The position numbers and the translations under genes are program-made. Below the pieces are notes generated by a model, which was given only the letters and a program-made list of their open reading frames with translations, searched no databases and was not told the origin of the DNA. Below are positions 1 to 64,000 of a stretch of DNA of 64,000 nt, piece by piece. Positions within the stretch are counted from its first letter, which is position 1. Every line of letters starts with the position of its first letter. Source of the DNA: Nakazawaea peltata (Eukaryota; Ascomycota; Pichiomycetes; Alaninales; Pachysolenaceae); assembly GCA_001599355.1 (NCBI GenBank), contig BCGQ01000010.1:372001-436000 (forward strand). The letters run 5' to 3'.

Positions 1-715
1 TGATAGACCATCCAACAGCGTAGATAGCACCGGCTTGTGGGACTGGGTCGAATTGGAATTGGTGGTTGGCGACAATGGATCCGATTCTACCAGCAGAGTC
101 GGTCAAAATGGAGTTCTTCAAAGTCATGGACAAGGTACCTTCGGCGTTACAAGCGACCTGGTCGACAGAGTCGGAACCGGAGGAAGCGGAGTCGGTAGCT
201 TGGACTTGACCGTCAGTGATTTGGGAAGCACCTGCAGCGGTGGCAGTGGTAGCTTGGATTTGACCGTCACCGATTTGAGTAACAGCATTGGCGGTAGCGG
301 TGGTAGCTTGGATTTGACCATCACCAATTTGGGTGACTACTTGCAGAGTAGCAGTAGTAGCTTGAATTTGACCGTCACCAATTTGAGAGACAACTTCAGC
401 AGTCTTCTTGGTGGCAGTAGTAGCTTGGATTTGACCGTCGCCAATTTGAGTGACTACTTGCAGAGTAGCAGTGGTAGCTTGAATTTGACCATCACCAATT
501 TGAGTGACAACATCTCTCTTATCCAAAGAAGCGGAAGCAGATGTGACTGGAGAAATGGCAATAGCGAAAGAAGCAGTGTAGTCAGTGACAGCACCACTTG
601 GAGCAGTACCACTTGGGGTCAAAGTAGACCATGGTTCAGAAGGAACGTAAGCAGCATAAGCTTGAGAGCTGGTCAAACCAAGGGCCAATAAAGCGGAAAC
701 TAATTTGTATTGCAT
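1..715 (-). CDS. PIR-family cell-wall protein (C-terminus cut by window edge)
   Basis: The reverse strand reads from an ATG at 715 through 238 codons without a stop, then leaves the window. Residues 1-20 form a signal peptide ([20 protein letters not shown]). A Kex2 site, LDKR, ends at residue 67. Six PIR repeats with core [13 protein letters not shown] (the last [10 protein letters not shown]) lie at about residues 71-174. After them comes the start of the conserved C-terminal four-cysteine domain ([18 protein letters not shown], then [20 protein letters not shown] at the edge). PIR proteins (Pir1, Hsp150, Pir3, Cis3) are secreted, cleaved by Kex2 and joined to beta-1,3-glucan through glutamines of the repeats. 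The family is certain; which paralogue is not. The last part of the four-cysteine domain lies outside the window. Confidence 0.94.
194..505 (-). repeat. Six in-frame PIR repeats
   Basis: Six tandem units of 16-21 codons encode the core Q-I-G-D-G-Q-I-Q. Units 1 to 5 are nearly identical and unit 6 is diverged (QITDGQVQ). Their glutamines are the known glucan-linkage sites of this family. Copy number in such arrays commonly varies between strains. Confidence 0.93.
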
Positions 716-1657
716 TATGATTGTTGCTAAAACTTTGAAATGTTTGGATCTATCAGTTTCTTGTATTAGTCGTTGATATTTATTCTAATTAAACTTAGTC
801 AAAGACAGTTATTTGAAGTCATATTTATATTGTCTCAAGTTGATTCCACGAAATCAATCAACCTCACCCCTAACTTATTAATAGAAACAACTTAGAGCGT
901 ATGCGAGTAATTTAACCCTCGCAAACAATACATTTACAACTCTAATAATCTATATATAGCCCATTTACAGTTTACCAGAGGGTTTCCTCGAAGTTGGCTA
1001 AACTTTGAGTGCAAATAATTAGCGCACAATAGACTAAATTCAATATCTTCTTCGGGCCCACCCCAGTCAGGGGTTAAAGGCTTGCAAAATGCTTCGATCT
1101 GCAAGACTTCATGCGCGCAAGCTTATTTCTCGCAAACTTTTTTTTAGAAGTGAACGGTTTAGCCGGGGCTTCCCTTGCGCGAGCTATTGTATTTTGAGGT
1201 GGAGGCTGGTGGCTTGAGGGAGCGATTTCAGCGTATATTTCCCAATGGAGCAAAATGTCAACAAAGATCATTACATTTCTTAATTAGGATATGTAATGAC
1301 GACATTAAAACGGTGTCGGAATTTGAGGGGGCTTGATTTAATGATCCGAGATGTGGAGTGCATTGCAGGTAAATCAATACCAAGCCATCTGACAACCATC
1401 AGTTCTTGGTTGATCTAGGTCCCCTAATGCTTCATCTTACAGTTTTAACGGGCTAGTTTGTCTTGGCTTAGACACACCTTCTCTTTAAAAGCCTCTGATT
1501 CTCAACCGTTGCCAGGATATACTACAGTTCGATTGCATTGCATGGCAGGACATTGACTAAATTCAAAAATAGAAACATGCTACAGCAGTGAAATCAACTG
1601 AAATCATGTACAAAAACTTATATTTATTAAGGGAAATCAGTTTGCACCATCACAGAA
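716..1657. other. Spacer: PIR promoter and STI1 3' flank
   Basis: This 942-bp gap separates two genes that both read leftward, so most of it should be the PIR gene's upstream region. It has a TATA-like TATATATAG near 951-959, about 240 bp before the PIR start. I see no convincing gene; a 65-codon open frame near 1074-1271 has no recognisable features. Confidence 0.6.
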
Positions 1658-3448
1658 TTAACGAGTTCTAATAATACCAGCAGCAACTAAGATGTTTACC
1701 TTCTTTGCAATATCCGGGTTCTTCATATGTTCTTGCAAGGCAGCTGGATTATCTCTGGCTTGTTGCAAAATGCTATTCATGATTGGGTCTTGTAAAATCT
1801 TGACAACTTCTGGATCTCTTGAAGCTCTTTCCAAAGTTTGTTCTTCGGTTTCACCAGCGGTAGATGAGAATCTTTGAGACATGGCCTTGTAGTTCAATTG
1901 ATCAATTTCCATGATAGACTTCTCGTCGTTCAAAGCAACAGCCTTTTCTCTGGCATCACTCAAGGTTTCAACAGCCTGGCTGAAATCTCTAGTCAGAATT
2001 TGCAGAGTAGCCTTTCTAATGTAAGCTCTGATAAAGTTAGGATCCTTTTGAATGGCAACATCACAGTCTTTGATGGCTTCTGGGAAAGACATCAACTTAG
2101 CCAAGGCAGCAGCTCTATTAGAGTAACCTCTAGCATCCTCTGGAGCCCTCTTGATCATTTCAGAGTAAGCCTTAACAGCATTTGGCCAATCACCAGCAGT
2201 GAAATATTCCTTACCTTGTTCTCTGGCCTCCTCCAGCTTAACTGGGTCTATGTACAGCTCGGCCTCCTTGGTCTTAATCAATTTCTCGGTAGATCTCAAT
2301 TTGTTCAAAGTGTCTGGAGTTCTGTGCTCGGTCAAAGACTTCTCGAAGAATTCCTTCAGTTTGTAAGCATCATCCAACTTCAAGTAGGTGGTACCCATTC
2401 TAGCGAAAGATTTGGCGACCAATTTATAATCCAGTCTCATATCTCTTCCCTTCTCAACGGCTTCAGTACAAGTCTTGATCAGTTGTTCATAGTCACCCTT
2501 TTCAAACTCGGCAGCAGCACGGTTGTTCAAGTAAGTGATATCGTTATATGTCTCCCAAGCCTTATTATACAAAGAAATAGCTTCGTCAAACTTTCTCTTC
2601 TTGTACAAAGCATTAGCCTCCTGTTTATAACCGTCGGCTTCTTCCTTCAGCTTTGCAGATTGATCTTCTTCAACAACAGGTTCAGGTTCAGGTTCCTTAG
2701 CAGCTGGAGCAGCAGCCGGAGTTGGAGCTGGAGTTGGAGTTGGAGCTGGAGTTGGAGTTGGAGCTGGAGTTGGAGTTGGAGCTGGAGTTGGAGTTGGAGC
2801 TGGATCCTCCTTCATCTCTACATCTTCAGCTGGCTTTGTCAGAGTCTCAGGAGCATTTGGAGCCAGAGGCATATCTGGTAAGTCAATTCCCAACATTACA
2901 CCCATAATTGTCATTAATCTTGGATCTGACATGATATCAGCAGCAACAGCTTGAGGATTAGTTCTCATTTGTTGAACCTTAGCAAGTAAAGTTGGATCCT
3001 TCATCAATTCGGCGGTTCTTGGGTCGGTCTTCAATCTCTCAATCATATTAGGATCATTGAGGATCGATTGAGGATCAGGAAGTGGGGAACTTTGTTGCAG
3101 CTCAACAGCTCTGATACCTTCCTCAGCCATCTTGTTAGTTGGATCCAATTCCAAAGCCTTTTGATAAGCTTCCTTAGCTTGGTCTAACAGACCAATTCCA
3201 AATTGAGCAGCAGCAACTCTGTTGTAACCTTTAGCCCACGAAGGATTGATCTTAACACACTCTTCAGCATCAGACAAAGCCGAATCGAATTGCTTCAACG
3301 ATGCGTAACAAGCAGATCTGTTAGAGTACAATACGTGATTAGGCAGCGATGAGGCCTCAATGGCCTTGGTGAAAAAAGTGATCAGCTCATCAAATTTCTT
3401 AGCGCTGAACAGCAGGTTACCCTGTGCCTTAAATTCGTCTGCAGACAT
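1658..3448 (-). CDS. STI1: Hsp70/Hsp90 co-chaperone Sti1 (Hop)
   Basis: This 596-residue protein is close to the usual length of Sti1. The order is TPR1 (about 3-107), a DP1 region of DP/NP motifs (about 125-185), a Pro/Thr-rich linker (about 205-255), TPR2A and TPR2B (about 265-510), and DP2 (about 530-590). TPR1 keeps carboxylate-clamp residues (FKAQGN, SNRSACY, KGYNR). Sti1 bridges Hsp70 and Hsp90 through their EEVD tails and helps transfer clients in the cytosol. The linker is made of a hexanucleotide repeat that gives APTPTP units. Upstream, 126 bp before the ATG, is a three-unit heat shock element, as expected for an Hsf1 target. It diverges from RKM4. Confidence 0.97.
   Translation of the reverse strand: MSADEFKAQGNLLFSAKKFDELITFFTKAIEASSLPNHVLYSNRSACYASLKQFDSALSDAEECVKINPSWAKGYNRVAAAQFGIGLLDQAKEAYQKALELDPTNKMAEEGIRAVELQQSSPLPDPQSILNDPNMIERLKTDPRTAELMKDPTLLAKVQQMRTNPQAVAADIMSDPRLMTIMGVMLGIDLPDMPLAPNAPETLTKPAEDVEMKEDPAPTPTPAPTPTPAPTPTPAPTPTPAPTPAAAPAAKEPEPEPVVEEDQSAKLKEEADGYKQEANALYKKRKFDEAISLYNKAWETYNDITYLNNRAAAEFEKGDYEQLIKTCTEAVEKGRDMRLDYKLVAKSFARMGTTYLKLDDAYKLKEFFEKSLTEHRTPDTLNKLRSTEKLIKTKEAELYIDPVKLEEAREQGKEYFTAGDWPNAVKAYSEMIKRAPEDARGYSNRAAALAKLMSFPEAIKDCDVAIQKDPNFIRAYIRKATLQILTRDFSQAVETLSDAREKAVALNDEKSIMEIDQLNYKAMSQRFSSTAGETEEQTLERASRDPEVVKILQDPIMNSILQQARDNPAALQEHMKNPDIAKKVNILVAAGIIRTR
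2718..2801 (-). repeat. GGAGYT hexanucleotide repeat inside STI1
   Basis: Fourteen perfect copies of GGAGYT (plus-strand reading), organised mostly as an 18-bp higher unit, encode the APTPTP linker between the Sti1 N- and C-terminal halves. Because the unit is a multiple of three, copy-number change would keep the frame. Confidence 0.95.
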
Positions 3449-3573
3449 CTCTGTTTCCTACAATTTCTTCTTCCTATCGAAGGTGTCCAATATCTCTTGT
3501 TCGCCTCCTTCTGAGTAGAAAAGTGATCATTTTTCGTTCAATATATAAAAAAATGCGTAGCGGTGCGCGCGGT

Positions 3574-3586
3574 TTCCAGAATCTTC
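3574..3586. promoter_or_regulatory. Heat shock element upstream of STI1
   Basis: TTCcaGAAtcTTC gives three alternating nTTCn/nGAAn units at the 5-bp pitch of a perfect Hsf1 site. It lies 126-138 bp before the STI1 ATG. A TATA-like TATATAAA sits at 3542-3549, between the site and the gene. Confidence 0.85.
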
Positions 3587-3657
3587 TTCGTTGATTGTGC
3601 ACGACTTTTTTGTAGTAGGTGGGGCAGGAGGGGCAGGGGGGGAGCAGAGAAAGACTA

Positions 3658-3690
3658 GAAAATTTTTCACTATGGAGAAGATGCGATGAG
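3658..3690 (+). promoter_or_regulatory. RRPE and PAC elements of RKM4
   Basis: GAAAATTTTTC (3658-3668) matches RRPE and GCGATGAG (3683-3690) matches PAC. This pair marks ribosome-biogenesis promoters in yeasts. It ends 43 bp before the proposed RKM4 ATG. Confidence 0.7.
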
Positions 3691-3733
3691 GTAGGGAAGA
3701 CCGAGGAAAGATTAAGTGAATGGGATTAGAAGG

Positions 3734-5266
3734 ATGAGTTTCGAGGAATTATCGAGGAATTTTGTTCAGGGACTTGTGAGTAACAAGTGTGACTTGAGTT
3801 TGGATAAATTTGATGTGGTCGACTACAGAGAATCTGGGCAAGGAAGAGCTTTAGAGGCCTTGAGAGACATCGAGGAAGATGAGGAGTTATTCCGTATTCC
3901 TAGAGATATGGTAATGAATATTGAGACATGTTCTATGAATCTGGAGCAAAAACTGATTTTGAATGGTTTGGGTCAATGGGAGCTGTTAATTATTATCATA
4001 TTATATGAGAAGAGTCTTGGTAAGGAGTCTAGATGGGCTGATTATTTGGCAGTTTTGCCCTTGGATGAGGATAATTTTAATAATTTGATGTTTTGGGAGG
4101 AAAGTGAATTAGATAAATTGAAGCCATCTTTGGTTTTGGATCGTATTGGTAAGGCAAATGCTGAAGAAATGTATGCTAAATTGTTTCCTGGTATGATTAG
4201 AGAGTTGGGAATATATGAGAATTTGAAAGATGTTTCTTTGATCCAATTCCATAAGGTTGCTAGTACGATTATGTCATATTCTTTTGATGTTGAGCATGCC
4301 AATGCAGAGGAAAGTGATGATGAAGAAATTGAAGATGAAGAGGAGGAAGAGGAGGAAGAGGATGGAGAAACCGAAACTGAAACTGATGACCTGCAACCAA
4401 AAATAGACGTTAAACAAGAAGGTTTCTATAAATCTATGGTCCCATTAGCTGATACTTTGAATGCTGATACCACTTTATGCAATGCAAACTTAGTTTATAC
4501 TCCGGAATACTTGGTAATGAAAACTACAAAGGCCATCAAGAAGGGAGAACAAATCTACAACACCTATGCTAATCATCCAAATGCTGAAATTCTCAGAAGA
4601 TACGGATACGTTGAGTTTGACGGTTCAAAACATGACTTTGGTGAATTAAAATTCGATGATATTGTCAAGTATTTCAGCACAGTTTATGATTTCCCAAGCA
4701 GATTGATGGATAAAATAGTTGAGCTTGTTTCTGATAATGAATATTTATTGGAACTTACCGAGGGCCAAAACATTGTTCTTGAAACTTATGACTGTTATAA
4801 CGATGGAGAAGTGTATCCTGAATTGATTTTATTATTACAAATTCTCACTATTTTGGGATTAACAAATAAGAAGGATAAGAAATTGATGAGATGGATGCCT
4901 AAATCGGAATTAGAAAAGTTCTTGAATAGAAATATCAAAAAGAATTATCAATTGGTGGAGCAACAGAAGTTGATCAAAAGCACTCTGGAGAATTTCCTGG
5001 CAATTATCAGTAACAGAATCCTGGAATATCCAGATAATATCCTCGAACAAGAAGTCAAACATGATTACAATGACAGAAGTCTGATGCTGTTATGTGTTTT
5101 GCAAAGTGAACTCAAGTCATTAATACTGGCTAAGGAAAAGCTGCTCTCTGCTTTCAGTCTCATTGACGATGAAAAGATGTTAAACAATGTTTTGAAACGT
5201 AAATTAGAGGGAGAAGCAGCTAAGCTGGAGAAGAAGCTGAATAGAAAGCAAGCAAGACGTGAATAA
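3734..5266 (+). CDS. RKM4: SET-domain ribosomal lysine methyltransferase, Rkm4/SETD6 type
   Basis: The frame from the first ATG gives 510 residues (MSFEELSRNFVQGLV); upstream in-frame codons include no ATG. The N-terminal part has the split SET start (YRESGQGRALEALRDIEEDEELFRIPR). The C-terminal SET core has NTYANHPNAEILRRYGYVEF, the cofactor-site motif of the SETD6/RKM family. A Rubisco-LSMT-like substrate-binding region follows. A strongly acidic insert (about residues 195-218, runs of Glu/Asp) interrupts the SET domain. Rkm4 monomethylates ribosomal protein Rpl42. The family call is strong. The choice of RKM4 over other RKM members rests on the SETD6-like spacing and remembered similarity. 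A PAC/RRPE promoter fits a ribosome-linked role. Confidence 0.8.
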   Translation: MSFEELSRNFVQGLVSNKCDLSLDKFDVVDYRESGQGRALEALRDIEEDEELFRIPRDMVMNIETCSMNLEQKLILNGLGQWELLIIIILYEKSLGKESRWADYLAVLPLDEDNFNNLMFWEESELDKLKPSLVLDRIGKANAEEMYAKLFPGMIRELGIYENLKDVSLIQFHKVASTIMSYSFDVEHANAEESDDEEIEDEEEEEEEEDGETETETDDLQPKIDVKQEGFYKSMVPLADTLNADTTLCNANLVYTPEYLVMKTTKAIKKGEQIYNTYANHPNAEILRRYGYVEFDGSKHDFGELKFDDIVKYFSTVYDFPSRLMDKIVELVSDNEYLLELTEGQNIVLETYDCYNDGEVYPELILLLQILTILGLTNKKDKKLMRWMPKSELEKFLNRNIKKNYQLVEQQKLIKSTLENFLAIISNRILEYPDNILEQEVKHDYNDRSLMLLCVLQSELKSLILAKEKLLSAFSLIDDEKMLNNVLKRKLEGEAAKLEKKLNRKQARRE

Positions 5267-5484
5267 ATTGTACTTAAATAATGCATTAGTTATGAAATCG
5301 ACCTGTAGTCCGTTCTCCGCGAACTCCAATTAACCCCAACTAACCCCCTTCTTAACCCCCAATTAGCCCCTCAGAAAATCATAATTTGCTCATGTGAGAG
5401 AAGAAATCGCGTCTCTCATTTAATTCCATCTCACGTGACGATGAGATCGGTGGGGACGTCAATTTAGAATCTCAAGGATCAAAA
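5267..5484. promoter_or_regulatory. BUB3 promoter with an E-box
   Basis: The 218-bp spacer between RKM4 and BUB3 has a palindromic TCACGTGA at 5431-5438 (Cbf1/bHLH type), followed directly by a PAC-like ACGATGAG. Upstream is a run of AACCCC-type repeats (5327-5368). Confidence 0.5.
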
Positions 5485-6399
5485 ATGGAGACTTTAGTAC
5501 GCCACAGTGATGTTATCACAGTTTTCAAACAGATCCCCGAGGCAGAATCTCCCAAATTCATTTCTTGTTCCTTAGATGGAGAGATCAAAATATTCACATC
5601 CGATGGGTCTATTGAGCGAGAGATGAAGGTGCCTGTACCAGTATTAAGTGGGGTAATAACACCGAACGGGAATGTTTATGTTGGCTGTGTGGATGGAACT
5701 GTAAGGAAAATCAATGCCGACTGGGAATTGAGCCCCGAAAAGATACCAGTAAAACATAGTAAAGGTGTCAGCTGCTTAGTCTACTCTGAAAAATACAAGC
5801 TTTTAATAAGTGGGTCATGGGACGGGTATTTACAGTTCATGAAGGAGTCCAATGGAGAATTGGTGAATCTAGTCCGTCCTGGAGAGACAAAGATTGTAGC
5901 TATGGATTGTCTAGATGACAAATTGGTGGTGGCCCTGACCAACAGAGAAATGTATATCTACAATTTAGAGAACTATCTGCGATTAGAGACACGACAAAGT
6001 GGATTTCAACGTCAGATTCGCAGTTTGAGTTGTTTTGAAGAGGGATTTGTGGTTAGTTCGATCGAAGGAAAGGCTCTGGTTGAATATTACGAGGTTTCCA
6101 GTGATAAACAGAACTATGCTTTCCGTTGTCATCGTGGTGTGGATGGGGTCGTGAACAGTGTCAATTTCTGCCTCTGTGTGCCCTCTTTAGATAATTCTCA
6201 CTATTTATATACAGGAGGAGATGATGGGACAATTATTTTATGGGATTATAAAATGAAGAAGAAAATTACAAAGTATTCATTCTCTAATGATGTCAAAGTA
6301 TCGGATGCGATCATTGATATGGTGAATACACCATCTCCAAGGTGGGTGATAGCAGTTGACTTTAGTTCAAGTTCGGTCGTGCGAATAATCCCAAAATGA
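5485..6399 (+). CDS. BUB3: Spindle checkpoint WD-repeat protein Bub3
   Basis: The 304-residue protein is made of WD40-type blades (GSWDGYLQF, SSIEGKALVEYY, YTGGDDGTIILWDYK). It carries the Bub3-specific segment FAFRCHR in the form YAFRCHRGVDGVVNSVNF before the last blade. Bub3 brings Bub1 and Mad3/BubR1 to phosphorylated kinetochore Spc105 and works in the spindle assembly checkpoint. It is shorter than the 341-residue S. cerevisiae protein. The ATG at 5485 is the first in frame. A periodic 31-bp array begins at the stop codon. Confidence 0.9.
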   Translation: METLVRHSDVITVFKQIPEAESPKFISCSLDGEIKIFTSDGSIEREMKVPVPVLSGVITPNGNVYVGCVDGTVRKINADWELSPEKIPVKHSKGVSCLVYSEKYKLLISGSWDGYLQFMKESNGELVNLVRPGETKIVAMDCLDDKLVVALTNREMYIYNLENYLRLETRQSGFQRQIRSLSCFEEGFVVSSIEGKALVEYYEVSSDKQNYAFRCHRGVDGVVNSVNFCLCVPSLDNSHYLYTGGDDGTIILWDYKMKKKITKYSFSNDVKVSDAIIDMVNTPSPRWVIAVDFSSSSVVRIIPK

Positions 6400-6575
6400 T
6401 CTGTCTCTTGCCCTATATAACATGGAATCGTGCTTTTTTGCCCTTTAATATTATGAAATGATGTCTTTGTGGCCCTATAATTTAAATAACGGTCTCTTTT
6501 TGCCCTCTAATATTATGAAACGATATCTTTCTTGCCCTTAATCTCATACAATCACCTTTCTTGCCCCGCACTCTA
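6398..6575 (+). repeat. 31-bp periodic GCCC array
   Basis: The core TTGCCC (once TGGCCC) recurs with its GCCC at 6410, 6440, 6472, 6502, 6534 and 6563, a spacing of 29-32 bp. Flanks are partly shared: TCTTT precedes the core and TAATATTATGAAA follows it. Units 2 and 4 are almost identical over about 33 bp, giving a 62-bp higher-order period. A more distant GCCCT lies at 6608. The array fills the gap between BUB3 and the next gene and has no coding potential I can see. Confidence 0.85.
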
Positions 6576-6748
6576 TCACCCCTTGCGCACACAGAGAAAC
6601 AAAATTTGCCCTCTCGACTGCGGCAGCTTTCAGCGCTCAACTTTTATCAGACCAACAAAGCTGGGCCAACTGATCAAGATCAGATACAAAGGCAAGAGCT
6701 GAGCTTCAATACCGACAGAACTTTTACACTTCAGGTGATCTTGCTGTC

Positions 6749-9532
6749 ATGATGATCACAAGAATTCTGTCATCATTACAGCGACTCGCCTGTCTACTAT
6801 GGCTCCTAGTGCTAACAGAGGCGGCATTGCTCCGTTCCTTCACATGCCCCAACTTGGATACAGATGATATTGTCTTGGACACTGTTGTGACTAAGGCGGT
6901 GTATTGGGAGGATCAAGAGCTCTTAGAGTTCAGCGTCTTGTACAACGCGACAGAAATCGTCACCGACGTCAACTCCACCACCAACATGTACACTACTTTG
7001 CACGTTCATATCGAGTTTTCCGGGGGTGAAATAATGGATAAGTATTTGCTGTTTTGCGATTATTTGAGTGAATATAATCCGGATGATTTCAGTTTGCCTC
7101 CTCCTGGAGTGTCTTCATCTGATAGTTCCGACCTCACTACGTCCATCGACTCTACATATTCATATAGCACACCAAGTGCTTCTTCATTTGCATCAATCAC
7201 CTCCAGTCCATCTTCCGCGGTCTTCCAAGGGACTCTGGATGCTTCGGTGGTACCTCAAGAGACTTTGGCTGCTTCTGTGGCGACTACAGCGACTACAGAT
7301 GGCGGATTCCTGGCTAAGAAGAGACAGTTATATGTCTATGAGAGAGATGAAGAGGATGAAAGTACTACTGATGACTCTTCATTATGTCCGTTACAAATCG
7401 GAGAACCTGTCGAGCTTAATTTCAATGTAAGTATTGGATCATATCATAAATTCGGGTCATATGACCTGAGATTCTCGGTTATAAGTGCCGATTCTTCTCA
7501 AAAAATCATCGGTTGTACCAGATTTTACGTCACACCAAAGCTTCCTTCACTGGCTACAACTGCTGTGTCGGTAGCCGTCACGATATTGGTGATTTGGATG
7601 GTGGTGTCAAGTGGATTCCTGTTGATTTTCTCGCCATTCCAAGAATCTCGTAATCCTTTCTTGTTATTTTGTTCGACCATTTGTAATGCTCCGTTGTTGA
7701 ACCAATTAACTCCACTGTTTGATGACTTTGTTTTGTATATTCATTTTCTGTTTTTCACGGCTGGGTTGAATGTTCAATATCCTGGGTTTTATCAACCATT
7801 ATTGAGCTCTGTGAGATGGGTAAGTCTTTTGTCTTCGGTCTTCTACAGCTCATACAAATCTCCAGCTGAAAATGTGTACCAAACTTATGGATCGACATCC
7901 TTGGGGACTCTTTTCTCATTGAGTGTGTCCAATCTGGCAAGTACGGCTTGGATTAACTTTATGTGTCTCTTTGCGATCATATTCGGAGTGGTTTTGTTAG
8001 CAACTATCTTCTCTTCATTGGTACTTTGGATTTACGACAGAGGCAATTGGGATTACAGTGGATTCAAAAGAAAGATACTATGCCATAGCGTCGGGCTACT
8101 CTTACGGATGTTGTATTTCTGCTTTGCGATCCCATTTTTAGTTCTTAATTTCTACCTTTGTTCCGTGAGTTCAAGTGATGATAACTTCATTCCTGTCTCT
8201 GATGATGATAGTAAATGGGGTCTTGGAGTCGGAATAACTTTCTTGGTGTTATGGGCCTTATTGGCCTTGACCTTCATTATAAGATACGTTGTCATGAGAT
8301 CTAAGGCTCCAGAATTATATTCATCGTTACAAACCATCTTACTTTGGGGTGCTTTGTACAATAAATATGAACCATCGAAGGTGTATTTCTTTGTGATAGA
8401 GACCTTGGAGATCTTACTCTTTTCTCTCGTTGTCGGTCTGTTGGGAGATTACGGTACTACTCAAGTTGTTATGTTATGTGTTATTGAGGCACTTTTCTTG
8501 GCTTCTCTTGTCATCATCAGACCCTATTATTCAAAGACAAGATTGACACTCACTCGTGGAGTTATATCATTCTTCAAGCTTCTTGTCTGTATCATGTCAA
8601 TTCCTTATATCCGAGCCTTGAATATGTCGGAGAAGACAAGGACTTATGTGCTGTATCTGGAAGCATTTGTCCATTTGTTTGTGATATTTTTCATCTTCTT
8701 AGTTCCTACGGTGTATTGTGTTGTCGCAACGGTAAGATCTATATATAAATTCAGAAAGGGAACCTTAGTATTGGACCACAAGAACATGGTGGATGTCCCA
8801 TTACCTACCAATAGTAACGTTGAGGACAAGAATCCAAGAGGATTTGACGAGCATCATACCAATAATGGATTCTCTTATTATAGAGAACCTGTTTTCAGAG
8901 GTGAAGAAGATGAGATTGTGGAAGTTTCTCCGGATCATAGACGTAGTTCTATGTCGACAACATCGACTGCCGATTTGGAATTGACCGATAGAAGAGCTCT
9001 TCCATTCGTGGGTTTATTGAGAAATTCGTACGATGATCGAGTAGATTATTCTGTTCGTGAAGGAGATCGGGTATTTAATTCGTCAAGGATCCTTGAACCT
9101 GATCCCGAAGTTAAGAGATTATGGCTGGCAAGAGAAGAACGCCTCAACCAAAGTGGTGGTGATAATTATGTCCCTCCTCCTAATATGATCAGTCTGGGTA
9201 GATCGTCTTCAAGTGGATCATCTACTAGGACAAGAGGGGTTAGTCCTATGTCGTCGTTGCCAAGTCAAATGTCTGGCGGACCTTCGTGGATGGAAAGAAT
9301 GAAACTCAAGAAACCTACGTCACACGAAACTTCTCTGGAAAAGGGTTTCTTCGTTGAAAGACCTAAACAATTGGTGGTACGTAAGAATGAGAATATGATT
9401 CAACAGGATGTTATTAAGGAAGAAGATGAACAGTACCTGACTGAGGGGGATATCAGTTACCATGCGGGGACTAAATCAGTCTCTGGATCGAGTTCCGGGA
9501 GATCGGAGGAGAAGAGTGTTAATGTTATTTGA
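6749..9532 (+). CDS. TRP-like/flavin-carrier (FLC) family membrane protein
   Basis: 927 residues from ATGATG at 6749. A signal peptide covers about residues 1-25 (CLLWLLVLTEAALL). A luminal ML-like domain follows, with cysteines and a Ser/Thr-rich insert at about 112-180. From about 268 to 675 there are some eight or nine hydrophobic segments of a TRP-like channel core. A long hydrophilic cytosolic tail with Ser-rich and acidic patches makes up about 680-927. This is the architecture of the fungal FLC1-3/YOR365C family, proteins of ER or surface membranes linked to FAD import, calcium and wall integrity. The tail is longer than in Flc1-3, and I cannot choose a member. The second Met is also possible as start. 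Confidence 0.8.
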   Translation: MMITRILSSLQRLACLLWLLVLTEAALLRSFTCPNLDTDDIVLDTVVTKAVYWEDQELLEFSVLYNATEIVTDVNSTTNMYTTLHVHIEFSGGEIMDKYLLFCDYLSEYNPDDFSLPPPGVSSSDSSDLTTSIDSTYSYSTPSASSFASITSSPSSAVFQGTLDASVVPQETLAASVATTATTDGGFLAKKRQLYVYERDEEDESTTDDSSLCPLQIGEPVELNFNVSIGSYHKFGSYDLRFSVISADSSQKIIGCTRFYVTPKLPSLATTAVSVAVTILVIWMVVSSGFLLIFSPFQESRNPFLLFCSTICNAPLLNQLTPLFDDFVLYIHFLFFTAGLNVQYPGFYQPLLSSVRWVSLLSSVFYSSYKSPAENVYQTYGSTSLGTLFSLSVSNLASTAWINFMCLFAIIFGVVLLATIFSSLVLWIYDRGNWDYSGFKRKILCHSVGLLLRMLYFCFAIPFLVLNFYLCSVSSSDDNFIPVSDDDSKWGLGVGITFLVLWALLALTFIIRYVVMRSKAPELYSSLQTILLWGALYNKYEPSKVYFFVIETLEILLFSLVVGLLGDYGTTQVVMLCVIEALFLASLVIIRPYYSKTRLTLTRGVISFFKLLVCIMSIPYIRALNMSEKTRTYVLYLEAFVHLFVIFFIFLVPTVYCVVATVRSIYKFRKGTLVLDHKNMVDVPLPTNSNVEDKNPRGFDEHHTNNGFSYYREPVFRGEEDEIVEVSPDHRRSSMSTTSTADLELTDRRALPFVGLLRNSYDDRVDYSVREGDRVFNSSRILEPDPEVKRLWLAREERLNQSGGDNYVPPPNMISLGRSSSSGSSTRTRGVSPMSSLPSQMSGGPSWMERMKLKKPTSHETSLEKGFFVERPKQLVVRKNENMIQQDVIKEEDEQYLTEGDISYHAGTKSVSGSSSGRSEEKSVNVI

Positions 9533-9582
9533 TTTATGTAATGCTTTAATTGATTAATGATTGATAAGTGTAGTGTGGGGTA

Positions 9583-9625
9583 ATTTCCTATTATGGATAT
9601 TTATTTTATTTCCTATTACGGAAAT
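9583..9625. promoter_or_regulatory. Two Mcm1-type boxes before the peroxin gene
   Basis: ATTTCCTATTATGGATAT (9583-9600) and ATTTCCTATTACGGAAAT (9608-9625) are direct repeats 25 bp apart. Both have the CCN6GG form of MADS-box (Mcm1) sites, and the second is almost palindromic. They lie 136-178 bp before the peroxin ATG. A PAC-like GCGATGAG at 9691-9698 follows. Confidence 0.65.
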
Positions 9626-9760
9626 CATAATTAATTGCGTCTGCAATTCGCCCCTTTTACACGACCCACGAGCAATCCCAAGAATCACATGCGATGAGCG
9701 CTAACTTGTCCTCTTTTGAAGAGGAGATTGAAGTACGAGAGTTGGTCAAGGTGTTCAGAC

Positions 9761-11506
9761 ATGGACTCAGTGGTTAGTAATCTCATCAGTTCTGTCGACA
9801 ATGTGTTGGCAGAGACTGAGAAGAAACGAAATTCTTTCTTTAAACGATCAGACACGGCATCTCATGATGGAACCTCGGAACTTAGCGCGGATGAACCAGC
9901 AATCGACGTAGTTGAAGTGGCTGTACTGAACGATAATGGGCTGAATGGTGGGGCATCTGGAAGCTCGACGGATCTATTTGGATCTTCTCTCTTCAGCTCG
10001 TCGCAACTCACCGACAAATTGGTGGAACGTATCGTTACTATGCTGCTCCCGCCATCATCGGAATCTCAGTTCACTCAAGGGGTCATAACTGACAGATTGG
10101 AGATGCAAAAAGAGCGTCCTTCGCTCAGTGTACCCATCATGTCCCGGAATTTCATATTGATGAACTCTCGTTTGAGTATCCCCTTTGAAATCATCGATGA
10201 GATCATTAAGATTTCCTCATGGAGAAATCCGTATTATACCTTGTCTATATTGGTGATATTCACCAATTTGGTGTTGAATCCGGTCTTATTACTGGTTTCT
10301 CCACTACTTTTCATCATGTTTGGTATAATGACACCGGCATATTTCAAGCATCATCCACTGGAATCTAGTCCTTTGCTTCCAAATAATCCAGTTCCGGCTA
10401 GAGGACTTCAATTACTGGAGGTTACGACTCCTAAACCAGTTCCCGAATTATCCAGAGAATTCTATTTGAATGTCACCGATTTGCAGAATCATTTACTTAT
10501 CTATGTGTATGTATTTGATTTCTTTAACTGGTTGGTGATTGATTTTTGTTATTTCAAGGATGAGCTGGTCTCTTCATGCTTGTTTCTTTTCCTTTTATCC
10601 CTCACTATTGGGTCGCTGCTTGTAATTCCGTTGATAATTCGGTATTTACCTGTGTTACAGATGCTTCAGATCTCTTTGATAGTGTTTATGTGGGCTGTAG
10701 CTTTCCTGTTACACCCGATAATGAGAGAATTTATATTATCCTACTTTTATTCCGAGTCGACTCGGTTGAAAATCTTGACATTGACGAATAAATTAGAGTA
10801 TTTTGCACATCAGCAATTGGAATTCATCGAAGAACAAGAAATCCGTGAAGTTGAGATCTATGAGGTTCAATATTTGGATCCAGAAACAAAGAATTGGTCA
10901 TTAGTATGCTATTCTACTGATTTTTATGCCTTAAATTCCACAGCCAGACAACAAGGATTACCAATATCGGGGTCACAGTCCCTCTCAACTATCAAGGCAC
11001 CAAAAGATTGGGAATATGTTCCTAATATCAGTTCCAATTCTCAGGTATCAACGACTTCTAAAAACAACTGGCGCTTGGATTTGAACCCAAAAGTTTGGGT
11101 AGTTGAAAATCATGTCCAACATTTAATCGATATTGATGAGGATGAGAAATGGTGTTACGACAAACCAGAAATGCTCGAGAAACGGTTTGTGCAGATCAGA
11201 AGAAGACGTTGGTGTAGTAATGTGACACGTAGTTTCCAAGTGGAAGAGATTAAATCTTTAATGAAGAGACAGGCCGAAGCAAGCTCGGCTTCAGCAGCAC
11301 CTACATCGACTCCTACAGCCAGTTCAAATGCTAATGCTAATAATAATGACGATACGAAGAAAAATAACGATATAACGGCGGGATTCTTCCGTCTTGGGAC
11401 GAACCTTTCCGGGTCATCTTCAGACGAAGAAAAAAGAAACTCCACCTTCCTCTTAAATAACCAATATTTCAACCATATGAGAAAGAAGAATGGCAACAAT
11501 TGGTGA
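9761..11506 (+). CDS. Peroxisomal/ER membrane peroxin, PEX28/PEX29 (Pex24) type
   Basis: The first in-frame ATG (9761, MDSVVSNLISSVDNVL) gives 581 residues. Near the N-terminus is a conserved LTDKLVERIVTMLLPPSSES followed by ISSWRNPYYTLS, typical of this family. Then come paired hydrophobic segments (about 160-200 and 240-330). A C-terminal dysferlin-type domain (about 350-500) follows: an N-part with EVEIYEVQYLDPETKNWS, and a C-part with W, RLDLNPKVWVVE and RRRRWCSN. The tail is Ser/Asn-rich. Members of the Pex23/Pex24 family act at ER-peroxisome contacts and control peroxisome number and size. The length suits the Pex28/Pex29 branch rather than Pex30-32. Its stop codon abuts the stop of the converging SNM1. 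Confidence 0.85.
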   Translation: MDSVVSNLISSVDNVLAETEKKRNSFFKRSDTASHDGTSELSADEPAIDVVEVAVLNDNGLNGGASGSSTDLFGSSLFSSSQLTDKLVERIVTMLLPPSSESQFTQGVITDRLEMQKERPSLSVPIMSRNFILMNSRLSIPFEIIDEIIKISSWRNPYYTLSILVIFTNLVLNPVLLLVSPLLFIMFGIMTPAYFKHHPLESSPLLPNNPVPARGLQLLEVTTPKPVPELSREFYLNVTDLQNHLLIYVYVFDFFNWLVIDFCYFKDELVSSCLFLFLLSLTIGSLLVIPLIIRYLPVLQMLQISLIVFMWAVAFLLHPIMREFILSYFYSESTRLKILTLTNKLEYFAHQQLEFIEEQEIREVEIYEVQYLDPETKNWSLVCYSTDFYALNSTARQQGLPISGSQSLSTIKAPKDWEYVPNISSNSQVSTTSKNNWRLDLNPKVWVVENHVQHLIDIDEDEKWCYDKPEMLEKRFVQIRRRRWCSNVTRSFQVEEIKSLMKRQAEASSASAAPTSTPTASSNANANNNDDTKKNNDITAGFFRLGTNLSGSSSDEEKRNSTFLLNNQYFNHMRKKNGNNW

Positions 11507-12151
11507 TCATTTCATAAAATCCATAAGATCCAAACTAATTTTAGATTGTTCATTTTGTTTTTTATCTTTTAAAAGCAGCAGTAAGTTATTCATTTTCTTT
11601 CTCTTTTGACTTCTTTTCTTTGCTTTTGAGACTTTGGCATCTTCGGTGTTGATCTTTGGATTGGAGTCTTTGTTCCATTCGGCGATGAACAGAGATTTGT
11701 TTGAGTCTTTCAGTAAGCTTGGGATTGTGGGGAGAGGGTCGGGGGTATCTTGGGGGTCTTTCTTGGGAGGTTGTTGTAGTACATTTTCGTAGTCGTTATT
11801 GTAGTTACAAGTGAGGCATCTGTATCTTAGTATACGAGATCTGTGGGATTCCTTCTGTTCCTCTCTCAGTTCCTCCTTCAGTTTCCCTCTCAGCCCCTTC
11901 CCTCTCTTATATACCACCCTAACACTCAAATTAAACCCCGGAATCAATAAACAAGAACATGACTTGCAAATAAATTGTTCATTCTGACTCGGAACTACCG
12001 GTAGACTCCTGCTCTCTGCGAACAGTCTTGCCTTCTCTAAGTATTTTATTTGTAATGAAGGGTGCAGAGTTGTATGAGCAACATCAGCGTAATGAATCGA
12101 TGTTAGCACTGACAGTGACGGTTTGGCCTGAGGATCTCCTGTTCGGTTCAT
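11507..12151 (-). CDS. SNM1: RNase MRP protein subunit Snm1
   Basis: The 214-residue protein has a zinc-binding pair layout, FICKSCSCLLIPGFN (about 61-75) and YRCLTCNYNN (about 110-119), of the Snm1/Rpr2/Rpp21 family. After a basic stretch (KAKKRSQKRKKMNNLLLLLK) it ends in LDLMDFMK, matching the Ser-Leu-Glu-Ser-Phe-Met-Lys style end of S. cerevisiae Snm1. That tail is absent from the shorter Rpr2. Snm1 is an RNase MRP subunit for pre-rRNA A3 cleavage and for cell-cycle mRNA turnover. The ATG at 12151 is the first in frame. The TGA lies directly against the peroxin TGA on the other strand (TGATCA), so the two transcripts must overlap. Confidence 0.85.
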   Translation of the reverse strand: MNRTGDPQAKPSLSVLTSIHYADVAHTTLHPSLQIKYLEKARLFAESRSLPVVPSQNEQFICKSCSCLLIPGFNLSVRVVYKRGKGLRGKLKEELREEQKESHRSRILRYRCLTCNYNNDYENVLQQPPKKDPQDTPDPLPTIPSLLKDSNKSLFIAEWNKDSNPKINTEDAKVSKAKKRSQKRKKMNNLLLLLKDKKQNEQSKISLDLMDFMK

Positions 12152-12510
12152 ATCGGGATGTGTGATGAAGTAGCGGTTGGTAGGTGTTCCGTTGGGTGAA
12201 TAGAGAGAGTTTTGAGTTGAGTTGAGCTGCGCTAAGCTGAGCTGAGCTGAGCTGAGGGAAATTTTTTTAGGGGAGGATGGGGATTCTTCGTAAATTGCTG
12301 TGGTATCCCCAATTGGGGGTGACGAGTAGCTGTGGTGGGGAAGGTTGGTTTGGGAGAGTGACAGGTAAGGGTGACAGGTAACTGATATGGGTGATAGAGA
12401 TAGGTGATTGAGATAAGTAAAGACGACCGGTTAAGGTAACTGGTAACAGAGATAGGTAAGACTTTTATGACTCCCATTACATCTCTTCAGCACAAACATT
12501 ATCATTAAAC
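12152..12510. promoter_or_regulatory. SNM1 promoter with simple repeats
   Basis: The 359-bp gap upstream of SNM1 contains a pentanucleotide TGAGC microsatellite (about 12214-12255, with two degenerate units) and an AT-run AAATTTTTTT at about 12259-12268. A longer degenerate stretch rich in GGTAACTGGTGATAG-like units covers about 12363-12460. An 81-codon open frame here has low-complexity composition and is not a credible gene. Confidence 0.5.
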
Positions 12511-13887
12511 TTATACTATTACAGAAACATTAGTCAAATTCGATCTCGAACAAATACGCTTGGATCTTCTTAATGGAAGATTCTCGGTATCTTCATGTAG
12601 CAGCAAGACAGGCAGACTAGAAATATGAGCATCATATGTTCTCTTTTTCAAAGAAGGTGACAGTTGAATCTTCTTGATTGGAGAGAAAATGGGGCTCTCC
12701 TCTTCTTCTTCTTTCTGTTTATTAACACCCCAACTATTCATATGTGTCACATTACTAATTTCTTGGAGTGTTTTGTCGGAGATCTTCACCTTCCTTGGAG
12801 ACCTTGTTTCATCTGCTGGAGGGGTAAGATCATCAGCATAAATTTCAAACAGCGGCTTCTTTGGAGGAAGTACCTTGTCTTCCAATGCATTTTGTACTCT
12901 ATCAATTTTCGAAGGAGTAGTTGGGGGAGTAATGAATAATTCAGGTGCGGTGAATAAGTTTGGAATTTGAGTCTGTAAATATTCGCACCATGCATCACAA
13001 TCAGATTCGATATGGAAATCTATTATTTTGTCCCATGATGCAGGCAGAACACAGTTCTTATTGATAAACACAACTAATCCGTCTCTTTGATGCACTTTCT
13101 TGGCAATATCTCTTACTAATCTTTTAACACCATCAACTTTTAATGAGGTCCCGAAAATTAAGAGTATTTGAGGGTTTTTGTTCAAGTCTTGTGTCACTCC
13201 TCGCAGAATCAGTTCCAGACTTGGATGGTTTTCTCCATACAAAATTATATTAGGTTTAAGGAATCCCACAGTACTAGAACTCATTCTTTTTCCATTATTC
13301 ATTCTTTCAAAGAAATTTTCGGTACAAGTAGGACAATCAGGTGTTTCTCCCTCTGTATATGATTCTCTGAATTCATCTGACCAGTCAAATTCCTCGAAAC
13401 AATTGGTGCATCTCAACTTGTTCAAATCTCCATGCAATTGTACCACATCCAAGTCTTTCCATTGTTTACCCCCAGCACACCCAGTAGACAAACCCAAATG
13501 TCTCTCCAACCCATCAATATTCTGGGTATAGCATTTAACCAATTTCTTCTTCTGGCTCAATTTTTGAATCAACTCATGCGTCTTGGTCGGTCTGGCCTCT
13601 AATGTATGAGCGTAAAGAGACTCCATAAAAGTACAGAAAATTTGTAAAGTCTTCTCCTCTCTGAATAAGGAGATATCGAACAAGTCCTTACCTTTCACCA
13701 CTGAGTCCGGATGTTTACGTTTCACCATATTATACAACCCTTCTGTAGATCTAAAGTCTGGAATACCAGCGTTACAAGAGATCCCTGCCCCTGTCAAGCA
13801 CATAACTTTGCGAGATCTCGACAAAAGTTTGTTGATCTTGACCAATTCAGGCTTATGTTCTTCCAGTTGTAAATTGAGTGTCTTCAT
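12511..13887 (-). CDS. HST3: Sirtuin histone H3-K56 deacetylase, Hst3/Hst4 type
   Basis: From the first ATG (13887) the product has 458 residues. Sirtuin motifs are in order: CLTGAGISCNAGIPDFRS (GAGIS at 33-37), TQNIDGLE (121-128), QLHGD with the catalytic His near 152, and a zinc site of two Cys pairs (CTNC near 160 and CPTC near 185). Then come YGENHPS and IFGTSLKVDGVKRLV. The last two are typical of the Hst3/Hst4 branch, which deacetylates H3 Lys56 after S phase. The C-terminal 150 residues are poorly conserved and carry several S/T-P sites (TPPTTPSK, SPIFSPIKK), consistent with the phosphorylation-driven turnover known for Hst3. Two Mcm1-type boxes upstream fit the G2/M expression known for the S. 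cerevisiae gene. Confidence 0.9.
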   Translation of the reverse strand: MKTLNLQLEEHKPELVKINKLLSRSRKVMCLTGAGISCNAGIPDFRSTEGLYNMVKRKHPDSVVKGKDLFDISLFREEKTLQIFCTFMESLYAHTLEARPTKTHELIQKLSQKKKLVKCYTQNIDGLERHLGLSTGCAGGKQWKDLDVVQLHGDLNKLRCTNCFEEFDWSDEFRESYTEGETPDCPTCTENFFERMNNGKRMSSSTVGFLKPNIILYGENHPSLELILRGVTQDLNKNPQILLIFGTSLKVDGVKRLVRDIAKKVHQRDGLVVFINKNCVLPASWDKIIDFHIESDCDAWCEYLQTQIPNLFTAPELFITPPTTPSKIDRVQNALEDKVLPPKKPLFEIYADDLTPPADETRSPRKVKISDKTLQEISNVTHMNSWGVNKQKEEEEESPIFSPIKKIQLSPSLKKRTYDAHISSLPVLLLHEDTENLPLRRSKRICSRSNLTNVSVIV

Positions 13888-14498
13888 TCTACCTCCTTGG
13901 CTCTTCCACACCTCCAACTGTTCAATAAACTATCCCCTATATAATTGAAAATTCATGCCTTCCCTCCCCCTTTCCCTAATTGGGCACTACCTTTGTTTTT
14001 GGTGTTTTTTTTTTCTTTTCGCTGTAAGCTATTTCCTTGTTAGGAAATATAATAACAGGCCGATGGTGTCTTTTATTGTTTGGTGTGTTGAGCAAATTAC
14101 GATGAAAAGTAGTAATTATTCCAAAAATGAGTATTGTGATTATGTGCACGACTTTATGGGGGGTAAGCCATCTGACTAAAATCCTTTGACCAAAATCGTC
14201 TGACCGAGGTTAACCAATGGACCTAATGCACGGTAGGTGCCTAGTTTTGAGGCTTTAACACCTAAAAGTAACTCTAATAAAGCTAAATTATCTATCTCGT
14301 AATATATATTATTTTATATAAAATAACATAGGGTGATGTCTCCCATAATATCAGTGGTGTATATAAGTTTATATATAAAAGAACAGCCAAGTGAACAGAA
14401 ATTCAAACAACTAATAAATATGGGTCTAAAAAAGGTTCAAAAAAGATTATGGGAAAAGTTGGTTCATTAATCATAACAGGTTTATAGTTTTTTGTCTT
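13888..14498. promoter_or_regulatory. HST3 promoter with Mcm1-type boxes and 14-bp motif
   Basis: TTTCCCTAATTGGGCA (13971-13986) and the perfect inverted repeat ATTTCCTTGTTAGGAAAT (14031-14048) both have CCN6GG and lie 84-161 bp before the HST3 ATG. A near match of the recurring 14-bp motif, AGCAAATTACGATG, follows at 14091-14104. The distal part toward HAP4 (14180-14498) is AT-rich 3' flank without a gene. Confidence 0.65.
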
Positions 14499-16082
14499 TC
14501 AAAAATTCAATAAGTCGTCACCATCCAACTTCCAGTCGTCATTGAAGACTACATGTTGGACAGGTTTTGCCGATGAGAGGGTATCAGGCTGTTGTTGTTT
14601 TGAAGCCAGTGGCATCATCAGAGTCTGGGAGTCTTCGAAATCGAGCAAATCGTTGAACTCGTTGTATTTCAATAACTCTTGTTCTCTTTCACGTTGTCTG
14701 GCCATTACTAACTCGTCGATTGTCGAGTTAGTGTTGAATACTAAAGTCTTTTTTAATTGTGTTTCAGATGCAAGATTGGATCCTGTGGTGGCAGAAATCA
14801 CATCTCCACCTTTCCAGAAAGAAAAATCATAGCTTTCGCCAGATACACCCAGTTGACTCAGTTGCAGTTTTGGTTGCAATGGGATCTCAGGGATATCAAT
14901 TAATTTCGGACTGAAATGGTGGTGATTACTTGCTCCATCGACGGTGTCAACTTCTTCAATGGTAGAGTTGGTCTTGGACAAGCTGAGGAGCGAGTTTGGA
15001 GTCAATGATTCAATATCAATGGACTCGACTTCATCTTGCAATTCCAAATATTCATGGTTTGGACTAGCCGAAACCACGTCCTTCTCTTCCAAGTTCAAGA
15101 AGTTGGTGAAAGGAGCATCATTTGTTGTACTCAAACTGCTTAAATTGTTAGAAGTCAAAGCAGTATTGGAATGATTCAAATCCACCAAAGACAATATCAA
15201 ATCGTTAACATCTTCATCATGAGGTCTTTTCTTACCATGTTGTTGAGCTTGAGCCTTGGCATCAGGAGCCGGAGAAGTGGCTGTGGTCAATGGTGAAGAA
15301 CTTGTAGTATTGGACATCATTGGAGTCGATGGGTTAGTGGATGTGTTCGAATTGATCCTGTAGATAGTGTTGTTGTTGATGGTCTTCATAGAGGTCGAGT
15401 TGTATGCCATTGGAATAGATGTAATATCCTGTTGTTGTAATTCCTGCTCCTTCTTTACGTCGCTGAGCAGTCCTTCTGTTTGAGTATCCAGTTTCAAACT
15501 CTTCAAATCTGAAACCAATTTGATAACCTCTAATTTCAAATAATAGTTCTCCTCATTGATCTTCAGAATCAGTTGTTTGATAGGATTATTAGCAAGCTCG
15601 GCTTCTCTCAGTTTCTCCAGATTTGATTTTCTTCCTCTCTTCTTTCCAGTAGAAGGTTGTTGAGGGTTACTAGTTGAGGTAGCCGACGAAGATGGAGTCA
15701 TCTTGACCAGCTTTTTCAGAATAGGCTCAGCACTTGGCATACTTTTTTCCTCCTTCTTGATATGAATCTTTTTGTTCTTTGGAGTAGATGATACAGTCAG
15801 ACTTCCGGAGCCTTGAGCTGATGGAGACATCACTGGGGTCGATGGCAGAGGAGACTTCTTCTTGTCATGAGCATGGTCACCATCAGTTGGCTTTCTTCCA
15901 GGCTTTGGTCTAGGTGGTAGCACCCATTTCTTCGAAGTCTTAATTGTGAATGTACCACTCGCATTTACGGTGTGATGTGAGGCAGTCGATTGTGTCTTGC
16001 TATTGCTTGCAGGCAATGGCAGTATGCTTGGGGGTGATGACACACTGGGTGTCTTTTTCGCTAATTGAATCTCTGCGGTCAT
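14499..16082 (-). CDS. HAP4: Hap4-type activator subunit of the HAP/CCAAT complex
   Basis: The 527-residue protein opens with MTAEIQLAKK. At 48-65 it has KTSKKWVLPPRPKPGRKP, the diagnostic Hap4 motif that docks on the Hap2/3/5 trimer. At about 147-200 comes an RGRK basic patch (KKRGRKSNLEKL), then a heptad-like helix (KQLILKINEENYYLKLEVIK), as in Hap4 proteins of non-Saccharomyces yeasts. The remainder is Ser/Thr/Asn-rich with acidic-hydrophobic patches (NEFNDLLDFEDSQ and the C-terminal DDWKLDGDDLLNF), plausible activation domains. Hap4 activates respiratory genes. The gene has an unusually long upstream region and a short upstream ORF at 16212-16247. Confidence 0.88.
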   Translation of the reverse strand: MTAEIQLAKKTPSVSSPPSILPLPASNSKTQSTASHHTVNASGTFTIKTSKKWVLPPRPKPGRKPTDGDHAHDKKKSPLPSTPVMSPSAQGSGSLTVSSTPKNKKIHIKKEEKSMPSAEPILKKLVKMTPSSSATSTSNPQQPSTGKKRGRKSNLEKLREAELANNPIKQLILKINEENYYLKLEVIKLVSDLKSLKLDTQTEGLLSDVKKEQELQQQDITSIPMAYNSTSMKTINNNTIYRINSNTSTNPSTPMMSNTTSSSPLTTATSPAPDAKAQAQQHGKKRPHDEDVNDLILSLVDLNHSNTALTSNNLSSLSTTNDAPFTNFLNLEEKDVVSASPNHEYLELQDEVESIDIESLTPNSLLSLSKTNSTIEEVDTVDGASNHHHFSPKLIDIPEIPLQPKLQLSQLGVSGESYDFSFWKGGDVISATTGSNLASETQLKKTLVFNTNSTIDELVMARQREREQELLKYNEFNDLLDFEDSQTLMMPLASKQQQPDTLSSAKPVQHVVFNDDWKLDGDDLLNF

Positions 16083-18599
16083 TTTTGTTGTCGATAATAA
16101 AAAGGAAAAAGAAAAAGAAGTAAAAGAGATGATGTGATTAAAAGATATGGTGATCCAAATAAATTGTCTCTTTCTCTTCTCCTTGACTCTTTCTTTCCTT
16201 ATGTTCGGTTATTATATGAAATTTTGGCTCGAAAGAGTAATGACCATTATAGGCTTTCCCTGAACGCTTGATATGTGGGGATCGATGAAAATAAAAACAC
16301 ACGATGTGCAAAAGAGATTGGACTCGTGAGTACTAAAATGATTTAAATTACAGTCTATACAACTCTCCAAATAAACAAGAAAATGGGTATAAGTCCCGTA
16401 TTTTAAATGAAAATTTTTTCCCGTTTTCTTTCGTTCTTGCCCTTTTTTCGTGTCCAAAATAGGTGCATTACGGGTGTAAAAAATCCCGATAGAGAGGGTT
16501 TATTTTTGTTTACAATAATAGGAGTTGGTTACGTAAGCCCGTAGGGGAATGCAAAAGCAGCTAATACTCTTTAGTTAAGGCTGGGGCCGGTGTTGTGAAG
16601 GAGCGGTTTCGGTACGTTGGTGTACCAGTCTTGCAGCCGGAACTACTAATGTTGTTTCCGGGAAAGAGGTACGGAACAAGATATAGGGTTCGGGGAATAG
16701 GAGATGAAAAATTCATCGAGTCACCCCGGGTTCAGATCCCAGATCCACTCCCCTCTTCTGTTGATATCGAGGTGCATCCGTTGCACCTTCCCCTTTACCT
16801 CTTGCTACCCCATAAAAATAGACTAAATCAAACTCCATCACAGGCCTTGTATGGGATTTGAGTTTCGACGAAGCCCATTTTCTCAGCCCATAAGAAAATA
16901 AAAGGGGCAAAGGGCAAAAATGAACAATAAGCGCGAGTTTTATTACGTGGGTGGGGTGTTGAATATGGAGAAACTTGCCTTTTTGCGCGGAACGGCAAGC
17001 GGAAACTTACGGGTGGGAAACAAGGGGTGTGATTTCGTAGCTAAAGCGGGACATGAAACCTAATTCTCCTCCTTAAGTACATACATATGTGACTGTGCTA
17101 TCGTCATCTTTTAAAATTTCACCCCTTTCTGCCGCTCAACTTACTACAATAGGAAGTACTAAGGCGATTTCATCGAAAGAATATAGGAAAAAAAGCAGAC
17201 CACATCTTATAATTCTATACGGGAGGGGGTGTGAGCATTTCCCCAGTATGGTTGTCATCATCATCTCTTGTCCCTTTCCACCTTGACCTTTATCTTTCTC
17301 CATTATCTCTTCTTATTTCTCCACAGACCCCAGCATTTAAAAGAACCAATACGAAACTTGTAGCTTCGAGCCATCACTTGATCCATATAACAAGAATAAT
17401 CAACAATTTACTATTGGTTAGGAGATCTCTTGGTTTTGGTCTTGTTAGCATCCACTCCTTCCAGTAGAGCTAATTGCAATTTTTCTCATAGAAAAAAATA
17501 GAACAAAACAACAGCGCATACACTCCCTCGGTCACCAAAAAAGAGATTTAGGTGCTGCTTTCGCATGGAAAAAGAAACGACAATTTGCCCTTTTGGCCTG
17601 GTCTCGCTTGCTCGCCAAAAACCTGTCTTAACCGGATACCTGTTGCCCAATATAGAACTCTGATTTAATTCCAGGGGAAACACATCATGGTTTTGGGGCT
17701 GTCTGATTCATCACATTAGGACGTGATGCCTCAACTGGATGAAGCCAGATTTTTACAATCTAATCATAGATATGGATGGTTCCCCAATTTATCTACAAAT
17801 ATTGGCCATCATATTAGACCATGTGTTCAGCGCTGCCGTGCTGCCAATTTTTTTCCTTTTTCGCTCGATTTCTTGATATGAAATTTTCCCTTTTCAGCCG
17901 TAACTCAAGGACCTCGACGCAGCGGCCTTGGATTTTTGTTTGAACGGAAGTCCCGTTAGAACGAAAAAAACAAAAGTGCTAAAAAATAGCGCAGATCGAA
18001 TTTTATGGCTAAGTACAATTTTTCGTTCCCATCTTTGTCCCGACACTTTCTTATGCCTATTTGCCCTCCAACAACCAAGCGTACATCTCTTGCATACGGT
18101 TCCGGATCCTGAAAGAAGAGGTTGGCTATCTCATTTACGTCGGAAGTATATCTTTATCGTCTTGGTTCCGTTTCTGCACAAATACCGCAGAAGGGCAGAT
18201 CGGCTGAAGAGGCACAAAATCGGGGTGTGAAAAATGCGCATACTGCGATTTTAAGGGGAAACAAATCAGCTCATAGGCATCTGAAGAGATCTAAGACTTG
18301 ATACATCTGAGATTTACTTTTGAGAATGGGATCAGTCGGTTACGGAAGTGGGTCATAGATCAGTGAGTAGCACTGTCTAGGGGTTTGAAAATGAAACCCT
18401 TGACCTTCCTTTCTACATAAAACTCATTCGGCGGAACTGATTCCCTCCTACAAAGAGAACACGAAAAAAGAGCGCGGTTTACTCCGGCTAATTTTACGCA
18501 GCTAGATATCAAAGCCGCAGTGATTATATGTTACGATCGAGAAGCCGAGGTTCCGAAGTCATAAGAGATTGTCTTTCATTAAATAACTATGTATTTTAT
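16083..18599. promoter_or_regulatory. 2.5-kb HAP4 upstream region
   Basis: No credible gene is visible; open frames are 60-100 codons, unlike known proteins and mostly without ATG. The pentamer CGGAA (either strand) occurs about a dozen times, roughly three times what base composition predicts, for example near 16637, 16989, 17944, 18143, 18343 and 18432. A tRNA B-box-like GGTTCAGATCC lies at 16731-16741 without a foldable tRNA. The last part is the MTG1 3' flank. Promoters this long are typical of heavily integrated regulators. Confidence 0.6.
16212..16247 (-). promoter_or_regulatory. Possible upstream ORF in the HAP4 leader
   Basis: An ATG 165 nt before the HAP4 start opens an 11-codon frame (MVITLSSQNFI, then stop). 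It matters only if the leader reaches this far; the S. cerevisiae HAP4 leader is long and carries upstream ORFs. The transcript start cannot be read from the sequence. Confidence 0.35.
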
Positions 18600-19694
18600 T
18601 CAAAGCTTTCCTGAGAAGAGATAGTTTTCCCGTTCGATTCTTTTTTGCTTCTTTTGGTACAGTTCATGCTTACGAGTTCCCAGTTTTGGGGGAGGAGCAT
18701 TGTTGATTTGATCGACCCTTTCCTTCTCCAGCTCCATCAGCTCCTCATACATACGCAGATTGAGTAATAAGTCTTGTTGTCTAATCAGTTCATCGTCAAA
18801 TATGACCTTTCCTGTAGCTTTTTTTCCCTGACGATATTGATCTGTCCAGTGGATCAGAGTCCCCACTTCATCGTAACCCCTTTTCTTTGATTGGTATTTA
18901 CCGATTTTCTTTGCAATATTTTCCAATAAGACATCGATGTTGTTCGTTGGTTTGTCAAGATACTTCAGATACAGTTTAGGGTCTTGTTTGTTTAAAATGT
19001 ATAGCAAGTAGTCTGCGACAATAACAGGGTCCACTAAACTTGATTTAACCGTTCCCACTAATGATAAACTTAACATTGTTTTACAATCCTTAACTTTTGG
19101 TAAAAATACCCCTGGTGTGTCGTATAACAATATTTCAGGGTTTTCATTGATCCTGATTATCTCTGATGTTGCCCTTGTAACACCTGGCTGACCCCCTGTC
19201 TTGGCCACTTTTTTAGTCGTTTTCATACCCATCTGTCTTAAGGTGTTAACCAAAGTGGATTTCCCCACATTTGGCATTCCTGTCACGATCAAACGTAATC
19301 CCAATGGTGGTCTGGGCTCAAAAGTGTTATACTTCTCAATACACAAGTCAATAATCTTCCTCAGGTCTTTCTTATCACGACAGTCAACGAACATGAATTT
19401 CTCATTCTTATGCCATTTTTGAAAGATTTGCATATCTATCTTACAGAGATCTTTCTTCGAATACAATATTAACTTATCCTTATCTTGCAATGGACGGTCA
19501 AGTAAGAAGTTTCTGGTACTTAAAGGAGCCCTACTGTCTCGTACCTCCAATACCAAATCGATTTGTGGCAGTAAATGTGTGATCTTCGTAAGCAGCTTCA
19601 GGTGATGACCTTTGAAATCTGCAAGAGACACCCTGAACTCAGGGAATGTCTGTCTTGGGATGAACTTTTGAAATAAAAATGGAGTTATTCTCAT
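18600..19694 (-). CDS. MTG1: Mitochondrial ribosome-assembly GTPase Mtg1
   Basis: The first ATG (19694, MRITPFLFQKFIPRQTFPEF) gives 364 residues, the size of Mtg1. It is a circularly permuted GTPase: G4 (YSKKDL, about 78-83) precedes G1 (GMPNVGKST, about 139-147) and G3 (DTPG, about 192-195). The segment VSLADFKGHHLKLLTK then LEVRDSRAPLSTRN is the YlqF/MTG1 signature. Mtg1 acts in late assembly of the mitochondrial large ribosomal subunit at the inner membrane. The N-terminus is basic with few acidic residues, as for import. It diverges from KTI12 over a 232-bp spacer holding PAC- and RRPE-like elements. Confidence 0.92.
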   Translation of the reverse strand: MRITPFLFQKFIPRQTFPEFRVSLADFKGHHLKLLTKITHLLPQIDLVLEVRDSRAPLSTRNFLLDRPLQDKDKLILYSKKDLCKIDMQIFQKWHKNEKFMFVDCRDKKDLRKIIDLCIEKYNTFEPRPPLGLRLIVTGMPNVGKSTLVNTLRQMGMKTTKKVAKTGGQPGVTRATSEIIRINENPEILLYDTPGVFLPKVKDCKTMLSLSLVGTVKSSLVDPVIVADYLLYILNKQDPKLYLKYLDKPTNNIDVLLENIAKKIGKYQSKKRGYDEVGTLIHWTDQYRQGKKATGKVIFDDELIRQQDLLLNLRMYEELMELEKERVDQINNAPPPKLGTRKHELYQKKQKRIERENYLFSGKL

Positions 19695-19772
19695 CTCTGA
19701 TACACAACGCCAACTCAATCGTCTTTACACCAAAATTCACTCTCTCCTCTCAATCCTTCTATTTCTGGTAAC

Positions 19773-19826
19773 TCGATGAGATGGCGTTTAAACTTTCGAG
19801 CCTCCCTCGGGATCAAAAAATTTTTC
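19773..19826. promoter_or_regulatory. PAC-like and RRPE elements between MTG1 and KTI12
   Basis: TCGATGAG (19773-19780) and AAAAAATTTTTC (19815-19826) lie in the divergent MTG1-KTI12 spacer. A second A/T tract (AAAATTTTTTT) lies at about 19856-19866. Both neighbours serve translation: a mitochondrial ribosome GTPase and a tRNA-modification factor. Confidence 0.5.
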
Positions 19827-19926
19827 ATTTTTTTGCTTTCTTTTTGTCTCGGTTAAAATTTTTTTAGAGGTGAAGAAGAAAGAGAAGGGGTAAGAAAGAT
19901 CGGGTAGTGAAGAAGTGTATACGAAG

Positions 19927-20784
19927 ATGCCTTTAATTGTATTTACGGGATTCCCTTCTTCAGGAAAGTCTACTTGGGCTCAAAAATTGAAGGAGCAATT
20001 TGAGGCCAGAATTCTGGCATTACAGGCCAATGATCAGGGAGCTAATATGAAGGTCATCGTGCATTCGGATGAGTCTCTTGGGATTCAACACCATCAATAC
20101 AAGGAGTCTGTGACGGAGAAATCGTTGCGTGGAACTCAAATGTCGGCAGTTAAGAGAGATTTGTCCAAAAACTCCATTGTGATACTAGACTCACCGCTGT
20201 ATATTAAGGGATTTAGGTACCAACTCCATTGTGAAGCCAAATTGATGCTGACGACATACTGTGTAATTCATGTGATAGCACCTTCCGAAGTATGTTTCGA
20301 TTACAACGACAAGAGAGAAGACAAATGGGATGAGGAGTTATTGAAGCTGATGATTATGAGATATGAAGAACCTAATGCAAATAATAGATGGGATATGCCT
20401 TTATTTAATGTGGCTTACGACGATGAAAATTTACCTTTTGATCAAATTTGGGAAGCTATTGTCTTGCTGAAATCACAAAAGCCTAATAATGCCACTGTAT
20501 TGAAACCTGCTACTGGGTTGAATTTCTTGTCTCAATTGGAGAAATTGACTACAGAAGTGGTAAATAAGATCCATCAATTTCAACAATTACAGTCTATTGG
20601 AGGAGAGGTGTTGATCGATGAAGGTTTGTATGTTACTATGCCTCCAAAACCTGTCAGTATTGCCCAATTACAAAGATTCAGAAGAACCTACGTCAGTTTG
20701 AACAGAATGAGAACTATCGATACTGATAGAATTAAACCTTTATTTGTTGAGTATTTAAATACTGCCTTATCTAATGAAGACTAA
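19927..20784 (+). CDS. KTI12: Elongator-associated ATPase Kti12
   Basis: Start at the first ATG, MPLIVFTGFPSSGKSTWAQKL, which puts the P-loop (GFPSSGKST) at residues 8-16 as in the family; 285 residues. IVILDSPLYIKGFRYQLHCEAK supplies the Walker-B-like and tRNA-kinase-like segment, and a helical C-terminal half follows. Kti12 is related to PSTK and is needed for Elongator to make wobble-uridine modifications. Another Elongator gene, IKI1 (ELP5), lies about 42 kb away in the window. The stop is one base from the stop of the converging ATP25. Confidence 0.93.
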   Translation: MPLIVFTGFPSSGKSTWAQKLKEQFEARILALQANDQGANMKVIVHSDESLGIQHHQYKESVTEKSLRGTQMSAVKRDLSKNSIVILDSPLYIKGFRYQLHCEAKLMLTTYCVIHVIAPSEVCFDYNDKREDKWDEELLKLMIMRYEEPNANNRWDMPLFNVAYDDENLPFDQIWEAIVLLKSQKPNNATVLKPATGLNFLSQLEKLTTEVVNKIHQFQQLQSIGGEVLIDEGLYVTMPPKPVSIAQLQRFRRTYVSLNRMRTIDTDRIKPLFVEYLNTALSNED

Positions 20785-20785
20785 A

Positions 20786-22612
20786 CTATATATCTCCAAC
20801 TAATGGTAATTCCATTTCCAATTCTTGTTTCATCAAATTTAAGTAAGTCATAAAATTCTCTGTGAACTCCAGATTTCCAAATGAAATCTCTGGGTAAATT
20901 TGGTTCACAAAGTGGTCGTAATCTTTCAAAGTCTTAGTCTTATAAACGTAACTGATAACAAATTCCCATGGTCTCAGATCCTGTCTCAAGAACATATTCT
21001 GGTCATAGACTGAACGTAAGATATTATAGAATTTGTCCATTTGACCAGCATTTCCGTAAATAGTCAAGAACATTAACAAGACAGATTGAGATTCTTGAGT
21101 CAGAAGGAATTCAAAGTTTCCAAGTGATAACAACTCAAAAATACCATCCACGGTACTGTGATATACAGTGGAAGGTCCCGGAGTCGTCTCAATCTTTTCA
21201 TGGTCGGAGATCGTATCTACGATTTGTTTAGGAGTTACGAAAGCCGGTCCACTGAACTGACTCAAAATTACAAGAAGGAAAGGAGCCACCTTAGACTCCC
21301 AATCGTCAAATAAAGTCGTATGAACCTCCAACAGAGAAAGCATGTCACTCACCAGGGCAATTCTGTCTTCTATCAGTAAATCAGCCTCGATAATAGCAGC
21401 CAAATAGTCAACCATCAAGTCAAGGGTGACCTCAGAGTCCTTGTTGAGCAAAATATTATAAAATGTGTTCTCAACATTGGAGAAAGGATACTTTTCGGAA
21501 TCCAAAAGGTGCGAAATCCTATAGAATTCCAACATCTTGAGCAATTCGATCTCGGTTTTTTCCGAATCTGGCCTTTGTTTAACTAAATTATCGAAATCAG
21601 ATTGGATTTTCGACATTTTCTGGCTTGCCAGATCACGAGCAACCTCGATATCCAATTCTCCCAACTCTTCAACAATTCGGGTCAACTCCATCTCCCCACT
21701 GCCAGACACGGCTGTAGAATAAAGCCTGGTCTTCCCCATCAAAAAATCGGATATACTATAATTCAGCCTTTTTAAAGTGTGATATCTTCTTAACCCACTG
21801 AAAATACTATCATCTAAAAATGATTTTTTCACCTTACGATACAAATGCTTCTCTTCTGGATTACACCACAAAATCTCCAAATTCAACTCCTCACGCTTGC
21901 TTTCTGTGACAAAATGGATACTCATGTTTCCAATCAGTCTTTCACAATCGACCATAATCCAACTATTTACAGGAACACCGTAATCTTCAAAGTGATATCC
22001 GGTGTTTTGTCTCAACTTACGTCTCAACTTTCTTTCTTTCTTCAGCAATGCCGATGTCTTACTGAAACCTTCGACTCTCGGAGTTCTTTCGAGGCCCAAC
22101 TCATGCTTAATAAAGTTCATCAACTCCACAGTCAGTTTCTGTAAATGTTTATCTGATTTACCGGATCCCAATACTATGAAGTCTTTCAAGTCATCCTGAC
22201 CGACTTCCTCGACATCTTCATGCCTCTTGTCAAATATCTTGATATTCTCGATCCCCAACTTGTTATGCATCAAGTCAATCATACTCTCTAACGTGGGAGG
22301 TGGATTTTGAGGCAACTCAGGACGGGGTCTTTCTAACCCAGTCTCCAAACCAGAAGACTCTTCTTCACGCATATACCATGGAAGATCATCTTCTTCCAGT
22401 AATTCTGTCTCTTGTGGTTCTTTCTCCAGAGATTCCGTCTCCAACTTGACTTGTTCTTTATTCACAGTAGTATAAACTCGACTTGGACAATGTTGAAAGT
22501 TATATCTGCAAGGTATTATAGAGACATTCTCGGGGCAAACAGCTCCCAAGATCCGTCTCTCACACTGTACTAATCCTCTAGCTGCAATTCTATACCCGTT
22601 ACCCCTCAACAT
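20786..22612 (-). CDS. ATP25: Mitochondrial Atp25 (RsfS-like domain plus ATP9 mRNA factor)
   Basis: 608 residues, matching S. cerevisiae Atp25 (612). The N-terminus (MLRGNGYRIAARGLVQCERR) is basic and import-like. At about 115-260 lies the RsfS/Iojap-like domain (KDFIVLGSGKSDKHLQKL, VPVNSWIMVDCERLIGNMSIHFVTE). The rest is a helical C-terminal domain which in yeast is cut off and stabilises the mRNA of ATP synthase subunit 9, while the N-terminal half supports assembly of its ring. The ATG at 22612 is the first in frame. Only one base separates its TAG from KTI12's TAA. Confidence 0.9.
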   Translation of the reverse strand: MLRGNGYRIAARGLVQCERRILGAVCPENVSIIPCRYNFQHCPSRVYTTVNKEQVKLETESLEKEPQETELLEEDDLPWYMREEESSGLETGLERPRPELPQNPPPTLESMIDLMHNKLGIENIKIFDKRHEDVEEVGQDDLKDFIVLGSGKSDKHLQKLTVELMNFIKHELGLERTPRVEGFSKTSALLKKERKLRRKLRQNTGYHFEDYGVPVNSWIMVDCERLIGNMSIHFVTESKREELNLEILWCNPEEKHLYRKVKKSFLDDSIFSGLRRYHTLKRLNYSISDFLMGKTRLYSTAVSGSGEMELTRIVEELGELDIEVARDLASQKMSKIQSDFDNLVKQRPDSEKTEIELLKMLEFYRISHLLDSEKYPFSNVENTFYNILLNKDSEVTLDLMVDYLAAIIEADLLIEDRIALVSDMLSLLEVHTTLFDDWESKVAPFLLVILSQFSGPAFVTPKQIVDTISDHEKIETTPGPSTVYHSTVDGIFELLSLGNFEFLLTQESQSVLLMFLTIYGNAGQMDKFYNILRSVYDQNMFLRQDLRPWEFVISYVYKTKTLKDYDHFVNQIYPEISFGNLEFTENFMTYLNLMKQELEMELPLVGDI

Positions 22613-22932
22613 GGCCTCTATCTCACGTAGATCTCTTCTCTATACACTCTACATCTCTTTGAAAAGAAGGAAAATTTTTATATATTTCAACGATAAAATT
22701 GATATTTCATGAGCAGAAGTCCATGCGCGCTGATGAGGATGGCGGTAAGGTGAGAGTGGGCCGCGCAGAGAGGCCGCGCAGAGAGGCAGAGACTCATCGC
22801 TGCTCGGTCAAAGCTCAGAAGGCTTGGCACAGAAAAGGGGTGTTGGTGTTAATGGGGAGGCAAAAGAGGGAGGGGGGTCAGTGAAACTCATTCGGGACTG
22901 CCTAACTGCCTAAACATCCTATAAAATTGCTC
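22613..22932. other. ATP25 upstream spacer with 13-bp tandem duplication
   Basis: The 320-bp gap holds a perfect 13-bp tandem duplication of CCGCGCAGAGAGG (22761-22773, 22774-22786) and an AAAATTTTTATATAT tract near the ATP25 start. I see no gene. Confidence 0.6.
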
Positions 22933-23508
22933 TCACACACTAGTCAATTCAGCTGTCCGCATCAGAAGTCGGCTCTCAATGTCCTTCAGATACAAATTTC
23001 TTACACCTACTAACATCTTGTCCCAAGGGTGGATCATATCAAGCTTATCTAAGTCCAGAGTCTTGAAATCTTTGACAATTTTGTCCGAGATAATTCTCAT
23101 CGAAGTTTCAAAGGATTTCTTAACTTGCGATGAATTATAAAGGCTTCTGGTCTTAACAAAATCGCTCACATCTGGAATCTGTTGTCTGATATATTCGTTG
23201 ACCTCGGCGGTAACTTTACTCCATTGAGCTGCTCTTTCGGCAGTATCCATTGGCTTTTCAGGGCGGTATTTCTGATATAAAACGACAATTTCTTTCTTTC
23301 CGGCATCAGTGATCTTCTCTATTTCGAACAGCCACAAGCACGGAGGTACCAGAAATGCACAACATAAGGTACAAATCCCTCCCGTGACTGTTATCGCCAT
23401 CAAGAGATCTGAATAAAAGATACTATTGAAGAACATTAATACAAATTCCAGCACAACGGTGAACTTGATCCAATATGGAAGCCACAGTACCAATTCTACC
23501 ACGAACAT
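22933..23508 (-). CDS. Unrecognised two-helix membrane protein
   Basis: 191 residues from an ATG. Two hydrophobic segments lie near the N-terminus (about 5-30 and 35-62; VVLEFVLMFFNSIFY, and LLMAITVTGGICTLCCAFLVPPCLWLF). A hydrophilic, probably cytosolic region of about 125 residues follows, with a Lys-rich amphipathic part and the motif IHPWDKML. I do not recognise the family. The layout resembles small fungal two-helix proteins, but I see no diagnostic motif. Codon use matches its neighbours. Its promoter would be the 308-bp spacer to 23816, which is AT-rich and otherwise featureless. Confidence 0.7.
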   Translation of the reverse strand: MFVVELVLWLPYWIKFTVVLEFVLMFFNSIFYSDLLMAITVTGGICTLCCAFLVPPCLWLFEIEKITDAGKKEIVVLYQKYRPEKPMDTAERAAQWSKVTAEVNEYIRQQIPDVSDFVKTRSLYNSSQVKKSFETSMRIISDKIVKDFKTLDLDKLDMIHPWDKMLVGVRNLYLKDIESRLLMRTAELTSV

Positions 23509-23816
23509 TGTTGTGTCACTTTCGCGTTTCCCTGTTGTCGTTGGTATCCTTGTTGATCTTACCCGTCAAAGGTGAACTATTTTTAGCTTAATTTTTTCTA
23601 TCACAATTTTACTGTTTTTATACTGTTTTCCCATTAGATGCAATGCTTCCTATTTTGTTAAAGCGAATTTGAGGGAATTTTAGAAGGGGAGATTATATAG
23701 GTGGTAGATCGAGATTCCCGGAGAATAGCAGATAAGCTTTAAAGTTATTCAGTTGTCGTCTTTTTATTGCTTACCAAAGTGATTCTCATATATCTAATAT
23801 AATAATTTATATAGCT

Positions 23817-24728
23817 TCAGATTGGGATCTGAATATTACGAAGTACATCTACAACGACTAAATCTTGGTCCCATTTCTGGATAACCTCTTTGACCAATCG
23901 CTGTTCACTCCCCCAATTACTCGTGATCTCTCTTGATGCTGAGTCAACCAATTTGATATGCAATGGATAAAACTTTTCCGCCGTAATTCTCACAATGTAA
24001 GGAGTGACAAAATCTGAGTGGTTGAGCACGGCAACTGCTCGTACCATCAACTCGAATTCGTATTTACTATGCAAAGAGACACCTCCAGTCACCATGCGAT
24101 GATTCCGGAGATGAACTACAATGTCATTCATATATGCCGTCACTTGTGCTACTATAGTGATTTTAGGGATCATCGCCTCAAGTGTGGCTAGTTGTCCCAT
24201 AGTGTCTGTAGGGTTATATGGGCCGTGTGAATGACGATGAGACAGTTTACCAGGTTGAATCATATGAGGGTATCTGAACAATATTTGAGAGTTAATCAGG
24301 TCTATAAGTCCCATTTCGTAACCTTCCTTCTCATCTTGTCTCAAAATAAATATAATTCGTACACTATCCTGCCATCTCTTAATGAAAGGCACTAAATACT
24401 GTCTCTGAAGAGAGGGTGCCTCTAAACACTCGAGATTTTTAAGTATTATCAACTCAGTTTCTTCATCAATATTCAAGCCATCTGATTCTTGTATTGATTC
24501 CAGATCAATAACTCGCATTTTCATCTTCAAAGTCTCTTTCACAATCCATTCCAATTCCCCTATACTCAAGCTCTCATCTGTTGACGATATTAGTATGTTA
24601 CGCCGCGTTATAAGCATTGTTAGCACACTGAAATACAAATCCACATCAACTTCAGCACTCTTGATACTCAGAACATCTCGTATATCTCCACCATTTTTCA
24701 TTCTATCCCTCTCTGTCTCCATTACCAT
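23817..24728 (-). CDS. MTC2: Mtc2-like protein (maintenance of telomere capping)
   Basis: The first ATG (24728) gives 303 residues. The best-conserved part is C-terminal: MNDIVVHLRNHRMVTGGV, FVTPYIVRITAEKFYPLHIKLV, NWGSEQRLVKEVI. This parallels S. cerevisiae Mtc2 (DIMVHLRTHR, FVSPSHVKEA, WYFPMHLELV). The N-terminal half has the form of a degenerate AAA or magnesium-chelatase-like fold without a clear P-loop. Mtc2 is known from genetic interaction with the telomere-capping allele cdc13-1; its biochemistry is unknown. It shares a 213-bp divergent promoter with UTP11. Confidence 0.8.
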   Translation of the reverse strand: MVMETERDRMKNGGDIRDVLSIKSAEVDVDLYFSVLTMLITRRNILISSTDESLSIGELEWIVKETLKMKMRVIDLESIQESDGLNIDEETELIILKNLECLEAPSLQRQYLVPFIKRWQDSVRIIFILRQDEKEGYEMGLIDLINSQILFRYPHMIQPGKLSHRHSHGPYNPTDTMGQLATLEAMIPKITIVAQVTAYMNDIVVHLRNHRMVTGGVSLHSKYEFELMVRAVAVLNHSDFVTPYIVRITAEKFYPLHIKLVDSASREITSNWGSEQRLVKEVIQKWDQDLVVVDVLRNIQIPI

Positions 24729-24794
24729 CTCCACTGTTGATCCCTCTCATCACCATCAACGTCCTCTAACAAAGACAAGTCTTCTCTATGTTGA

Positions 24795-24833
24795 GCAACC
24801 TACGAATATTTGATATGTAGCAAACTACGAATT
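24795..24833 (+). promoter_or_regulatory. Two copies of the AGCANNYTACGAAT motif
   Basis: AGCAACCTACGAAT (24795-24808) and AGCAAACTACGAAT (24820-24833) are direct repeats 25 bp apart, between MTC2 and UTP11. They are relatives of an exact 14-mer found at three other promoters in the window. Confidence 0.6.
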
Positions 24834-24859
24834 TGCTCCCTATATAAAATTTTTTAGGT

Positions 24860-24887
24860 AAAAAAATTTTTTTCTAAGAGCGATGAG
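24860..24887 (+). promoter_or_regulatory. RRPE and PAC elements of UTP11
   Basis: AAAAAAATTTTTTT (24860-24873) followed by GCGATGAG (24880-24887), 55-82 bp before the UTP11 ATG, is the textbook order for yeast ribosome-biogenesis promoters. Confidence 0.8.
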
Positions 24888-24941
24888 ATTTTATATAGAA
24901 GAGACTCAAGAAGAACTCATCGTTAGAATAGCCGTATCAGA

Positions 24942-25712
24942 ATGGTGAAGTTAGTGCATAATATCCAGAAAAAACAGCATAGGGAACGTTCCCAACCAGG
25001 AGATCGTAAGAAATGGGGTCTTCTAGAGAAGAAGAAGGACTACAAGTTGCGTGCTCTGGACTACCACAAGAAGGAACTGCAGTTGAAGATCTTAAAAGAG
25101 AAACTGGCATTGAGAAACCCGGATGAATACTATCATCTGATGGTGAATAAGAAGACAGATGATCGTGGAATTTTGATAGCAGACAGAGGAAATGAAGTAT
25201 TAAGTAACGATGAGGTCCAGTTATTGAAGACACAGGATGCCAACTACATGAACTTGATCAGAACCAAGGAGTTGAAAAAGATCAGTAAAATGCGTGAGAA
25301 TTTGACGTTATCGAGTAAAGGAAAGCATACTGTATTTGTAGAGGATGTTCAAGAGAAGTTGGATTTTGATCCAGTCAAGCATTTTAACACCACTGAAGAG
25401 TTGTTGATGAAGAGAGAAAACAGATTGAAATTGGATCAATTGCTGGACGAATCTGAACTGTCCAGTTCTCGTTCAAAGAGCTCTTCTTATGAGGATGTAA
25501 TGGGTAAATATGATAAGCTGTTATTCGATGCTAAGAAGGTAAAGAAGTTGTCGAACTTGAAGCTGAAATTGGAGAGAGAAGAGAAATTCAAGAACCTTTA
25601 CGATAAGATGAACTTACAAAGAGAGTTGATGAAGAAGGGAGAGAAGAAGAAGACTGTCGATCAGTATAGCGGAAAGACGACATATAAATGGAAAACTGTA
25701 CGTAAGAGATGA
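24942..25712 (+). CDS. UTP11: SSU processome protein Utp11
   Basis: 256 residues. MVKLVHNIQKKQHRERSQPG then RKKWGLLEKKKDYKLRALDYHKKE is the near-invariant Utp11 N-terminus. The protein is very basic and helical throughout. Utp11 belongs to the small-subunit processome and is needed for 18S rRNA processing in the nucleolus. The stop lies 25 bp from that of AIP1 on the other strand. Confidence 0.96.
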   Translation: MVKLVHNIQKKQHRERSQPGDRKKWGLLEKKKDYKLRALDYHKKELQLKILKEKLALRNPDEYYHLMVNKKTDDRGILIADRGNEVLSNDEVQLLKTQDANYMNLIRTKELKKISKMRENLTLSSKGKHTVFVEDVQEKLDFDPVKHFNTTEELLMKRENRLKLDQLLDESELSSSRSKSSSYEDVMGKYDKLLFDAKKVKKLSNLKLKLEREEKFKNLYDKMNLQRELMKKGEKKKTVDQYSGKTTYKWKTVRKR

Positions 25713-25737
25713 ATATCAATAATATATAACGTTTATT

Positions 25738-27540
25738 TCACTCATAAGTCCAAGATTTGATGGTACCATCGTTACCACCACTTACAAATGTAGAAGCATC
25801 GATCCATTTGACACAGTTCACACCATCTTTATGACTGTTGAGGAACTTGACATTCTTTCCAGGGGTTGCAACACTGTATACAATCAAGTTTGTGTCTAAT
25901 GATCCACTTGAGACGTGGTCGTTGTCCAGGTTCCAGCTCAACGAGTTAACTTTCAGGGTGTGGAAGGACCAACGAGATGTTTGTACTGCCAATGTGCCGA
26001 TATTGTATAAAACAATCTTACCCATAACGTCACCAACAGCCACGTATTCTTCATTAGGAGAGATCAGGGCGACATTTGGCTTGGATTGCATCGGGTTGGT
26101 GAAACTCGATTTGATTTCCAAAGACTCGGGGTCTAAAACATGAATCTTGTTGTCTTTGGCAGATCCAACAATAAGATATTTATCAGATAACAGAATCAGC
26201 GAACTTAATTCGAAGTCGAAACTCTTCTCTGATGACTTCTCTCCCTTGGAGAAAGAAATGATCTTATCTTCCGAAGTCACAACAACGGTTGACAGACCAT
26301 TGGAAGACATCAGTTTTGGTTGTGATCCCAACTGACTGGATGAGACAAATTCGGATCCAGAAACTGTCTTTAAAGTATCATCCCACAGGGTAGTGGACAC
26401 GTTACCGTTGTCAGACTCGGTGATGGAAACAATCAAATTGCTATGCTTTAACACAGAACTAGAGGCCTTAATCTCTTTACCGTTACTGATCTTCTCATCC
26501 CATTCAATAATTCTACCGTCATAACTTCCACTGTATACTTTTAAGGAAGAGCTTACGGCAGTCAAGGCAGTAATCGACTTCTGGTGTCCCTCAACAATAT
26601 AAGAAGGAGTTTCAGAGTCTAAAGTAAAGTAATTCAAATTACCGTTCAATGACAATGAAATAATATAGTCCTTAGTAGATACGACACCCAACTGCTGGTT
26701 GTCTACACTCTTTTCTAAAGCCCAACTCTTGACGATTTCACCAGACTCAACATTGAATAACTTAACAGATGCATCTGCTGAACAAGCCACAAATTGCTTT
26801 GGATTGCTAACATCCCAACTAATACCGTAGATACCTCCGGTGAAATCGTTTATAATTTCCTTAATGAATTCACCAGTCTTACCTTCATAAACTACGATCT
26901 TTCTATCAGCACCAACACTTACAATATACTCACCATCTGCAGAGTATGCAACGTCTTTCACAAAATTGGTATGGTGACCTCTAACACTTTGAGAAAACTT
27001 GAATGGAGGACCTTGCATAAAGACCAAACCAGCATCATCCGACACTGTGGCAGCTCTGTATGGTCTATTTGGTTTTATAGTGACGGCATTTATCTGAGCC
27101 GAATGTCCCGAGATCTCTCCCACAGTGTTACCAGAGTCCCATGTGAAACAATGACCCATTCTTTCTTTACCATTACCTACGGCGATGATTCTTTTTGACT
27201 CCAGATCCCAAGCAATATCGTTAATTCTACCACTAATAACAGGGTATTCTCCCTTAACAATCAAGTCCTCTCCAACGCAGTCCCAAATCTTGACGTTTCC
27301 AGACTCATCGGCACTCAGAATATAGAATCCTGAAGGGGCAAACTTGGCCACAGTGGTGTTGGCGTTGTGCTGAACGAACTGAATAGCAGACTCGCTCAGC
27401 TTAGGGTCCGCATTGACCACAAAGACAGACTTACCAGAGCAATACAGCAACTTGTTCGACTTGGCATCATATGATAAATGTACAGGGACCGATCTAGCCG
27501 TAGAGGGCAAAGGGGCTGTGATGGATTCTGGATTCAACAT
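25738..27540 (-). CDS. AIP1: Actin-interacting WD-repeat protein Aip1
   Basis: 600 residues with two seven-blade WD propellers (GHSAQINAVTIKP, GHHTNFVKDVAYSADGEYIVSVGADRK, HKDGVNCVKWIDASTFVSGGNDGTIKSW). The N-terminal LPSTARSVPVHLSYD is typical of Aip1. It works with cofilin to disassemble actin filaments at cortical patches. The window also codes for an alpha-actinin. The upstream side is a 3.9-kb gap with an AGCATATTACGAAT motif about 210 bp before the ATG. Confidence 0.95.
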   Translation of the reverse strand: MLNPESITAPLPSTARSVPVHLSYDAKSNKLLYCSGKSVFVVNADPKLSESAIQFVQHNANTTVAKFAPSGFYILSADESGNVKIWDCVGEDLIVKGEYPVISGRINDIAWDLESKRIIAVGNGKERMGHCFTWDSGNTVGEISGHSAQINAVTIKPNRPYRAATVSDDAGLVFMQGPPFKFSQSVRGHHTNFVKDVAYSADGEYIVSVGADRKIVVYEGKTGEFIKEIINDFTGGIYGISWDVSNPKQFVACSADASVKLFNVESGEIVKSWALEKSVDNQQLGVVSTKDYIISLSLNGNLNYFTLDSETPSYIVEGHQKSITALTAVSSSLKVYSGSYDGRIIEWDEKISNGKEIKASSSVLKHSNLIVSITESDNGNVSTTLWDDTLKTVSGSEFVSSSQLGSQPKLMSSNGLSTVVVTSEDKIISFSKGEKSSEKSFDFELSSLILLSDKYLIVGSAKDNKIHVLDPESLEIKSSFTNPMQSKPNVALISPNEEYVAVGDVMGKIVLYNIGTLAVQTSRWSFHTLKVNSLSWNLDNDHVSSGSLDTNLIVYSVATPGKNVKFLNSHKDGVNCVKWIDASTFVSGGNDGTIKSWTYE

Positions 27541-30500
27541 TGTTAGTAATGGTTTTGAGGGCGTTGATTAGTGCGGTACATACTTCTCTCAATTGGCATT
27601 CTAATTGATGTAAAGTTGACTCTTGATGAGATGACCTCGTACAACTTGTGTTATAGCGCCGTTAGAGGGGCGCGTTGTTATTTTTTCTAAAGAGCATTTT
27701 ATCTGTCATTTTAGGAAGGGTACTATTTACGTGTCAATTAATTTAGATGAGCATATTACGAATCGAGATAAGGAATCTCGGCCAATTTCGCCGACGGCGC
27801 GTCTGCCGAATTTAAGGCGAGAAATTCATTTAGGGGCAGGCATGATGAAATAGAGGTGCGGAGGTGAAATCTGGAGAAGAGTGTGACCTAATTTCATGTG
27901 CAAGATGTCGAAAAACATAAATGGAGTCGATACGAGAAACAGCATGGATTAGTGATGAGAGTGCAAATCAATTTCATCTGTTATAAACGAATAAGACATC
28001 AGCACCTCGGAATTTATTGACATATTCGTCCATCTACAGTTTCTTGTACCGAAATATAGGGCCCATTTTTTTAGCGATGTGAGACAGCATAAGAGTAGAA
28101 CACAATTTTTTAAAAAAATATTCCGCTGGCTTTGATATTGCTTTCGTTTCGGGATTTAAAAGGGTTCCATTCTTCTCTGTAGAAATTTCTTTTTCGTTTT
28201 ATTTCTTTTTCGTTTTGACCTCTTTTTGCGCTGTAAGCGTGTTCTGGAAAGAAAATCATAATCAGAACCTTACTTCGCCTAAGCGGAACTCACACACGGC
28301 GGAAAGAAAATGCGAAGATCAATCAGCGGAACTCTTTTTACTACAATGTAACATGTTACTGAACTTTACTCTTATCGGGTGGGGCCGAGTTGCTATCGGT
28401 GAAGATTATCCAGAGTGCCCCCACAATACTTGCATTGCCTACCCTCGTCATCGTAAACTATGTCAAGCATCGAGGCAGAGCTGAACAGAGTGCCCCCATG
28501 TTTTTCCGCGAAAGACGGCGGCAATTGCAAAATACGACTAATAGTGCAGGTAACCGCCCTCATAAATTGTGATGATGCGTCGCTCGACCCTTCCATAAAC
28601 GCATATTCTCAACCGTACAAAACTACTTGGCATCTTAGCACCGCAACTGGTTCCCTTTTATGGGTTGCTTTTGAACTCAAAATACTAGCGGAAATCAAAA
28701 ACGAGCCTACGGTTGAGTTGAGACAATAAAAACTATAAATCGTTCCGAACTTCAGAATGCTGCAATCCTTACATATAAATCTGCACTCACCTTTTATCGA
28801 AGGAAGTTTAGTGCGTGCGCAACAAATAATGTTTTCCACCGAAAGCAGCTGTGGCCGAGGCCGTTGAAAGCTGATCTCACTCACCAGTTAACAACTTTTT
28901 GTAATGCCCCACGAGGTATGTCGGAACTGTCGGAAGTGCGATCTGATGTGTAGATAAATCAGTGATAGAGCTTAGAATCGATAAGGCATTGATCCGGATT
29001 TGTCCATCCCCCTTGCCGAAACCTAGATAATCTCGAAAAGGGGGTCACACGCACATGACGACCCTATTTCCGGTATGGACTTGGTTATTTGGCCCACGCT
29101 ATTCCTCTAGTCAGCTATTGATGGTCAATTGGGCGGGAACTTCCGTATGGTTACATTGCCAATAATCGCTATACTACTTTGTTAAATGCAATTAGGATGC
29201 TCATCAAAACGCGCCTATAAAAAATGTCACCAAAAAAAAAAATCCGCTCAGGCAGCATGAGACATCACAAAAAAAATTTTCACCAGCTGCTCAGGGATAC
29301 GATGAGCTGTAGTTAGACCAGAAGAGATCAGAGATCGGGAGAAACGGTTCAAGAGGCATTAAACCCTAAAAGATAAGCAAGGGTGGCTGATAGAAATAAA
29401 GTTCAACTGGCATTTTGAGTGGATGGAACTCCTCTCTGCTATGGCGGTTTTCCTTCCTGTACTGCCCTAGTTTGTTTNTTTTTTTTCTCACTTTTGGGCC
29501 ATGAGATGAGCTCTAAAAATAATATTTTACCTTTTTCCTACGGGTTTAAAGGCACACGAAACTCATGCAATACTAATAATTTTATTGTAAACACCTGAAT
29601 AAGGTTTAATTGATCTCCCTCATCGCATGGACTTCAGGCTAGTCCGTCAGAGGAATTATCAGTTCAATCAACAAATCTCTCTTACGAGGAAGTATACATC
29701 TCTAATGAATTTCGCCGTCAGCTCCTTCATGTAATCGTAATCCTACTATCACAAGCCTATTAACGCTATCCCGATATCCGCTATAGCTTGAAATTAGTGA
29801 ATCCTTGGCTATTTTGAAGTCTATACCTTAAAGTAAGTTTATAGTTCAAAACTTTTCCGCCTAATAAGATGGGTGGAGATAATCTGGCAGCGCACAAAAA
29901 AACCTCCGTCACTCTGCCGGCGTAGCGTGTGTCTCGCATTATTTTCCACTGAGCAGCACAAAGTAATACCGAGGGAAAAAAATAGAAAACAAAAACTTTT
30001 CTTTTTTTTTTTGGCATTTGCTATCATCTACAAGGTTACATTAGGATTTGCTAATGTCGCTTCAGGATCTAGTATCCTAGTTAGGGAACTCGAATCACAG
30101 GCGGAAAAGTTATCAATTGAGTTTAAAGATAGTCCCTGAGAGTCGGGTTAATGAATACCTGTGAATTAGCAACCACTTTAGACTTTAAAGATAAGATTCA
30201 AATTTACGAGGACCGTCGCACTTTTGGGAATTGAGTCGAGTGACTCAGCCTTGCACCTTCCGTGAACAAGACCCTTGAAATGACCAAAGAACTGTGAGAT
30301 GAGCTTGGAGAGCATCGCCTAATTACCAGCCGAGGTTTTGCCCAGTTTCCGCCGCCGAGCGGTCGTTACCGATGAGAAGTACAATCACCCTTTGTGCATA
30401 AAAAAATTTTCTATGTTTTCGTCCGGCGCATAAACCCCATAACGGAAGTTTCCTTGACCTAAAAAAAAGAAACGATATTAAGTTCTTTTTGGCTCATAGT

Positions 30501-31423
30501 TTGTGTTGTCTGCTTCTCGTACTTTTATTTTGCCGGGGAATAATCGAGCTTACATGCAGAAACGATCTTGAAGCCTAGAAAGGCTGGGAAATAAAATCCG
30601 ACTTGCACAAGGCAAATTCAACTCACAGGAGAGTTATTAAACCTTACGGAATCACTTACGGTATACGTGTGTGGTACAAGCGATTGCTTTGCCCTCTGAT
30701 TCAAAAGATTGGTTGGCTTAGTAATCCTTTTTCCGAGAGAAAGATGGAGGCGTAGGTGCGTAGGTGCAATTGATCTCTTGGATCTTTGCTTGCTCTAGCT
30801 CTCTTCATTCCTCGGCGCCAATTCCGGGATCCAAACTAACCGTTCTCCCGTGTGAGCTTTACGTAGGGGTAGCTGGAAACCAATTGTACACGCAGGGTAT
30901 TCTGAATTAAGGTTTTTATTTTAGCCCACCGAACAATATCGTATCCTGTAGTTTGCGAGATGTAAAAATTAAGATGGCATTCGCTTGCATGGTGCTCTGC
31001 CTCACTAATATGGTTGTAGGGTGCTTTGTTGCCCACTCAATATGGTGTGTTCTGAAAATTCTGCAATGGAATATGAGAAGAAAAAAGAAATTTAAATACG
31101 AAATTCTAGAAAAGGCGCAGATTGCATGCAGCTTACATATTGCAGATATCCTACGTATGTCATTTCATATAGAAAATTTTTTTCCAGGTGGAAATCTTAT
31201 CAGTTTCAGCTTTGTTGTAGTAATATTTCACTTTTTTCTTTTTACGTAAATAATATTTTCTGTTGCTGTTCCTGGTGGTAGTATATATATCAGATTGATT
31301 CCCTCGGAGGTTTCGAGTTAATGATGATTCGGTCTTCATATATATATAGGCAGCGAAAGACCACAGCCTGTCACTCTCTCTTGCGCACACACACACAACC
31401 ACACACACACATAGTCATTCACT
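27541..31423. promoter_or_regulatory. 3.9-kb gene-free region upstream of an unknown gene
   Basis: This is the largest gap in the window, shared by divergent AIP1 and the gene at 31424. The best open frames are under 100 codons, overlap one another and resemble nothing known. CGGAA/TTCCG occurs about 19 times (near 28122, 28286, 28326, 28923, 28931, 30443 and others), about three times expectation. Other features are a 16-bp tandem repeat TTTCTTTTTCGTTTT at about 28188-28219, an undetermined base (N) in a T-run at 29478, and CA repeats at 31385-31411 next to the downstream ATG. I found no tRNA, no snRNA signature and no transposon ends. Confidence 0.6.
27750..27763 (+). promoter_or_regulatory. 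AGCATATTACGAAT motif (AIP1 side)
   Basis: This is one of three exact copies of this 14-mer in 64 kb. It lies 210-223 bp before the AIP1 ATG. Confidence 0.6.
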
Positions 31424-32359
31424 ATGAGAGTAAGACCGTCACAAACAAGTGGCACTTCTGCCGGCACACTCAATGAACAGGCATTGGGTCAAGACCAGAC
31501 TGTGTCTAAAGCTGCATCTTCTACTTCTGTATCTTCAAGCAATGTTTCTGTTGGTGGCTCTAATGATGCCTCGACGGTAGTCGCTGAGCAAATGATCATA
31601 AAAGAGGTGGAATCGTCCTCGAAGACAGATGAGCAGAACAAAAGAAACGAAAAGTCGCGCAGAGCGCAGAAGACAATACAGAAGGAGAGAACCAATGTCA
31701 AATGTTTCGACTTGACACATCCAGACAATTATGACTTGAACGTGATTTTGTCGCTCTCTCACTATTTCAACACAGTCAGCTTGGAATATTTCAGCAGGAT
31801 CTTACACAATTATGCAACTGACTTGTTGAGACTGTATAATCTCCCAGAGATTGAAAGACACGTATATTACAGATCATGTATGAACTTATACGCCACCTGT
31901 CTCTATCAAATGATGTCATCAAAGGCCAAACAGGAGTTGGTCGAGTACATCAAGCTGAAAAAGAGATTCTTGAATCTGAATACCAAATTCGAGATTTTTC
32001 TCAACAAGCAAAAGATCAAGAACAATCTGGGGAACAAACCACTGAAGATCAATTCGAAATTATCGTCCGCTCACTCTCGCCAGCACCCGGCTCAGAAGCA
32101 AGCTTCTGCTGCCTTCAAGTTGAATCCTGTATCACAGAAATTACACGACAAAATCAAAGGCGCCGAACCAAAATTCTTCAGTTACAAACTGTTGCGTGGT
32201 CAAGCCCATGTTCTCGGTAACATCACCGAATGTCACATTTTGGATTACTTGTACATCAACTACCTCACAACCCCAAGATTTGACGCCAATTTGAGATTTA
32301 TCTCCCATTGCTTCAAATCATCTTTCGAACAACTGGAGCAGATGACAAAATCTGCTTAG
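31424..32359 (+). CDS. Unrecognised protein with giant upstream region
   Basis: 311 residues from the first ATG, directly after a CA-rich leader. Residues 1-65 are Ser/Thr/Gln-rich and disordered. A basic stretch follows at about 70-92 (NKRNEKSRRAQKTIQKERTN). About 93-200 looks like an ordered, aromatic-rich helical domain (DLNVILSLSHYFNTVSLEYF, MNLYATCLYQMMSSKAKQEL). A basic linker and a second ordered piece end it (FFSYKLLRGQAHVLG, HILDYLYINYLTTPRFDANL). I do not recognise it. The disordered and basic N-terminus and the 3.9-kb promoter are what one sees around developmental regulators, but no DNA-binding motif is evident, so no function is assigned. Confidence 0.75.
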   Translation: MRVRPSQTSGTSAGTLNEQALGQDQTVSKAASSTSVSSSNVSVGGSNDASTVVAEQMIIKEVESSSKTDEQNKRNEKSRRAQKTIQKERTNVKCFDLTHPDNYDLNVILSLSHYFNTVSLEYFSRILHNYATDLLRLYNLPEIERHVYYRSCMNLYATCLYQMMSSKAKQELVEYIKLKKRFLNLNTKFEIFLNKQKIKNNLGNKPLKINSKLSSAHSRQHPAQKQASAAFKLNPVSQKLHDKIKGAEPKFFSYKLLRGQAHVLGNITECHILDYLYINYLTTPRFDANLRFISHCFKSSFEQLEQMTKSA

Positions 32360-32751
32360 TATGTTTCTTGCATCTCACGCCCCCCTTCTTATTCATGTCA
32401 GCATTATCTACGATCTTTTTTTATTTTTTATTTTTTATGTCTATATATTTAGTCTCAATTCAGATTATTTAATATGCAAATATAGAGTGATGTAGAATAG
32501 AAGGGTAATTGTAATTACATTTTCCCCGCCTAAATTTACGTGCATGTGCAATCTATTTGCTTTTCCGCTTTTTAGTCCGCCTGCATTATTATTTTGTGTT
32601 CCATTTCTTCTCTCGAGCCTGATTTATCAGCCGCACGAGCATTTTACAAATCGAAGCTCATCAGAAAAATTTTCAATTAAGAAAATTTTTTTTCACCTTA
32701 AGTAAAGGGCGGTTAAATAGCTGAAAGCGAGCATTGGTGGATAGATAGAGC
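32360..32751. promoter_or_regulatory. UTP15 promoter with PAC and RRPE
   Basis: CTCATC (32657-32662, reverse PAC core) is followed by GAAAAATTTTC (32664-32674) and GAAAATTTTTTTTC (32681-32694), about 58-95 bp before the UTP15 ATG. The left half is T-rich 3' flank of the preceding gene. Confidence 0.65.
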
Positions 32752-34269
32752 ATGTCGTCCAGTAGACAAAGAGTGAACCAGAGCAGAGGGGCGACCTTAC
32801 CTCTGCAGATGACTCCAGAACAACGTTATTGGCGTGGTTTTGTAAATACCCAATTGGTTAAAGAACATAACGCGGTCACCCACGTCCATTTCAACCCCTT
32901 ACTGCCACATGATTTCGCAGTCACCTCGTCTACAAGAGTACAAGTGTTTTCGTCGAAGACCAGACAAGTAAGCAAGACTTTCTCGAGGTTCAAAGAGATC
33001 GTTTATAGTGGAGAATTCAGAAATGATGGTAAGCTTCTTGTGCTGGGAGACCAAAGTGGATTAGTTCAAATTTTTGATGCCTTGAATCCCAGAACTATCT
33101 TGGTGACATTGACCCCAAGTTCGCATCCTACTCATGTCACAAAGTTCCATCCTACCAATTTGACGAATTTATTAACTCTGAGTGATGACAGAGTAGTTAG
33201 ATTATACGACATTTCGAGACCTCAGGCCCCGATCGCTGCATTCAGCTCACACGATGACTATATCAGAGCTGCCACATTCTTACCAGGGACGAATTTGATT
33301 GCCACTGGTTCTTACGATGGATATGTTAGAATTTTTGACCCAAGAGTAAATACCCCAGATATCAATAGCAATCCTGATCCGATCATGACCTTTAATCAGG
33401 AAGACCCAGTTGAAGATTTATTATCTTTGAACTCCACCAATTTGATCTCATGTGGAGGTCCTACTATCAAAGTATGGGATTTAACAAGTGGTAGAGCTTC
33501 ATATGAGATGTCCAATTTCACAAAGACTGTCACCTGTTTGAGTGATGCTGGTGAACGTGGAATCTTAGCTGGTTCTCTTGATGGTCATGTTAAAGTTTTC
33601 GATTCCACTTCTTCTAATTGGGATGTCAAGTTCGGTTGGAAATTCGGTAGTGGTGTTTTGAGTTGTGGAGTTTCTCCAAATCATAAGCATTTCGTTGCTG
33701 GTTTGACTAGTGGTCTCTTGCTGATTAGAACAAGGAAGACAGAACCAAGGGTTAAACAAGGAGTTCCAACAAAGCAAAGATCAAATGCCTTCAATAAAAT
33801 GATGAGAGGTTCCGAATATCATGGTGAATATGAGCATAGAATTGTTAACGACAAACAAAAGACTTCTCAGACCAAGAAATTAAAACCTTTTGAAAAATCA
33901 TTGAATCTGTTCAGATGGACAGAGCTGTTGGACAACGCTTTCATTCCTGGAATGTCCAAGGAGTTGACCATGACTGTCTTGGAAGAGTTGAAGAAACGTG
34001 GTAAAGTTAGAGTTGCCCTTGCCGATAGAGATGAGACTAAGTTGGAACCATTGTTGACCTGGTGTCTCAAGACAATCGAAGATGTTCGTTGTGTCAATAT
34101 CGTAGCAGATTACATCGGTGTGGTATTGGAAATGTACGGTACCGTTCTTGAGAAGTCTCCTATCATGGAGGAATTGATCGTTGCATTGAAGAAGAAGGTG
34201 GTACAGGAGATCGAGAAGGCCAAGCAGGCTCAACAGATCGAAGGTATGTTGGAATTATTAACTGTGTAA
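32752..34269 (+). CDS. UTP15: SSU processome / t-UTP protein Utp15
   Basis: 505 residues. After a short basic N-terminus come WD40 blades from about 30 to 330 (FNPLLPHDFAVTSSTRVQVF, GDQSGLVQIFDA, TGSYDGYVRIFDPR, AGSLDGHVKVFDS). A UTP15-type C-terminal helical domain follows (about 370-505, FRWTELLDNAFIPGMSKELT). Utp15 is part of the UTPA/t-UTP complex that binds nascent pre-rRNA and supports rDNA transcription. It converges with SLD2, with a 25-bp gap between stops. Confidence 0.95.
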   Translation: MSSSRQRVNQSRGATLPLQMTPEQRYWRGFVNTQLVKEHNAVTHVHFNPLLPHDFAVTSSTRVQVFSSKTRQVSKTFSRFKEIVYSGEFRNDGKLLVLGDQSGLVQIFDALNPRTILVTLTPSSHPTHVTKFHPTNLTNLLTLSDDRVVRLYDISRPQAPIAAFSSHDDYIRAATFLPGTNLIATGSYDGYVRIFDPRVNTPDINSNPDPIMTFNQEDPVEDLLSLNSTNLISCGGPTIKVWDLTSGRASYEMSNFTKTVTCLSDAGERGILAGSLDGHVKVFDSTSSNWDVKFGWKFGSGVLSCGVSPNHKHFVAGLTSGLLLIRTRKTEPRVKQGVPTKQRSNAFNKMMRGSEYHGEYEHRIVNDKQKTSQTKKLKPFEKSLNLFRWTELLDNAFIPGMSKELTMTVLEELKKRGKVRVALADRDETKLEPLLTWCLKTIEDVRCVNIVADYIGVVLEMYGTVLEKSPIMEELIVALKKKVVQEIEKAKQAQQIEGMLELLTV

Positions 34270-34294
34270 ATTTATTCATTAATCATTATCTATA

Positions 34295-35785
34295 TCATCT
34301 ACGGGATTTCCCCTTGAAATATCGGTTCTTTTTGTAGTGAATCTTCATCCTGACAAAGTTTTTATTCAACAATTGGAACTTCTCTTGCTTTTCGGTCTGG
34401 TTCGAAGTGGATTCTATTTGATCTTTCTCCTCTTTCTCGTCTTCAGATGCAGATTCCGAAGCATATGACGACATATCATCATCATCTTCAAGCTCATTCA
34501 ACATCCTTTCGTCTTGTTCGAAATCATCTTCGGAGAATTCCACTATATTTTCTTGTACTCTGCTCATATTCTGAAGCTCCAGAAGCTTTTGATGGATATC
34601 GACACCTTCAAATTCGTCGTCATCATCTTTAAGATTTAACGGTCTGATCTTTCTTCTCTTTGTAGATCTCTTTTGAGTCTTGGATTTCTTTCGAAGTTTT
34701 AAAATAGCCAGTGATTCTTTAATTTCTTCAGTCTCTTGTTCCGGCTTATTATTCTCATCTTGGCTCTCTTTCCCTTCCAGATTAAGACCAATCTCTGCAT
34801 TCTCCAGTTGAATGATTTTCTGGATCAGATCTTCTTCAGTTTCTTCATCTTGAGCCATCTCGCTTTGAATTTGTTCTAACTCTGTCATCATTTGATAAAG
34901 ACTTTTACGTTTTACATTCCGTCTCACCGGAGATAACATTGGTGAGGGCTCGACGTTGGCCTGTTGAGGTGAAATACTGCTCTGTTTCAAAGGCGTGATA
35001 GTCACTTTCTGTGATAAACTCACATCATGAGGATCGAGATTATATACATCTTCTTTAACCGTTATCACAGACGGGATTCTAGGATTACCCCTCCTTGGAG
35101 ACTCCCTCAAATACAGAGGAGTCTCCATAACACTTGAAGCCGGCAAATTACTTTTTCCTAACCCCAGAGATGGCGTATGTAAGAGGTCTCTGTGCGCTAT
35201 AACTCGTTTCTTACCTGGGGTCTTAAATATGGTCTCCTCTTTTGTTGAGGATTCTTCTTCATCACTTACAATTTCTTTACCTCCAAAATCATTTTTCCGT
35301 GTGGATTTTTCAGGGGATGGCAGAGCAATATCGAATATACTTAAAACACGTCCATGAAGTTGTGGTGTCGGTCCGATCTCCTTCATCAGGAATGGAGAAG
35401 GAGACAGTTGCACTGGTTCTTTCACTGGTGTCTTTACAGGTGTTTTCACCGGCGTAAGACTAACATGACTTAATGGCTCTCTCTTAATATTTTCCTTCCG
35501 TTTCTCCTTCTCTGCCTGTCTCTGTAGACGATAAACGAGTTCTTTCTTATACTTATTGTACTTCTTATACTTCATCAGAACCTCAGGATCCACTTTGATG
35601 TCTTCATGAGTTGGTCTTGATCCGTTATGTTGTTCGGAAAATGCATGCTCCCAATCTTTTATCTCTTGTTTGAGCTCCAGGATCTTCTTTTCTACAAGCT
35701 CAATTTTTGATGATGAAGAGCTCGAATCTGATCTCTTTTTCTGGCTTATCTCGTCCATACTCCTCTTCAGTACATCTACCGACAT
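34295..35785 (-). CDS. SLD2: DNA replication initiation protein Sld2 (Drc1)
   Basis: 496 residues. The N-terminal motif ELKQEIKDWEHAFSEQ then RPTHEDIKVDPEVLMKYKKY is the conserved Sld2/RecQL4-type helix. The middle carries GPTPQLHGRVLSIFDIALPSP and many TP/SP sites (TPVKTPVKTPVK, FKTPGKKR, METPLYLRESP), candidate S-CDK sites; CDK-phosphorylated Sld2 binds Dpb11. The C-terminus is acidic, then basic (KIHYKKNRYFKGKSRR). It shares a 225-bp divergent promoter with YKU80, in which there is an MCB box. The short Thr-Pro-Val-Lys repeat is encoded by a small in-frame tandem repeat. Confidence 0.9.
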   Translation of the reverse strand: MSVDVLKRSMDEISQKKRSDSSSSSSKIELVEKKILELKQEIKDWEHAFSEQHNGSRPTHEDIKVDPEVLMKYKKYNKYKKELVYRLQRQAEKEKRKENIKREPLSHVSLTPVKTPVKTPVKEPVQLSPSPFLMKEIGPTPQLHGRVLSIFDIALPSPEKSTRKNDFGGKEIVSDEEESSTKEETIFKTPGKKRVIAHRDLLHTPSLGLGKSNLPASSVMETPLYLRESPRRGNPRIPSVITVKEDVYNLDPHDVSLSQKVTITPLKQSSISPQQANVEPSPMLSPVRRNVKRKSLYQMMTELEQIQSEMAQDEETEEDLIQKIIQLENAEIGLNLEGKESQDENNKPEQETEEIKESLAILKLRKKSKTQKRSTKRRKIRPLNLKDDDDEFEGVDIHQKLLELQNMSRVQENIVEFSEDDFEQDERMLNELEDDDDMSSYASESASEDEKEEKDQIESTSNQTEKQEKFQLLNKNFVRMKIHYKKNRYFKGKSRR

Positions 35786-35888
35786 CTTTTAACTCTAAAT
35801 TCGCCACCAATGCTCTCTTGACTTCCTTCTGTTCAACCCTCGCCTTCCCGATTTATCTCTAGATTTTTCATCTGCAGGAAAAAAAGAG

Positions 35889-35894
35889 ACGCGT
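35889..35894. promoter_or_regulatory. MCB box (ACGCGT) between SLD2 and YKU80
   Basis: ACGCGT, the MBF site for G1/S genes, lies 104 bp before the SLD2 ATG and 117 bp before the YKU80 ATG. Confidence 0.6.
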
Positions 35895-36010
35895 TTCGAT
35901 TTTTTATAGGGGAAGAGCAAGAGAGAACGGGTGGGGTGAAAAGTTGGTGAAAAGTTGGTGAAGAACCGAGGGACGAGTGATATAAGTGGTGGACTAAGGA
36001 ATTACTGAAG

Positions 36011-38008
36011 ATGGAGAAAGAGTACACTTACTTTTTGGTGGATCTAGCTCCACAAATGGGACAGAAAAATGGTGGGAGATCTGTAGATGACCTCGAAATC
36101 GCCTTGGAATACCTTAACAGGCTCATCGCGGAGAAGGCGATAAGGGCCAAGAAGCAGGATCAGGTATGTGTGGTAGCTGTTCATCATAAAGAGACAGATA
36201 ATCAATTGCAGGAGACAGGGAGTACCAAAAATATCAAGGTAGTAGCCCCAATGGCTCCGGCATCTTACCTGACAGTAGCCATTTTACAAGAGGAGTTGAA
36301 AGTTAATATGGAACCTGTTACTGCCGATGAAGGTGACATGATCAAGGGTCTTTTGGTGTGTTTTGCTATGGCCTTAGAGCAATTGGAGGGGGGTAAGAAA
36401 GGTCTTGTGAATTTCGTCGTTCTCACCAACAATTTGCGTGACTTCGATGCCGATGATGATGATGATATTGTTCCTACTTTTGTTCCAGTTCTTACTAAAT
36501 GTAATAATGCTAGAATTTCAGTGCTAAGTATCGATAAAGAAGATGAGAATCCGCTGAGAAGACGCAATGTTGACAAATGGGACAAGATACTCACATCCAT
36601 TAACAATGGATCTTGTATCTCTTCGTTGGAAAAGCTGTTGACTCTTTTGACTTCTGTGTCTGAGGGGATCCCAAAATTGGTTCGTCCGGTCAAGGTATTC
36701 GATGGGGAGTTGAGAATTGGGATGGATATTTCGAAATTGGAGTCAGATCCTGGTTATGATTACCGCTCAGATCCTGTATGTATTACTGTAGAAGTAGAGG
36801 GATACCCATTTATTAAGAAGGATAGTCCTGCAACTGCAAAGACATTATCGAAGTCTGGGGCGGAAAATGATGGAGAATTATTAAGATCTATAAAGCTTAT
36901 AAAAGAGTTCCAGGTTGAAATTCCTAGGACCTCCGAGGATGATGAGGATGTTGAGCCTGAATTCAAACCGATATCCCCTGAAGAAACCTCTACAGTTTTC
37001 AAATATGGAGCATCGTCCATCCTGATTAACGAGACCATTTTGAAGATGTCCAAATTTAGAACTTCGGAGGGGATCGATTTTCGTGGGATGGTGCTTTTGA
37101 AGGATTTGCCGGTAAGTTATTTCACTGAGGAATCGGTTTTGATAGTAAGTAAGGGCTCCCAAAGAGACAGGGAAAGTTTCAATGCTTTTGTTACCGCATT
37201 ACTTGAGTTGGAAGCTGTCGCAATTGTCAGATACTCACTCAAAAGATCTACCGAGGTGAATATGGGACTGTTGATTCCCAATAAAGTCAATTCGTCTCAA
37301 ACGTCTACTAAGAAGAGAGACCATGAAACTTTATGTTTCACTTTAGTGAGATTGCCCTTCAAAGAAGACGAAAGGATATCGAACTTTGGTTTCCTCGATA
37401 GGCTTATTCAAACCGAGAAAGACACCAAGTTTCTGGACTACGTTCCTGACAAAGAGATGGTGGATTCTATGGTGGACTACGTAAATATGATGGACTTAGA
37501 TGGAGATACCAAATTTAATACCGATTTGAAAGAATGGCAATATTTGTCAGCAACTGAGTTTGATCATTCATTACCTCTTCCTCAGAGCAAAGATCATATC
37601 CTCAAGCAAGTAGAAAGTGGGAAATTGAATCTGGTTACTGCCAGCTTAATTTACTCCTCCCCTCTGATACACTTCCTTCAAAAGATGCTTGTGAATACGA
37701 TCCTCGCACTGTCCAAATTTGCAGAGTCTCTTTCATTGTGTGAGTTTGTGCTAAACAATCAGGACTTGGTTGATAAGTTGATAGAATCAAGTACCAAAGA
37801 TATCAATATCCCGTTCTCTTCTCCAGATATATCTCAAGATAACAAAATTGTGGAAAAATTGAAACTGATCATGCAAACGACCCGAATTGAACCATCTTTG
37901 GCTACTAAAAAGCTGACCAAAGAAGCACAACTGAAAGCCAAGCTGCTTCTGCGAATAGCTACAGATGATGTGGATATCGATCTGGTATTAGCAGCTGGTG
38001 AGAGGTAG
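36011..38008 (+). CDS. YKU80: Ku80 subunit of the DNA end-binding complex
   Basis: 665 residues. The von Willebrand-like N-terminal domain begins EYTYFLVDLAPQMGQ and includes FVVLTNNLRDFDADD. The central Ku beta-barrel (about 240-460) includes FRTSEGIDFRGMVLLKDLPV and AIVRYSLKRSTEVNMGLLIPN, followed by the helical bridge region. Ku70/Ku80 binds double-strand ends for end joining and protects telomeres. It is slightly longer than S. cerevisiae Yku80 (629), with an acidic insert near 150. No long extension after the Ku core is seen, as usual in yeasts. Confidence 0.93.
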   Translation: MEKEYTYFLVDLAPQMGQKNGGRSVDDLEIALEYLNRLIAEKAIRAKKQDQVCVVAVHHKETDNQLQETGSTKNIKVVAPMAPASYLTVAILQEELKVNMEPVTADEGDMIKGLLVCFAMALEQLEGGKKGLVNFVVLTNNLRDFDADDDDDIVPTFVPVLTKCNNARISVLSIDKEDENPLRRRNVDKWDKILTSINNGSCISSLEKLLTLLTSVSEGIPKLVRPVKVFDGELRIGMDISKLESDPGYDYRSDPVCITVEVEGYPFIKKDSPATAKTLSKSGAENDGELLRSIKLIKEFQVEIPRTSEDDEDVEPEFKPISPEETSTVFKYGASSILINETILKMSKFRTSEGIDFRGMVLLKDLPVSYFTEESVLIVSKGSQRDRESFNAFVTALLELEAVAIVRYSLKRSTEVNMGLLIPNKVNSSQTSTKKRDHETLCFTLVRLPFKEDERISNFGFLDRLIQTEKDTKFLDYVPDKEMVDSMVDYVNMMDLDGDTKFNTDLKEWQYLSATEFDHSLPLPQSKDHILKQVESGKLNLVTASLIYSSPLIHFLQKMLVNTILALSKFAESLSLCEFVLNNQDLVDKLIESSTKDINIPFSSPDISQDNKIVEKLKLIMQTTRIEPSLATKKLTKEAQLKAKLLLRIATDDVDIDLVLAAGER

Positions 38009-38564
38009 AAACTATATAATTTGAATGTTACGATGGGGACGAATTGTAGCGATTGTAGACAATTGTAGACAATCGTAAACCCAACTTTTTCTCAGCAACA
38101 CATCTTTGTCCCCTACATTATCCTTATCTACATCCGGTCAAAAAAAATAGTCTCTTAATTATCAATTAATTAACTTAAAAAAAAAGGGGGGTGGAATACA
38201 TCAGGTGGCAACCTTCCGTATAAATGATAACATGAAATAAATAGATAATAGCATTAAAATAGAACTTTTGGGTCATTGTCGCATTATCCTTCCTTTGTTA
38301 TTTTTTGTTCTGTGGATTTTTATCTTTTTTAGGTGATTTTCTATAACGTGGTTCATTTTTTTGGTATTTTTATGCCCCCACCCCATACCGTATAAGTGTA
38401 TGTTGATGAAGGTAATTGAAGTAAAAAAGGGGTTGAATATGATCAATTAGATCAAAAGACAAAAAGTTTCAAAAAAAAAGGAAAGAGCCAAAAAAAAAAC
38501 AAACAAAAACGAAAACCTTTAAGGGACTAAAGGATGTTTGAATGTATGGAGTGAGTTAGACTTG
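38009..38564. other. Convergent 3' flank between YKU80 and SPE3
   Basis: A 556-bp AT-rich spacer between converging genes. It has homopolymer runs (A-runs at about 38178-38186 and 38471-38499, T-runs at about 38300-38360) and a small direct repeat of ATTGTAGACA (38054-38074). No gene is visible; it probably holds both poly(A) sites. Confidence 0.6.
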
Positions 38565-39455
38565 TCACTGTTGGCTCAAAGCGTCTCTAGCCCAGGTAGG
38601 CAATACGAAAGAGGCTTCATGGATTTCCTTATTGTAGTATCTGAACAACTTCTTCTCGGTTTCGGAATCGAAGGTCTTCAAAGGCTTCTTAACGTTAGCG
38701 TTAGCGTCCTTAGAGCAAACCATGAAACCGATTTGACCAGATGGGTAAGTTGGGATAGTAGTGTAGGCGTACTCGGCGACTGGGAAGACCTCAGAACAAG
38801 CTTTCTTCAAGTCCTTGATGATAGGCAAGTGTAACCAGATGTTCTCCAGTTGGGTGGTGATGACACCCTTTTCGGTCAAAGCATCTCTCAACAATTCAAA
38901 GTATGGCTTTTGGAAAAGAGACTCGGCTGGACCTTCTGGATCAGAAGAGTCGGTGATGATGACATCGAATGTGTTCTTGTAGTCATCCAAGAACTTGAAA
39001 CCATCTCCGATATGGACCTTAACCTTTGGATGTTGGTAAGACAGAGACATCTCTGGCAAGTATTGCTTGGAGACTCTGATGACAGCTTCATCAATGTCAC
39101 ATAAGACGGCCTCTTCGACAGACTCATGCTTGATGACCTCTCTCAAGACACCACCGTCACCTCCTCCAATAACCAAAACCTTCTTTGGGTTAGGATGAGA
39201 ATTGATGGCCAAATGGGTAATCATCTCTTGGTAAGAGAATTCGTCTCTCTCGGTGGCTTGGATTACATTGTCCAAAACCAAAACGTTTCCATAGTCGGAA
39301 GATTCGAATACCAAAACATCTTGGTACAACGACTTCTCATGGTGCAAAATCTTGTTGACTCTCAAAGCCATGGCCTGTCCTGGCCACATGGTGTCGGAAA
39401 TTTCATGGAACCATCCGTCCTTGATGGTTGGGTGTGTCAATTCTTGGGCAGACAT
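38565..39455 (-). CDS. SPE3: Spermidine synthase
   Basis: 296 residues (S. cerevisiae Spe3: 293). Motifs include [16 protein letters not shown], the decarboxylated-SAM site [30 protein letters not shown], and the putrescine-site [18 protein letters not shown]. It transfers the aminopropyl group to putrescine, making spermidine, which is needed for eIF5A hypusination. Codon use is strongly biased, as in a highly expressed gene. The promoter has a PAC-like plus RRPE pair (39525-39543). Confidence 0.97.
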
Positions 39456-39524
39456 CTTTCTCTCAATTAGTATGAACTTTGACTAAAATTGATCCTCTCG
39501 ACGATCGTCGCCTATTTATACCGA

Positions 39525-39543
39525 CCGATGAGAAAAATTTTTC
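39525..39543. promoter_or_regulatory. PAC-like and RRPE elements of SPE3
   Basis: CCGATGAG (39525-39532) runs directly into GAAAAATTTTTC (39532-39543), 70-88 bp before the SPE3 ATG. Confidence 0.6.
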
Positions 39544-39747
39544 ACTCTGCGATTCCTCTCTTCTTGGCGACTGCAGGCCGATAACACAACGAAAAGCAAG
39601 CGAGGGCCTGCCGTAAGTTGGGGGCTTTTGCCCGGCCTTGCGTTCAGTTTGCTCTGTATTTACGAAAATTCATGCACATGGGGTCTGGAGAAGGCTTGAT
39701 GGAGGGCTACAGGGAGAAGAGAGAGTTGTGGAGAGTCATTTCATGGA

Positions 39748-40527
39748 TTAAAAAAGCGAGAACTGTCTCGAAACAGTAATTCCGTGAGCTACACAGGCCA
39801 ATCTGGCATCTAAAATGTATCCTTCGTCGGCAAACTTGTCTAATACTTCAGGTAATGTCTTCAACGGAACGGTGAATGTCTCGATAAACTCGTTATCTTC
39901 CAATTCTGGTTCAGGGTTTTGATTTCTCTTATCTTCCATATCAATTTTGACGGTCACCATCATAAGATTGGTATTGGTGAACCCTGGATCGTTGAACATC
40001 ACCTTGGTCTTATCTATGACAGTACCTATATAACCAGTTTCTTCTTTCAATTCTCTCAAGGCACATGTCTCAATTGATTCATTCGGGTCAATTAATCCAG
40101 CTGGGATCTCAATACATACTCCCTCTACCGGTGGTCTGAATTGCTTCTGCAACACTATATGAGGTTCTTCCTTGTCGATAACGGCGATGATTCCAACACC
40201 GTCAATAGAAGAACCTTCAGGTCTGGTGGTTCTGGCAGTCATTTCCCAGTCTCTCAGCTTTCCTGCCGGATCAACAAATCTGATCTTCTGCATTTTAACC
40301 CATCTGGCCTCACTCGAGGTCTGCCAATGTTAGTACTGTCATCCTCCTATCAGTTCCGTAAGGTTTACCCCACTTACCATATCCTCAAATTTTTCGACTC
40401 TGGCGTCTGCTGGATTTCCTTTTGATGACATTTGCCTTGCTATGAACTGAATTGAGGTTCTTCGATTGATATACGGTAAATTTCGAGCTCCAATCCTAAC
40501 TCTTGTCGGCGCTAATAAATTCCTCAT
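39748..40527 (-). CDS. YSA1: ADP-ribose pyrophosphatase (Nudix) Ysa1, spliced
   Basis: Two exons, 40378-40527 and 39748-40320, joined after codon 50, give 240 residues. The intron has GTAAGT, TACTAAC and CAG, and the junction restores EDM|TSSEARWVKMQKIRFVDPAGK, the expected region before RDWEMTARTTR. The Nudix box is GLIDPNESIETCALRELKEETGY (G-x5-E-x7-REx2EE form). The enzyme splits ADP-ribose to AMP and ribose 5-phosphate. Residues 1-32 (MRNLLAPTRVRIGARNLPYI...) are rich in Arg and free of acid, a likely mitochondrial presequence; Met33 (MSSKGNPADARVEKF) could start a cytosolic form. It is divergent from SUS1. Confidence 0.92.
40321..40377 (-). other. Intron of YSA1 (57 nt)
   Basis: Donor GTAAGT at 40377, branch TACTAAC, acceptor TTGGCAG ending at 40321. 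Only 8 nt lie between the branch heptamer and the exon. Phase 0. Confidence 0.93.
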
Positions 40528-40694
40528 AGTTATGAGAATGTTAGCTTTGCCCTTTGTTTGTGCCTTTTTTTGTGTTCCTCGACAAGGGGCAGATTACAAA
40601 GTTTACTAAGAGAGAAAAAAGGCACAAAATCGTAGGACAAATTAGAGACGGCGCTTAAGGAGCAGATCGAAGAGGACGTTGAGACGAGGCAACG

Positions 40695-40988
40695 ATGACT
40701 AACGAGTCGGAACTCAATATTTTGAAGGCGAAGATCCAAACAGAGTTGGTGCTGAGTGGGCAATATGATCAGATCTCCAAATTTCTCAGGTTCAAATTGT
40801 TGGAGAACGGATGGTATGATGAGGTGAAACAAATGTCCACCAGAAGTGTGTCACAACAAGAGCAACTCAATTACAACTCTCTTTTGAAAGAGTTAGAACC
40901 TAAACTGTTACAAATGGTGCCGGATTCGGTCAAAGAAGAGACTTTGCTGAAGATTAAGCTGTTCTTGGAGACTGTGGTGGAGGACTAA
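40695..40988 (+). CDS. SUS1: SAGA/TREX-2 subunit Sus1 (ENY2)
   Basis: A 97-residue protein in one exon. LKAKIQTELVLSGQYDQISKFLRFKLLENGWYDEV, QLNYNSLLKELEPKLLQMVPDSVKEETLLKIKLFLETVVED aligns along its full length with Sus1 (SGNYELIS, LLQEGWVDKV, EPKALEMVSDSTRE). Sus1 joins the SAGA deubiquitinase module and TREX-2 at the nuclear pore. The S. cerevisiae gene has two introns; none is needed here. Confidence 0.93.
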   Translation: MTNESELNILKAKIQTELVLSGQYDQISKFLRFKLLENGWYDEVKQMSTRSVSQQEQLNYNSLLKELEPKLLQMVPDSVKEETLLKIKLFLETVVED

Positions 40989-41219
40989 GTTGTCATTTAA
41001 GTGAGTGTCATATATAGTTGAATAATGCATGTAAATTATGATTAAAATAGTGATAAAGATTGTATTTAGGATAAGTTTAGATGATCCTTGAGTTGGAGTT
41101 GTTTGACTGATGTTCTTCGCTGCTTCACCACCTAACCATCCATCTATACTGTCAATTCCAATAATCCAGATCTCAATAGGTAGTGTGTTCTTTACCAATT
41201 TCCAAATCCAGAATCCCAT
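40908..41219 (-). CDS. Doubtful small membrane-protein ORF overlapping SUS1
   Basis: An ATG-started frame of 103 codons lies antisense to the SUS1 3' end (81-bp overlap) and covers the SUS1-YNG1 gap. It has one strong hydrophobic segment (about 49-66, LILNTIFITILIIIYMHYS) and an N-terminus of MGFWIWKLVKNTLPIEIW. I recognise no family. It could be a tail-anchored-like protein or chance in AT-rich DNA. Confidence 0.25.
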   Translation of the reverse strand: MGFWIWKLVKNTLPIEIWIIGIDSIDGWLGGEAAKNISQTTPTQGSSKLILNTIFITILIIIYMHYSTIYDTHLNDNLVLHHSLQEQLNLQQSLFFDRIRHHL

Positions 41220-41339
41220 CTCAATAAGTCGTGTGCCTATCCCAATATCACCAATTAGGTAATCCCATCTCTTTATTAATAAATCCTTAGCGCGGTTATC
41301 CTCTTTATAAAGGTAAACAGGTTGAAAGCATCAAGCATT

Positions 41340-42254
41340 ATGGATATGACTGAGGATGAGCTGGGGACTGTTTTGGTCACCACAGTGACCAATACGAGCT
41401 CATATATCTCCACATTGGACCATTTGCCCTGTGATATAGTGCGGTCTCTTTGGTTGATCCAATCTCTAAATTTAGCGCTCGATGAGAAGATGGATGAGTT
41501 AGATCAGCTTCTTAAGCAGGGTGATATGGATGAGACTGAACGCTACTTTCGACTGAATGAGATTACACAGTGCATCGAGATATTTCAACGCGAAACTACC
41601 AAGGAATCCCAGCTACTACAAGATAGTATATCAAGGCATAAAGCTTGGCTAAATGATGAGATAGAGACGACAGATGAGCTTTTGAGACTTAGAGAGAAAA
41701 ATTTGGTACACAACACCCCTGAACTGTTCAATCGTTGGAAAATAGAGTATTTAAAGACTGTTGGAGCTAAGCCTAAGACTATCAAATTGAAATTGAAGAT
41801 CCCTTCTGAAAATATCAGGCTGTTAAGAAGTGATTCCCCAGAGATAAATGACAATAAGCAGGCTGACAAGGGTGATGACGAAGAAAAGGAAGAAAAAGAC
41901 GTTGAAATGGATATCAAGGATGAATCAGTAGATCAAGTTGATCCATCTCAAGTCCCAGCAGAAGAAGAAGAAGAAGAAGAGGATACTGAATTATACTGTT
42001 TCTGTCAAGAACCAACATATGGAAAAATGATCCTGTGCGATAACCCGTCTTGTAAATATCAATGGTTCCATTATAGTTGTGTCGGTCTCAAACTGAATCT
42101 GAAAGCTCCAAAGATATGGTTCTGTAAAGATTGTAAAGTGAAAAAAGTGAGTCAATACACTTCAACCAAGACCTATCTTCGAAGAAATACTATCAAAACT
42201 CAAACGTTAAGGTATATCCCAAGGAAAGGAACACGGCGTAGTACGAGAAGATGA
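41340..42254 (+). CDS. YNG1: ING-family PHD-finger protein, Yng1 type
   Basis: The first ATG (MDMTEDELGTVL) gives 304 residues. The N-terminal ING helix region has the Yng1-like YISTLDHLPCDIVRSLWLIQSLNL. A basic block follows (PKTIKLKLKIP), then an acidic linker with an EEEEEEE run. The PHD finger at about 220-272 has the C4HC3 pattern: CFCQEPTYGKMILCDNPSC, WFHYSCVGL, WFCKDC. Such fingers read H3K4me3. Yng1 belongs to the NuA3 acetyltransferase; Yng2 (NuA4) and Pho23 (Rpd3L) are the alternatives, and the STLDHLPC segment favours Yng1. It converges with ALG8 with an 18-bp gap. Confidence 0.8.
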   Translation: MDMTEDELGTVLVTTVTNTSSYISTLDHLPCDIVRSLWLIQSLNLALDEKMDELDQLLKQGDMDETERYFRLNEITQCIEIFQRETTKESQLLQDSISRHKAWLNDEIETTDELLRLREKNLVHNTPELFNRWKIEYLKTVGAKPKTIKLKLKIPSENIRLLRSDSPEINDNKQADKGDDEEKEEKDVEMDIKDESVDQVDPSQVPAEEEEEEEDTELYCFCQEPTYGKMILCDNPSCKYQWFHYSCVGLKLNLKAPKIWFCKDCKVKKVSQYTSTKTYLRRNTIKTQTLRYIPRKGTRRSTRR

Positions 42255-42272
42255 CCAGAATATGCTATTTAT

Positions 42273-43976
42273 TCATTGTATATCATTCCCCCAAATTGTA
42301 TCATCAAGATAATAAATAAAACTCAAGCCATTGAAACTACTAATGACCCCAATACAACAATAAACACTATACATAATCAACGTAACAAACTCGAACTTCT
42401 TCAATAATGGGAACTTAGTACTAAGCATCTCCATCACCAGCAGTGATATCACCATCGGTACGAGTCCAAATATGTAAACCATACTTAATCTATCCAATAA
42501 GAAACGTCTTCTGGAGAACGACTTTTGGATATGAGACACCTCTTGGTATGACAAGAAGTAAATGATACACCATACATAAGTATATAAACACTTGACCACG
42601 AACTCGGCACTTTGATAAAGTAATGGGAACAAAGAGACGTAGCCAGAACTGACTACTAATTCATAAGGAATGACTAAGCGTCTGTCTAAAGTAGCAAGGA
42701 ATGAGAAAGGAATGATCACCAACATAATCAGCTTCTCATGGACATGCCATCCGAATAAAAATGAAGCAAATCCACAGAGTGTGATCGAACCTAAAAATCT
42801 TTGGAAAGTTGGTTGGATAAGTAATGGAATGACCGAGAGAATCTGATAAAACAAAGTCAAGATGAAGGTTACCTTCGGTTGAATATCAGGCAAGATCAAA
42901 AATTCTACATCTCCTACCAAACCACGGGTCATAGAAGTCGAGTTGGAAATTCTTTGTAAAAGAACTTCAGTGGTTAAACCTGGTGAGAAAAATCTGATCA
43001 CTTTACCAACAAATGGTACGAAATACAATTTCAATAATACTCTATCGGTGAAGGAGTATGCAGCCCAGATGTTAGGAGCCCAATAAGCATGGGTCAATCC
43101 CCTAGAGAAGGGGAATAATCGAGCCAATAATTGAGGAATCACTCCATAATATACGAAAGGCAGGAACAGAACAGTGAAGACGGCAATGACGATGGCTCCC
43201 AATTTGATCAAATTGGTCCATCTGACAAATCTCAATAATTTTTCACCCGAATTAGGCCAACTCTCTTGCAAACAATACTTCCTCAAGAGAAATATAAAGA
43301 ATGGTAATGCTATATATAAAAAGATATGTTTGAAGCAGAGTAAGACCGCAAATAAGAACCCACATAAGCAATATCTTTGTAATTTCAGAGCTACGATTGA
43401 AGCTATCAAGATCCCGAACATCATACCATTGTACTGGAAGTGAATATGGTCTACTATAAGTAATCCTGGACTTAACAGTAAGGAACTTGCAATCACAAAC
43501 AGACGACTCTTCTCTTTAATATTGCTAGTATTGACAAACCATTGCAAAGCAAAGAAGAGTACCAATTCACTCAAAATGACAGTGAATCTCTGGAAATATA
43601 CTGTAGGTAATCCATATTGGCCCACTTTGACGATATCTAAACACCCATCTTCACGAACAATCTTAGGTACAAACTGTGATAATGCCCACTCAAAATAGGC
43701 GAAAAATGGAGGGTAATCCAAAGTCCACTCGGATGTCAGTTCAATGTACCATTTTTCAATGGGCAATCCATTGGTAATAGCGAGCCAATTCCTATGGACA
43801 TCGAAATCGGTCGAATGATACGACTCAACAAGCAAGCATTTCAATAGAGTTGAAGCGACCCAAATATTCCAGAGTGAAAAATTGCGATGGTCTTCGGTTT
43901 TGGACGAAGAAACTGGCGGTTTCTTCGATTGAACTTTAGCCTTGGATTTCGACTTCTGCTTGGTTTTGGAATCCAT
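42273..43976 (-). CDS. ALG8: ER glucosyltransferase Alg8
   Basis: 567 residues with about a dozen hydrophobic segments. The luminal loop motif RNWLAITNGLPIEKWYIELTSEWTLDYPPFFAYFEW and SPGLLIVDHIHFQYNGMM are characteristic of the ALG6/ALG8 family. HAYWAPNIWAAYSF and FGWHVHEKLIM also match. Alg8 adds the second glucose to the dolichol-linked oligosaccharide, using dolichyl-phosphate glucose. The N-terminal 30 residues are a Lys-rich cytosolic stretch. The call of ALG8 over ALG6 rests on overall remembered similarity. Confidence 0.9.
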   Translation of the reverse strand: MDSKTKQKSKSKAKVQSKKPPVSSSKTEDHRNFSLWNIWVASTLLKCLLVESYHSTDFDVHRNWLAITNGLPIEKWYIELTSEWTLDYPPFFAYFEWALSQFVPKIVREDGCLDIVKVGQYGLPTVYFQRFTVILSELVLFFALQWFVNTSNIKEKSRLFVIASSLLLSPGLLIVDHIHFQYNGMMFGILIASIVALKLQRYCLCGFLFAVLLCFKHIFLYIALPFFIFLLRKYCLQESWPNSGEKLLRFVRWTNLIKLGAIVIAVFTVLFLPFVYYGVIPQLLARLFPFSRGLTHAYWAPNIWAAYSFTDRVLLKLYFVPFVGKVIRFFSPGLTTEVLLQRISNSTSMTRGLVGDVEFLILPDIQPKVTFILTLFYQILSVIPLLIQPTFQRFLGSITLCGFASFLFGWHVHEKLIMLVIIPFSFLATLDRRLVIPYELVVSSGYVSLFPLLYQSAEFVVKCLYTYVWCIIYFLSYQEVSHIQKSFSRRRFLLDRLSMVYIFGLVPMVISLLVMEMLSTKFPLLKKFEFVTLIMYSVYCCIGVISSFNGLSFIYYLDDTIWGNDIQ

Positions 43977-44045
43977 TGGTAGATAGTACAGCTCAAGTGA
44001 TCTGTTGGTTTACAAGTTTTCAAAACGTGGTTAAGTATGGGATAA

Positions 44046-44143
44046 TTGATATATTGCTCATGATGGTACGGATGAATTATTTTGATATATTGCTAAATGT
44101 TGATTTGCTTTTCTTTACCGGTGAAGATATTTGATATATTGCT
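44046..44143 (+). repeat. Three copies of TTGATATATTGCT upstream of ALG8
   Basis: The exact 13-mer occurs at 44046-44058, 44082-44094 and 44131-44143, all in the same orientation. It lies 70-167 bp before the ALG8 ATG in the 368-bp ALG8-AIM29 spacer. A related TTTGATATGTAGC lies between the two 14-bp motifs at 24809-24822. Confidence 0.8.
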
Positions 44144-44344
44144 CAGATGAGTAGTGAAGAGTTGATTGTAGAGAATGGTTCAAGGCAATGGTTGGATTCA
44201 AGATCAGGAATTCTCAATGGTATCACTCATATCATGGAGTTTTCAGTCTACATACTCAAATCTACATACATGCTTCAACATCTTCATTAAATATACACTA
44301 TTTGTTCCTACTTCTCTTTGCTTCTTCTTATCTCTCCCTACTTT

Positions 44345-44829
44345 CTACCATTTCTCTTCTGGATTAAGCTTGAACTTCTCATATTCCTCCTTATTAAAAA
44401 TGGAAAGCTCAGTCTCGTTTTCAATTCCATAATCATGTAATACCTTATTAGATGACAAATCCAAAGTCCAATCCTCTTCATGATCCAAATTAATAACCAA
44501 ATTCATTGTCTTGGACCCATGAGCGTGGGTATAGATTTTCAAAGTATCGTATGCAACGTTTCTGTAAGGTCTCAAACCACCAGTAGTATTAATTATATCC
44601 AAGATTTTATCGAAAAGGTCCTTCAGGGTCAAATTCTTCAAATCGACATCTTTAAGAATATAGTTCTTGACGTTTCTGTATGGGAAGGACTTGATGATTC
44701 TGATAGTCAACACAGCACTTGTGACTGAGATTTTAGTTAGTATAGGGAGCTTAGGGGGGGTCATACAGTTCAAGGTAAATGGTACATACGTGGACGTGTG
44801 TTGGATGTAAGTGGTTCAAATTCAGACAT
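44345..44829 (-). CDS. AIM29: Aim29 / UPF0538 (C2orf76) family protein, spliced
   Basis: Two exons, 44790-44829 and 44345-44724, give 139 residues starting MSEFEPLTSNTRPLTSAVLTIRI. The intron has GTATGT, TACTAAC and CAG. The unspliced frame would start inside the intron. The body IRIIKSFPYRNVKNYILKDV, FRN-like PYRNVAYDTLKIYTHAHGSK, and the C-terminal EEYEKFKLNPEEKW match the UPF0538 family (human C2orf76, yeast Aim29/YKR074W). Function is unknown. The fold is likely ubiquitin-like judging from length and pattern, which is inference. Confidence 0.88.
44725..44789 (-). other. Intron of AIM29 (65 nt)
   Basis: Donor GTATGT at 44789, branch TACTAAC, acceptor AATCTCAG ending at 44725, 11 nt after the branch heptamer. 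Phase 1 after a 40-nt first exon. Confidence 0.9.
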
Positions 44830-45156
44830 TTTCTAAGATTGAATGTTTTGAGATGTTCTTTTCGCTAGGTAGCTCGTCCTCGATCTCCTTAAATATCGTT
44901 GGCTATCGCTAGTATCAGCTCATCTTGAGGCCGAGGCCTCTTTTTCTTTCCGATCGAAGCGAAAAGAAAATTTTTCGCTGCGCGAAAGGGATACAGGGCA
45001 GGGCATAGAAGGGGGTTAGGCAGGGGATACCTGTGGAGGGGAAAAGCGGACAAGGGACAAGAGGTCACCTAGAGCTAGACTTACACTTTTTAATGTACTT
45101 ACAACACTAACAGTCACAGTAATATAGTCAGCAGTATTCCTACCTTTCATAATTCA
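44830..45156. promoter_or_regulatory. AIM29 promoter with inverted repeat
   Basis: This 327-bp spacer has an inverted repeat AGCGAAAA (44958-44965) / TTTTCGCT (44972-44979) around an A/T core that resembles RRPE. An SCB-like CGCGAAA follows at 44981-44987. Confidence 0.5.
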
Positions 45157-47568
45157 TTATAAAGTCTTCATTGTATCATTGGCTGATGTAACCTCACTAT
45201 TATGACTACTTATACTCGCATTATCAATGGTCTCACCTTCTCCAGCTAAAGATAATCCAGCTACTTCCGATACGAATTGAATAAAGTCATACGAAGTGTT
45301 AGCCTCGATATACTCATCAGAAGATCCAGAAGAAATCGTAGCACATGACATACTGCTTCCTGAAGAAGGAAGCGCTGGGCTGAATTTGGGGAAATTACGT
45401 CTGATTTTCATAATAAGATCTTTGTCAAGATTGGCATTCTCCAAATCATCATCGGTTAAGAAAGGTTTACCTGAACTGATTTTTTTGAACAGCAGGACAA
45501 TTCCATCGATATTTATATTATCCTCCCCGAGTAATTCCGTCATAACCCTGATAAATCCTTCTTTGTTCAACTCTGTGTCGCTAGGATTACGTTTTCCAAA
45601 CTCAAACAATTCCAATAATTCATCCTCTTCTAGGTCCAAGTAAAGTAAATCAAGTGCATTCTTGAAAGTCTTGAAATTTAACAGCTTTGTACGACTTTTA
45701 TCAGTCAATTTGCGGAACATCATCTCAAAATCTTGGATTTGTTTGGATGACATTGTTCTAGTTGCAATGCCTTTTCCCAGGCTAGACTGAGCTGCCTCTA
45801 AGAACTTCAACTTCTCTGAGACTAACTCTTTCAGTAAACTATATTCGTAGTATAAATCATCATACTGGATCGATGTATACTCGTTATCTACTATACCAGC
45901 TTCTTTACAATCAGCATCAAGGTCTTGTAAGGTGAATAATTCATCATCTAAGGGTTTCAATATTTCATAAAGTTCGGTGATCCTCGTCACCTGTTGCTCT
46001 AATGAACCACTTAACAGACTCACATCTTCTTCACAAGCAATTATTGTCTCATGGATTTTCTCAGCTGTTGTGGCATATCGTTGAGAGACGTTGTCCTTGA
46101 TTTTCTTGGTGACAAGATTGATTCTTCTGAAACACTCTTTCTCGATATCAGTTAATGAGATCCAGATGCATTCAATGAACTTTGGAGACAAATCTCCAGG
46201 AGGATGATAAGGATGGAGACTATTGGCCGTTAATTTTGTCTTGATATTTCCTAGTAATACTTTCAATTCATTCTTTTCCTTAAGCCAATCTCTTTTGGAA
46301 GTGAGACGGTAAATATCCAATTTACGTCTTTCTTCTAAAACTTGGTCAAAATTTTCACAATGGCTGATCGAAGTCAATGTACCCCAAGTAGTGAGCTGCT
46401 CGTCTATCTCATCTATTAACTTTGCAGCTCTCATTTCGTAAGATTTTTGTAATTCTGTGACTTCGTTAGTGATCTCGATGAATCTCTGAATCTTATCCAA
46501 TGCCAGGTCCTTGTCTATAGAATTGACCTCATGGTAGCTTTTTATGCATTTTAAAAATGATACAAGTTCAGGTAACGGGTCAACTTGGTTGTCTTGCAAC
46601 AATTTTGAGCCATCAAATTTGACTCGGAGACCCAAATCTCTTGAGAATATATCACTAGCCCTTTGAATATTAGTTAATTTCTTTGACTTATCTAACAGCT
46701 TGATGTCTATTGGCGTATAACAAATCTCGTTAGCCAAGGCACATAGCAAAGTACCATCTTGAAAAGATTTGTTCGAGAGTTCTTTCAACTCGGGTTGACT
46801 GTATTTTATGTGTAATATTTCATTGCACCAAGAAAGAATTTCAGGAATATATTCAGAAGTTGGAATTTCAGTCAGTTTTGATGCACTGTTAGAGAATTTA
46901 GCAAACCATTCAAGTAAATAAGCAGTTATTGATCTTTCGTCCGGATTCTCAGATACCATATCTTCCAGATCTATCAATTGAGGAATTTGGAAATGAGATT
47001 TGGCCAATCTTAATGCTTTTGAAGTGTTCGACAATTTGTCTTCGAGCTTTAATGTCTTGAAATCGATAGTCGAAGGATCATAATGATGTACTAATGCACA
47101 AATGGCAAGACCGTCATTCCAACTTGATGAGAAATTCTTAATATCTACACCTTTATATCCTTTAGTAACCTTCTGGCACCACAGAAGAAGATCATTATTG
47201 CTGGTCTCCGAGGATGAAAAATGTGAGATCAAGCTCCATATAAGTCCTAATATCAACTTGGGATTTCCCTCATATATATCATCCGAGCCAATATTATGAA
47301 CGTGAATCTTATTATATTTCATGAAATCAAGTAACAGGTTCAAATTCTCGATCTTCTGTAGCCTATGTTTCGGCGCTTCATATAAGGGCTGGATAGAGTA
47401 AGGTGAAAGATATGATACCAAATGAGTGAGGTAAACACCATCGCTCAAATCGGTATAAAGATCGTCAATAGGTTCACTACCAATTGCCAGTCTTAACCTT
47501 GAATTGACCCATCTCCGAAAAGTTCGCTCCTGAATTGAAGCCCTCTCTTCCACTGACTTAATACCCAT
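45157..47568 (-). CDS. Alpha-actinin-like actin cross-linker with three CH-type domains
   Basis: 803 residues. CH1 (about 10-117; ERTFRRWVNSRLR, LSDGVYLTHLVSYLS) and CH2 (about 123-227; LLLWCQKVTKGYKGVDIKNF, NDGLAICALVHHYDP) form an alpha-actinin actin-binding domain. A further CH-like unit follows at about 240-345 (EILSWCNEILHI, FQDGTLLCALANEI, NIQRASDIF). Then comes a helical, spectrin-like rod of about 240 residues. The C-terminal calmodulin-like region (about 598-735; KQIQDFEMMFRKLTDKSRTK, LELFEFGKR, FIRVMTELLG) has EF-hand spacing but poor calcium ligands. S. pombe has Ain1; S. cerevisiae has no alpha-actinin. The ATG at 47568 is the first in frame. Confidence 0.85.
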   Translation of the reverse strand: MGIKSVEERASIQERTFRRWVNSRLRLAIGSEPIDDLYTDLSDGVYLTHLVSYLSPYSIQPLYEAPKHRLQKIENLNLLLDFMKYNKIHVHNIGSDDIYEGNPKLILGLIWSLISHFSSSETSNNDLLLWCQKVTKGYKGVDIKNFSSSWNDGLAICALVHHYDPSTIDFKTLKLEDKLSNTSKALRLAKSHFQIPQLIDLEDMVSENPDERSITAYLLEWFAKFSNSASKLTEIPTSEYIPEILSWCNEILHIKYSQPELKELSNKSFQDGTLLCALANEICYTPIDIKLLDKSKKLTNIQRASDIFSRDLGLRVKFDGSKLLQDNQVDPLPELVSFLKCIKSYHEVNSIDKDLALDKIQRFIEITNEVTELQKSYEMRAAKLIDEIDEQLTTWGTLTSISHCENFDQVLEERRKLDIYRLTSKRDWLKEKNELKVLLGNIKTKLTANSLHPYHPPGDLSPKFIECIWISLTDIEKECFRRINLVTKKIKDNVSQRYATTAEKIHETIIACEEDVSLLSGSLEQQVTRITELYEILKPLDDELFTLQDLDADCKEAGIVDNEYTSIQYDDLYYEYSLLKELVSEKLKFLEAAQSSLGKGIATRTMSSKQIQDFEMMFRKLTDKSRTKLLNFKTFKNALDLLYLDLEEDELLELFEFGKRNPSDTELNKEGFIRVMTELLGEDNINIDGIVLLFKKISSGKPFLTDDDLENANLDKDLIMKIRRNFPKFSPALPSSGSSMSCATISSGSSDEYIEANTSYDFIQFVSEVAGLSLAGEGETIDNASISSHNSEVTSANDTMKTL

Positions 47569-48474
47569 CTCTTTCTAGGGGACCAAAATATCGATGCTAT
47601 GAAGGGCGCTTCCTGGGAAAATGGAAATTTGGAGATAAATTCAGTCCTGTCTCTTCAATATGATCTTATCAGCTATAGGACAAGTCACAGCTCGATCTTT
47701 ATAAATATTCTAGCCCTGTGTTTGACCTTGGTTTCAGACCTTGACAAGAGGAGGAAAAAGGCTCAGCGCTAAATATGCAAATTATATGCACCTTTTGTAA
47801 CCGTTTTAGGCAAGTGACGCGTGAAATTTTGCTAATACGAAAATAGTACGAGAGGATGGAGAAATAGAGGGGAGCAAAAGAGTGAAAAAGATGGAAAGGG
47901 AAAAATAGAGGAAAATAGGGGTAAAGATTGAAAGGGAAAAATAGGGGGTAAAAGAAGGAGATTTAAAGTTGTCTTGAACAGGGGTGAGATGAATGGTATG
48001 GGGTGGTGATATTAGGGGAGTATGGACTAGGTCAAATTACTTGAAAGCAATGTAGTGGTGGGGATGACTAGTCAAAATATCCGCTAACTGAATGATTGTA
48101 TAACTCTTTCAGTACTATTTAGCATAATCTTTATCAAATAGTGTGTGGAATTCTTAACTACTACGATAAAATTAGAGATATATCGTATATAAATATTTTT
48201 GGAAAGAATTGACCCAATCACTTTATTACTCTGGTCGCCTTATTTTCTTTCTTGTCATCGCCTCACTCTTCATATTCTTACTCTTGAAGTTATCATTCTT
48301 CGTAGTATCTGTAGAACTTGAATGATTACCCCCAATTATAAAGACTCTCCCTAATTGAGAGCAGCATATTACGAATATACTACACACAGCAAAATATCAT
48401 TTTAATATCAAGCTGATGATATTTTTCCACAAGAAGAGGTTCACCAAAAGGACTCCTCAAAAGTTACCTCTGTA
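47569..48474. promoter_or_regulatory. Divergent spacer with MCB box and purine tract
   Basis: This 906-bp gap lies between the alpha-actinin and the gene at 48475. ACGCGT lies at 47817-47822. A purine-rich, G/A-biased tract covers about 47846-47965 and contains GAAAGGGAAAAATAG twice (47894-47908, 47930-47944). No gene is seen. Confidence 0.5.
48363..48376 (+). promoter_or_regulatory. AGCATATTACGAAT motif (upstream of the 48475 gene)
   Basis: Second exact copy of the 14-mer, 99-112 bp before the ATG at 48475. Confidence 0.6.
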
Positions 48475-50271
48475 ATGGCAAAACTTGTGAGGGAGCTGAT
48501 TACTTCCAGTGGTGGAAGTAGTAGTGAAGATGATGAAGATTCATTTGATGACCCTTTAGCCACACTTAGGATGATTTCCGGTAAGAAATATGTCCTGTTA
48601 GATGATTTTCCAACGGTCAAGGCGCCTTCTTCTGAGTCTAAGAGACCAAAGATAGATGATAAAATTATGAGAGAGATAGAAACGATGAAAAAGAGAAGGC
48701 AGGTAGAAGAAATGATGAAAAATGATGATCAAGAAATCGAAGAACATACCAAGAGACAGACAAAATTGGAACTCAAGGTACAACTGGCCCTCAGTTCTAA
48801 AGCTCTAGAGAATAAAAGATATGTTGACCATATCACTAGAATCGCTGCAGAGTTAGAAAATGATGAAGAAGGCGACTTTTTTGGGGTTTATGACTTCTAT
48901 TTGTTCAAATCTGGCCACCACAAAGCCGTCAGACTCCCCAGTGGTTCAAGTTATCATCTGGTATTCTCACACGATGAGTCTGAAATTTTTACAGATTTAA
49001 CGTTGAATGGAATTCAACTGAAAAATTTGGCGATAGGACGAGGTTCCTTAGCATCGAATGTGCTAAATATCACCAACTTAAAATCTTTGGCTGTCGTAGA
49101 TGAGATAATCAAACGTTCTGTTTTCCTGGAAACCACTCCTAATGAAGAAACAGAAAATGAAGAAATGATAGAGAGTGATATTCGTACTTTTATGGGAGGA
49201 ATTGGTGTTGACATGGAATTATTTGAGCAGGCTCTTACTTCCGATATTAACATGTTAAAGAGATTAGATAGAGTAGAAGATATGTACTCGTTTGGGATAC
49301 AATCTCAGAAGCTTTGCATTGGGTTATCATTATATTATGACTCTGCTAGGACTCAGTTACTATCATCTATGAAAAGCCCTGATTTTACGGATATTTCCCC
49401 CAAATTGGAGCAAAAATCCTTCGAAACGAAATTCAAATTTATATTAAGGACTTATTTCTTACTATTATGTGACTCTCGTTTCTACAAGACCAAAGATAAC
49501 TCTCTCTTTCAGTCCCTGACTCCCCACGAGAGACTCTCCCTATTTTTGGATGATTTAATTTGTAGTTATTTTAAGTTACACATGAGTGGGGCGAAGAAGA
49601 CTGAATTGATATTCAAAGAACTCAGTGTCGTATTCAATTCTTGTTTCTTAGATTTAACTGAATCCCGGTTAATATTAGTTCGCCCATTACTATTCTTGAT
49701 GAGAAGTAACTTCTCACCCATCACCAAGTATCTAGTCCAGTGGCTCCTGTTGGAAGTCATAGTACGGCAGACACCACATGAGAAAAGCTTACTCTCACAA
49801 AAAGAGATGGAAAGTCTCTTGAAATATGAGATGCCTCCAAGTAAATCTTTCAACCCTGCAATATTGTCTTTTGTCGAATACATTCGATTGATCAAAGACA
49901 TCGCATTAGAACTGAAATTTAGCACTTATAGAGGTCATGTCTCATTTTACCAAGAAATAAATGCCAGATTTTTGCTCATCCAAGAGTTTATATTGAGCAA
50001 TATTCTGTGTTTGAAGCATTTGGACTTGGTCAATGAAACTATCTACTCAAAATATCGTCATGATATCGTCTCAAAGACCTTCAAAGTCAAACAAGACACT
50101 ATAATTCCTCACATATTGTCGACATACTTGGCCGAACTCAAGTTGAGACATTTCGAGAACTTCGATTACACTCTGAACCCCATTCTCGGTAGCATTATGG
50201 TCTATCTTGGCAACTTGGTATTCCGATTAGACAAAGAACTTGAAATCAAGCTCTTAGATTTAGAATTATAG
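48475..50271 (+). CDS. Unrecognised helical protein, possibly Nse6-like
   Basis: 598 residues. The N-terminal 100 are disordered: an acidic SSSEDDEDSFDD patch, then a charged coiled coil (REIETMKKRRQVEEMMKNDD). From about 110 to the end it is mostly alpha-helical with many Leu/Ile and no transmembrane segments (ILRTYFLLLCDSRFYK, PLLFLMRSNFSPITKYLVQWLLLEV). I do not recognise it. The layout (acidic disordered head, helical-repeat tail) resembles Nse6/Kre29 of the Smc5-Smc6 loader, but this rests on shape only. Confidence 0.72.
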   Translation: MAKLVRELITSSGGSSSEDDEDSFDDPLATLRMISGKKYVLLDDFPTVKAPSSESKRPKIDDKIMREIETMKKRRQVEEMMKNDDQEIEEHTKRQTKLELKVQLALSSKALENKRYVDHITRIAAELENDEEGDFFGVYDFYLFKSGHHKAVRLPSGSSYHLVFSHDESEIFTDLTLNGIQLKNLAIGRGSLASNVLNITNLKSLAVVDEIIKRSVFLETTPNEETENEEMIESDIRTFMGGIGVDMELFEQALTSDINMLKRLDRVEDMYSFGIQSQKLCIGLSLYYDSARTQLLSSMKSPDFTDISPKLEQKSFETKFKFILRTYFLLLCDSRFYKTKDNSLFQSLTPHERLSLFLDDLICSYFKLHMSGAKKTELIFKELSVVFNSCFLDLTESRLILVRPLLFLMRSNFSPITKYLVQWLLLEVIVRQTPHEKSLLSQKEMESLLKYEMPPSKSFNPAILSFVEYIRLIKDIALELKFSTYRGHVSFYQEINARFLLIQEFILSNILCLKHLDLVNETIYSKYRHDIVSKTFKVKQDTIIPHILSTYLAELKLRHFENFDYTLNPILGSIMVYLGNLVFRLDKELEIKLLDLEL

Positions 50272-50315
50272 GTGGTGTCCCGATGTTTCTCTTTTAGGAC
50301 ATTTGTTGACAATAG

Positions 50316-50333
50316 GCGATGAGAGACGCGAAA
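50316..50333 (+). promoter_or_regulatory. PAC-like and MCB-like sites of MTE1
   Basis: GCGATGAG (50316-50323) and ACGCGAAA (50326-50333) lie 83-100 bp before the MTE1 ATG. ACGCG is the MBF core, fitting an S-phase repair gene. Confidence 0.45.
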
Positions 50334-50415
50334 AAAATATATAGAGGAGCGTCGTATAGAAAATGTATATAGATGAAGAGTAAGAGGAGTATATTGAGAG
50401 AGCTTGTAGAGGGTG

Positions 50416-51249
50416 ATGATGTCAGAAAATTCGGCCTCGAGGTCAAATCCATTGAAGCATTCACGTTTTGTGGAGTATCGAGTACTTTACTCCAATGATC
50501 TTGTACAGAAAATGAAAGTGTGGCATGATGGCAAATGTAAATTCTTCAGGTTCAATAATAAGTTGATTATTTATAATGAGGAGAATGTGGTGGTGGGGAC
50601 GCATTTCTTTGGGAATAGTGATCTTTTGGATCAAATGGGTAAGGAAATAAAAATTGGCGGGTCCATTTGGTTGATTGTGGAAGAAAAATTGGGAGAGTAT
50701 GAAAGGGATGTGTCAAATTTGGCGTCAAATAATGGGAATGAGATATTAAATAGGAGGATTGATCGTGAAGTTGAGGTGATGACACCATGTGCATCAAAAG
50801 TCAGAAAGAGAAATATAGGAGTGAGACGAGTTGGTCTTAGTAGACTCCGATCTCCTAGCAGCATTCTGTTACAGCAGCAGCGACAGCAACAGCACCAGGT
50901 TTCTCGTCATAATAGAGCTCCATTAGCAGAAATTTTACAACAACAAACTCCAGCTACGTCATCTAAAATATCAAAGAGTCCAAAAGAATTAGAGTTCATC
51001 AAACCAACAGCTGTGAAAACTTTACAATTTGAAACACCATCGAAAACACCAATTCAGATGAAGACTGTAGTCAAAGAATTTGATGATTTCTTGAAACTGC
51101 ACGATACACCTACCAATAAAAAGAGATCTATTGATGTGTATGCATCAGACGATGAGGAGCTGGAGTTGTCAGAAGATCTCACGGACCCGGAGCTGGACTT
51201 GGATTCCGATACAATAATTACCCAGACTAGAACATATAATTTTGCATAA
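50416..51249 (+). CDS. MTE1: Mte1-like D-loop/telomere factor (ZGRF1 N-terminal domain)
   Basis: 277 residues from the first ATG (the next codon is also ATG). The N-terminal domain, about 18-95, reads FVEYRVLYSNDLVQKMKVWHDG...LIIYNEENVVVGTHFF...IWLIVEEKLGEY. This is the DUF2439/ZGRF1-N domain that defines yeast Mte1 (271 residues). The rest is disordered, with a Gln-rich stretch, SP/TP sites (FETPSKTP) and an acidic tail. Mte1 binds the Mph1 helicase and D-loops and acts in crossover control and telomere maintenance. Confidence 0.82.
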   Translation: MMSENSASRSNPLKHSRFVEYRVLYSNDLVQKMKVWHDGKCKFFRFNNKLIIYNEENVVVGTHFFGNSDLLDQMGKEIKIGGSIWLIVEEKLGEYERDVSNLASNNGNEILNRRIDREVEVMTPCASKVRKRNIGVRRVGLSRLRSPSSILLQQQRQQQHQVSRHNRAPLAEILQQQTPATSSKISKSPKELEFIKPTAVKTLQFETPSKTPIQMKTVVKEFDDFLKLHDTPTNKKRSIDVYASDDEELELSEDLTDPELDLDSDTIITQTRTYNFA

Positions 51250-51300
51250 ATATACCGAGACCTATCACATTATTTACGCCCGTGAAAGCACAGGTCAAAT

Positions 51301-51558
51301 TTAAATATCGAGATTACGTGAAGTAGTAGTAGAAGCAGCAGCATTGCCGTTCTCAAGGCGCCTGGCCCTCTCTCTTGCCATCATTAAAGGCACAGCATTG
51401 GATGCAAAAATTTTGACCACCGGGAAAGACGCCAATAATCCAACTATCAGCGCCAAAGCTGGTCTCGTAGCCATTTTAGCGACATAAGCTTGCAGTTCAG
51501 TTTCATTGCTCGAAATGTGACTCATCTCCAATGATTTGTCAATTGGGGGTGCCACCAT
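51301..51558 (-). CDS. Small single-span membrane protein, unrecognised
   Basis: The first ATG (51558) gives 85 residues (MVAPPIDKSLEMSHISSNET). One hydrophobic helix at about 34-56 (ALALIVGLLASFPVVKIFASNAVPL) is followed by a basic flank (MMARERARRLE) and a Ser/Thr tail. The Gly-x3-Ala pattern and short basic flank suit a mitochondrial or ER membrane protein, but I recognise no family. The frame extends upstream only through non-ATG codons. Confidence 0.55.
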   Translation of the reverse strand: MVAPPIDKSLEMSHISSNETELQAYVAKMATRPALALIVGLLASFPVVKIFASNAVPLMMARERARRLENGNAAASTTTSRNLDI

Positions 51559-51992
51559 TTCAATAAAATGCTTTCCTAAGTCCACAAATAGCGCAAGAAA
51601 ACCCCCCCCTGTCCTAATTCCCGATTAGGCAATTTCCCCAATATGAGGAACAAGATCGGGGATCCAAAGGTTTATACAGGGGGAGCATATGAAGATATTA
51701 GGAGAACGATACCCGTACCTATGTTGAAATCTCCATTGTTCTCACCAAATCTTTTCAAGATATTCTCCGTTCTCCTCCATGTGACACAGCCATCCATGTA
51801 CTCTTCATATCTTAGACTCGCTCTCGTTTAGATCCGAGGGGATCGATGCCCGCAGTCGGGTTTAATGAGTCAGCGTGCCCTGTCTTTTTTTTAGTGCCGA
51901 CAAAAACGGCAGAAGAGATATAAGTGAGCGCGGCTATATAAAAGGGGAGCAGTTTGGCATACAGAAGAAGGAGAGAAGGGCATACAAGCAAG
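51559..51992. promoter_or_regulatory. Divergent promoter with TATA box for the acyltransferase gene
   Basis: The 434-bp spacer has TATATAAAA at 51935-51943, 50 bp before the downstream ATG, and TTCCCGATTAGGCAA with a CCN6GG core at about 51621-51635. A 62-codon ATG frame here (51643-51831) lacks recognisable features. Confidence 0.5.
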
Positions 51993-53489
51993 ATGACAGG
52001 GATTTCGTTGGATACCAAGAGATCCAAGGGTTTATGTCGTAAACTGGGTGTATTAGAGCAGCAACTTACTGCCAGAGGTTTGAATGGTTACTACCATAAC
52101 TTCGCTGCAGTTGCGGAATACAATGAAAAATTGACGCCTGGGGTGGTGTTCAGTGTGTTAAGGAAGATGCTTTTGCTGAATAGTGGATTGCTGGTTAATT
52201 ACAAATCGCTGACCAATGAGGCATTCGTCGTCGATAAGATCTTGTTCGGCGACATTGTAGAGTATGTTTCTAGGCCGGTTCCTATCGATTATACCGAGTT
52301 ACTCTACGATATTGAGAAGTATACTTTCAAGTTGAATGCAGACGAACCTAATTTGAAAGTTGTGGTTGTCAATGAGAATATTTTGGTTTGTATTTTCGAG
52401 CATGGATTCAGCGATGGAGGCTCAGCGTCAAATTTCCATAAAGTCTTCCTTGAAACAATCAATCTGCTCGATGAGTCTGAGACTCAGGTATCTCTGGAGG
52501 GTATCGAAGGTCAGGCTTTATTAGATTTGAGTAAAGATATTGATTTAGTAGCTCCTTTACCTCCTGCCATTGAGCATACCTTCGTTTCTATTCCAGACCT
52601 GACTTTCCTTGCTGCTAAATGGCTCAAAAGTAAACTTCCTACAGTGTTGGGACAGTATATTAACGACCATAACTATGTGAAAGTACCTTCTGTAGACTTG
52701 GATTTAAACCCTGTAACTCAGGTTCCTAATCCGACCTCTGTAGGTACCAGTGGAACAGACTTTGTTACTTTTTTCAAAGTGGTTGACTTCACTCCAGATC
52801 AATCTGCCAAAATATCCAAGTTGGCCAAGGCTCACAAGATGACAATAACTCCATTTTTGGAGACCGTTTATCTTATGAGTCTCGCTCAAGATGGTGTTTA
52901 CAAGAACGAAGAAGGAAAGTCTTACTATTTGAATTCGATGCTTCCTGTTAATTCGAGAAGATTTGTTGCTAAAGAATTGCAACGGACAGTATTATTTGGA
53001 GCTCGTGCTTACGCTTGTATTTTCAATAATAGACCTATCACGGATCTCTTGAAAGCTACAACTGACGAGGAGTTGTTTTGGAAGCTCTGTGAATCCTCAA
53101 ATGAAACTATCTCAGCTTATGCTAGTGATCCTAGACTGGCTATGAATTTGTACTTATCAAATTTTTCCAACTATGACCCAGATTCTCCTTTGAAAATGCA
53201 GGCTTTTAATAAAAAGACGGTCGAATCATTTGGGGGTGTTACGACCAGATTCTCCAACTTGGGACTTTTCAGAAATGATCCGACCCATAAGATCCAAGTC
53301 AAAGATATCTTGTTCACCCAAAGTCTCGGTTTAGGTGGAGGTGGAGTCTGCTTCAATTTGATCTCAAGCGAACAATCAGGTATGAAACTCGTCTTTATGG
53401 GTAATAAGGGGGTATTTGAAGACAGAAACGACTTTGAGAAGTTTACAAAGTTATTTAAAGACAACGTTTACAAGTTACTGGAGATTTAA
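51993..53489 (+). CDS. Alcohol O-acetyltransferase-like (ATF/SLI1 family) acyltransferase
   Basis: The first ATG gives 498 residues. The N-terminus RKLGVLEQQLTARGLNGYYHNFAAVAEYN is typical of the fungal alcohol acetyltransferase family. The catalytic HxxxD is HGFSDGGSA (His137, Asp141). Late motifs include NSRRF and the DFGxG-region counterpart DILFTQSLGLGGGGVCFNL. The family uses acetyl-CoA to acylate alcohols (Atf1/2), sterols or sphingoid-like amines (Sli1); I cannot assign the substrate. A good TATA box lies upstream. Confidence 0.82.
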   Translation: MTGISLDTKRSKGLCRKLGVLEQQLTARGLNGYYHNFAAVAEYNEKLTPGVVFSVLRKMLLLNSGLLVNYKSLTNEAFVVDKILFGDIVEYVSRPVPIDYTELLYDIEKYTFKLNADEPNLKVVVVNENILVCIFEHGFSDGGSASNFHKVFLETINLLDESETQVSLEGIEGQALLDLSKDIDLVAPLPPAIEHTFVSIPDLTFLAAKWLKSKLPTVLGQYINDHNYVKVPSVDLDLNPVTQVPNPTSVGTSGTDFVTFFKVVDFTPDQSAKISKLAKAHKMTITPFLETVYLMSLAQDGVYKNEEGKSYYLNSMLPVNSRRFVAKELQRTVLFGARAYACIFNNRPITDLLKATTDEELFWKLCESSNETISAYASDPRLAMNLYLSNFSNYDPDSPLKMQAFNKKTVESFGGVTTRFSNLGLFRNDPTHKIQVKDILFTQSLGLGGGGVCFNLISSEQSGMKLVFMGNKGVFEDRNDFEKFTKLFKDNVYKLLEI

Positions 53490-53557
53490 TACATCTCAAT
53501 GATAGAAATTTAATATTTAATTTTATAATAATTTAATACAATGGCCCTTTGGTCATC

Positions 53558-54451
53558 TTAGAATAACTCAGGACAAACTTTACGTAAATCGAGGATGTTT
53601 CTCACTAACAAAATACCATTTTCCTGCGCATCCTTTGACCTCAATTCTTCAAAGTCTTCATCTCTCTCCACGTATTGGATTACTTTTCCCCAGCCGAATT
53701 TTTTCGCAGCTACGGTATTCAATCCACTATCATCTACGAAATACAGATCCAGGGGGTCCAAGACTCCGGCGTCATTTAACAGTTTTTGGAACATCACTTC
53801 CATAGGTTTACATTTCAATGGGAAGTCTTCGTAGTCACAGAAAGTTATGCCGTCGAACAAGTCTCCAATTCCTAATAATTTAACGACTCTTAAACCGTGA
53901 TTTTTGTAAGCGTTAGTGAATAACCATAATTTTTTAACCTCGTTCTTCTTCTTCATATCGATCAACATTTGTCTCAACTCTAAATTAGGTCTTAAGACAC
54001 GGTCTAAAGGTAACAGATCATCGCACACCCTGTTGTATTCGAGAGCATCGATTTTGTGGTGTCTAACAAGACCTTCAAGGGCTAAACCGTAACCTTTATA
54101 ATATTTGTGGTGCAACTCATGGGCATCTTCGTCATTCAATTCTAAATGCTCCTTGAAGAAACGATGAATGTAAATCTGCATTAAGTCATGGATCTTGGTG
54201 GATCTCTTATATAAACAGTTATCGATATCGAAGAAGAATACTTTGTCGTGAGTTTTTGGAGTAACTGGACCATATCCATAAGTCAATTTAACTTCAGGAA
54301 GCTCAAAGGGTTTGCCAGCGGCAGTTAAATTCAGTGTGCTATCAGGTCTATTCAAGATCGATTCTTGTTGCTCTTTCTCGTAGTCATCGAGGATTTTTGA
54401 TTCTAATTTAGTCGAATTGACTCCTTCTAACTGATTTAATGGGAGAGCCAT
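53558..54451 (-). CDS. HAD-family pyrimidine/nucleotide 5'-nucleotidase (Sdt1/Phm8 type)
   Basis: The first ATG (MALPLNQLEGVNSTKL) gives 297 residues. HAD motif I is FFFDIDNCLYKRS, motif II is LWLFTNAYKNH, motif III's Lys lies in DFPLKCKPMEVMF, and motif IV is YFVDDSGLN. The alpha-helical cap YIHRFFKEHL...YYKGYGLALEGLVRHH is that of Sdt1/Phm8. Sdt1 hydrolyses UMP/CMP; Phm8 acts on lysophosphatidate and nucleotides during starvation. The two are not separable here. Upstream is an 82-bp tandem duplication with Mcm1-like boxes. Confidence 0.88.
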   Translation of the reverse strand: MALPLNQLEGVNSTKLESKILDDYEKEQQESILNRPDSTLNLTAAGKPFELPEVKLTYGYGPVTPKTHDKVFFFDIDNCLYKRSTKIHDLMQIYIHRFFKEHLELNDEDAHELHHKYYKGYGLALEGLVRHHKIDALEYNRVCDDLLPLDRVLRPNLELRQMLIDMKKKNEVKKLWLFTNAYKNHGLRVVKLLGIGDLFDGITFCDYEDFPLKCKPMEVMFQKLLNDAGVLDPLDLYFVDDSGLNTVAAKKFGWGKVIQYVERDEDFEELRSKDAQENGILLVRNILDLRKVCPELF

Positions 54452-54550
54452 CTTTAATATTGTAAAAACTCTGAATATCAATCCTTGGTACCCTTAAATA
54501 TGGACAAAAGAGTCATAAATCAAAACGTGAGTTACTTGCAGTGAAAATAC

Positions 54551-54677
54551 CTTAAAATGGAATAACAATAAGAATACCTAATTAGGAAGTTAATACGGCT
54601 TAGATAAACGTGAACCGTCGGATAAAGAATTACTTAAAACGGAATACTAATTAGACTACCCAATGAGGAAATTATTC
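54551..54677. repeat. Diverged 82-bp tandem duplication with CCN6GG boxes
   Basis: The segment starting CTTAAAATGGAATA at 54551 recurs as CTTAAAACGGAATA at 54633, with about three quarters identity over 45 bp. Each copy has a CCN6GG box: TACCTAATTAGGAA (54575-54588) and TACCCAATGAGGAA (54657-54670). The first box is nearly palindromic. It lies between the nucleotidase start and the DUG1 stop. Confidence 0.65.
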
Positions 54678-54692
54678 ATAAATAGATAAGGT

Positions 54693-56216
54693 TTATTTAG
54701 ACTCAGCATAGAAGTGTAAGTAAGAAGACAAAGTCTTGACACCTTCGATGTAGTTCTTGGTGTTTAACTTCTCATTGATAGAGTGAGCACCGTCATCACC
54801 CATACCCATTGGTAATAACAAGACACTAGTCTTCAAGGCCTCTTCGAAAGTCAAAGTGATTGGAATCGAACCACCTTCTCTAGTCAAATCTGGCTCTACA
54901 CCCCAGACCAATTGAGTGGCTTTCTTAGCAGCGGTGAAGTTCTCGTTGAATGGATCAGAAACCCAGTAAGCTCCATCGTGGATCAATTCAGCTTTACAGG
55001 TGTTAGGAGATCCCAATTTGGCAAACTCCAGATCACAGAAATCAGTGACAAGCTTGTTCAATTTGTCACTGTCCATATCAGGAACGGTTCTGATAGAGAA
55101 TTTACCGACAACCTTAGCTGGGATAACAGTCTTGGCTCCTCCACCGGAGAAAGCACCTTCAATACCGTGGAGAGACAAGGATGGGAATCTCCATCTGTGC
55201 ATTAAGATATCTTTCTTATCTTGGTAAAGAGCAGTGTTGGAACCACTGGCCAGGTTCAATTCTTCAACACTGAAGTCGATGCTCTTGTAAATCTCAGCCT
55301 CCTTCTCAGTGACAGGGGCAACCATCTCGTTAACACCTGGAATAAGAATGTTACCGTTACAGTCTACCAATTTGGACATAACTTGAATCAAGTCAGTCAT
55401 AGGCTCATGAATGATACCACCGAAAACACCAGAGTGCAAATCAGCACCTGGACCAGAAATGGTGAGCTGGTAGTAGTTACAACCTCTCAAACCGTAGGTC
55501 AAGACTGGCTTGGTAGTACCGAGCCAGTAGTTATCAGAAATACAGACGGCATCGACACCCTTGAAGTATTTGTCAGCCTCCAGCTTAATCAACTCATCCA
55601 ATCCCAAAGATCCAGACTCCTCCATACCTTCGAAACACATAACTAAGTTGACTGGGAACTCCATCTTCAAATTGTTATGAGCCTCAATAGAGTTCAACCA
55701 GCCCATTACAGGACCCTTATCATCGGTGGAACCTCTTCCGTACAATTTGTCACCAACCTCAACCAAAGTGAATGGGTCAGTCTTCCATCCGTCTTCCTTC
55801 AAAGCTGGTTGGACATCGTAGTGACCGTAGACACAGACAGTCTTCTTTGATGGATCATTACCGAAACGGGCAAGAATGACAGGAGGCAACTTCAAGTTAG
55901 GGTCGCTAACTGGAGGTGGTTGGATACCCAAATCCTTCTTTTGGATGTCATAAGCACCCAACAGTGTCAATTCAGAGACAAGGAACTCTCCCATCTCAAA
56001 AACCTTAGGTCTCAATGATTCATCTCCCGAAACAGATGCGATGGAGACGGCCTTAGACAATCTCTCGATGAATTTTGGTTTCAAGGAGTCAATTTCCTTG
56101 AACAAAGGCTTCAATGTTTCTTCTACAGACATTTTCAGGTTGTGAGTCGATATTAGTCTTCTGGGTATTATCAGATTTCTCACCAATCCAACTTTCAAAC
56201 ACCTCAAATAGTTCAT
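54693..56216 (-). CDS. DUG1: Cys-Gly metallodipeptidase Dug1 (M20 family)
   Basis: 507 residues from the first ATG; Met29 begins MSVEETLKPLF, the usual Dug1 start (about 480 residues). M20 motifs: GHYDVQP (131-137), GRGSTDDKGP (161-170), FEGMEESGS (195-203), and GPGADLHSGVFGG, the dimer-domain His loop. Dug1 uses two zinc or manganese ions to split Cys-Gly in glutathione breakdown. The extra 28 residues (MNYLRCLKVGLVRNLIIPRRLISTHNLK) have six Arg/Lys and no acid, so they could direct some enzyme to mitochondria. Confidence 0.94.
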   Translation of the reverse strand: MNYLRCLKVGLVRNLIIPRRLISTHNLKMSVEETLKPLFKEIDSLKPKFIERLSKAVSIASVSGDESLRPKVFEMGEFLVSELTLLGAYDIQKKDLGIQPPPVSDPNLKLPPVILARFGNDPSKKTVCVYGHYDVQPALKEDGWKTDPFTLVEVGDKLYGRGSTDDKGPVMGWLNSIEAHNNLKMEFPVNLVMCFEGMEESGSLGLDELIKLEADKYFKGVDAVCISDNYWLGTTKPVLTYGLRGCNYYQLTISGPGADLHSGVFGGIIHEPMTDLIQVMSKLVDCNGNILIPGVNEMVAPVTEKEAEIYKSIDFSVEELNLASGSNTALYQDKKDILMHRWRFPSLSLHGIEGAFSGGGAKTVIPAKVVGKFSIRTVPDMDSDKLNKLVTDFCDLEFAKLGSPNTCKAELIHDGAYWVSDPFNENFTAAKKATQLVWGVEPDLTREGGSIPITLTFEEALKTSVLLLPMGMGDDGAHSINEKLNTKNYIEGVKTLSSYLHFYAESK

Positions 56217-56631
56217 AAATCAATTTAATAATTGCAGGAACGGCGGTTGGGATTTTTTCTTAGCTTTAGGCGGGCGGTATTTGGGTGAGGAAGAGAAGGG
56301 GAAAATTTCCGAGAGTGTTTTGGGTGGGGATTTTTTTGGTTTGGGTAGAGCCGTCCGCCTAAACGGGCGGAGGGCATCGGTGTATTTGGTAAGGCAATAC
56401 AAGAGGACTGCAAGAAGGTGCATATGACAGTGGAGGAGATGAGCTTTTTGGAATACAGAGGAGTTATCATTGGGTTTGAGAATCGACTGGTATAACAAGC
56501 TATTGGGACTCAAATGATCAAGTGTGAAGGTGGAATTCGTTAGTCAATAGAACATTCGTATAAATCAACATAGACCTACAGTTTTCATTTCACAGTATAA
56601 CACCTCAATTCAGCCTTTACTCTCACCGGAT
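56217..56631. other. Spacer: DUG1 promoter and tRNA 5' flank
   Basis: The 415-bp gap has inverted GCGGGCGG/CCGCCTAAACGGGCGG patches at about 56268-56371. There are no features beyond open frames lacking ATG. Confidence 0.5.
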
Positions 56632-56728
56632 GATGTGGTGGCTCAATGGTAGAGCTTTCGACTCCAATTGTTGAAAAGTTTTCTGCAGTGTCATCGAAGG
56701 GTTGCAGGTTCAATTCCTGTCCATGTCA
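56632..56728 (+). tRNA. tRNA-Trp (CCA) with 25-nt intron
   Basis: The acceptor GATGTGG (56632-56638) pairs with CCATGTC (56721-56727) through two G-U pairs. D-arm: GCTCAATGGTAGAGC. Anticodon arm: TTCGA, CTCCAA, intron, A, TCGAA, with anticodon CCA at 56664-56666. T-arm: GCAGG TTCAATT CCTGT. The intron is 56668-56692 (25 nt), directly after position 37, the canonical site. The mature body is 72 nt and nearly identical to S. cerevisiae tRNA-Trp. A T-run from about 56734 to 56750 ends Pol III transcription. Confidence 0.97.
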
Positions 56729-56733
56729 ATACT

Positions 56734-56758
56734 GGTTTTATTTTTTTTTAATTTTTTT
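56734..56758 (+). terminator. Pol III T-run after tRNA-Trp
   Basis: A TTTTATTTTTTTTTAATTTTTTT stretch begins 6 nt after the tRNA discriminator base. Confidence 0.8.
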
Positions 56759-56843
56759 CTTGCGCTTTCCCTCAAAGGGGGTGATTTCTAATAAGAAGAA
56801 AGGAAATAGACTGAGATATTGATAACAGAGTAGTACTTTGGAA

Positions 56844-59321
56844 ATGAGCAATTCGAGCAATAGTCGGTTTCTTGAATTTTTGGAGACATCACAGAATGGT
56901 TCGGCACATAGCGCCCTAGGTTTGACTGTGAGATCCTTCATCCTTTCCATAAGCATATCACTGGGCATCAGCGCTTCAGAAATTATAATAGTGGCTCTTC
57001 TTAGAAATCACCTAAAGAATTTGTATCAACCAAGGACGGTGCAAAATTCAGTACTAGACGAAGAGAAAAAGGGAAGATTCCAGTTCTTTGCTTGGTTACT
57101 ACCTTCTCTTAAACTTTCAGATACCAATGAGTTCATGCATTCCGGTTTGGACGCTTATTTCTTCTTAAGATTTATGGATACTCTATTGAGATTCTTTGCA
57201 GTTCTTGCTGTTTTAAACAATTTGGTATTACTTCCTGTCAATCTCTCAGGTAGCTCTCAAGTGTTTTTGAGAAGAAGCTTTTTTGACACAATATCTATTG
57301 CTAATATCGAACCAGATAAAGCCAATCGATATATATGGCATTTTTTTATGAGCTTGATTACTGTTGGTTTGTTTCATTATGTTTTAATCAAGGAATTGAA
57401 AAACTACTCTTTGATAAGGAAGAATTATGTTCATGAGAATAGTCTGAATAATGTTGTTATGATTGACAATTTACCGAGAGAACTTCAGGATTATCTGGTA
57501 ATACATAAATTCTTCAATGTACTACCTGGAGGTATAAGAGAGCTTTGGTTCACGTATGACACAGAGGAGCTTCAGCATGATATATCACAGTTTGAAAAAT
57601 CAAGAAATGGGTTAGAGAGGGAGTTGTCTAGATATATAAAGAGGCAGTCCAATATTCTTAGACGTCTGGAGCAAAAGAATGAGAGAACTCTGATAGTGAG
57701 AAGCAAATTCAAGAGACCACGGCTCGCACTTCTGTTTGGGAAGCTTCCAGTTAGCCTTTCATTTCTAGGATGGGGGTCTGACTCTATAGAATATTACACA
57801 AAGCAGTTGTTAGAAAATTATGATAGAGCAGTATCATTGAAGGAAAAGCTTCTGATAGAACAGAAACCTTCAATTGCCAAAGTTTTTATTGCTTTCAATT
57901 ATCCTTCAAGTGCTCATATTATCAACCAAATAACACTATTTGAGAAGTACAACAAGATGAACAAAACGGAAATAAACTTGAACCCTGGAGATATAATATG
58001 GCCGAATTTATTGAGAGAAGATACATTGATATCTCGAACCAAAGGGATCCTGGCCAGGTGCCTCGCAATATTCATTACATTGTTCTGGGTAATTCCTGTT
58101 TCAATAGTAGGTATAGTTACCCAGTTACCCTATTTGATTAGACTAATACCTATCTTAGGAGGGTTAAGAAACCTTCCGCCTTTTTTGAAAGGTATAATAG
58201 GAAGTGTTCTTCCAACCTTGGTGTTAGCAGGTTTAATGGAAATTGTACTCTGGATTTTTGGAGAGATATCTGTTCTCAAAGGCAAAGTAACCGGATATAA
58301 ATGTCAGATTGATCTTCAAAATTGGTTATTCATGTTTCTATTCACACAAATGTTTTTGATAGTTACTATCTCTTCTGGTGTGACAGTTTTAACAGAGAAT
58401 TTGCTCAACAATCCAGTTTCAATCCCTACTCTCTTAGCAATGGATCTACCTAAAGCTTCAAATTTCTTTCTCTACTTCTTGTTGATGAGATGCATGATTT
58501 ATATGGCCAACACTATGATCCAACCAAGGGCTCTATTCTTCACAATCTGGAACCATATGTTCACCGTTGAGACTCCAAGAAGTAGACATAAGCTGGTACT
58601 GAGGAATACAAAAGTGTTTTGGGGATGCATCTATCCCACATTCACTGTGTTTGGGTGTATAGGTATAGTGTATTCAGTACTTTCACCTTTGATTCTATTC
58701 ATTGCATGGCTTTCATTTTACTTTGCTGCAGTGGGATTTAAGAATAACTTGATACATGTCTACAATGCCACAAATGAGAGTGAGACCAATGGGAAGTTCT
58801 ACCCAACAGCCCTTTTACAATTATACAGTGGAATTTACTGTCTTGAGTTAGCACTACTTGGGATCTTAATACTTCAGCGCCGTCATTTTTTGCTGTTTCT
58901 AACGCTAACAGTCTTTCTGGGCACAATATTTGTTAATAATTATGTGAGAACTAATTATTTAAAACATTCAATGGCATTTATCAGGGATTCGGATGTAATC
59001 GAATGTCGGAGACTTTTGAATTTGGAGGAGACAGAAACAGAAAAAGATGAGTGGAAGAGCTATTTATTGTCTAAGTTGAACTTTATGATACCTAGTATAC
59101 CTCCAGACTCTTGTTCAAGCCACTGTCCTCAAACATCAATGTCTTCTAAAGATTCATCAATAAGCAAGATGGGACCTTCATTTTTCCCACAACTTCCTTC
59201 TTGTTCTGTGGTAATACCCAAAGATAAGTATGGAGTTGCAGAACAAGAGGCTGAAGTTTTGAAGAGCGTCGGGATTTCTGTAACATTTGACGAGAGCAAC
59301 GGAATAATTGATATTTCTTAG
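56844..59321 (+). CDS. CSC1/OSCA/TMEM63-family membrane protein
   Basis: The first ATG (MSNSSNSRFLEF) gives 825 residues. Three hydrophobic segments (about 28-52, 100-130, 160-185) precede the cytosolic RRM-like region with NNVVMIDNLPRELQD and AKVFIAFNYPSSAHIINQI. A long block of about eight helices follows from about 385 (DIIWPNLLREDTLISRTKGI, GSVLPTLVLAGLMEIVLWIF, WLFMFLFTQMFLIVTISSG). This is the DUF221/RSN1_7TM layout of mechanosensitive or hyperosmotic-gated channels (Csc1, Rsn1, Phm7, Spo75). I cannot choose the paralogue. An 11-base G-run begins at the stop codon. Confidence 0.88.
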   Translation: MSNSSNSRFLEFLETSQNGSAHSALGLTVRSFILSISISLGISASEIIIVALLRNHLKNLYQPRTVQNSVLDEEKKGRFQFFAWLLPSLKLSDTNEFMHSGLDAYFFLRFMDTLLRFFAVLAVLNNLVLLPVNLSGSSQVFLRRSFFDTISIANIEPDKANRYIWHFFMSLITVGLFHYVLIKELKNYSLIRKNYVHENSLNNVVMIDNLPRELQDYLVIHKFFNVLPGGIRELWFTYDTEELQHDISQFEKSRNGLERELSRYIKRQSNILRRLEQKNERTLIVRSKFKRPRLALLFGKLPVSLSFLGWGSDSIEYYTKQLLENYDRAVSLKEKLLIEQKPSIAKVFIAFNYPSSAHIINQITLFEKYNKMNKTEINLNPGDIIWPNLLREDTLISRTKGILARCLAIFITLFWVIPVSIVGIVTQLPYLIRLIPILGGLRNLPPFLKGIIGSVLPTLVLAGLMEIVLWIFGEISVLKGKVTGYKCQIDLQNWLFMFLFTQMFLIVTISSGVTVLTENLLNNPVSIPTLLAMDLPKASNFFLYFLLMRCMIYMANTMIQPRALFFTIWNHMFTVETPRSRHKLVLRNTKVFWGCIYPTFTVFGCIGIVYSVLSPLILFIAWLSFYFAAVGFKNNLIHVYNATNESETNGKFYPTALLQLYSGIYCLELALLGILILQRRHFLLFLTLTVFLGTIFVNNYVRTNYLKHSMAFIRDSDVIECRRLLNLEETETEKDEWKSYLLSKLNFMIPSIPPDSCSSHCPQTSMSSKDSSISKMGPSFFPQLPSCSVVIPKDKYGVAEQEAEVLKSVGISVTFDESNGIIDIS

Positions 59322-59443
59322 GGGGGGGGGGAATGTAAATGAAAATGAAAATGTGAGCCAAAATTGGGGGTGTTAAAAGCGCCAACACAAAAGCCTTAAA
59401 AAGATCACGGCGCTTATCATTTAATAAGATCCCAGGTGAATTT

Positions 59444-60475
59444 ATGTACTCTGTCTGCAAGTATCTTATAGTTGCAATTGTAGTAGGTAGGTCGGCAGCG
59501 GATAATTGTAATCCGTTGTTCAGCAATGAATGTCCCACGATGAAAGCCCTCTCACTGACACTAAAAGAGGAATTCAGAACGGGATCGGATTATTTCGAGA
59601 GTTATTCAACTCCAGAAAAGATTAGATATGGTGAAAATGGATTAGAATTGGTGATAGATGAAAGAGAGCAAAACCCAGGCATCAAATCAAAATTCTATAT
59701 AATGTTTGGAAGGGTAGAAGCGATTGTGAGAGCGGCGCGAGGCAGAGGAATCGTGTCCTCATTATATTTACAATCAAATTCTTTAGACGAAATTGATGTG
59801 GAATGGTTTGGCGGTGATCCATATGAGGTACAGACCAACTTCTTCGTTAAGGGAAATGTTACCTCTTATGATAGAGGAGGATATCATCCTGTCAAAGAGC
59901 CCCAAAATGAGTTTCATAATTATACAGTTGATTGGACAAAAGACCGATTGAGTTGGTATGTCGATGGTGTTCTAATTAGAACATTAAAAAGTAATTCACC
60001 AGATGGATATCCCCAAACTCCAATGCAAGTTTTTATGGGAACTTGGGTTGGTGGTGATCCTTCTAACAGTTGGGGTACGATATCATGGGCAGGTGGGCTC
60101 ACTGACTATAAAGGATTACCATATACAATGGCAGTCAAACAATTAATAATCACTGACTACTCTTCTGGTTCGTCCTATTATCATACCAACAAAAATGGAG
60201 ACTGGGATTCTATAAAAGCTGTGAATGGAGTCATTAATGGCAGACAAGGCGCTGCCATGGCCGAAGTTACAAATGAAGAAAGAGCAGCTCAGTCACTTTC
60301 ACGAAGAAATTTCTCAAACAAAGAAGATCTCAAAAATTCAGTTTCAACTAAAACCAATTCAGCATCACATCTCGAAACCAATCTCCTCATTCTCATACTG
60401 TGCACCCTCATCTCTATCCTCTCTGTCTTCCCCGTCCTCCCATCCTCCCGGTCCTCGCTCCCCTCCACCCCCTAA
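59444..60475 (+). CDS. CRH-family chitin-glucan transglycosylase (GH16)
   Basis: 343 residues with an N-terminal signal peptide (about 1-19), then CNPLFSNECP. The GH16 catalytic motif is LDEIDVEWFGGD (Glu116, Asp118, Glu120). Other family segments are QTNFFVKGNVTSYDRGG, HNYTVDWTKDRLSWYVDG, MGTWVGGDPSNSWGTISWAGG and TDYSSGSSYYHTN. Crh1/Utr2/Crr1 link chitin to beta-glucan. The protein lacks the chitin-binding module of Utr2 and Crr1. It ends in a Ser/Thr linker and a hydrophobic segment (LLILILCTLISILSVF), as for a GPI signal. About 15 polar residues follow (VLPSSRSSLPSTP), which is unusual for GPI anchoring. Confidence 0.9.
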   Translation: MYSVCKYLIVAIVVGRSAADNCNPLFSNECPTMKALSLTLKEEFRTGSDYFESYSTPEKIRYGENGLELVIDEREQNPGIKSKFYIMFGRVEAIVRAARGRGIVSSLYLQSNSLDEIDVEWFGGDPYEVQTNFFVKGNVTSYDRGGYHPVKEPQNEFHNYTVDWTKDRLSWYVDGVLIRTLKSNSPDGYPQTPMQVFMGTWVGGDPSNSWGTISWAGGLTDYKGLPYTMAVKQLIITDYSSGSSYYHTNKNGDWDSIKAVNGVINGRQGAAMAEVTNEERAAQSLSRRNFSNKEDLKNSVSTKTNSASHLETNLLILILCTLISILSVFPVLPSSRSSLPSTP

Positions 60476-60492
60476 CCCCCTTGTGATCCCTT

Positions 60493-60533
60493 AGCATATT
60501 ACGAATTTAAATATTATTTCCCTTTTAGGAAAC
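60493..60533 (+). promoter_or_regulatory. AGCATATTACGAAT motif plus Mcm1-type box upstream of MMM1
   Basis: The exact 14-mer lies at 60493-60506. ATTTCCCTTTTAGGAAAC (60516-60533), with CCN6GG, follows 9 bp later. Both lie 84-124 bp before the MMM1 ATG. Confidence 0.6.
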
Positions 60534-60616
60534 CTCTCTATAAAATCATAATAAAATTAATCCTCATCTCTTTGAGCTTAACGCTGTAGAAAGCAGAAGG
60601 GTTTACGATAGTTAAA

Positions 60617-61753
60617 ATGAGTGGAGAGGTGTATAGTACGTCTCCCGGAGATGTGAATGAGCTGCTGAATATGGTGGCGCACGGCGAGGTGATGTCTGCA
60701 GAGCAAGTGAAGGAGCTCCAAGCTCAGTATCTTCGCCATTTGCTTCAGCCGCCTCCTACTAGTCAATATATTGGTAGTTTTACCCAAGGATTATTGGTGG
60801 GGCAATTGAGTGTGATAGTGGTATTGATATTGTTTATCAGGTTCTTCATTTTCAGCGAGAATCCCAGCCATACAGCTTCCAGCTCGCCTCCTATTATAAA
60901 CAAGAAATCTAAGACGAAAACTTTTGTGAATTCGGGCGCTGGTGGTGAAGATGATGACGAGACAGGACGTAGTTCTACCGGGACTATTCTTGAGAAGACT
61001 TATTATGATGTAAGTACACATCAACCGGAGTCATTGGACTGGTTTAATGTGTTGATTGCGCAGACAATTTCTCAGTTCAGAGCTGAAGCTTTGAACCATG
61101 ATAATATCTATCATAGTCTTACTGAGTCATTGTCACTGCTGCCTTTACCTGACTATATTGATAAGATAAACGTTACAGAGATTGATATTGGAAACGATTT
61201 CCCTATTTTCAGCAATTGTCGTATTCAACATAATCCTGAAAATGGAGGAAGACTCGAGGCAAAGATCGATGTGGATTTATCCGATACTTTGACTATTGGA
61301 ATTGACACTAAACTTGTGCTTAACCAACCTAAACCTTTCACAGCCGCATTACCTATCTCTTTGAAAGTATCTATTGTGAGATTCAGTGGTTGTTTGACGG
61401 TGTCTCTTATCTCTACATCGGAAGATTTACTCCATGGGAAGACCAAATCTGCTGGTGATGATTCTGAGCAAGAAGAATCTTCTAGAGGTGCAGCTTTAAT
61501 GTTTTCGTTCTCCCAGGATTACAGATTAGGATTTGAGGTGAAATCCTTGATTGGAGGTCGTTCTAAATTACAAGATATACCGAAGATTGGAGAATTGATC
61601 GAGTCAAAACTTAATCAATGGTTCGTCGAAAGATGTATCGAGCCTAGATTCCAAGTGATCAAGTTACCAAGCATGTGGCCTAGGAAGAAGAACACCAGAG
61701 AACCGGTTCATCCAGATTTAGAGACTACTACATCACATTCTGAAAATTCGTAG
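60617..61753 (+). CDS. MMM1: ERMES subunit Mmm1
   Basis: 378 residues. A short luminal N-terminus is followed by one transmembrane helix (about 58-79; GLLVGQLSVIVVLILFIRFF) and a disordered linker. The SMP lipid-transfer domain is at about 135-365: SLDWFNVLIAQTISQFRAEA, LPDYIDKINVTEIDIGNDFPIFSNCRI, LGFEVKSLIGGRSKLQDIPKI, RCIEPRFQVIKLPSMW. Mmm1 is the ER anchor of the ER-mitochondria encounter structure and pairs with Mdm12 to move phospholipids. It is shorter than S. cerevisiae Mmm1 (426) because of a shorter N-terminus and linker. Confidence 0.95.
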   Translation: MSGEVYSTSPGDVNELLNMVAHGEVMSAEQVKELQAQYLRHLLQPPPTSQYIGSFTQGLLVGQLSVIVVLILFIRFFIFSENPSHTASSSPPIINKKSKTKTFVNSGAGGEDDDETGRSSTGTILEKTYYDVSTHQPESLDWFNVLIAQTISQFRAEALNHDNIYHSLTESLSLLPLPDYIDKINVTEIDIGNDFPIFSNCRIQHNPENGGRLEAKIDVDLSDTLTIGIDTKLVLNQPKPFTAALPISLKVSIVRFSGCLTVSLISTSEDLLHGKTKSAGDDSEQEESSRGAALMFSFSQDYRLGFEVKSLIGGRSKLQDIPKIGELIESKLNQWFVERCIEPRFQVIKLPSMWPRKKNTREPVHPDLETTTSHSENS

Positions 61754-61785
61754 AGGTCATTACTGTACATACAACAATATATTAT

Positions 61786-62685
61786 TTAAAATGGATCTTC
61801 ATACGGATCGTCTTCATCGTAGTCATCATCCTTCTCGAATTCGTAGACGATGGCACCACCGGAACCGAAGGATTGGGCTTCCAAGAATGGTAATTCGACT
61901 TGTTCTCTTGCGAGTTTTTGCTTGGAAGACGTGGTTAAGTTGAAAGTGGTCAAATTCTTCAATAATTCTTCCTCTGAAGCGACCAGTTCTTGTTCTCCCA
62001 GATCGTCAGAGTACGGCTCATATAAGTGCAGTTTAGTATCGACCTTCAACTGGTAAATAAGAGACCTTCCTGATTTTCTACGGTTGGTGAGCACTAACTT
62101 GAAGACATCACCGTTGCACTGACCTACCGGGAAGTTGAGTTTCAGAATGTGGTTGTCCAAGGTCTCCTCATCAAGGTCAGGTGAGGTGATCGGATAAAGC
62201 TCGAAAATGACCGAGGCCATGAACTGGAGGAGTTGTAATGGCTGTGGATAGCTGGGCAATTTAGGTTTGAAATCAACAGGGATATTCGAATGGTAAATTC
62301 CAAATATGGTGGAGTTCGGAGAGAACAAAGATGCAATGAAAGATGAAAGTTGAGTCGACTCGATGTAGTTCAAACTGTCGATGAGGATGAGTACTCTGTC
62401 CGAGAGTCCTGTAGGAGCTGGGATCAATGGTTTTACCAAAGTAGTAATCTTTTCAGTAGTCAAGCCTAAACAGTTGACGAATTCTGCTGCATAATCAGGC
62501 TTTTCAAGAGTTTCAAACGATAAGAATATCACCTTTGTTTGAGAAGGTATCTTGCTCATGAATTCCAATTGGAAGTTATAAGAGGACTGGGCCAAACTGT
62601 CCACACATAACATAAAAGGTAAAGTTTCTTTCAATGAGAGTAAACGGTTGAGAAGAACCGTTGAATTTTGAACTGAGGATGCCAT
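61786..62685 (-). CDS. IKI1: Elongator subunit Elp5 (Iki1)
   Basis: Start chosen at the ATG of MASSVQNSTVLLNRLLSLKE, the family N-terminus; an in-frame ATG 13 codons earlier (62724) has no counterpart in yeast Elp5. 299 residues. It has a RecA-like fold without a P-loop: FMLCVDSLAQSS, VIFLSFETLEKPDY, LILIDSLNYIESTQL. The C-terminal signature is TSSKQKLAREQVELPFLEAQ, GGAIVYEFEKDDDYDEDDPYEDPF, nearly identical to S. cerevisiae. Elp5 forms the Elp456 hexamer with Elp4 and Elp6, which releases modified tRNA from Elongator. Confidence 0.96.
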   Translation of the reverse strand: MASSVQNSTVLLNRLLSLKETLPFMLCVDSLAQSSYNFQLEFMSKIPSQTKVIFLSFETLEKPDYAAEFVNCLGLTTEKITTLVKPLIPAPTGLSDRVLILIDSLNYIESTQLSSFIASLFSPNSTIFGIYHSNIPVDFKPKLPSYPQPLQLLQFMASVIFELYPITSPDLDEETLDNHILKLNFPVGQCNGDVFKLVLTNRRKSGRSLIYQLKVDTKLHLYEPYSDDLGEQELVASEEELLKNLTTFNLTTSSKQKLAREQVELPFLEAQSFGSGGAIVYEFEKDDDYDEDDPYEDPF

Positions 62686-62951
62686 GGTGAGGATCAGGTG
62701 GATGTTATAATGGGGGGCCCTCATCGAGATCAAATTTGGGTAAAATTTTTATTGTGAAAATTTCGTAAATGGAGAGCAAATTTGAGGGAAGAAGGAAAGG
62801 GAGGAAGAAAAGACGGGAGGAAGGGAGGAAGGGAAAAAGTAAGAGGTGTGGGCGGGGGAAGGCCCTGGGAGTGGGCAGAGGGGCTAGAAGAGATCTACCA
62901 GCTAATAAAATTACAGAATTAAATTAATGCTATTGTGTTTTTGAGATCCAA
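62686..62951. other. IKI1 promoter with polypurine tract
   Basis: The 266-bp gap includes CTCATCG (62720-62726, reverse PAC) and A/T tracts, then a strand-biased G/A tract from about 62784 to 62847 made of GGAAGGGA-like units. Confidence 0.5.
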
Positions 62952-63890
62952 TTAATAAGGACCAGGAGAATGGTTGAGCCAAGGTTTGTTAGTCTCCGCT
63001 TCAAGGTACATCATATTAGGATAAGCTATTTGTTCAGGTTCCATCGAGTAAATCTTGTTGGTGTATCTTGTTATTCTACGAGACTGTAATTCTAACATGT
63101 CACTATATTCTGAATATTGTAACTCCCCCTCGAAAAAAGAATCCCTTGAAGATGACGGAAGTGAAGCAGGATAACAATCGTTGATCCAAGAGTAATCATC
63201 GACTAAGTATATGGGGACTTTAGATAACCAGTTAGTGACTTTTTCATCGTGACCCATGACTTTCAGTTCTCTTGGTTTGAAGCTTTCGGGGAACGAATTC
63301 TGAAGAGGACTGAAAGAGTAGCTTAATCCTGGTTCAAAGTAAGATTGTTTATCCAAGGTTCCTAAACTTCGTAAACTTTGATAAGCAATGGGTTTATGGT
63401 GTGGATCTGATCCAAGTAAAGGTGGCAGTGGTCGCATAAAAAACAGAGGATTGGATATAATTGTAGGGTCATGATTTGTAGGTATTGTATTTGCAGGGAT
63501 CTGTGGTGTAGGAATATGAGGTGTAGGAAGTGTATTAGTCGGTTTAAGAAAAGACCATTCGGGTCTTTCGACTTTAAAACTTGGATCCAAATTGAATGAA
63601 GTCATCTCAACAGGTTTATTTGCCTGGAAATCCAATGACTCCGTGAGTACCTTGTTGTTATTGGATGACCTGTAAGATTGTCCTCCCATTTCCAATGGAG
63701 ATCCACAATTCAGTATATAATCATAGGGGCGGTATCCAGATATGACGTGGGGTAATTCCAAATTAGTCATAGGTCCCTTCTTCTCAGGGATCTAAAAACA
63801 CTGTTAGTAATAGGTAGTGCTAATGATATGATCCCCACTTACCAGACTGTTCATCGGATTACGTGGTGTATATGATGATTGCAAGTTCAT
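62952..63890 (-). CDS. Spliced gene of unknown function
   Basis: Two exons, 63843-63890 (16 codons: MNLQSSYTPRNPMNSL) and 62952-63791, give 295 residues. The intron has GTAAGT, TACTAAC and TAG. An ATG-only reading would start later at MTNLELPHVISGY, but splicing adds 23 upstream residues (IPEKKGP follows the junction). The protein is Pro/Ser-rich and mostly disordered. A PTPHIPTPQIPANTIPT stretch lies in the middle. A more ordered C-terminal third contains NWLSKVPIYLVDDYSWINDCYPASLP and YSDMLELQSRRITRY. There is no membrane segment or signal peptide. I do not recognise the family. Confidence 0.75.
63792..63842 (-). other. Intron of the 62952-63890 gene (51 nt)
   Basis: Donor GTAAGT at 63842, branch TACTAAC, acceptor GTTTTTAG ending at 63792, 11 nt after the branch heptamer. 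Phase 0. Confidence 0.88.
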
Positions 63891-64000
63891 ACCAGTCTCC
63901 TAATCTTCTTTTATTCTCCGAAATATCTCTTTATCAATATCACAACTCACCTTCCCCTCAAATACCACAAAACCAGAAAGGGGATACAGCTTGGTGTTAC

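Follow-up and report, generated by a model that had tools for sequence, protein, structure and literature searches.

A long promoter motif, putatively the site of a general regulatory factor, recurs in head-to-tail groups in an apparent CUG-Ala yeast

The motif TKAGCANWYTACGAATW, about 17 bp long, recurs throughout the genome examined here; most of the copies whose surroundings were read stand in front of genes, which look functionally mixed, and neighboring copies stand predominantly head to tail. Judging from its sequence and distribution, it is probably the site of one sequence-specific DNA-binding protein that would act in the manner of a general regulatory factor.

The window, by which we mean the whole 64,000-nucleotide stretch analyzed (C10:372001-436000), belongs to a genome of 11.63 Mb in 11 contigs. 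An earlier note on this DNA had reported an exact 14-mer, AGCATATTACGAAT, at three positions about 100 to 225 bp from a start codon, a near match at 14091, and two variants in tandem at 24795 and 24820. The three exact copies are present, all on the + strand and at distances within that range, as is the near match; the tandem variants exist as well, with starts one base off, at 24794 and 24819. The sites and the genes next to them are as follows.

5376..5392, - strand: TGAGCAAATTATGATTT, a weaker 17-mer (matrix score, 18.4), 92 bp upstream of ORF 5485-6399 (+)
12286..12299, - strand: AGCAATTTACGAAG, one mismatch (matrix score, 18.3), 133 bp upstream of ORF 11507-12151 (-)
14091..14104, + strand: AGCAAATTACGATG, the near match (matrix score, 16.9), 201 bp upstream of a SIR2-family gene (12511-13887, -)
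23817-24728, - strand: ORF without a Pfam match, on the other flank of the tandem pair from UTP11
24794..24807, + strand: AGCAACCTACGAAT, first of the head-to-tail pair, with UTP11 (24942-25712, +) to one side
24819..24832, + strand: AGCAAACTACGAAT, second of the pair, at a spacing of 25 bp
27750..27763, + strand: AGCATATTACGAAT, exact, 209 bp upstream of a WD40-repeat ORF (25738-27540, -) that we take to be AIP1
32638..32651, + strand: AGCATTTTACAAAT, a weaker match (matrix score, 15.6), 100 bp upstream of ORF 32752-34269 (+)
48363..48376, + strand: AGCATATTACGAAT, exact, 98 bp upstream of ORF 48475-50271, which has no Pfam match
60493..60506, + strand: AGCATATTACGAAT, exact, 110 bp upstream of the MMM1 gene (60617-61753)

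Five window sites fit the exact pattern AGCANNYTACGAAT. With at most one mismatch allowed, the pattern has seven matches in the window, while 100 dinucleotide shuffles gave a mean of 0.51 and a maximum of 3. Counts for the whole genome, each set against the reversed pattern, are 38 and 0 for the exact 14-mer, 239 and 1 for AGCANNYTACGAAT, and 521 and 32 for the looser AGCANWYTACNAA, the last an excess of 489. Because the core AGCANNNNACGA is unchanged when read backwards, all 60 aligned sites still carry it on reversal, although the full pattern then fits none of them; real sites therefore add to the reversed counts for core patterns, which makes these controls conservative. A long motif in hundreds of copies, far above what composition yields, is what characterizes a general-factor site, and the excess of AGCANWYTACNAA together with matrix matches suggests a genome total of roughly 500 to 600 sites.

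The stretches read contain 60 exact-pattern copies, 5 from the window and 55 from stretches fetched because of a site, and we aligned them all. Of the 42 columns that the pattern does not fix, four are constrained (chi-square p from 1.2e-5 to 3e-8): column -2 favors T, column -1 avoids A (3 of 60 sites), column 5 is A or T in 59 of 60, and column 14 avoids G (1 of 60). Beyond these columns the flanks are random, with mean pairwise identities of 0.265 and 0.270 against an expected 0.262; the earlier note had named a repeat remnant with shared flanks as the contrary case, and since the flanks are unrelated, the motif is not such a remnant. The constrained columns and random flanks fit a single putative protein site of about 17 bp, and the motif should accordingly be widened from the 14-mer to TKAGCANWYTACGAATW.

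A position matrix at a threshold of at least 16 bits finds 18 intergenic matches and 1 coding match in a 264-kb sample, against 1 and 0 when the sequence is reversed; these counts are in-sample, since refinement of the matrix drew on this sample and on the site loci. The unrefined first matrix, built from exact-pattern sites only, gives 11 and 1 against 1 and 0. The sample consists of the window, itself chosen by the finding, and 20 stretches of 10 kb (L010 to L029) at coordinates of our choosing, with L010 picked for its 5S gene. The window accounts for 8 of the 18 intergenic matches and the remaining 200 kb for 10; in those 200 kb, exact-pattern sites number 0 against about 4 expected from the genome rate; the window is richer in exact-pattern sites than the genome average. 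As to the 5S gene itself, the only one reported by the search lies at C3:944699-944819 (in L009 and L010), and no other rRNA exceeds the Rfam cutoff within C3:936000-946319.

Most of the sites examined lie in front of genes. Among all listed exact-pattern sites in the first 2.35 Mb of contig C1, 48 of 51 fall outside ORFs of at least 100 amino acids and 3 inside, although such ORFs cover 198,211 of the 264,000 sampled bases (binomial p of about 1e-25); this is the promoter-versus-coding count that the earlier note had proposed, and it came out in favor of promoters. Site groups scoring at least 16 bits number 71, of which 6 lie in ORFs, 22 are unclassifiable because a neighboring gene lies beyond the end of the stretch, and 43 are classified, 28 between tandem genes and 15 between divergent genes. 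None of the 43 lies between convergent genes, though 30 of 116 sampled spacers are convergent (p = 0.0017 by bases). The median distance from site group to ATG is 106.5 bp (n = 42). At tandem-gene promoters, the placement evidence is evenly split by orientation, with 13 groups running with the gene and 14 against it. We rejected an RNA-level element in the 5' UTR because the motif can point either with its gene or against it. Near sites, poly(dA:dT) runs are less frequent (36 of 89) than at random intergenic points (1,106 of 2,000), a comparison on which we do not lean, as the background includes 3' regions and the sites are not independent.

Two further features of this DNA were observed in passing. 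Of the 29 site stretches scanned (L030 to L058), 3 have a tRNA gene no more than about 200 bp from a motif site, at L037:1033-1105, L046:859-930, and L051:870-943, a tally that may be an undercount, as the tRNA at 56632-56728 of the window was found by Rfam and missed by ARAGORN. The window also contains a 3.9-kb stretch, 27541-31423, with no ORF of at least 100 amino acids and no Rfam match; its only inverted repeat is weak (30 nucleotides, 77%), a small tandem repeat is present at 28185, and a long non-coding gene and the centromere of the contig are both possibilities.

The genes adjoining sites are functionally mixed, as judged by reading 50 Pfam-scanned ORFs, several of which have no match. 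They include UTP11, MMM1, CSE1, MRS2, DCP1, ALAD/HEM2, histidyl-tRNA synthetase, hexokinase, a proteasomal ATPase, a subunit of the APC, an ATP-grasp enzyme that we take to be ADE2, RFC4, a RAD51 family member, a REV1-like IMS/BRCT protein, an AP endonuclease, an MCM protein, and a UvrD helicase. Placement, copy number, and, less formally, this diversity of targets support the earlier reading of the motif as a general regulatory factor site. Separately, two known elements of ribosome biogenesis genes are enriched in intergenic DNA of the 264-kb sample, PAC (GCGATGAG; 11 against 0 reversed) and RRPE (AAAATTTT; 43 against 9), and both stand in front of UTP11 (window 24845-24887); given this enrichment and position, these elements seem to have been kept in the clade.

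Neighboring sites follow a rule of orientation. In the stretches read, 38 neighboring pairs lie less than 200 bp apart and 33 of them are on the same strand, with 2 pairs in the reversed control. A genome-wide search with the core AGCANNYTAC at spacings of 13 to 43 found 75 head-to-tail pairs (4 in the reversed control), 2 convergent pairs (control, 1), and 4 divergent pairs (control, 0), the last a slight undercount because A was required for R in one half; palindromic convergent and divergent matches fall on both strands and were each counted once, in the controls likewise. At spacings of 44 to 74, the same core gives 40 head-to-tail rows against 2. The tandem pair at 24794 and 24819 is one instance of this genome-wide rule.

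Removing 12 outer pairs of triples from the 40 rows leaves 28 and a total of 103 adjacent tandem spacings. These prefer values near 24, 35, and 55 bp: 21 lie at 23 to 25 bp, 13 at 53 to 56 bp, and 4 beyond 57, with none at 27 to 28 or 50 to 52 bp. Their periodogram has R = 0.29 near 10.5 to 10.8 bp (Rayleigh p of about 2e-4), a value reached by 4 of 2,000 jittered sets in the band from 9.5 to 11.5 and by 8 of 2,000 in the band from 7 to 16. The score at 6.15 bp slightly exceeds that at 10.8 (0.300 against 0.291), and helical phasing of the tandem sites is therefore supported, neither unique nor proven. We also considered whether isolated TACGAA half-sites might offer a second mode of binding and rejected this, as full sites show no enrichment of half-sites around them: 77 strong sites have 40 extra TACGAA within 150 bp, 7 of which score below 10 bits, where about 13 are expected in that roughly 23 kb at 0.58 per kb. 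A scan for partner 6-mers near sites returned mostly fragments of the motif itself.

The recurrence of the motif is a solid observation, and from its arrangement we infer polar, cooperative binding on one face of the helix that would open promoters. The putative protein would occupy each copy of the motif; adjacent molecules, aligned on one helix face with fixed polarity, would bind cooperatively, and the bound factor may hold the promoter open or bound the promoter nucleosomes.

CTG codons were compared with solved proteins of Saccharomyces cerevisiae or Kluyveromyces lactis over the ungapped blocks of six proteins; the MMM1 and UBA3-like alignments were omitted as gapped or distant. The six proteins are encoded as follows.

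38565-39455, 1658-3448, and 54693-56216 of the window, all on the - strand
L035:1-645, - strand
L005:1671-3014, + strand
L060:905-1600, + strand

CTG aligns with alanine in 16 of 29 columns and with leucine in 1, while the control codon TTG aligns with leucine in 83 of 106. A first, smaller look at four CTG columns had given no alanine and one leucine. The nuclear code thus appears to read CUG as alanine, as in a CUG-Ala yeast, in which case standard-code translations are wrong at CTG. An assignment to the order Phaffomycetales, which complex I and protein identity had suggested, is overturned by this comparison. CUG-Ala yeasts make up the order Alaninales, with the family Pachysolenaceae and the genus Pachysolen.

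Sites of known factors were scanned by their consensus in intergenic DNA of the 264-kb sample, each against its reversed pattern. There is no enrichment of Abf1 RTCRYNNNNNACG (2 against 10 reversed; 28 against 35 overall), Reb1 TTACCCG (6 against 10; 13 against 23 overall), Cbf1 TCACGTG (2 against 5), or the Tbf1 site (6 against 9). Rap1 ACACCCATACAT has no match in the 264 kb (0 against 0 intergenic); the Ume6 and RPN4 sites stand at 0 against 0 each, the Hsf1 site at 1 against 0, and the SRE at 6 against 11. The Abf1 variant TCAYNNNNNACGA has 3 against 2 intergenic matches and 15 against 8 overall. An Mcm1-like pattern, CCNNATTNGG, is over-represented in the sample both in intergenic DNA (27 against 7) and in ORFs (26 against 8), for a total of 53 against 15.

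Several known sites resemble the present motif in part. Abf1 sites of Saccharomyces, RTCRYNNNNNACG, are long and bipartite with an ACG(A) half and occur in housekeeping promoters; the present motif is likewise long and bipartite with such a half, and its targets may also be housekeeping genes, but it differs in its left half or its spacing, and head-to-tail arrays are not known to be a feature of Abf1. Rap1 sites in ribosomal protein promoters form tandem pairs in one orientation. The present groups are likewise paired in the same orientation, but their sequence differs, and they precede mixed genes in both orientations relative to the gene. The site of fission yeast Sap1, TARGCAGNTNYAACGMG, likewise combines a GCA half with an ACG half, the difference being a spacer two bases longer; a search of openly licensed papers for the consensus string together with Sap1 found none. 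Reb1, whose Candida albicans orthologue Nsi1 uses TTACCCGG according to PMC7565893, has the general-factor role that is putative for the present motif and a different site sequence (TTACCCG). No description of the motif was found in the openly licensed papers searched; in two of them the string TTACGAAT is part of primers (PMC2905393 and PMC8224235).

A possible, though tentative, account is that CUG-Ala yeasts have a lineage-specific general regulatory factor with no kinship to Abf1, Reb1, or Rap1, and that it assembles head to tail on one face, so that the polarity and helical spacing of the copies, not gene orientation, would be the code. The sites could instead be those of a real factor whose same-orientation rule is an effect of their birth by short local tandem duplication, with no need of polar protein contact. 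Such duplication yields head-to-tail copies only, flanks compared across 20 tandem pairs show a slightly higher identity than flanks of unrelated sites (0.325 against 0.271, sd 0.087), and C7:40257-40344 looks like a copied block; yet the highest flank identity among the 20 pairs is 0.54, and the spacings are uneven, with peaks at 23 to 25, about 35, and 53 to 56. We regard duplication as the whole source of the rule as rather unlikely, though it could explain part of the same-strand bias. An ordinary pathway-specific regulator would account for the replication and repair genes among the targets (the RAD51 family, RFC4, the REV1-like protein, the AP endonuclease, the MCM protein, and the UvrD helicase), but ALAD/HEM2, histidyl-tRNA synthetase, MMM1, DCP1, hexokinase, the proteasomal ATPase, the ATP-grasp enzyme, MRS2, UTP11, and the APC subunit are unrelated to these, which makes it improbable that the site belongs to such a regulator.

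Conceivably, the protein is a diverged orthologue of Abf1 that has retained the ACGA half and changed the other (TCRY), as KAGCANWYTACGA resembles the consensus TCRYNNNNNACGA when the two are aligned on ACG. The excess of TCAYNNNNNACGA over its reverse points the same way, except that 12 of its 15 matches lie in ORFs, and the low intergenic count of RTCRYNNNNNACG speaks against it. The Abf1 protein family (BAF1_ABF1, PF04684) has no match at an E value of 0.001 or even 10, in a search that read CTG as leucine and lacked a positive control, no control genome giving a match either. The accessible text of PMC2897762, on nucleosome mapping in 12 yeasts, dates the origin of Abf1 to the ancestor shared by pre- and post-WGD species and describes turnover of general factors between clades, with lineage-specific examples such as CACGAC for C. 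albicans and new motifs for Yarrowia lipolytica; in that text no CUG-Ala yeast is named and the present motif does not appear. This dating and the clade-wise replacement of factors make a different factor plausible here, and we consider a diverged Abf1 quite improbable. Least credible of all is a dispersed repeat remnant, a replication-origin element, or a 3'-end element: near-identical copies are many, but their flanks are no more alike than random sequence and none of the classified groups sits between convergent genes.

In yeasts, the chromatin of promoters is set by general regulatory factors, and PMC2897762 reports that one clade may have replaced those of another. If confirmed, the putative factor described here would represent a further such replacement, in a CUG-Ala yeast, and would point to a new candidate protein. 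The spaced head-to-tail groups would offer a direct test case for cooperative binding with fixed polarity.
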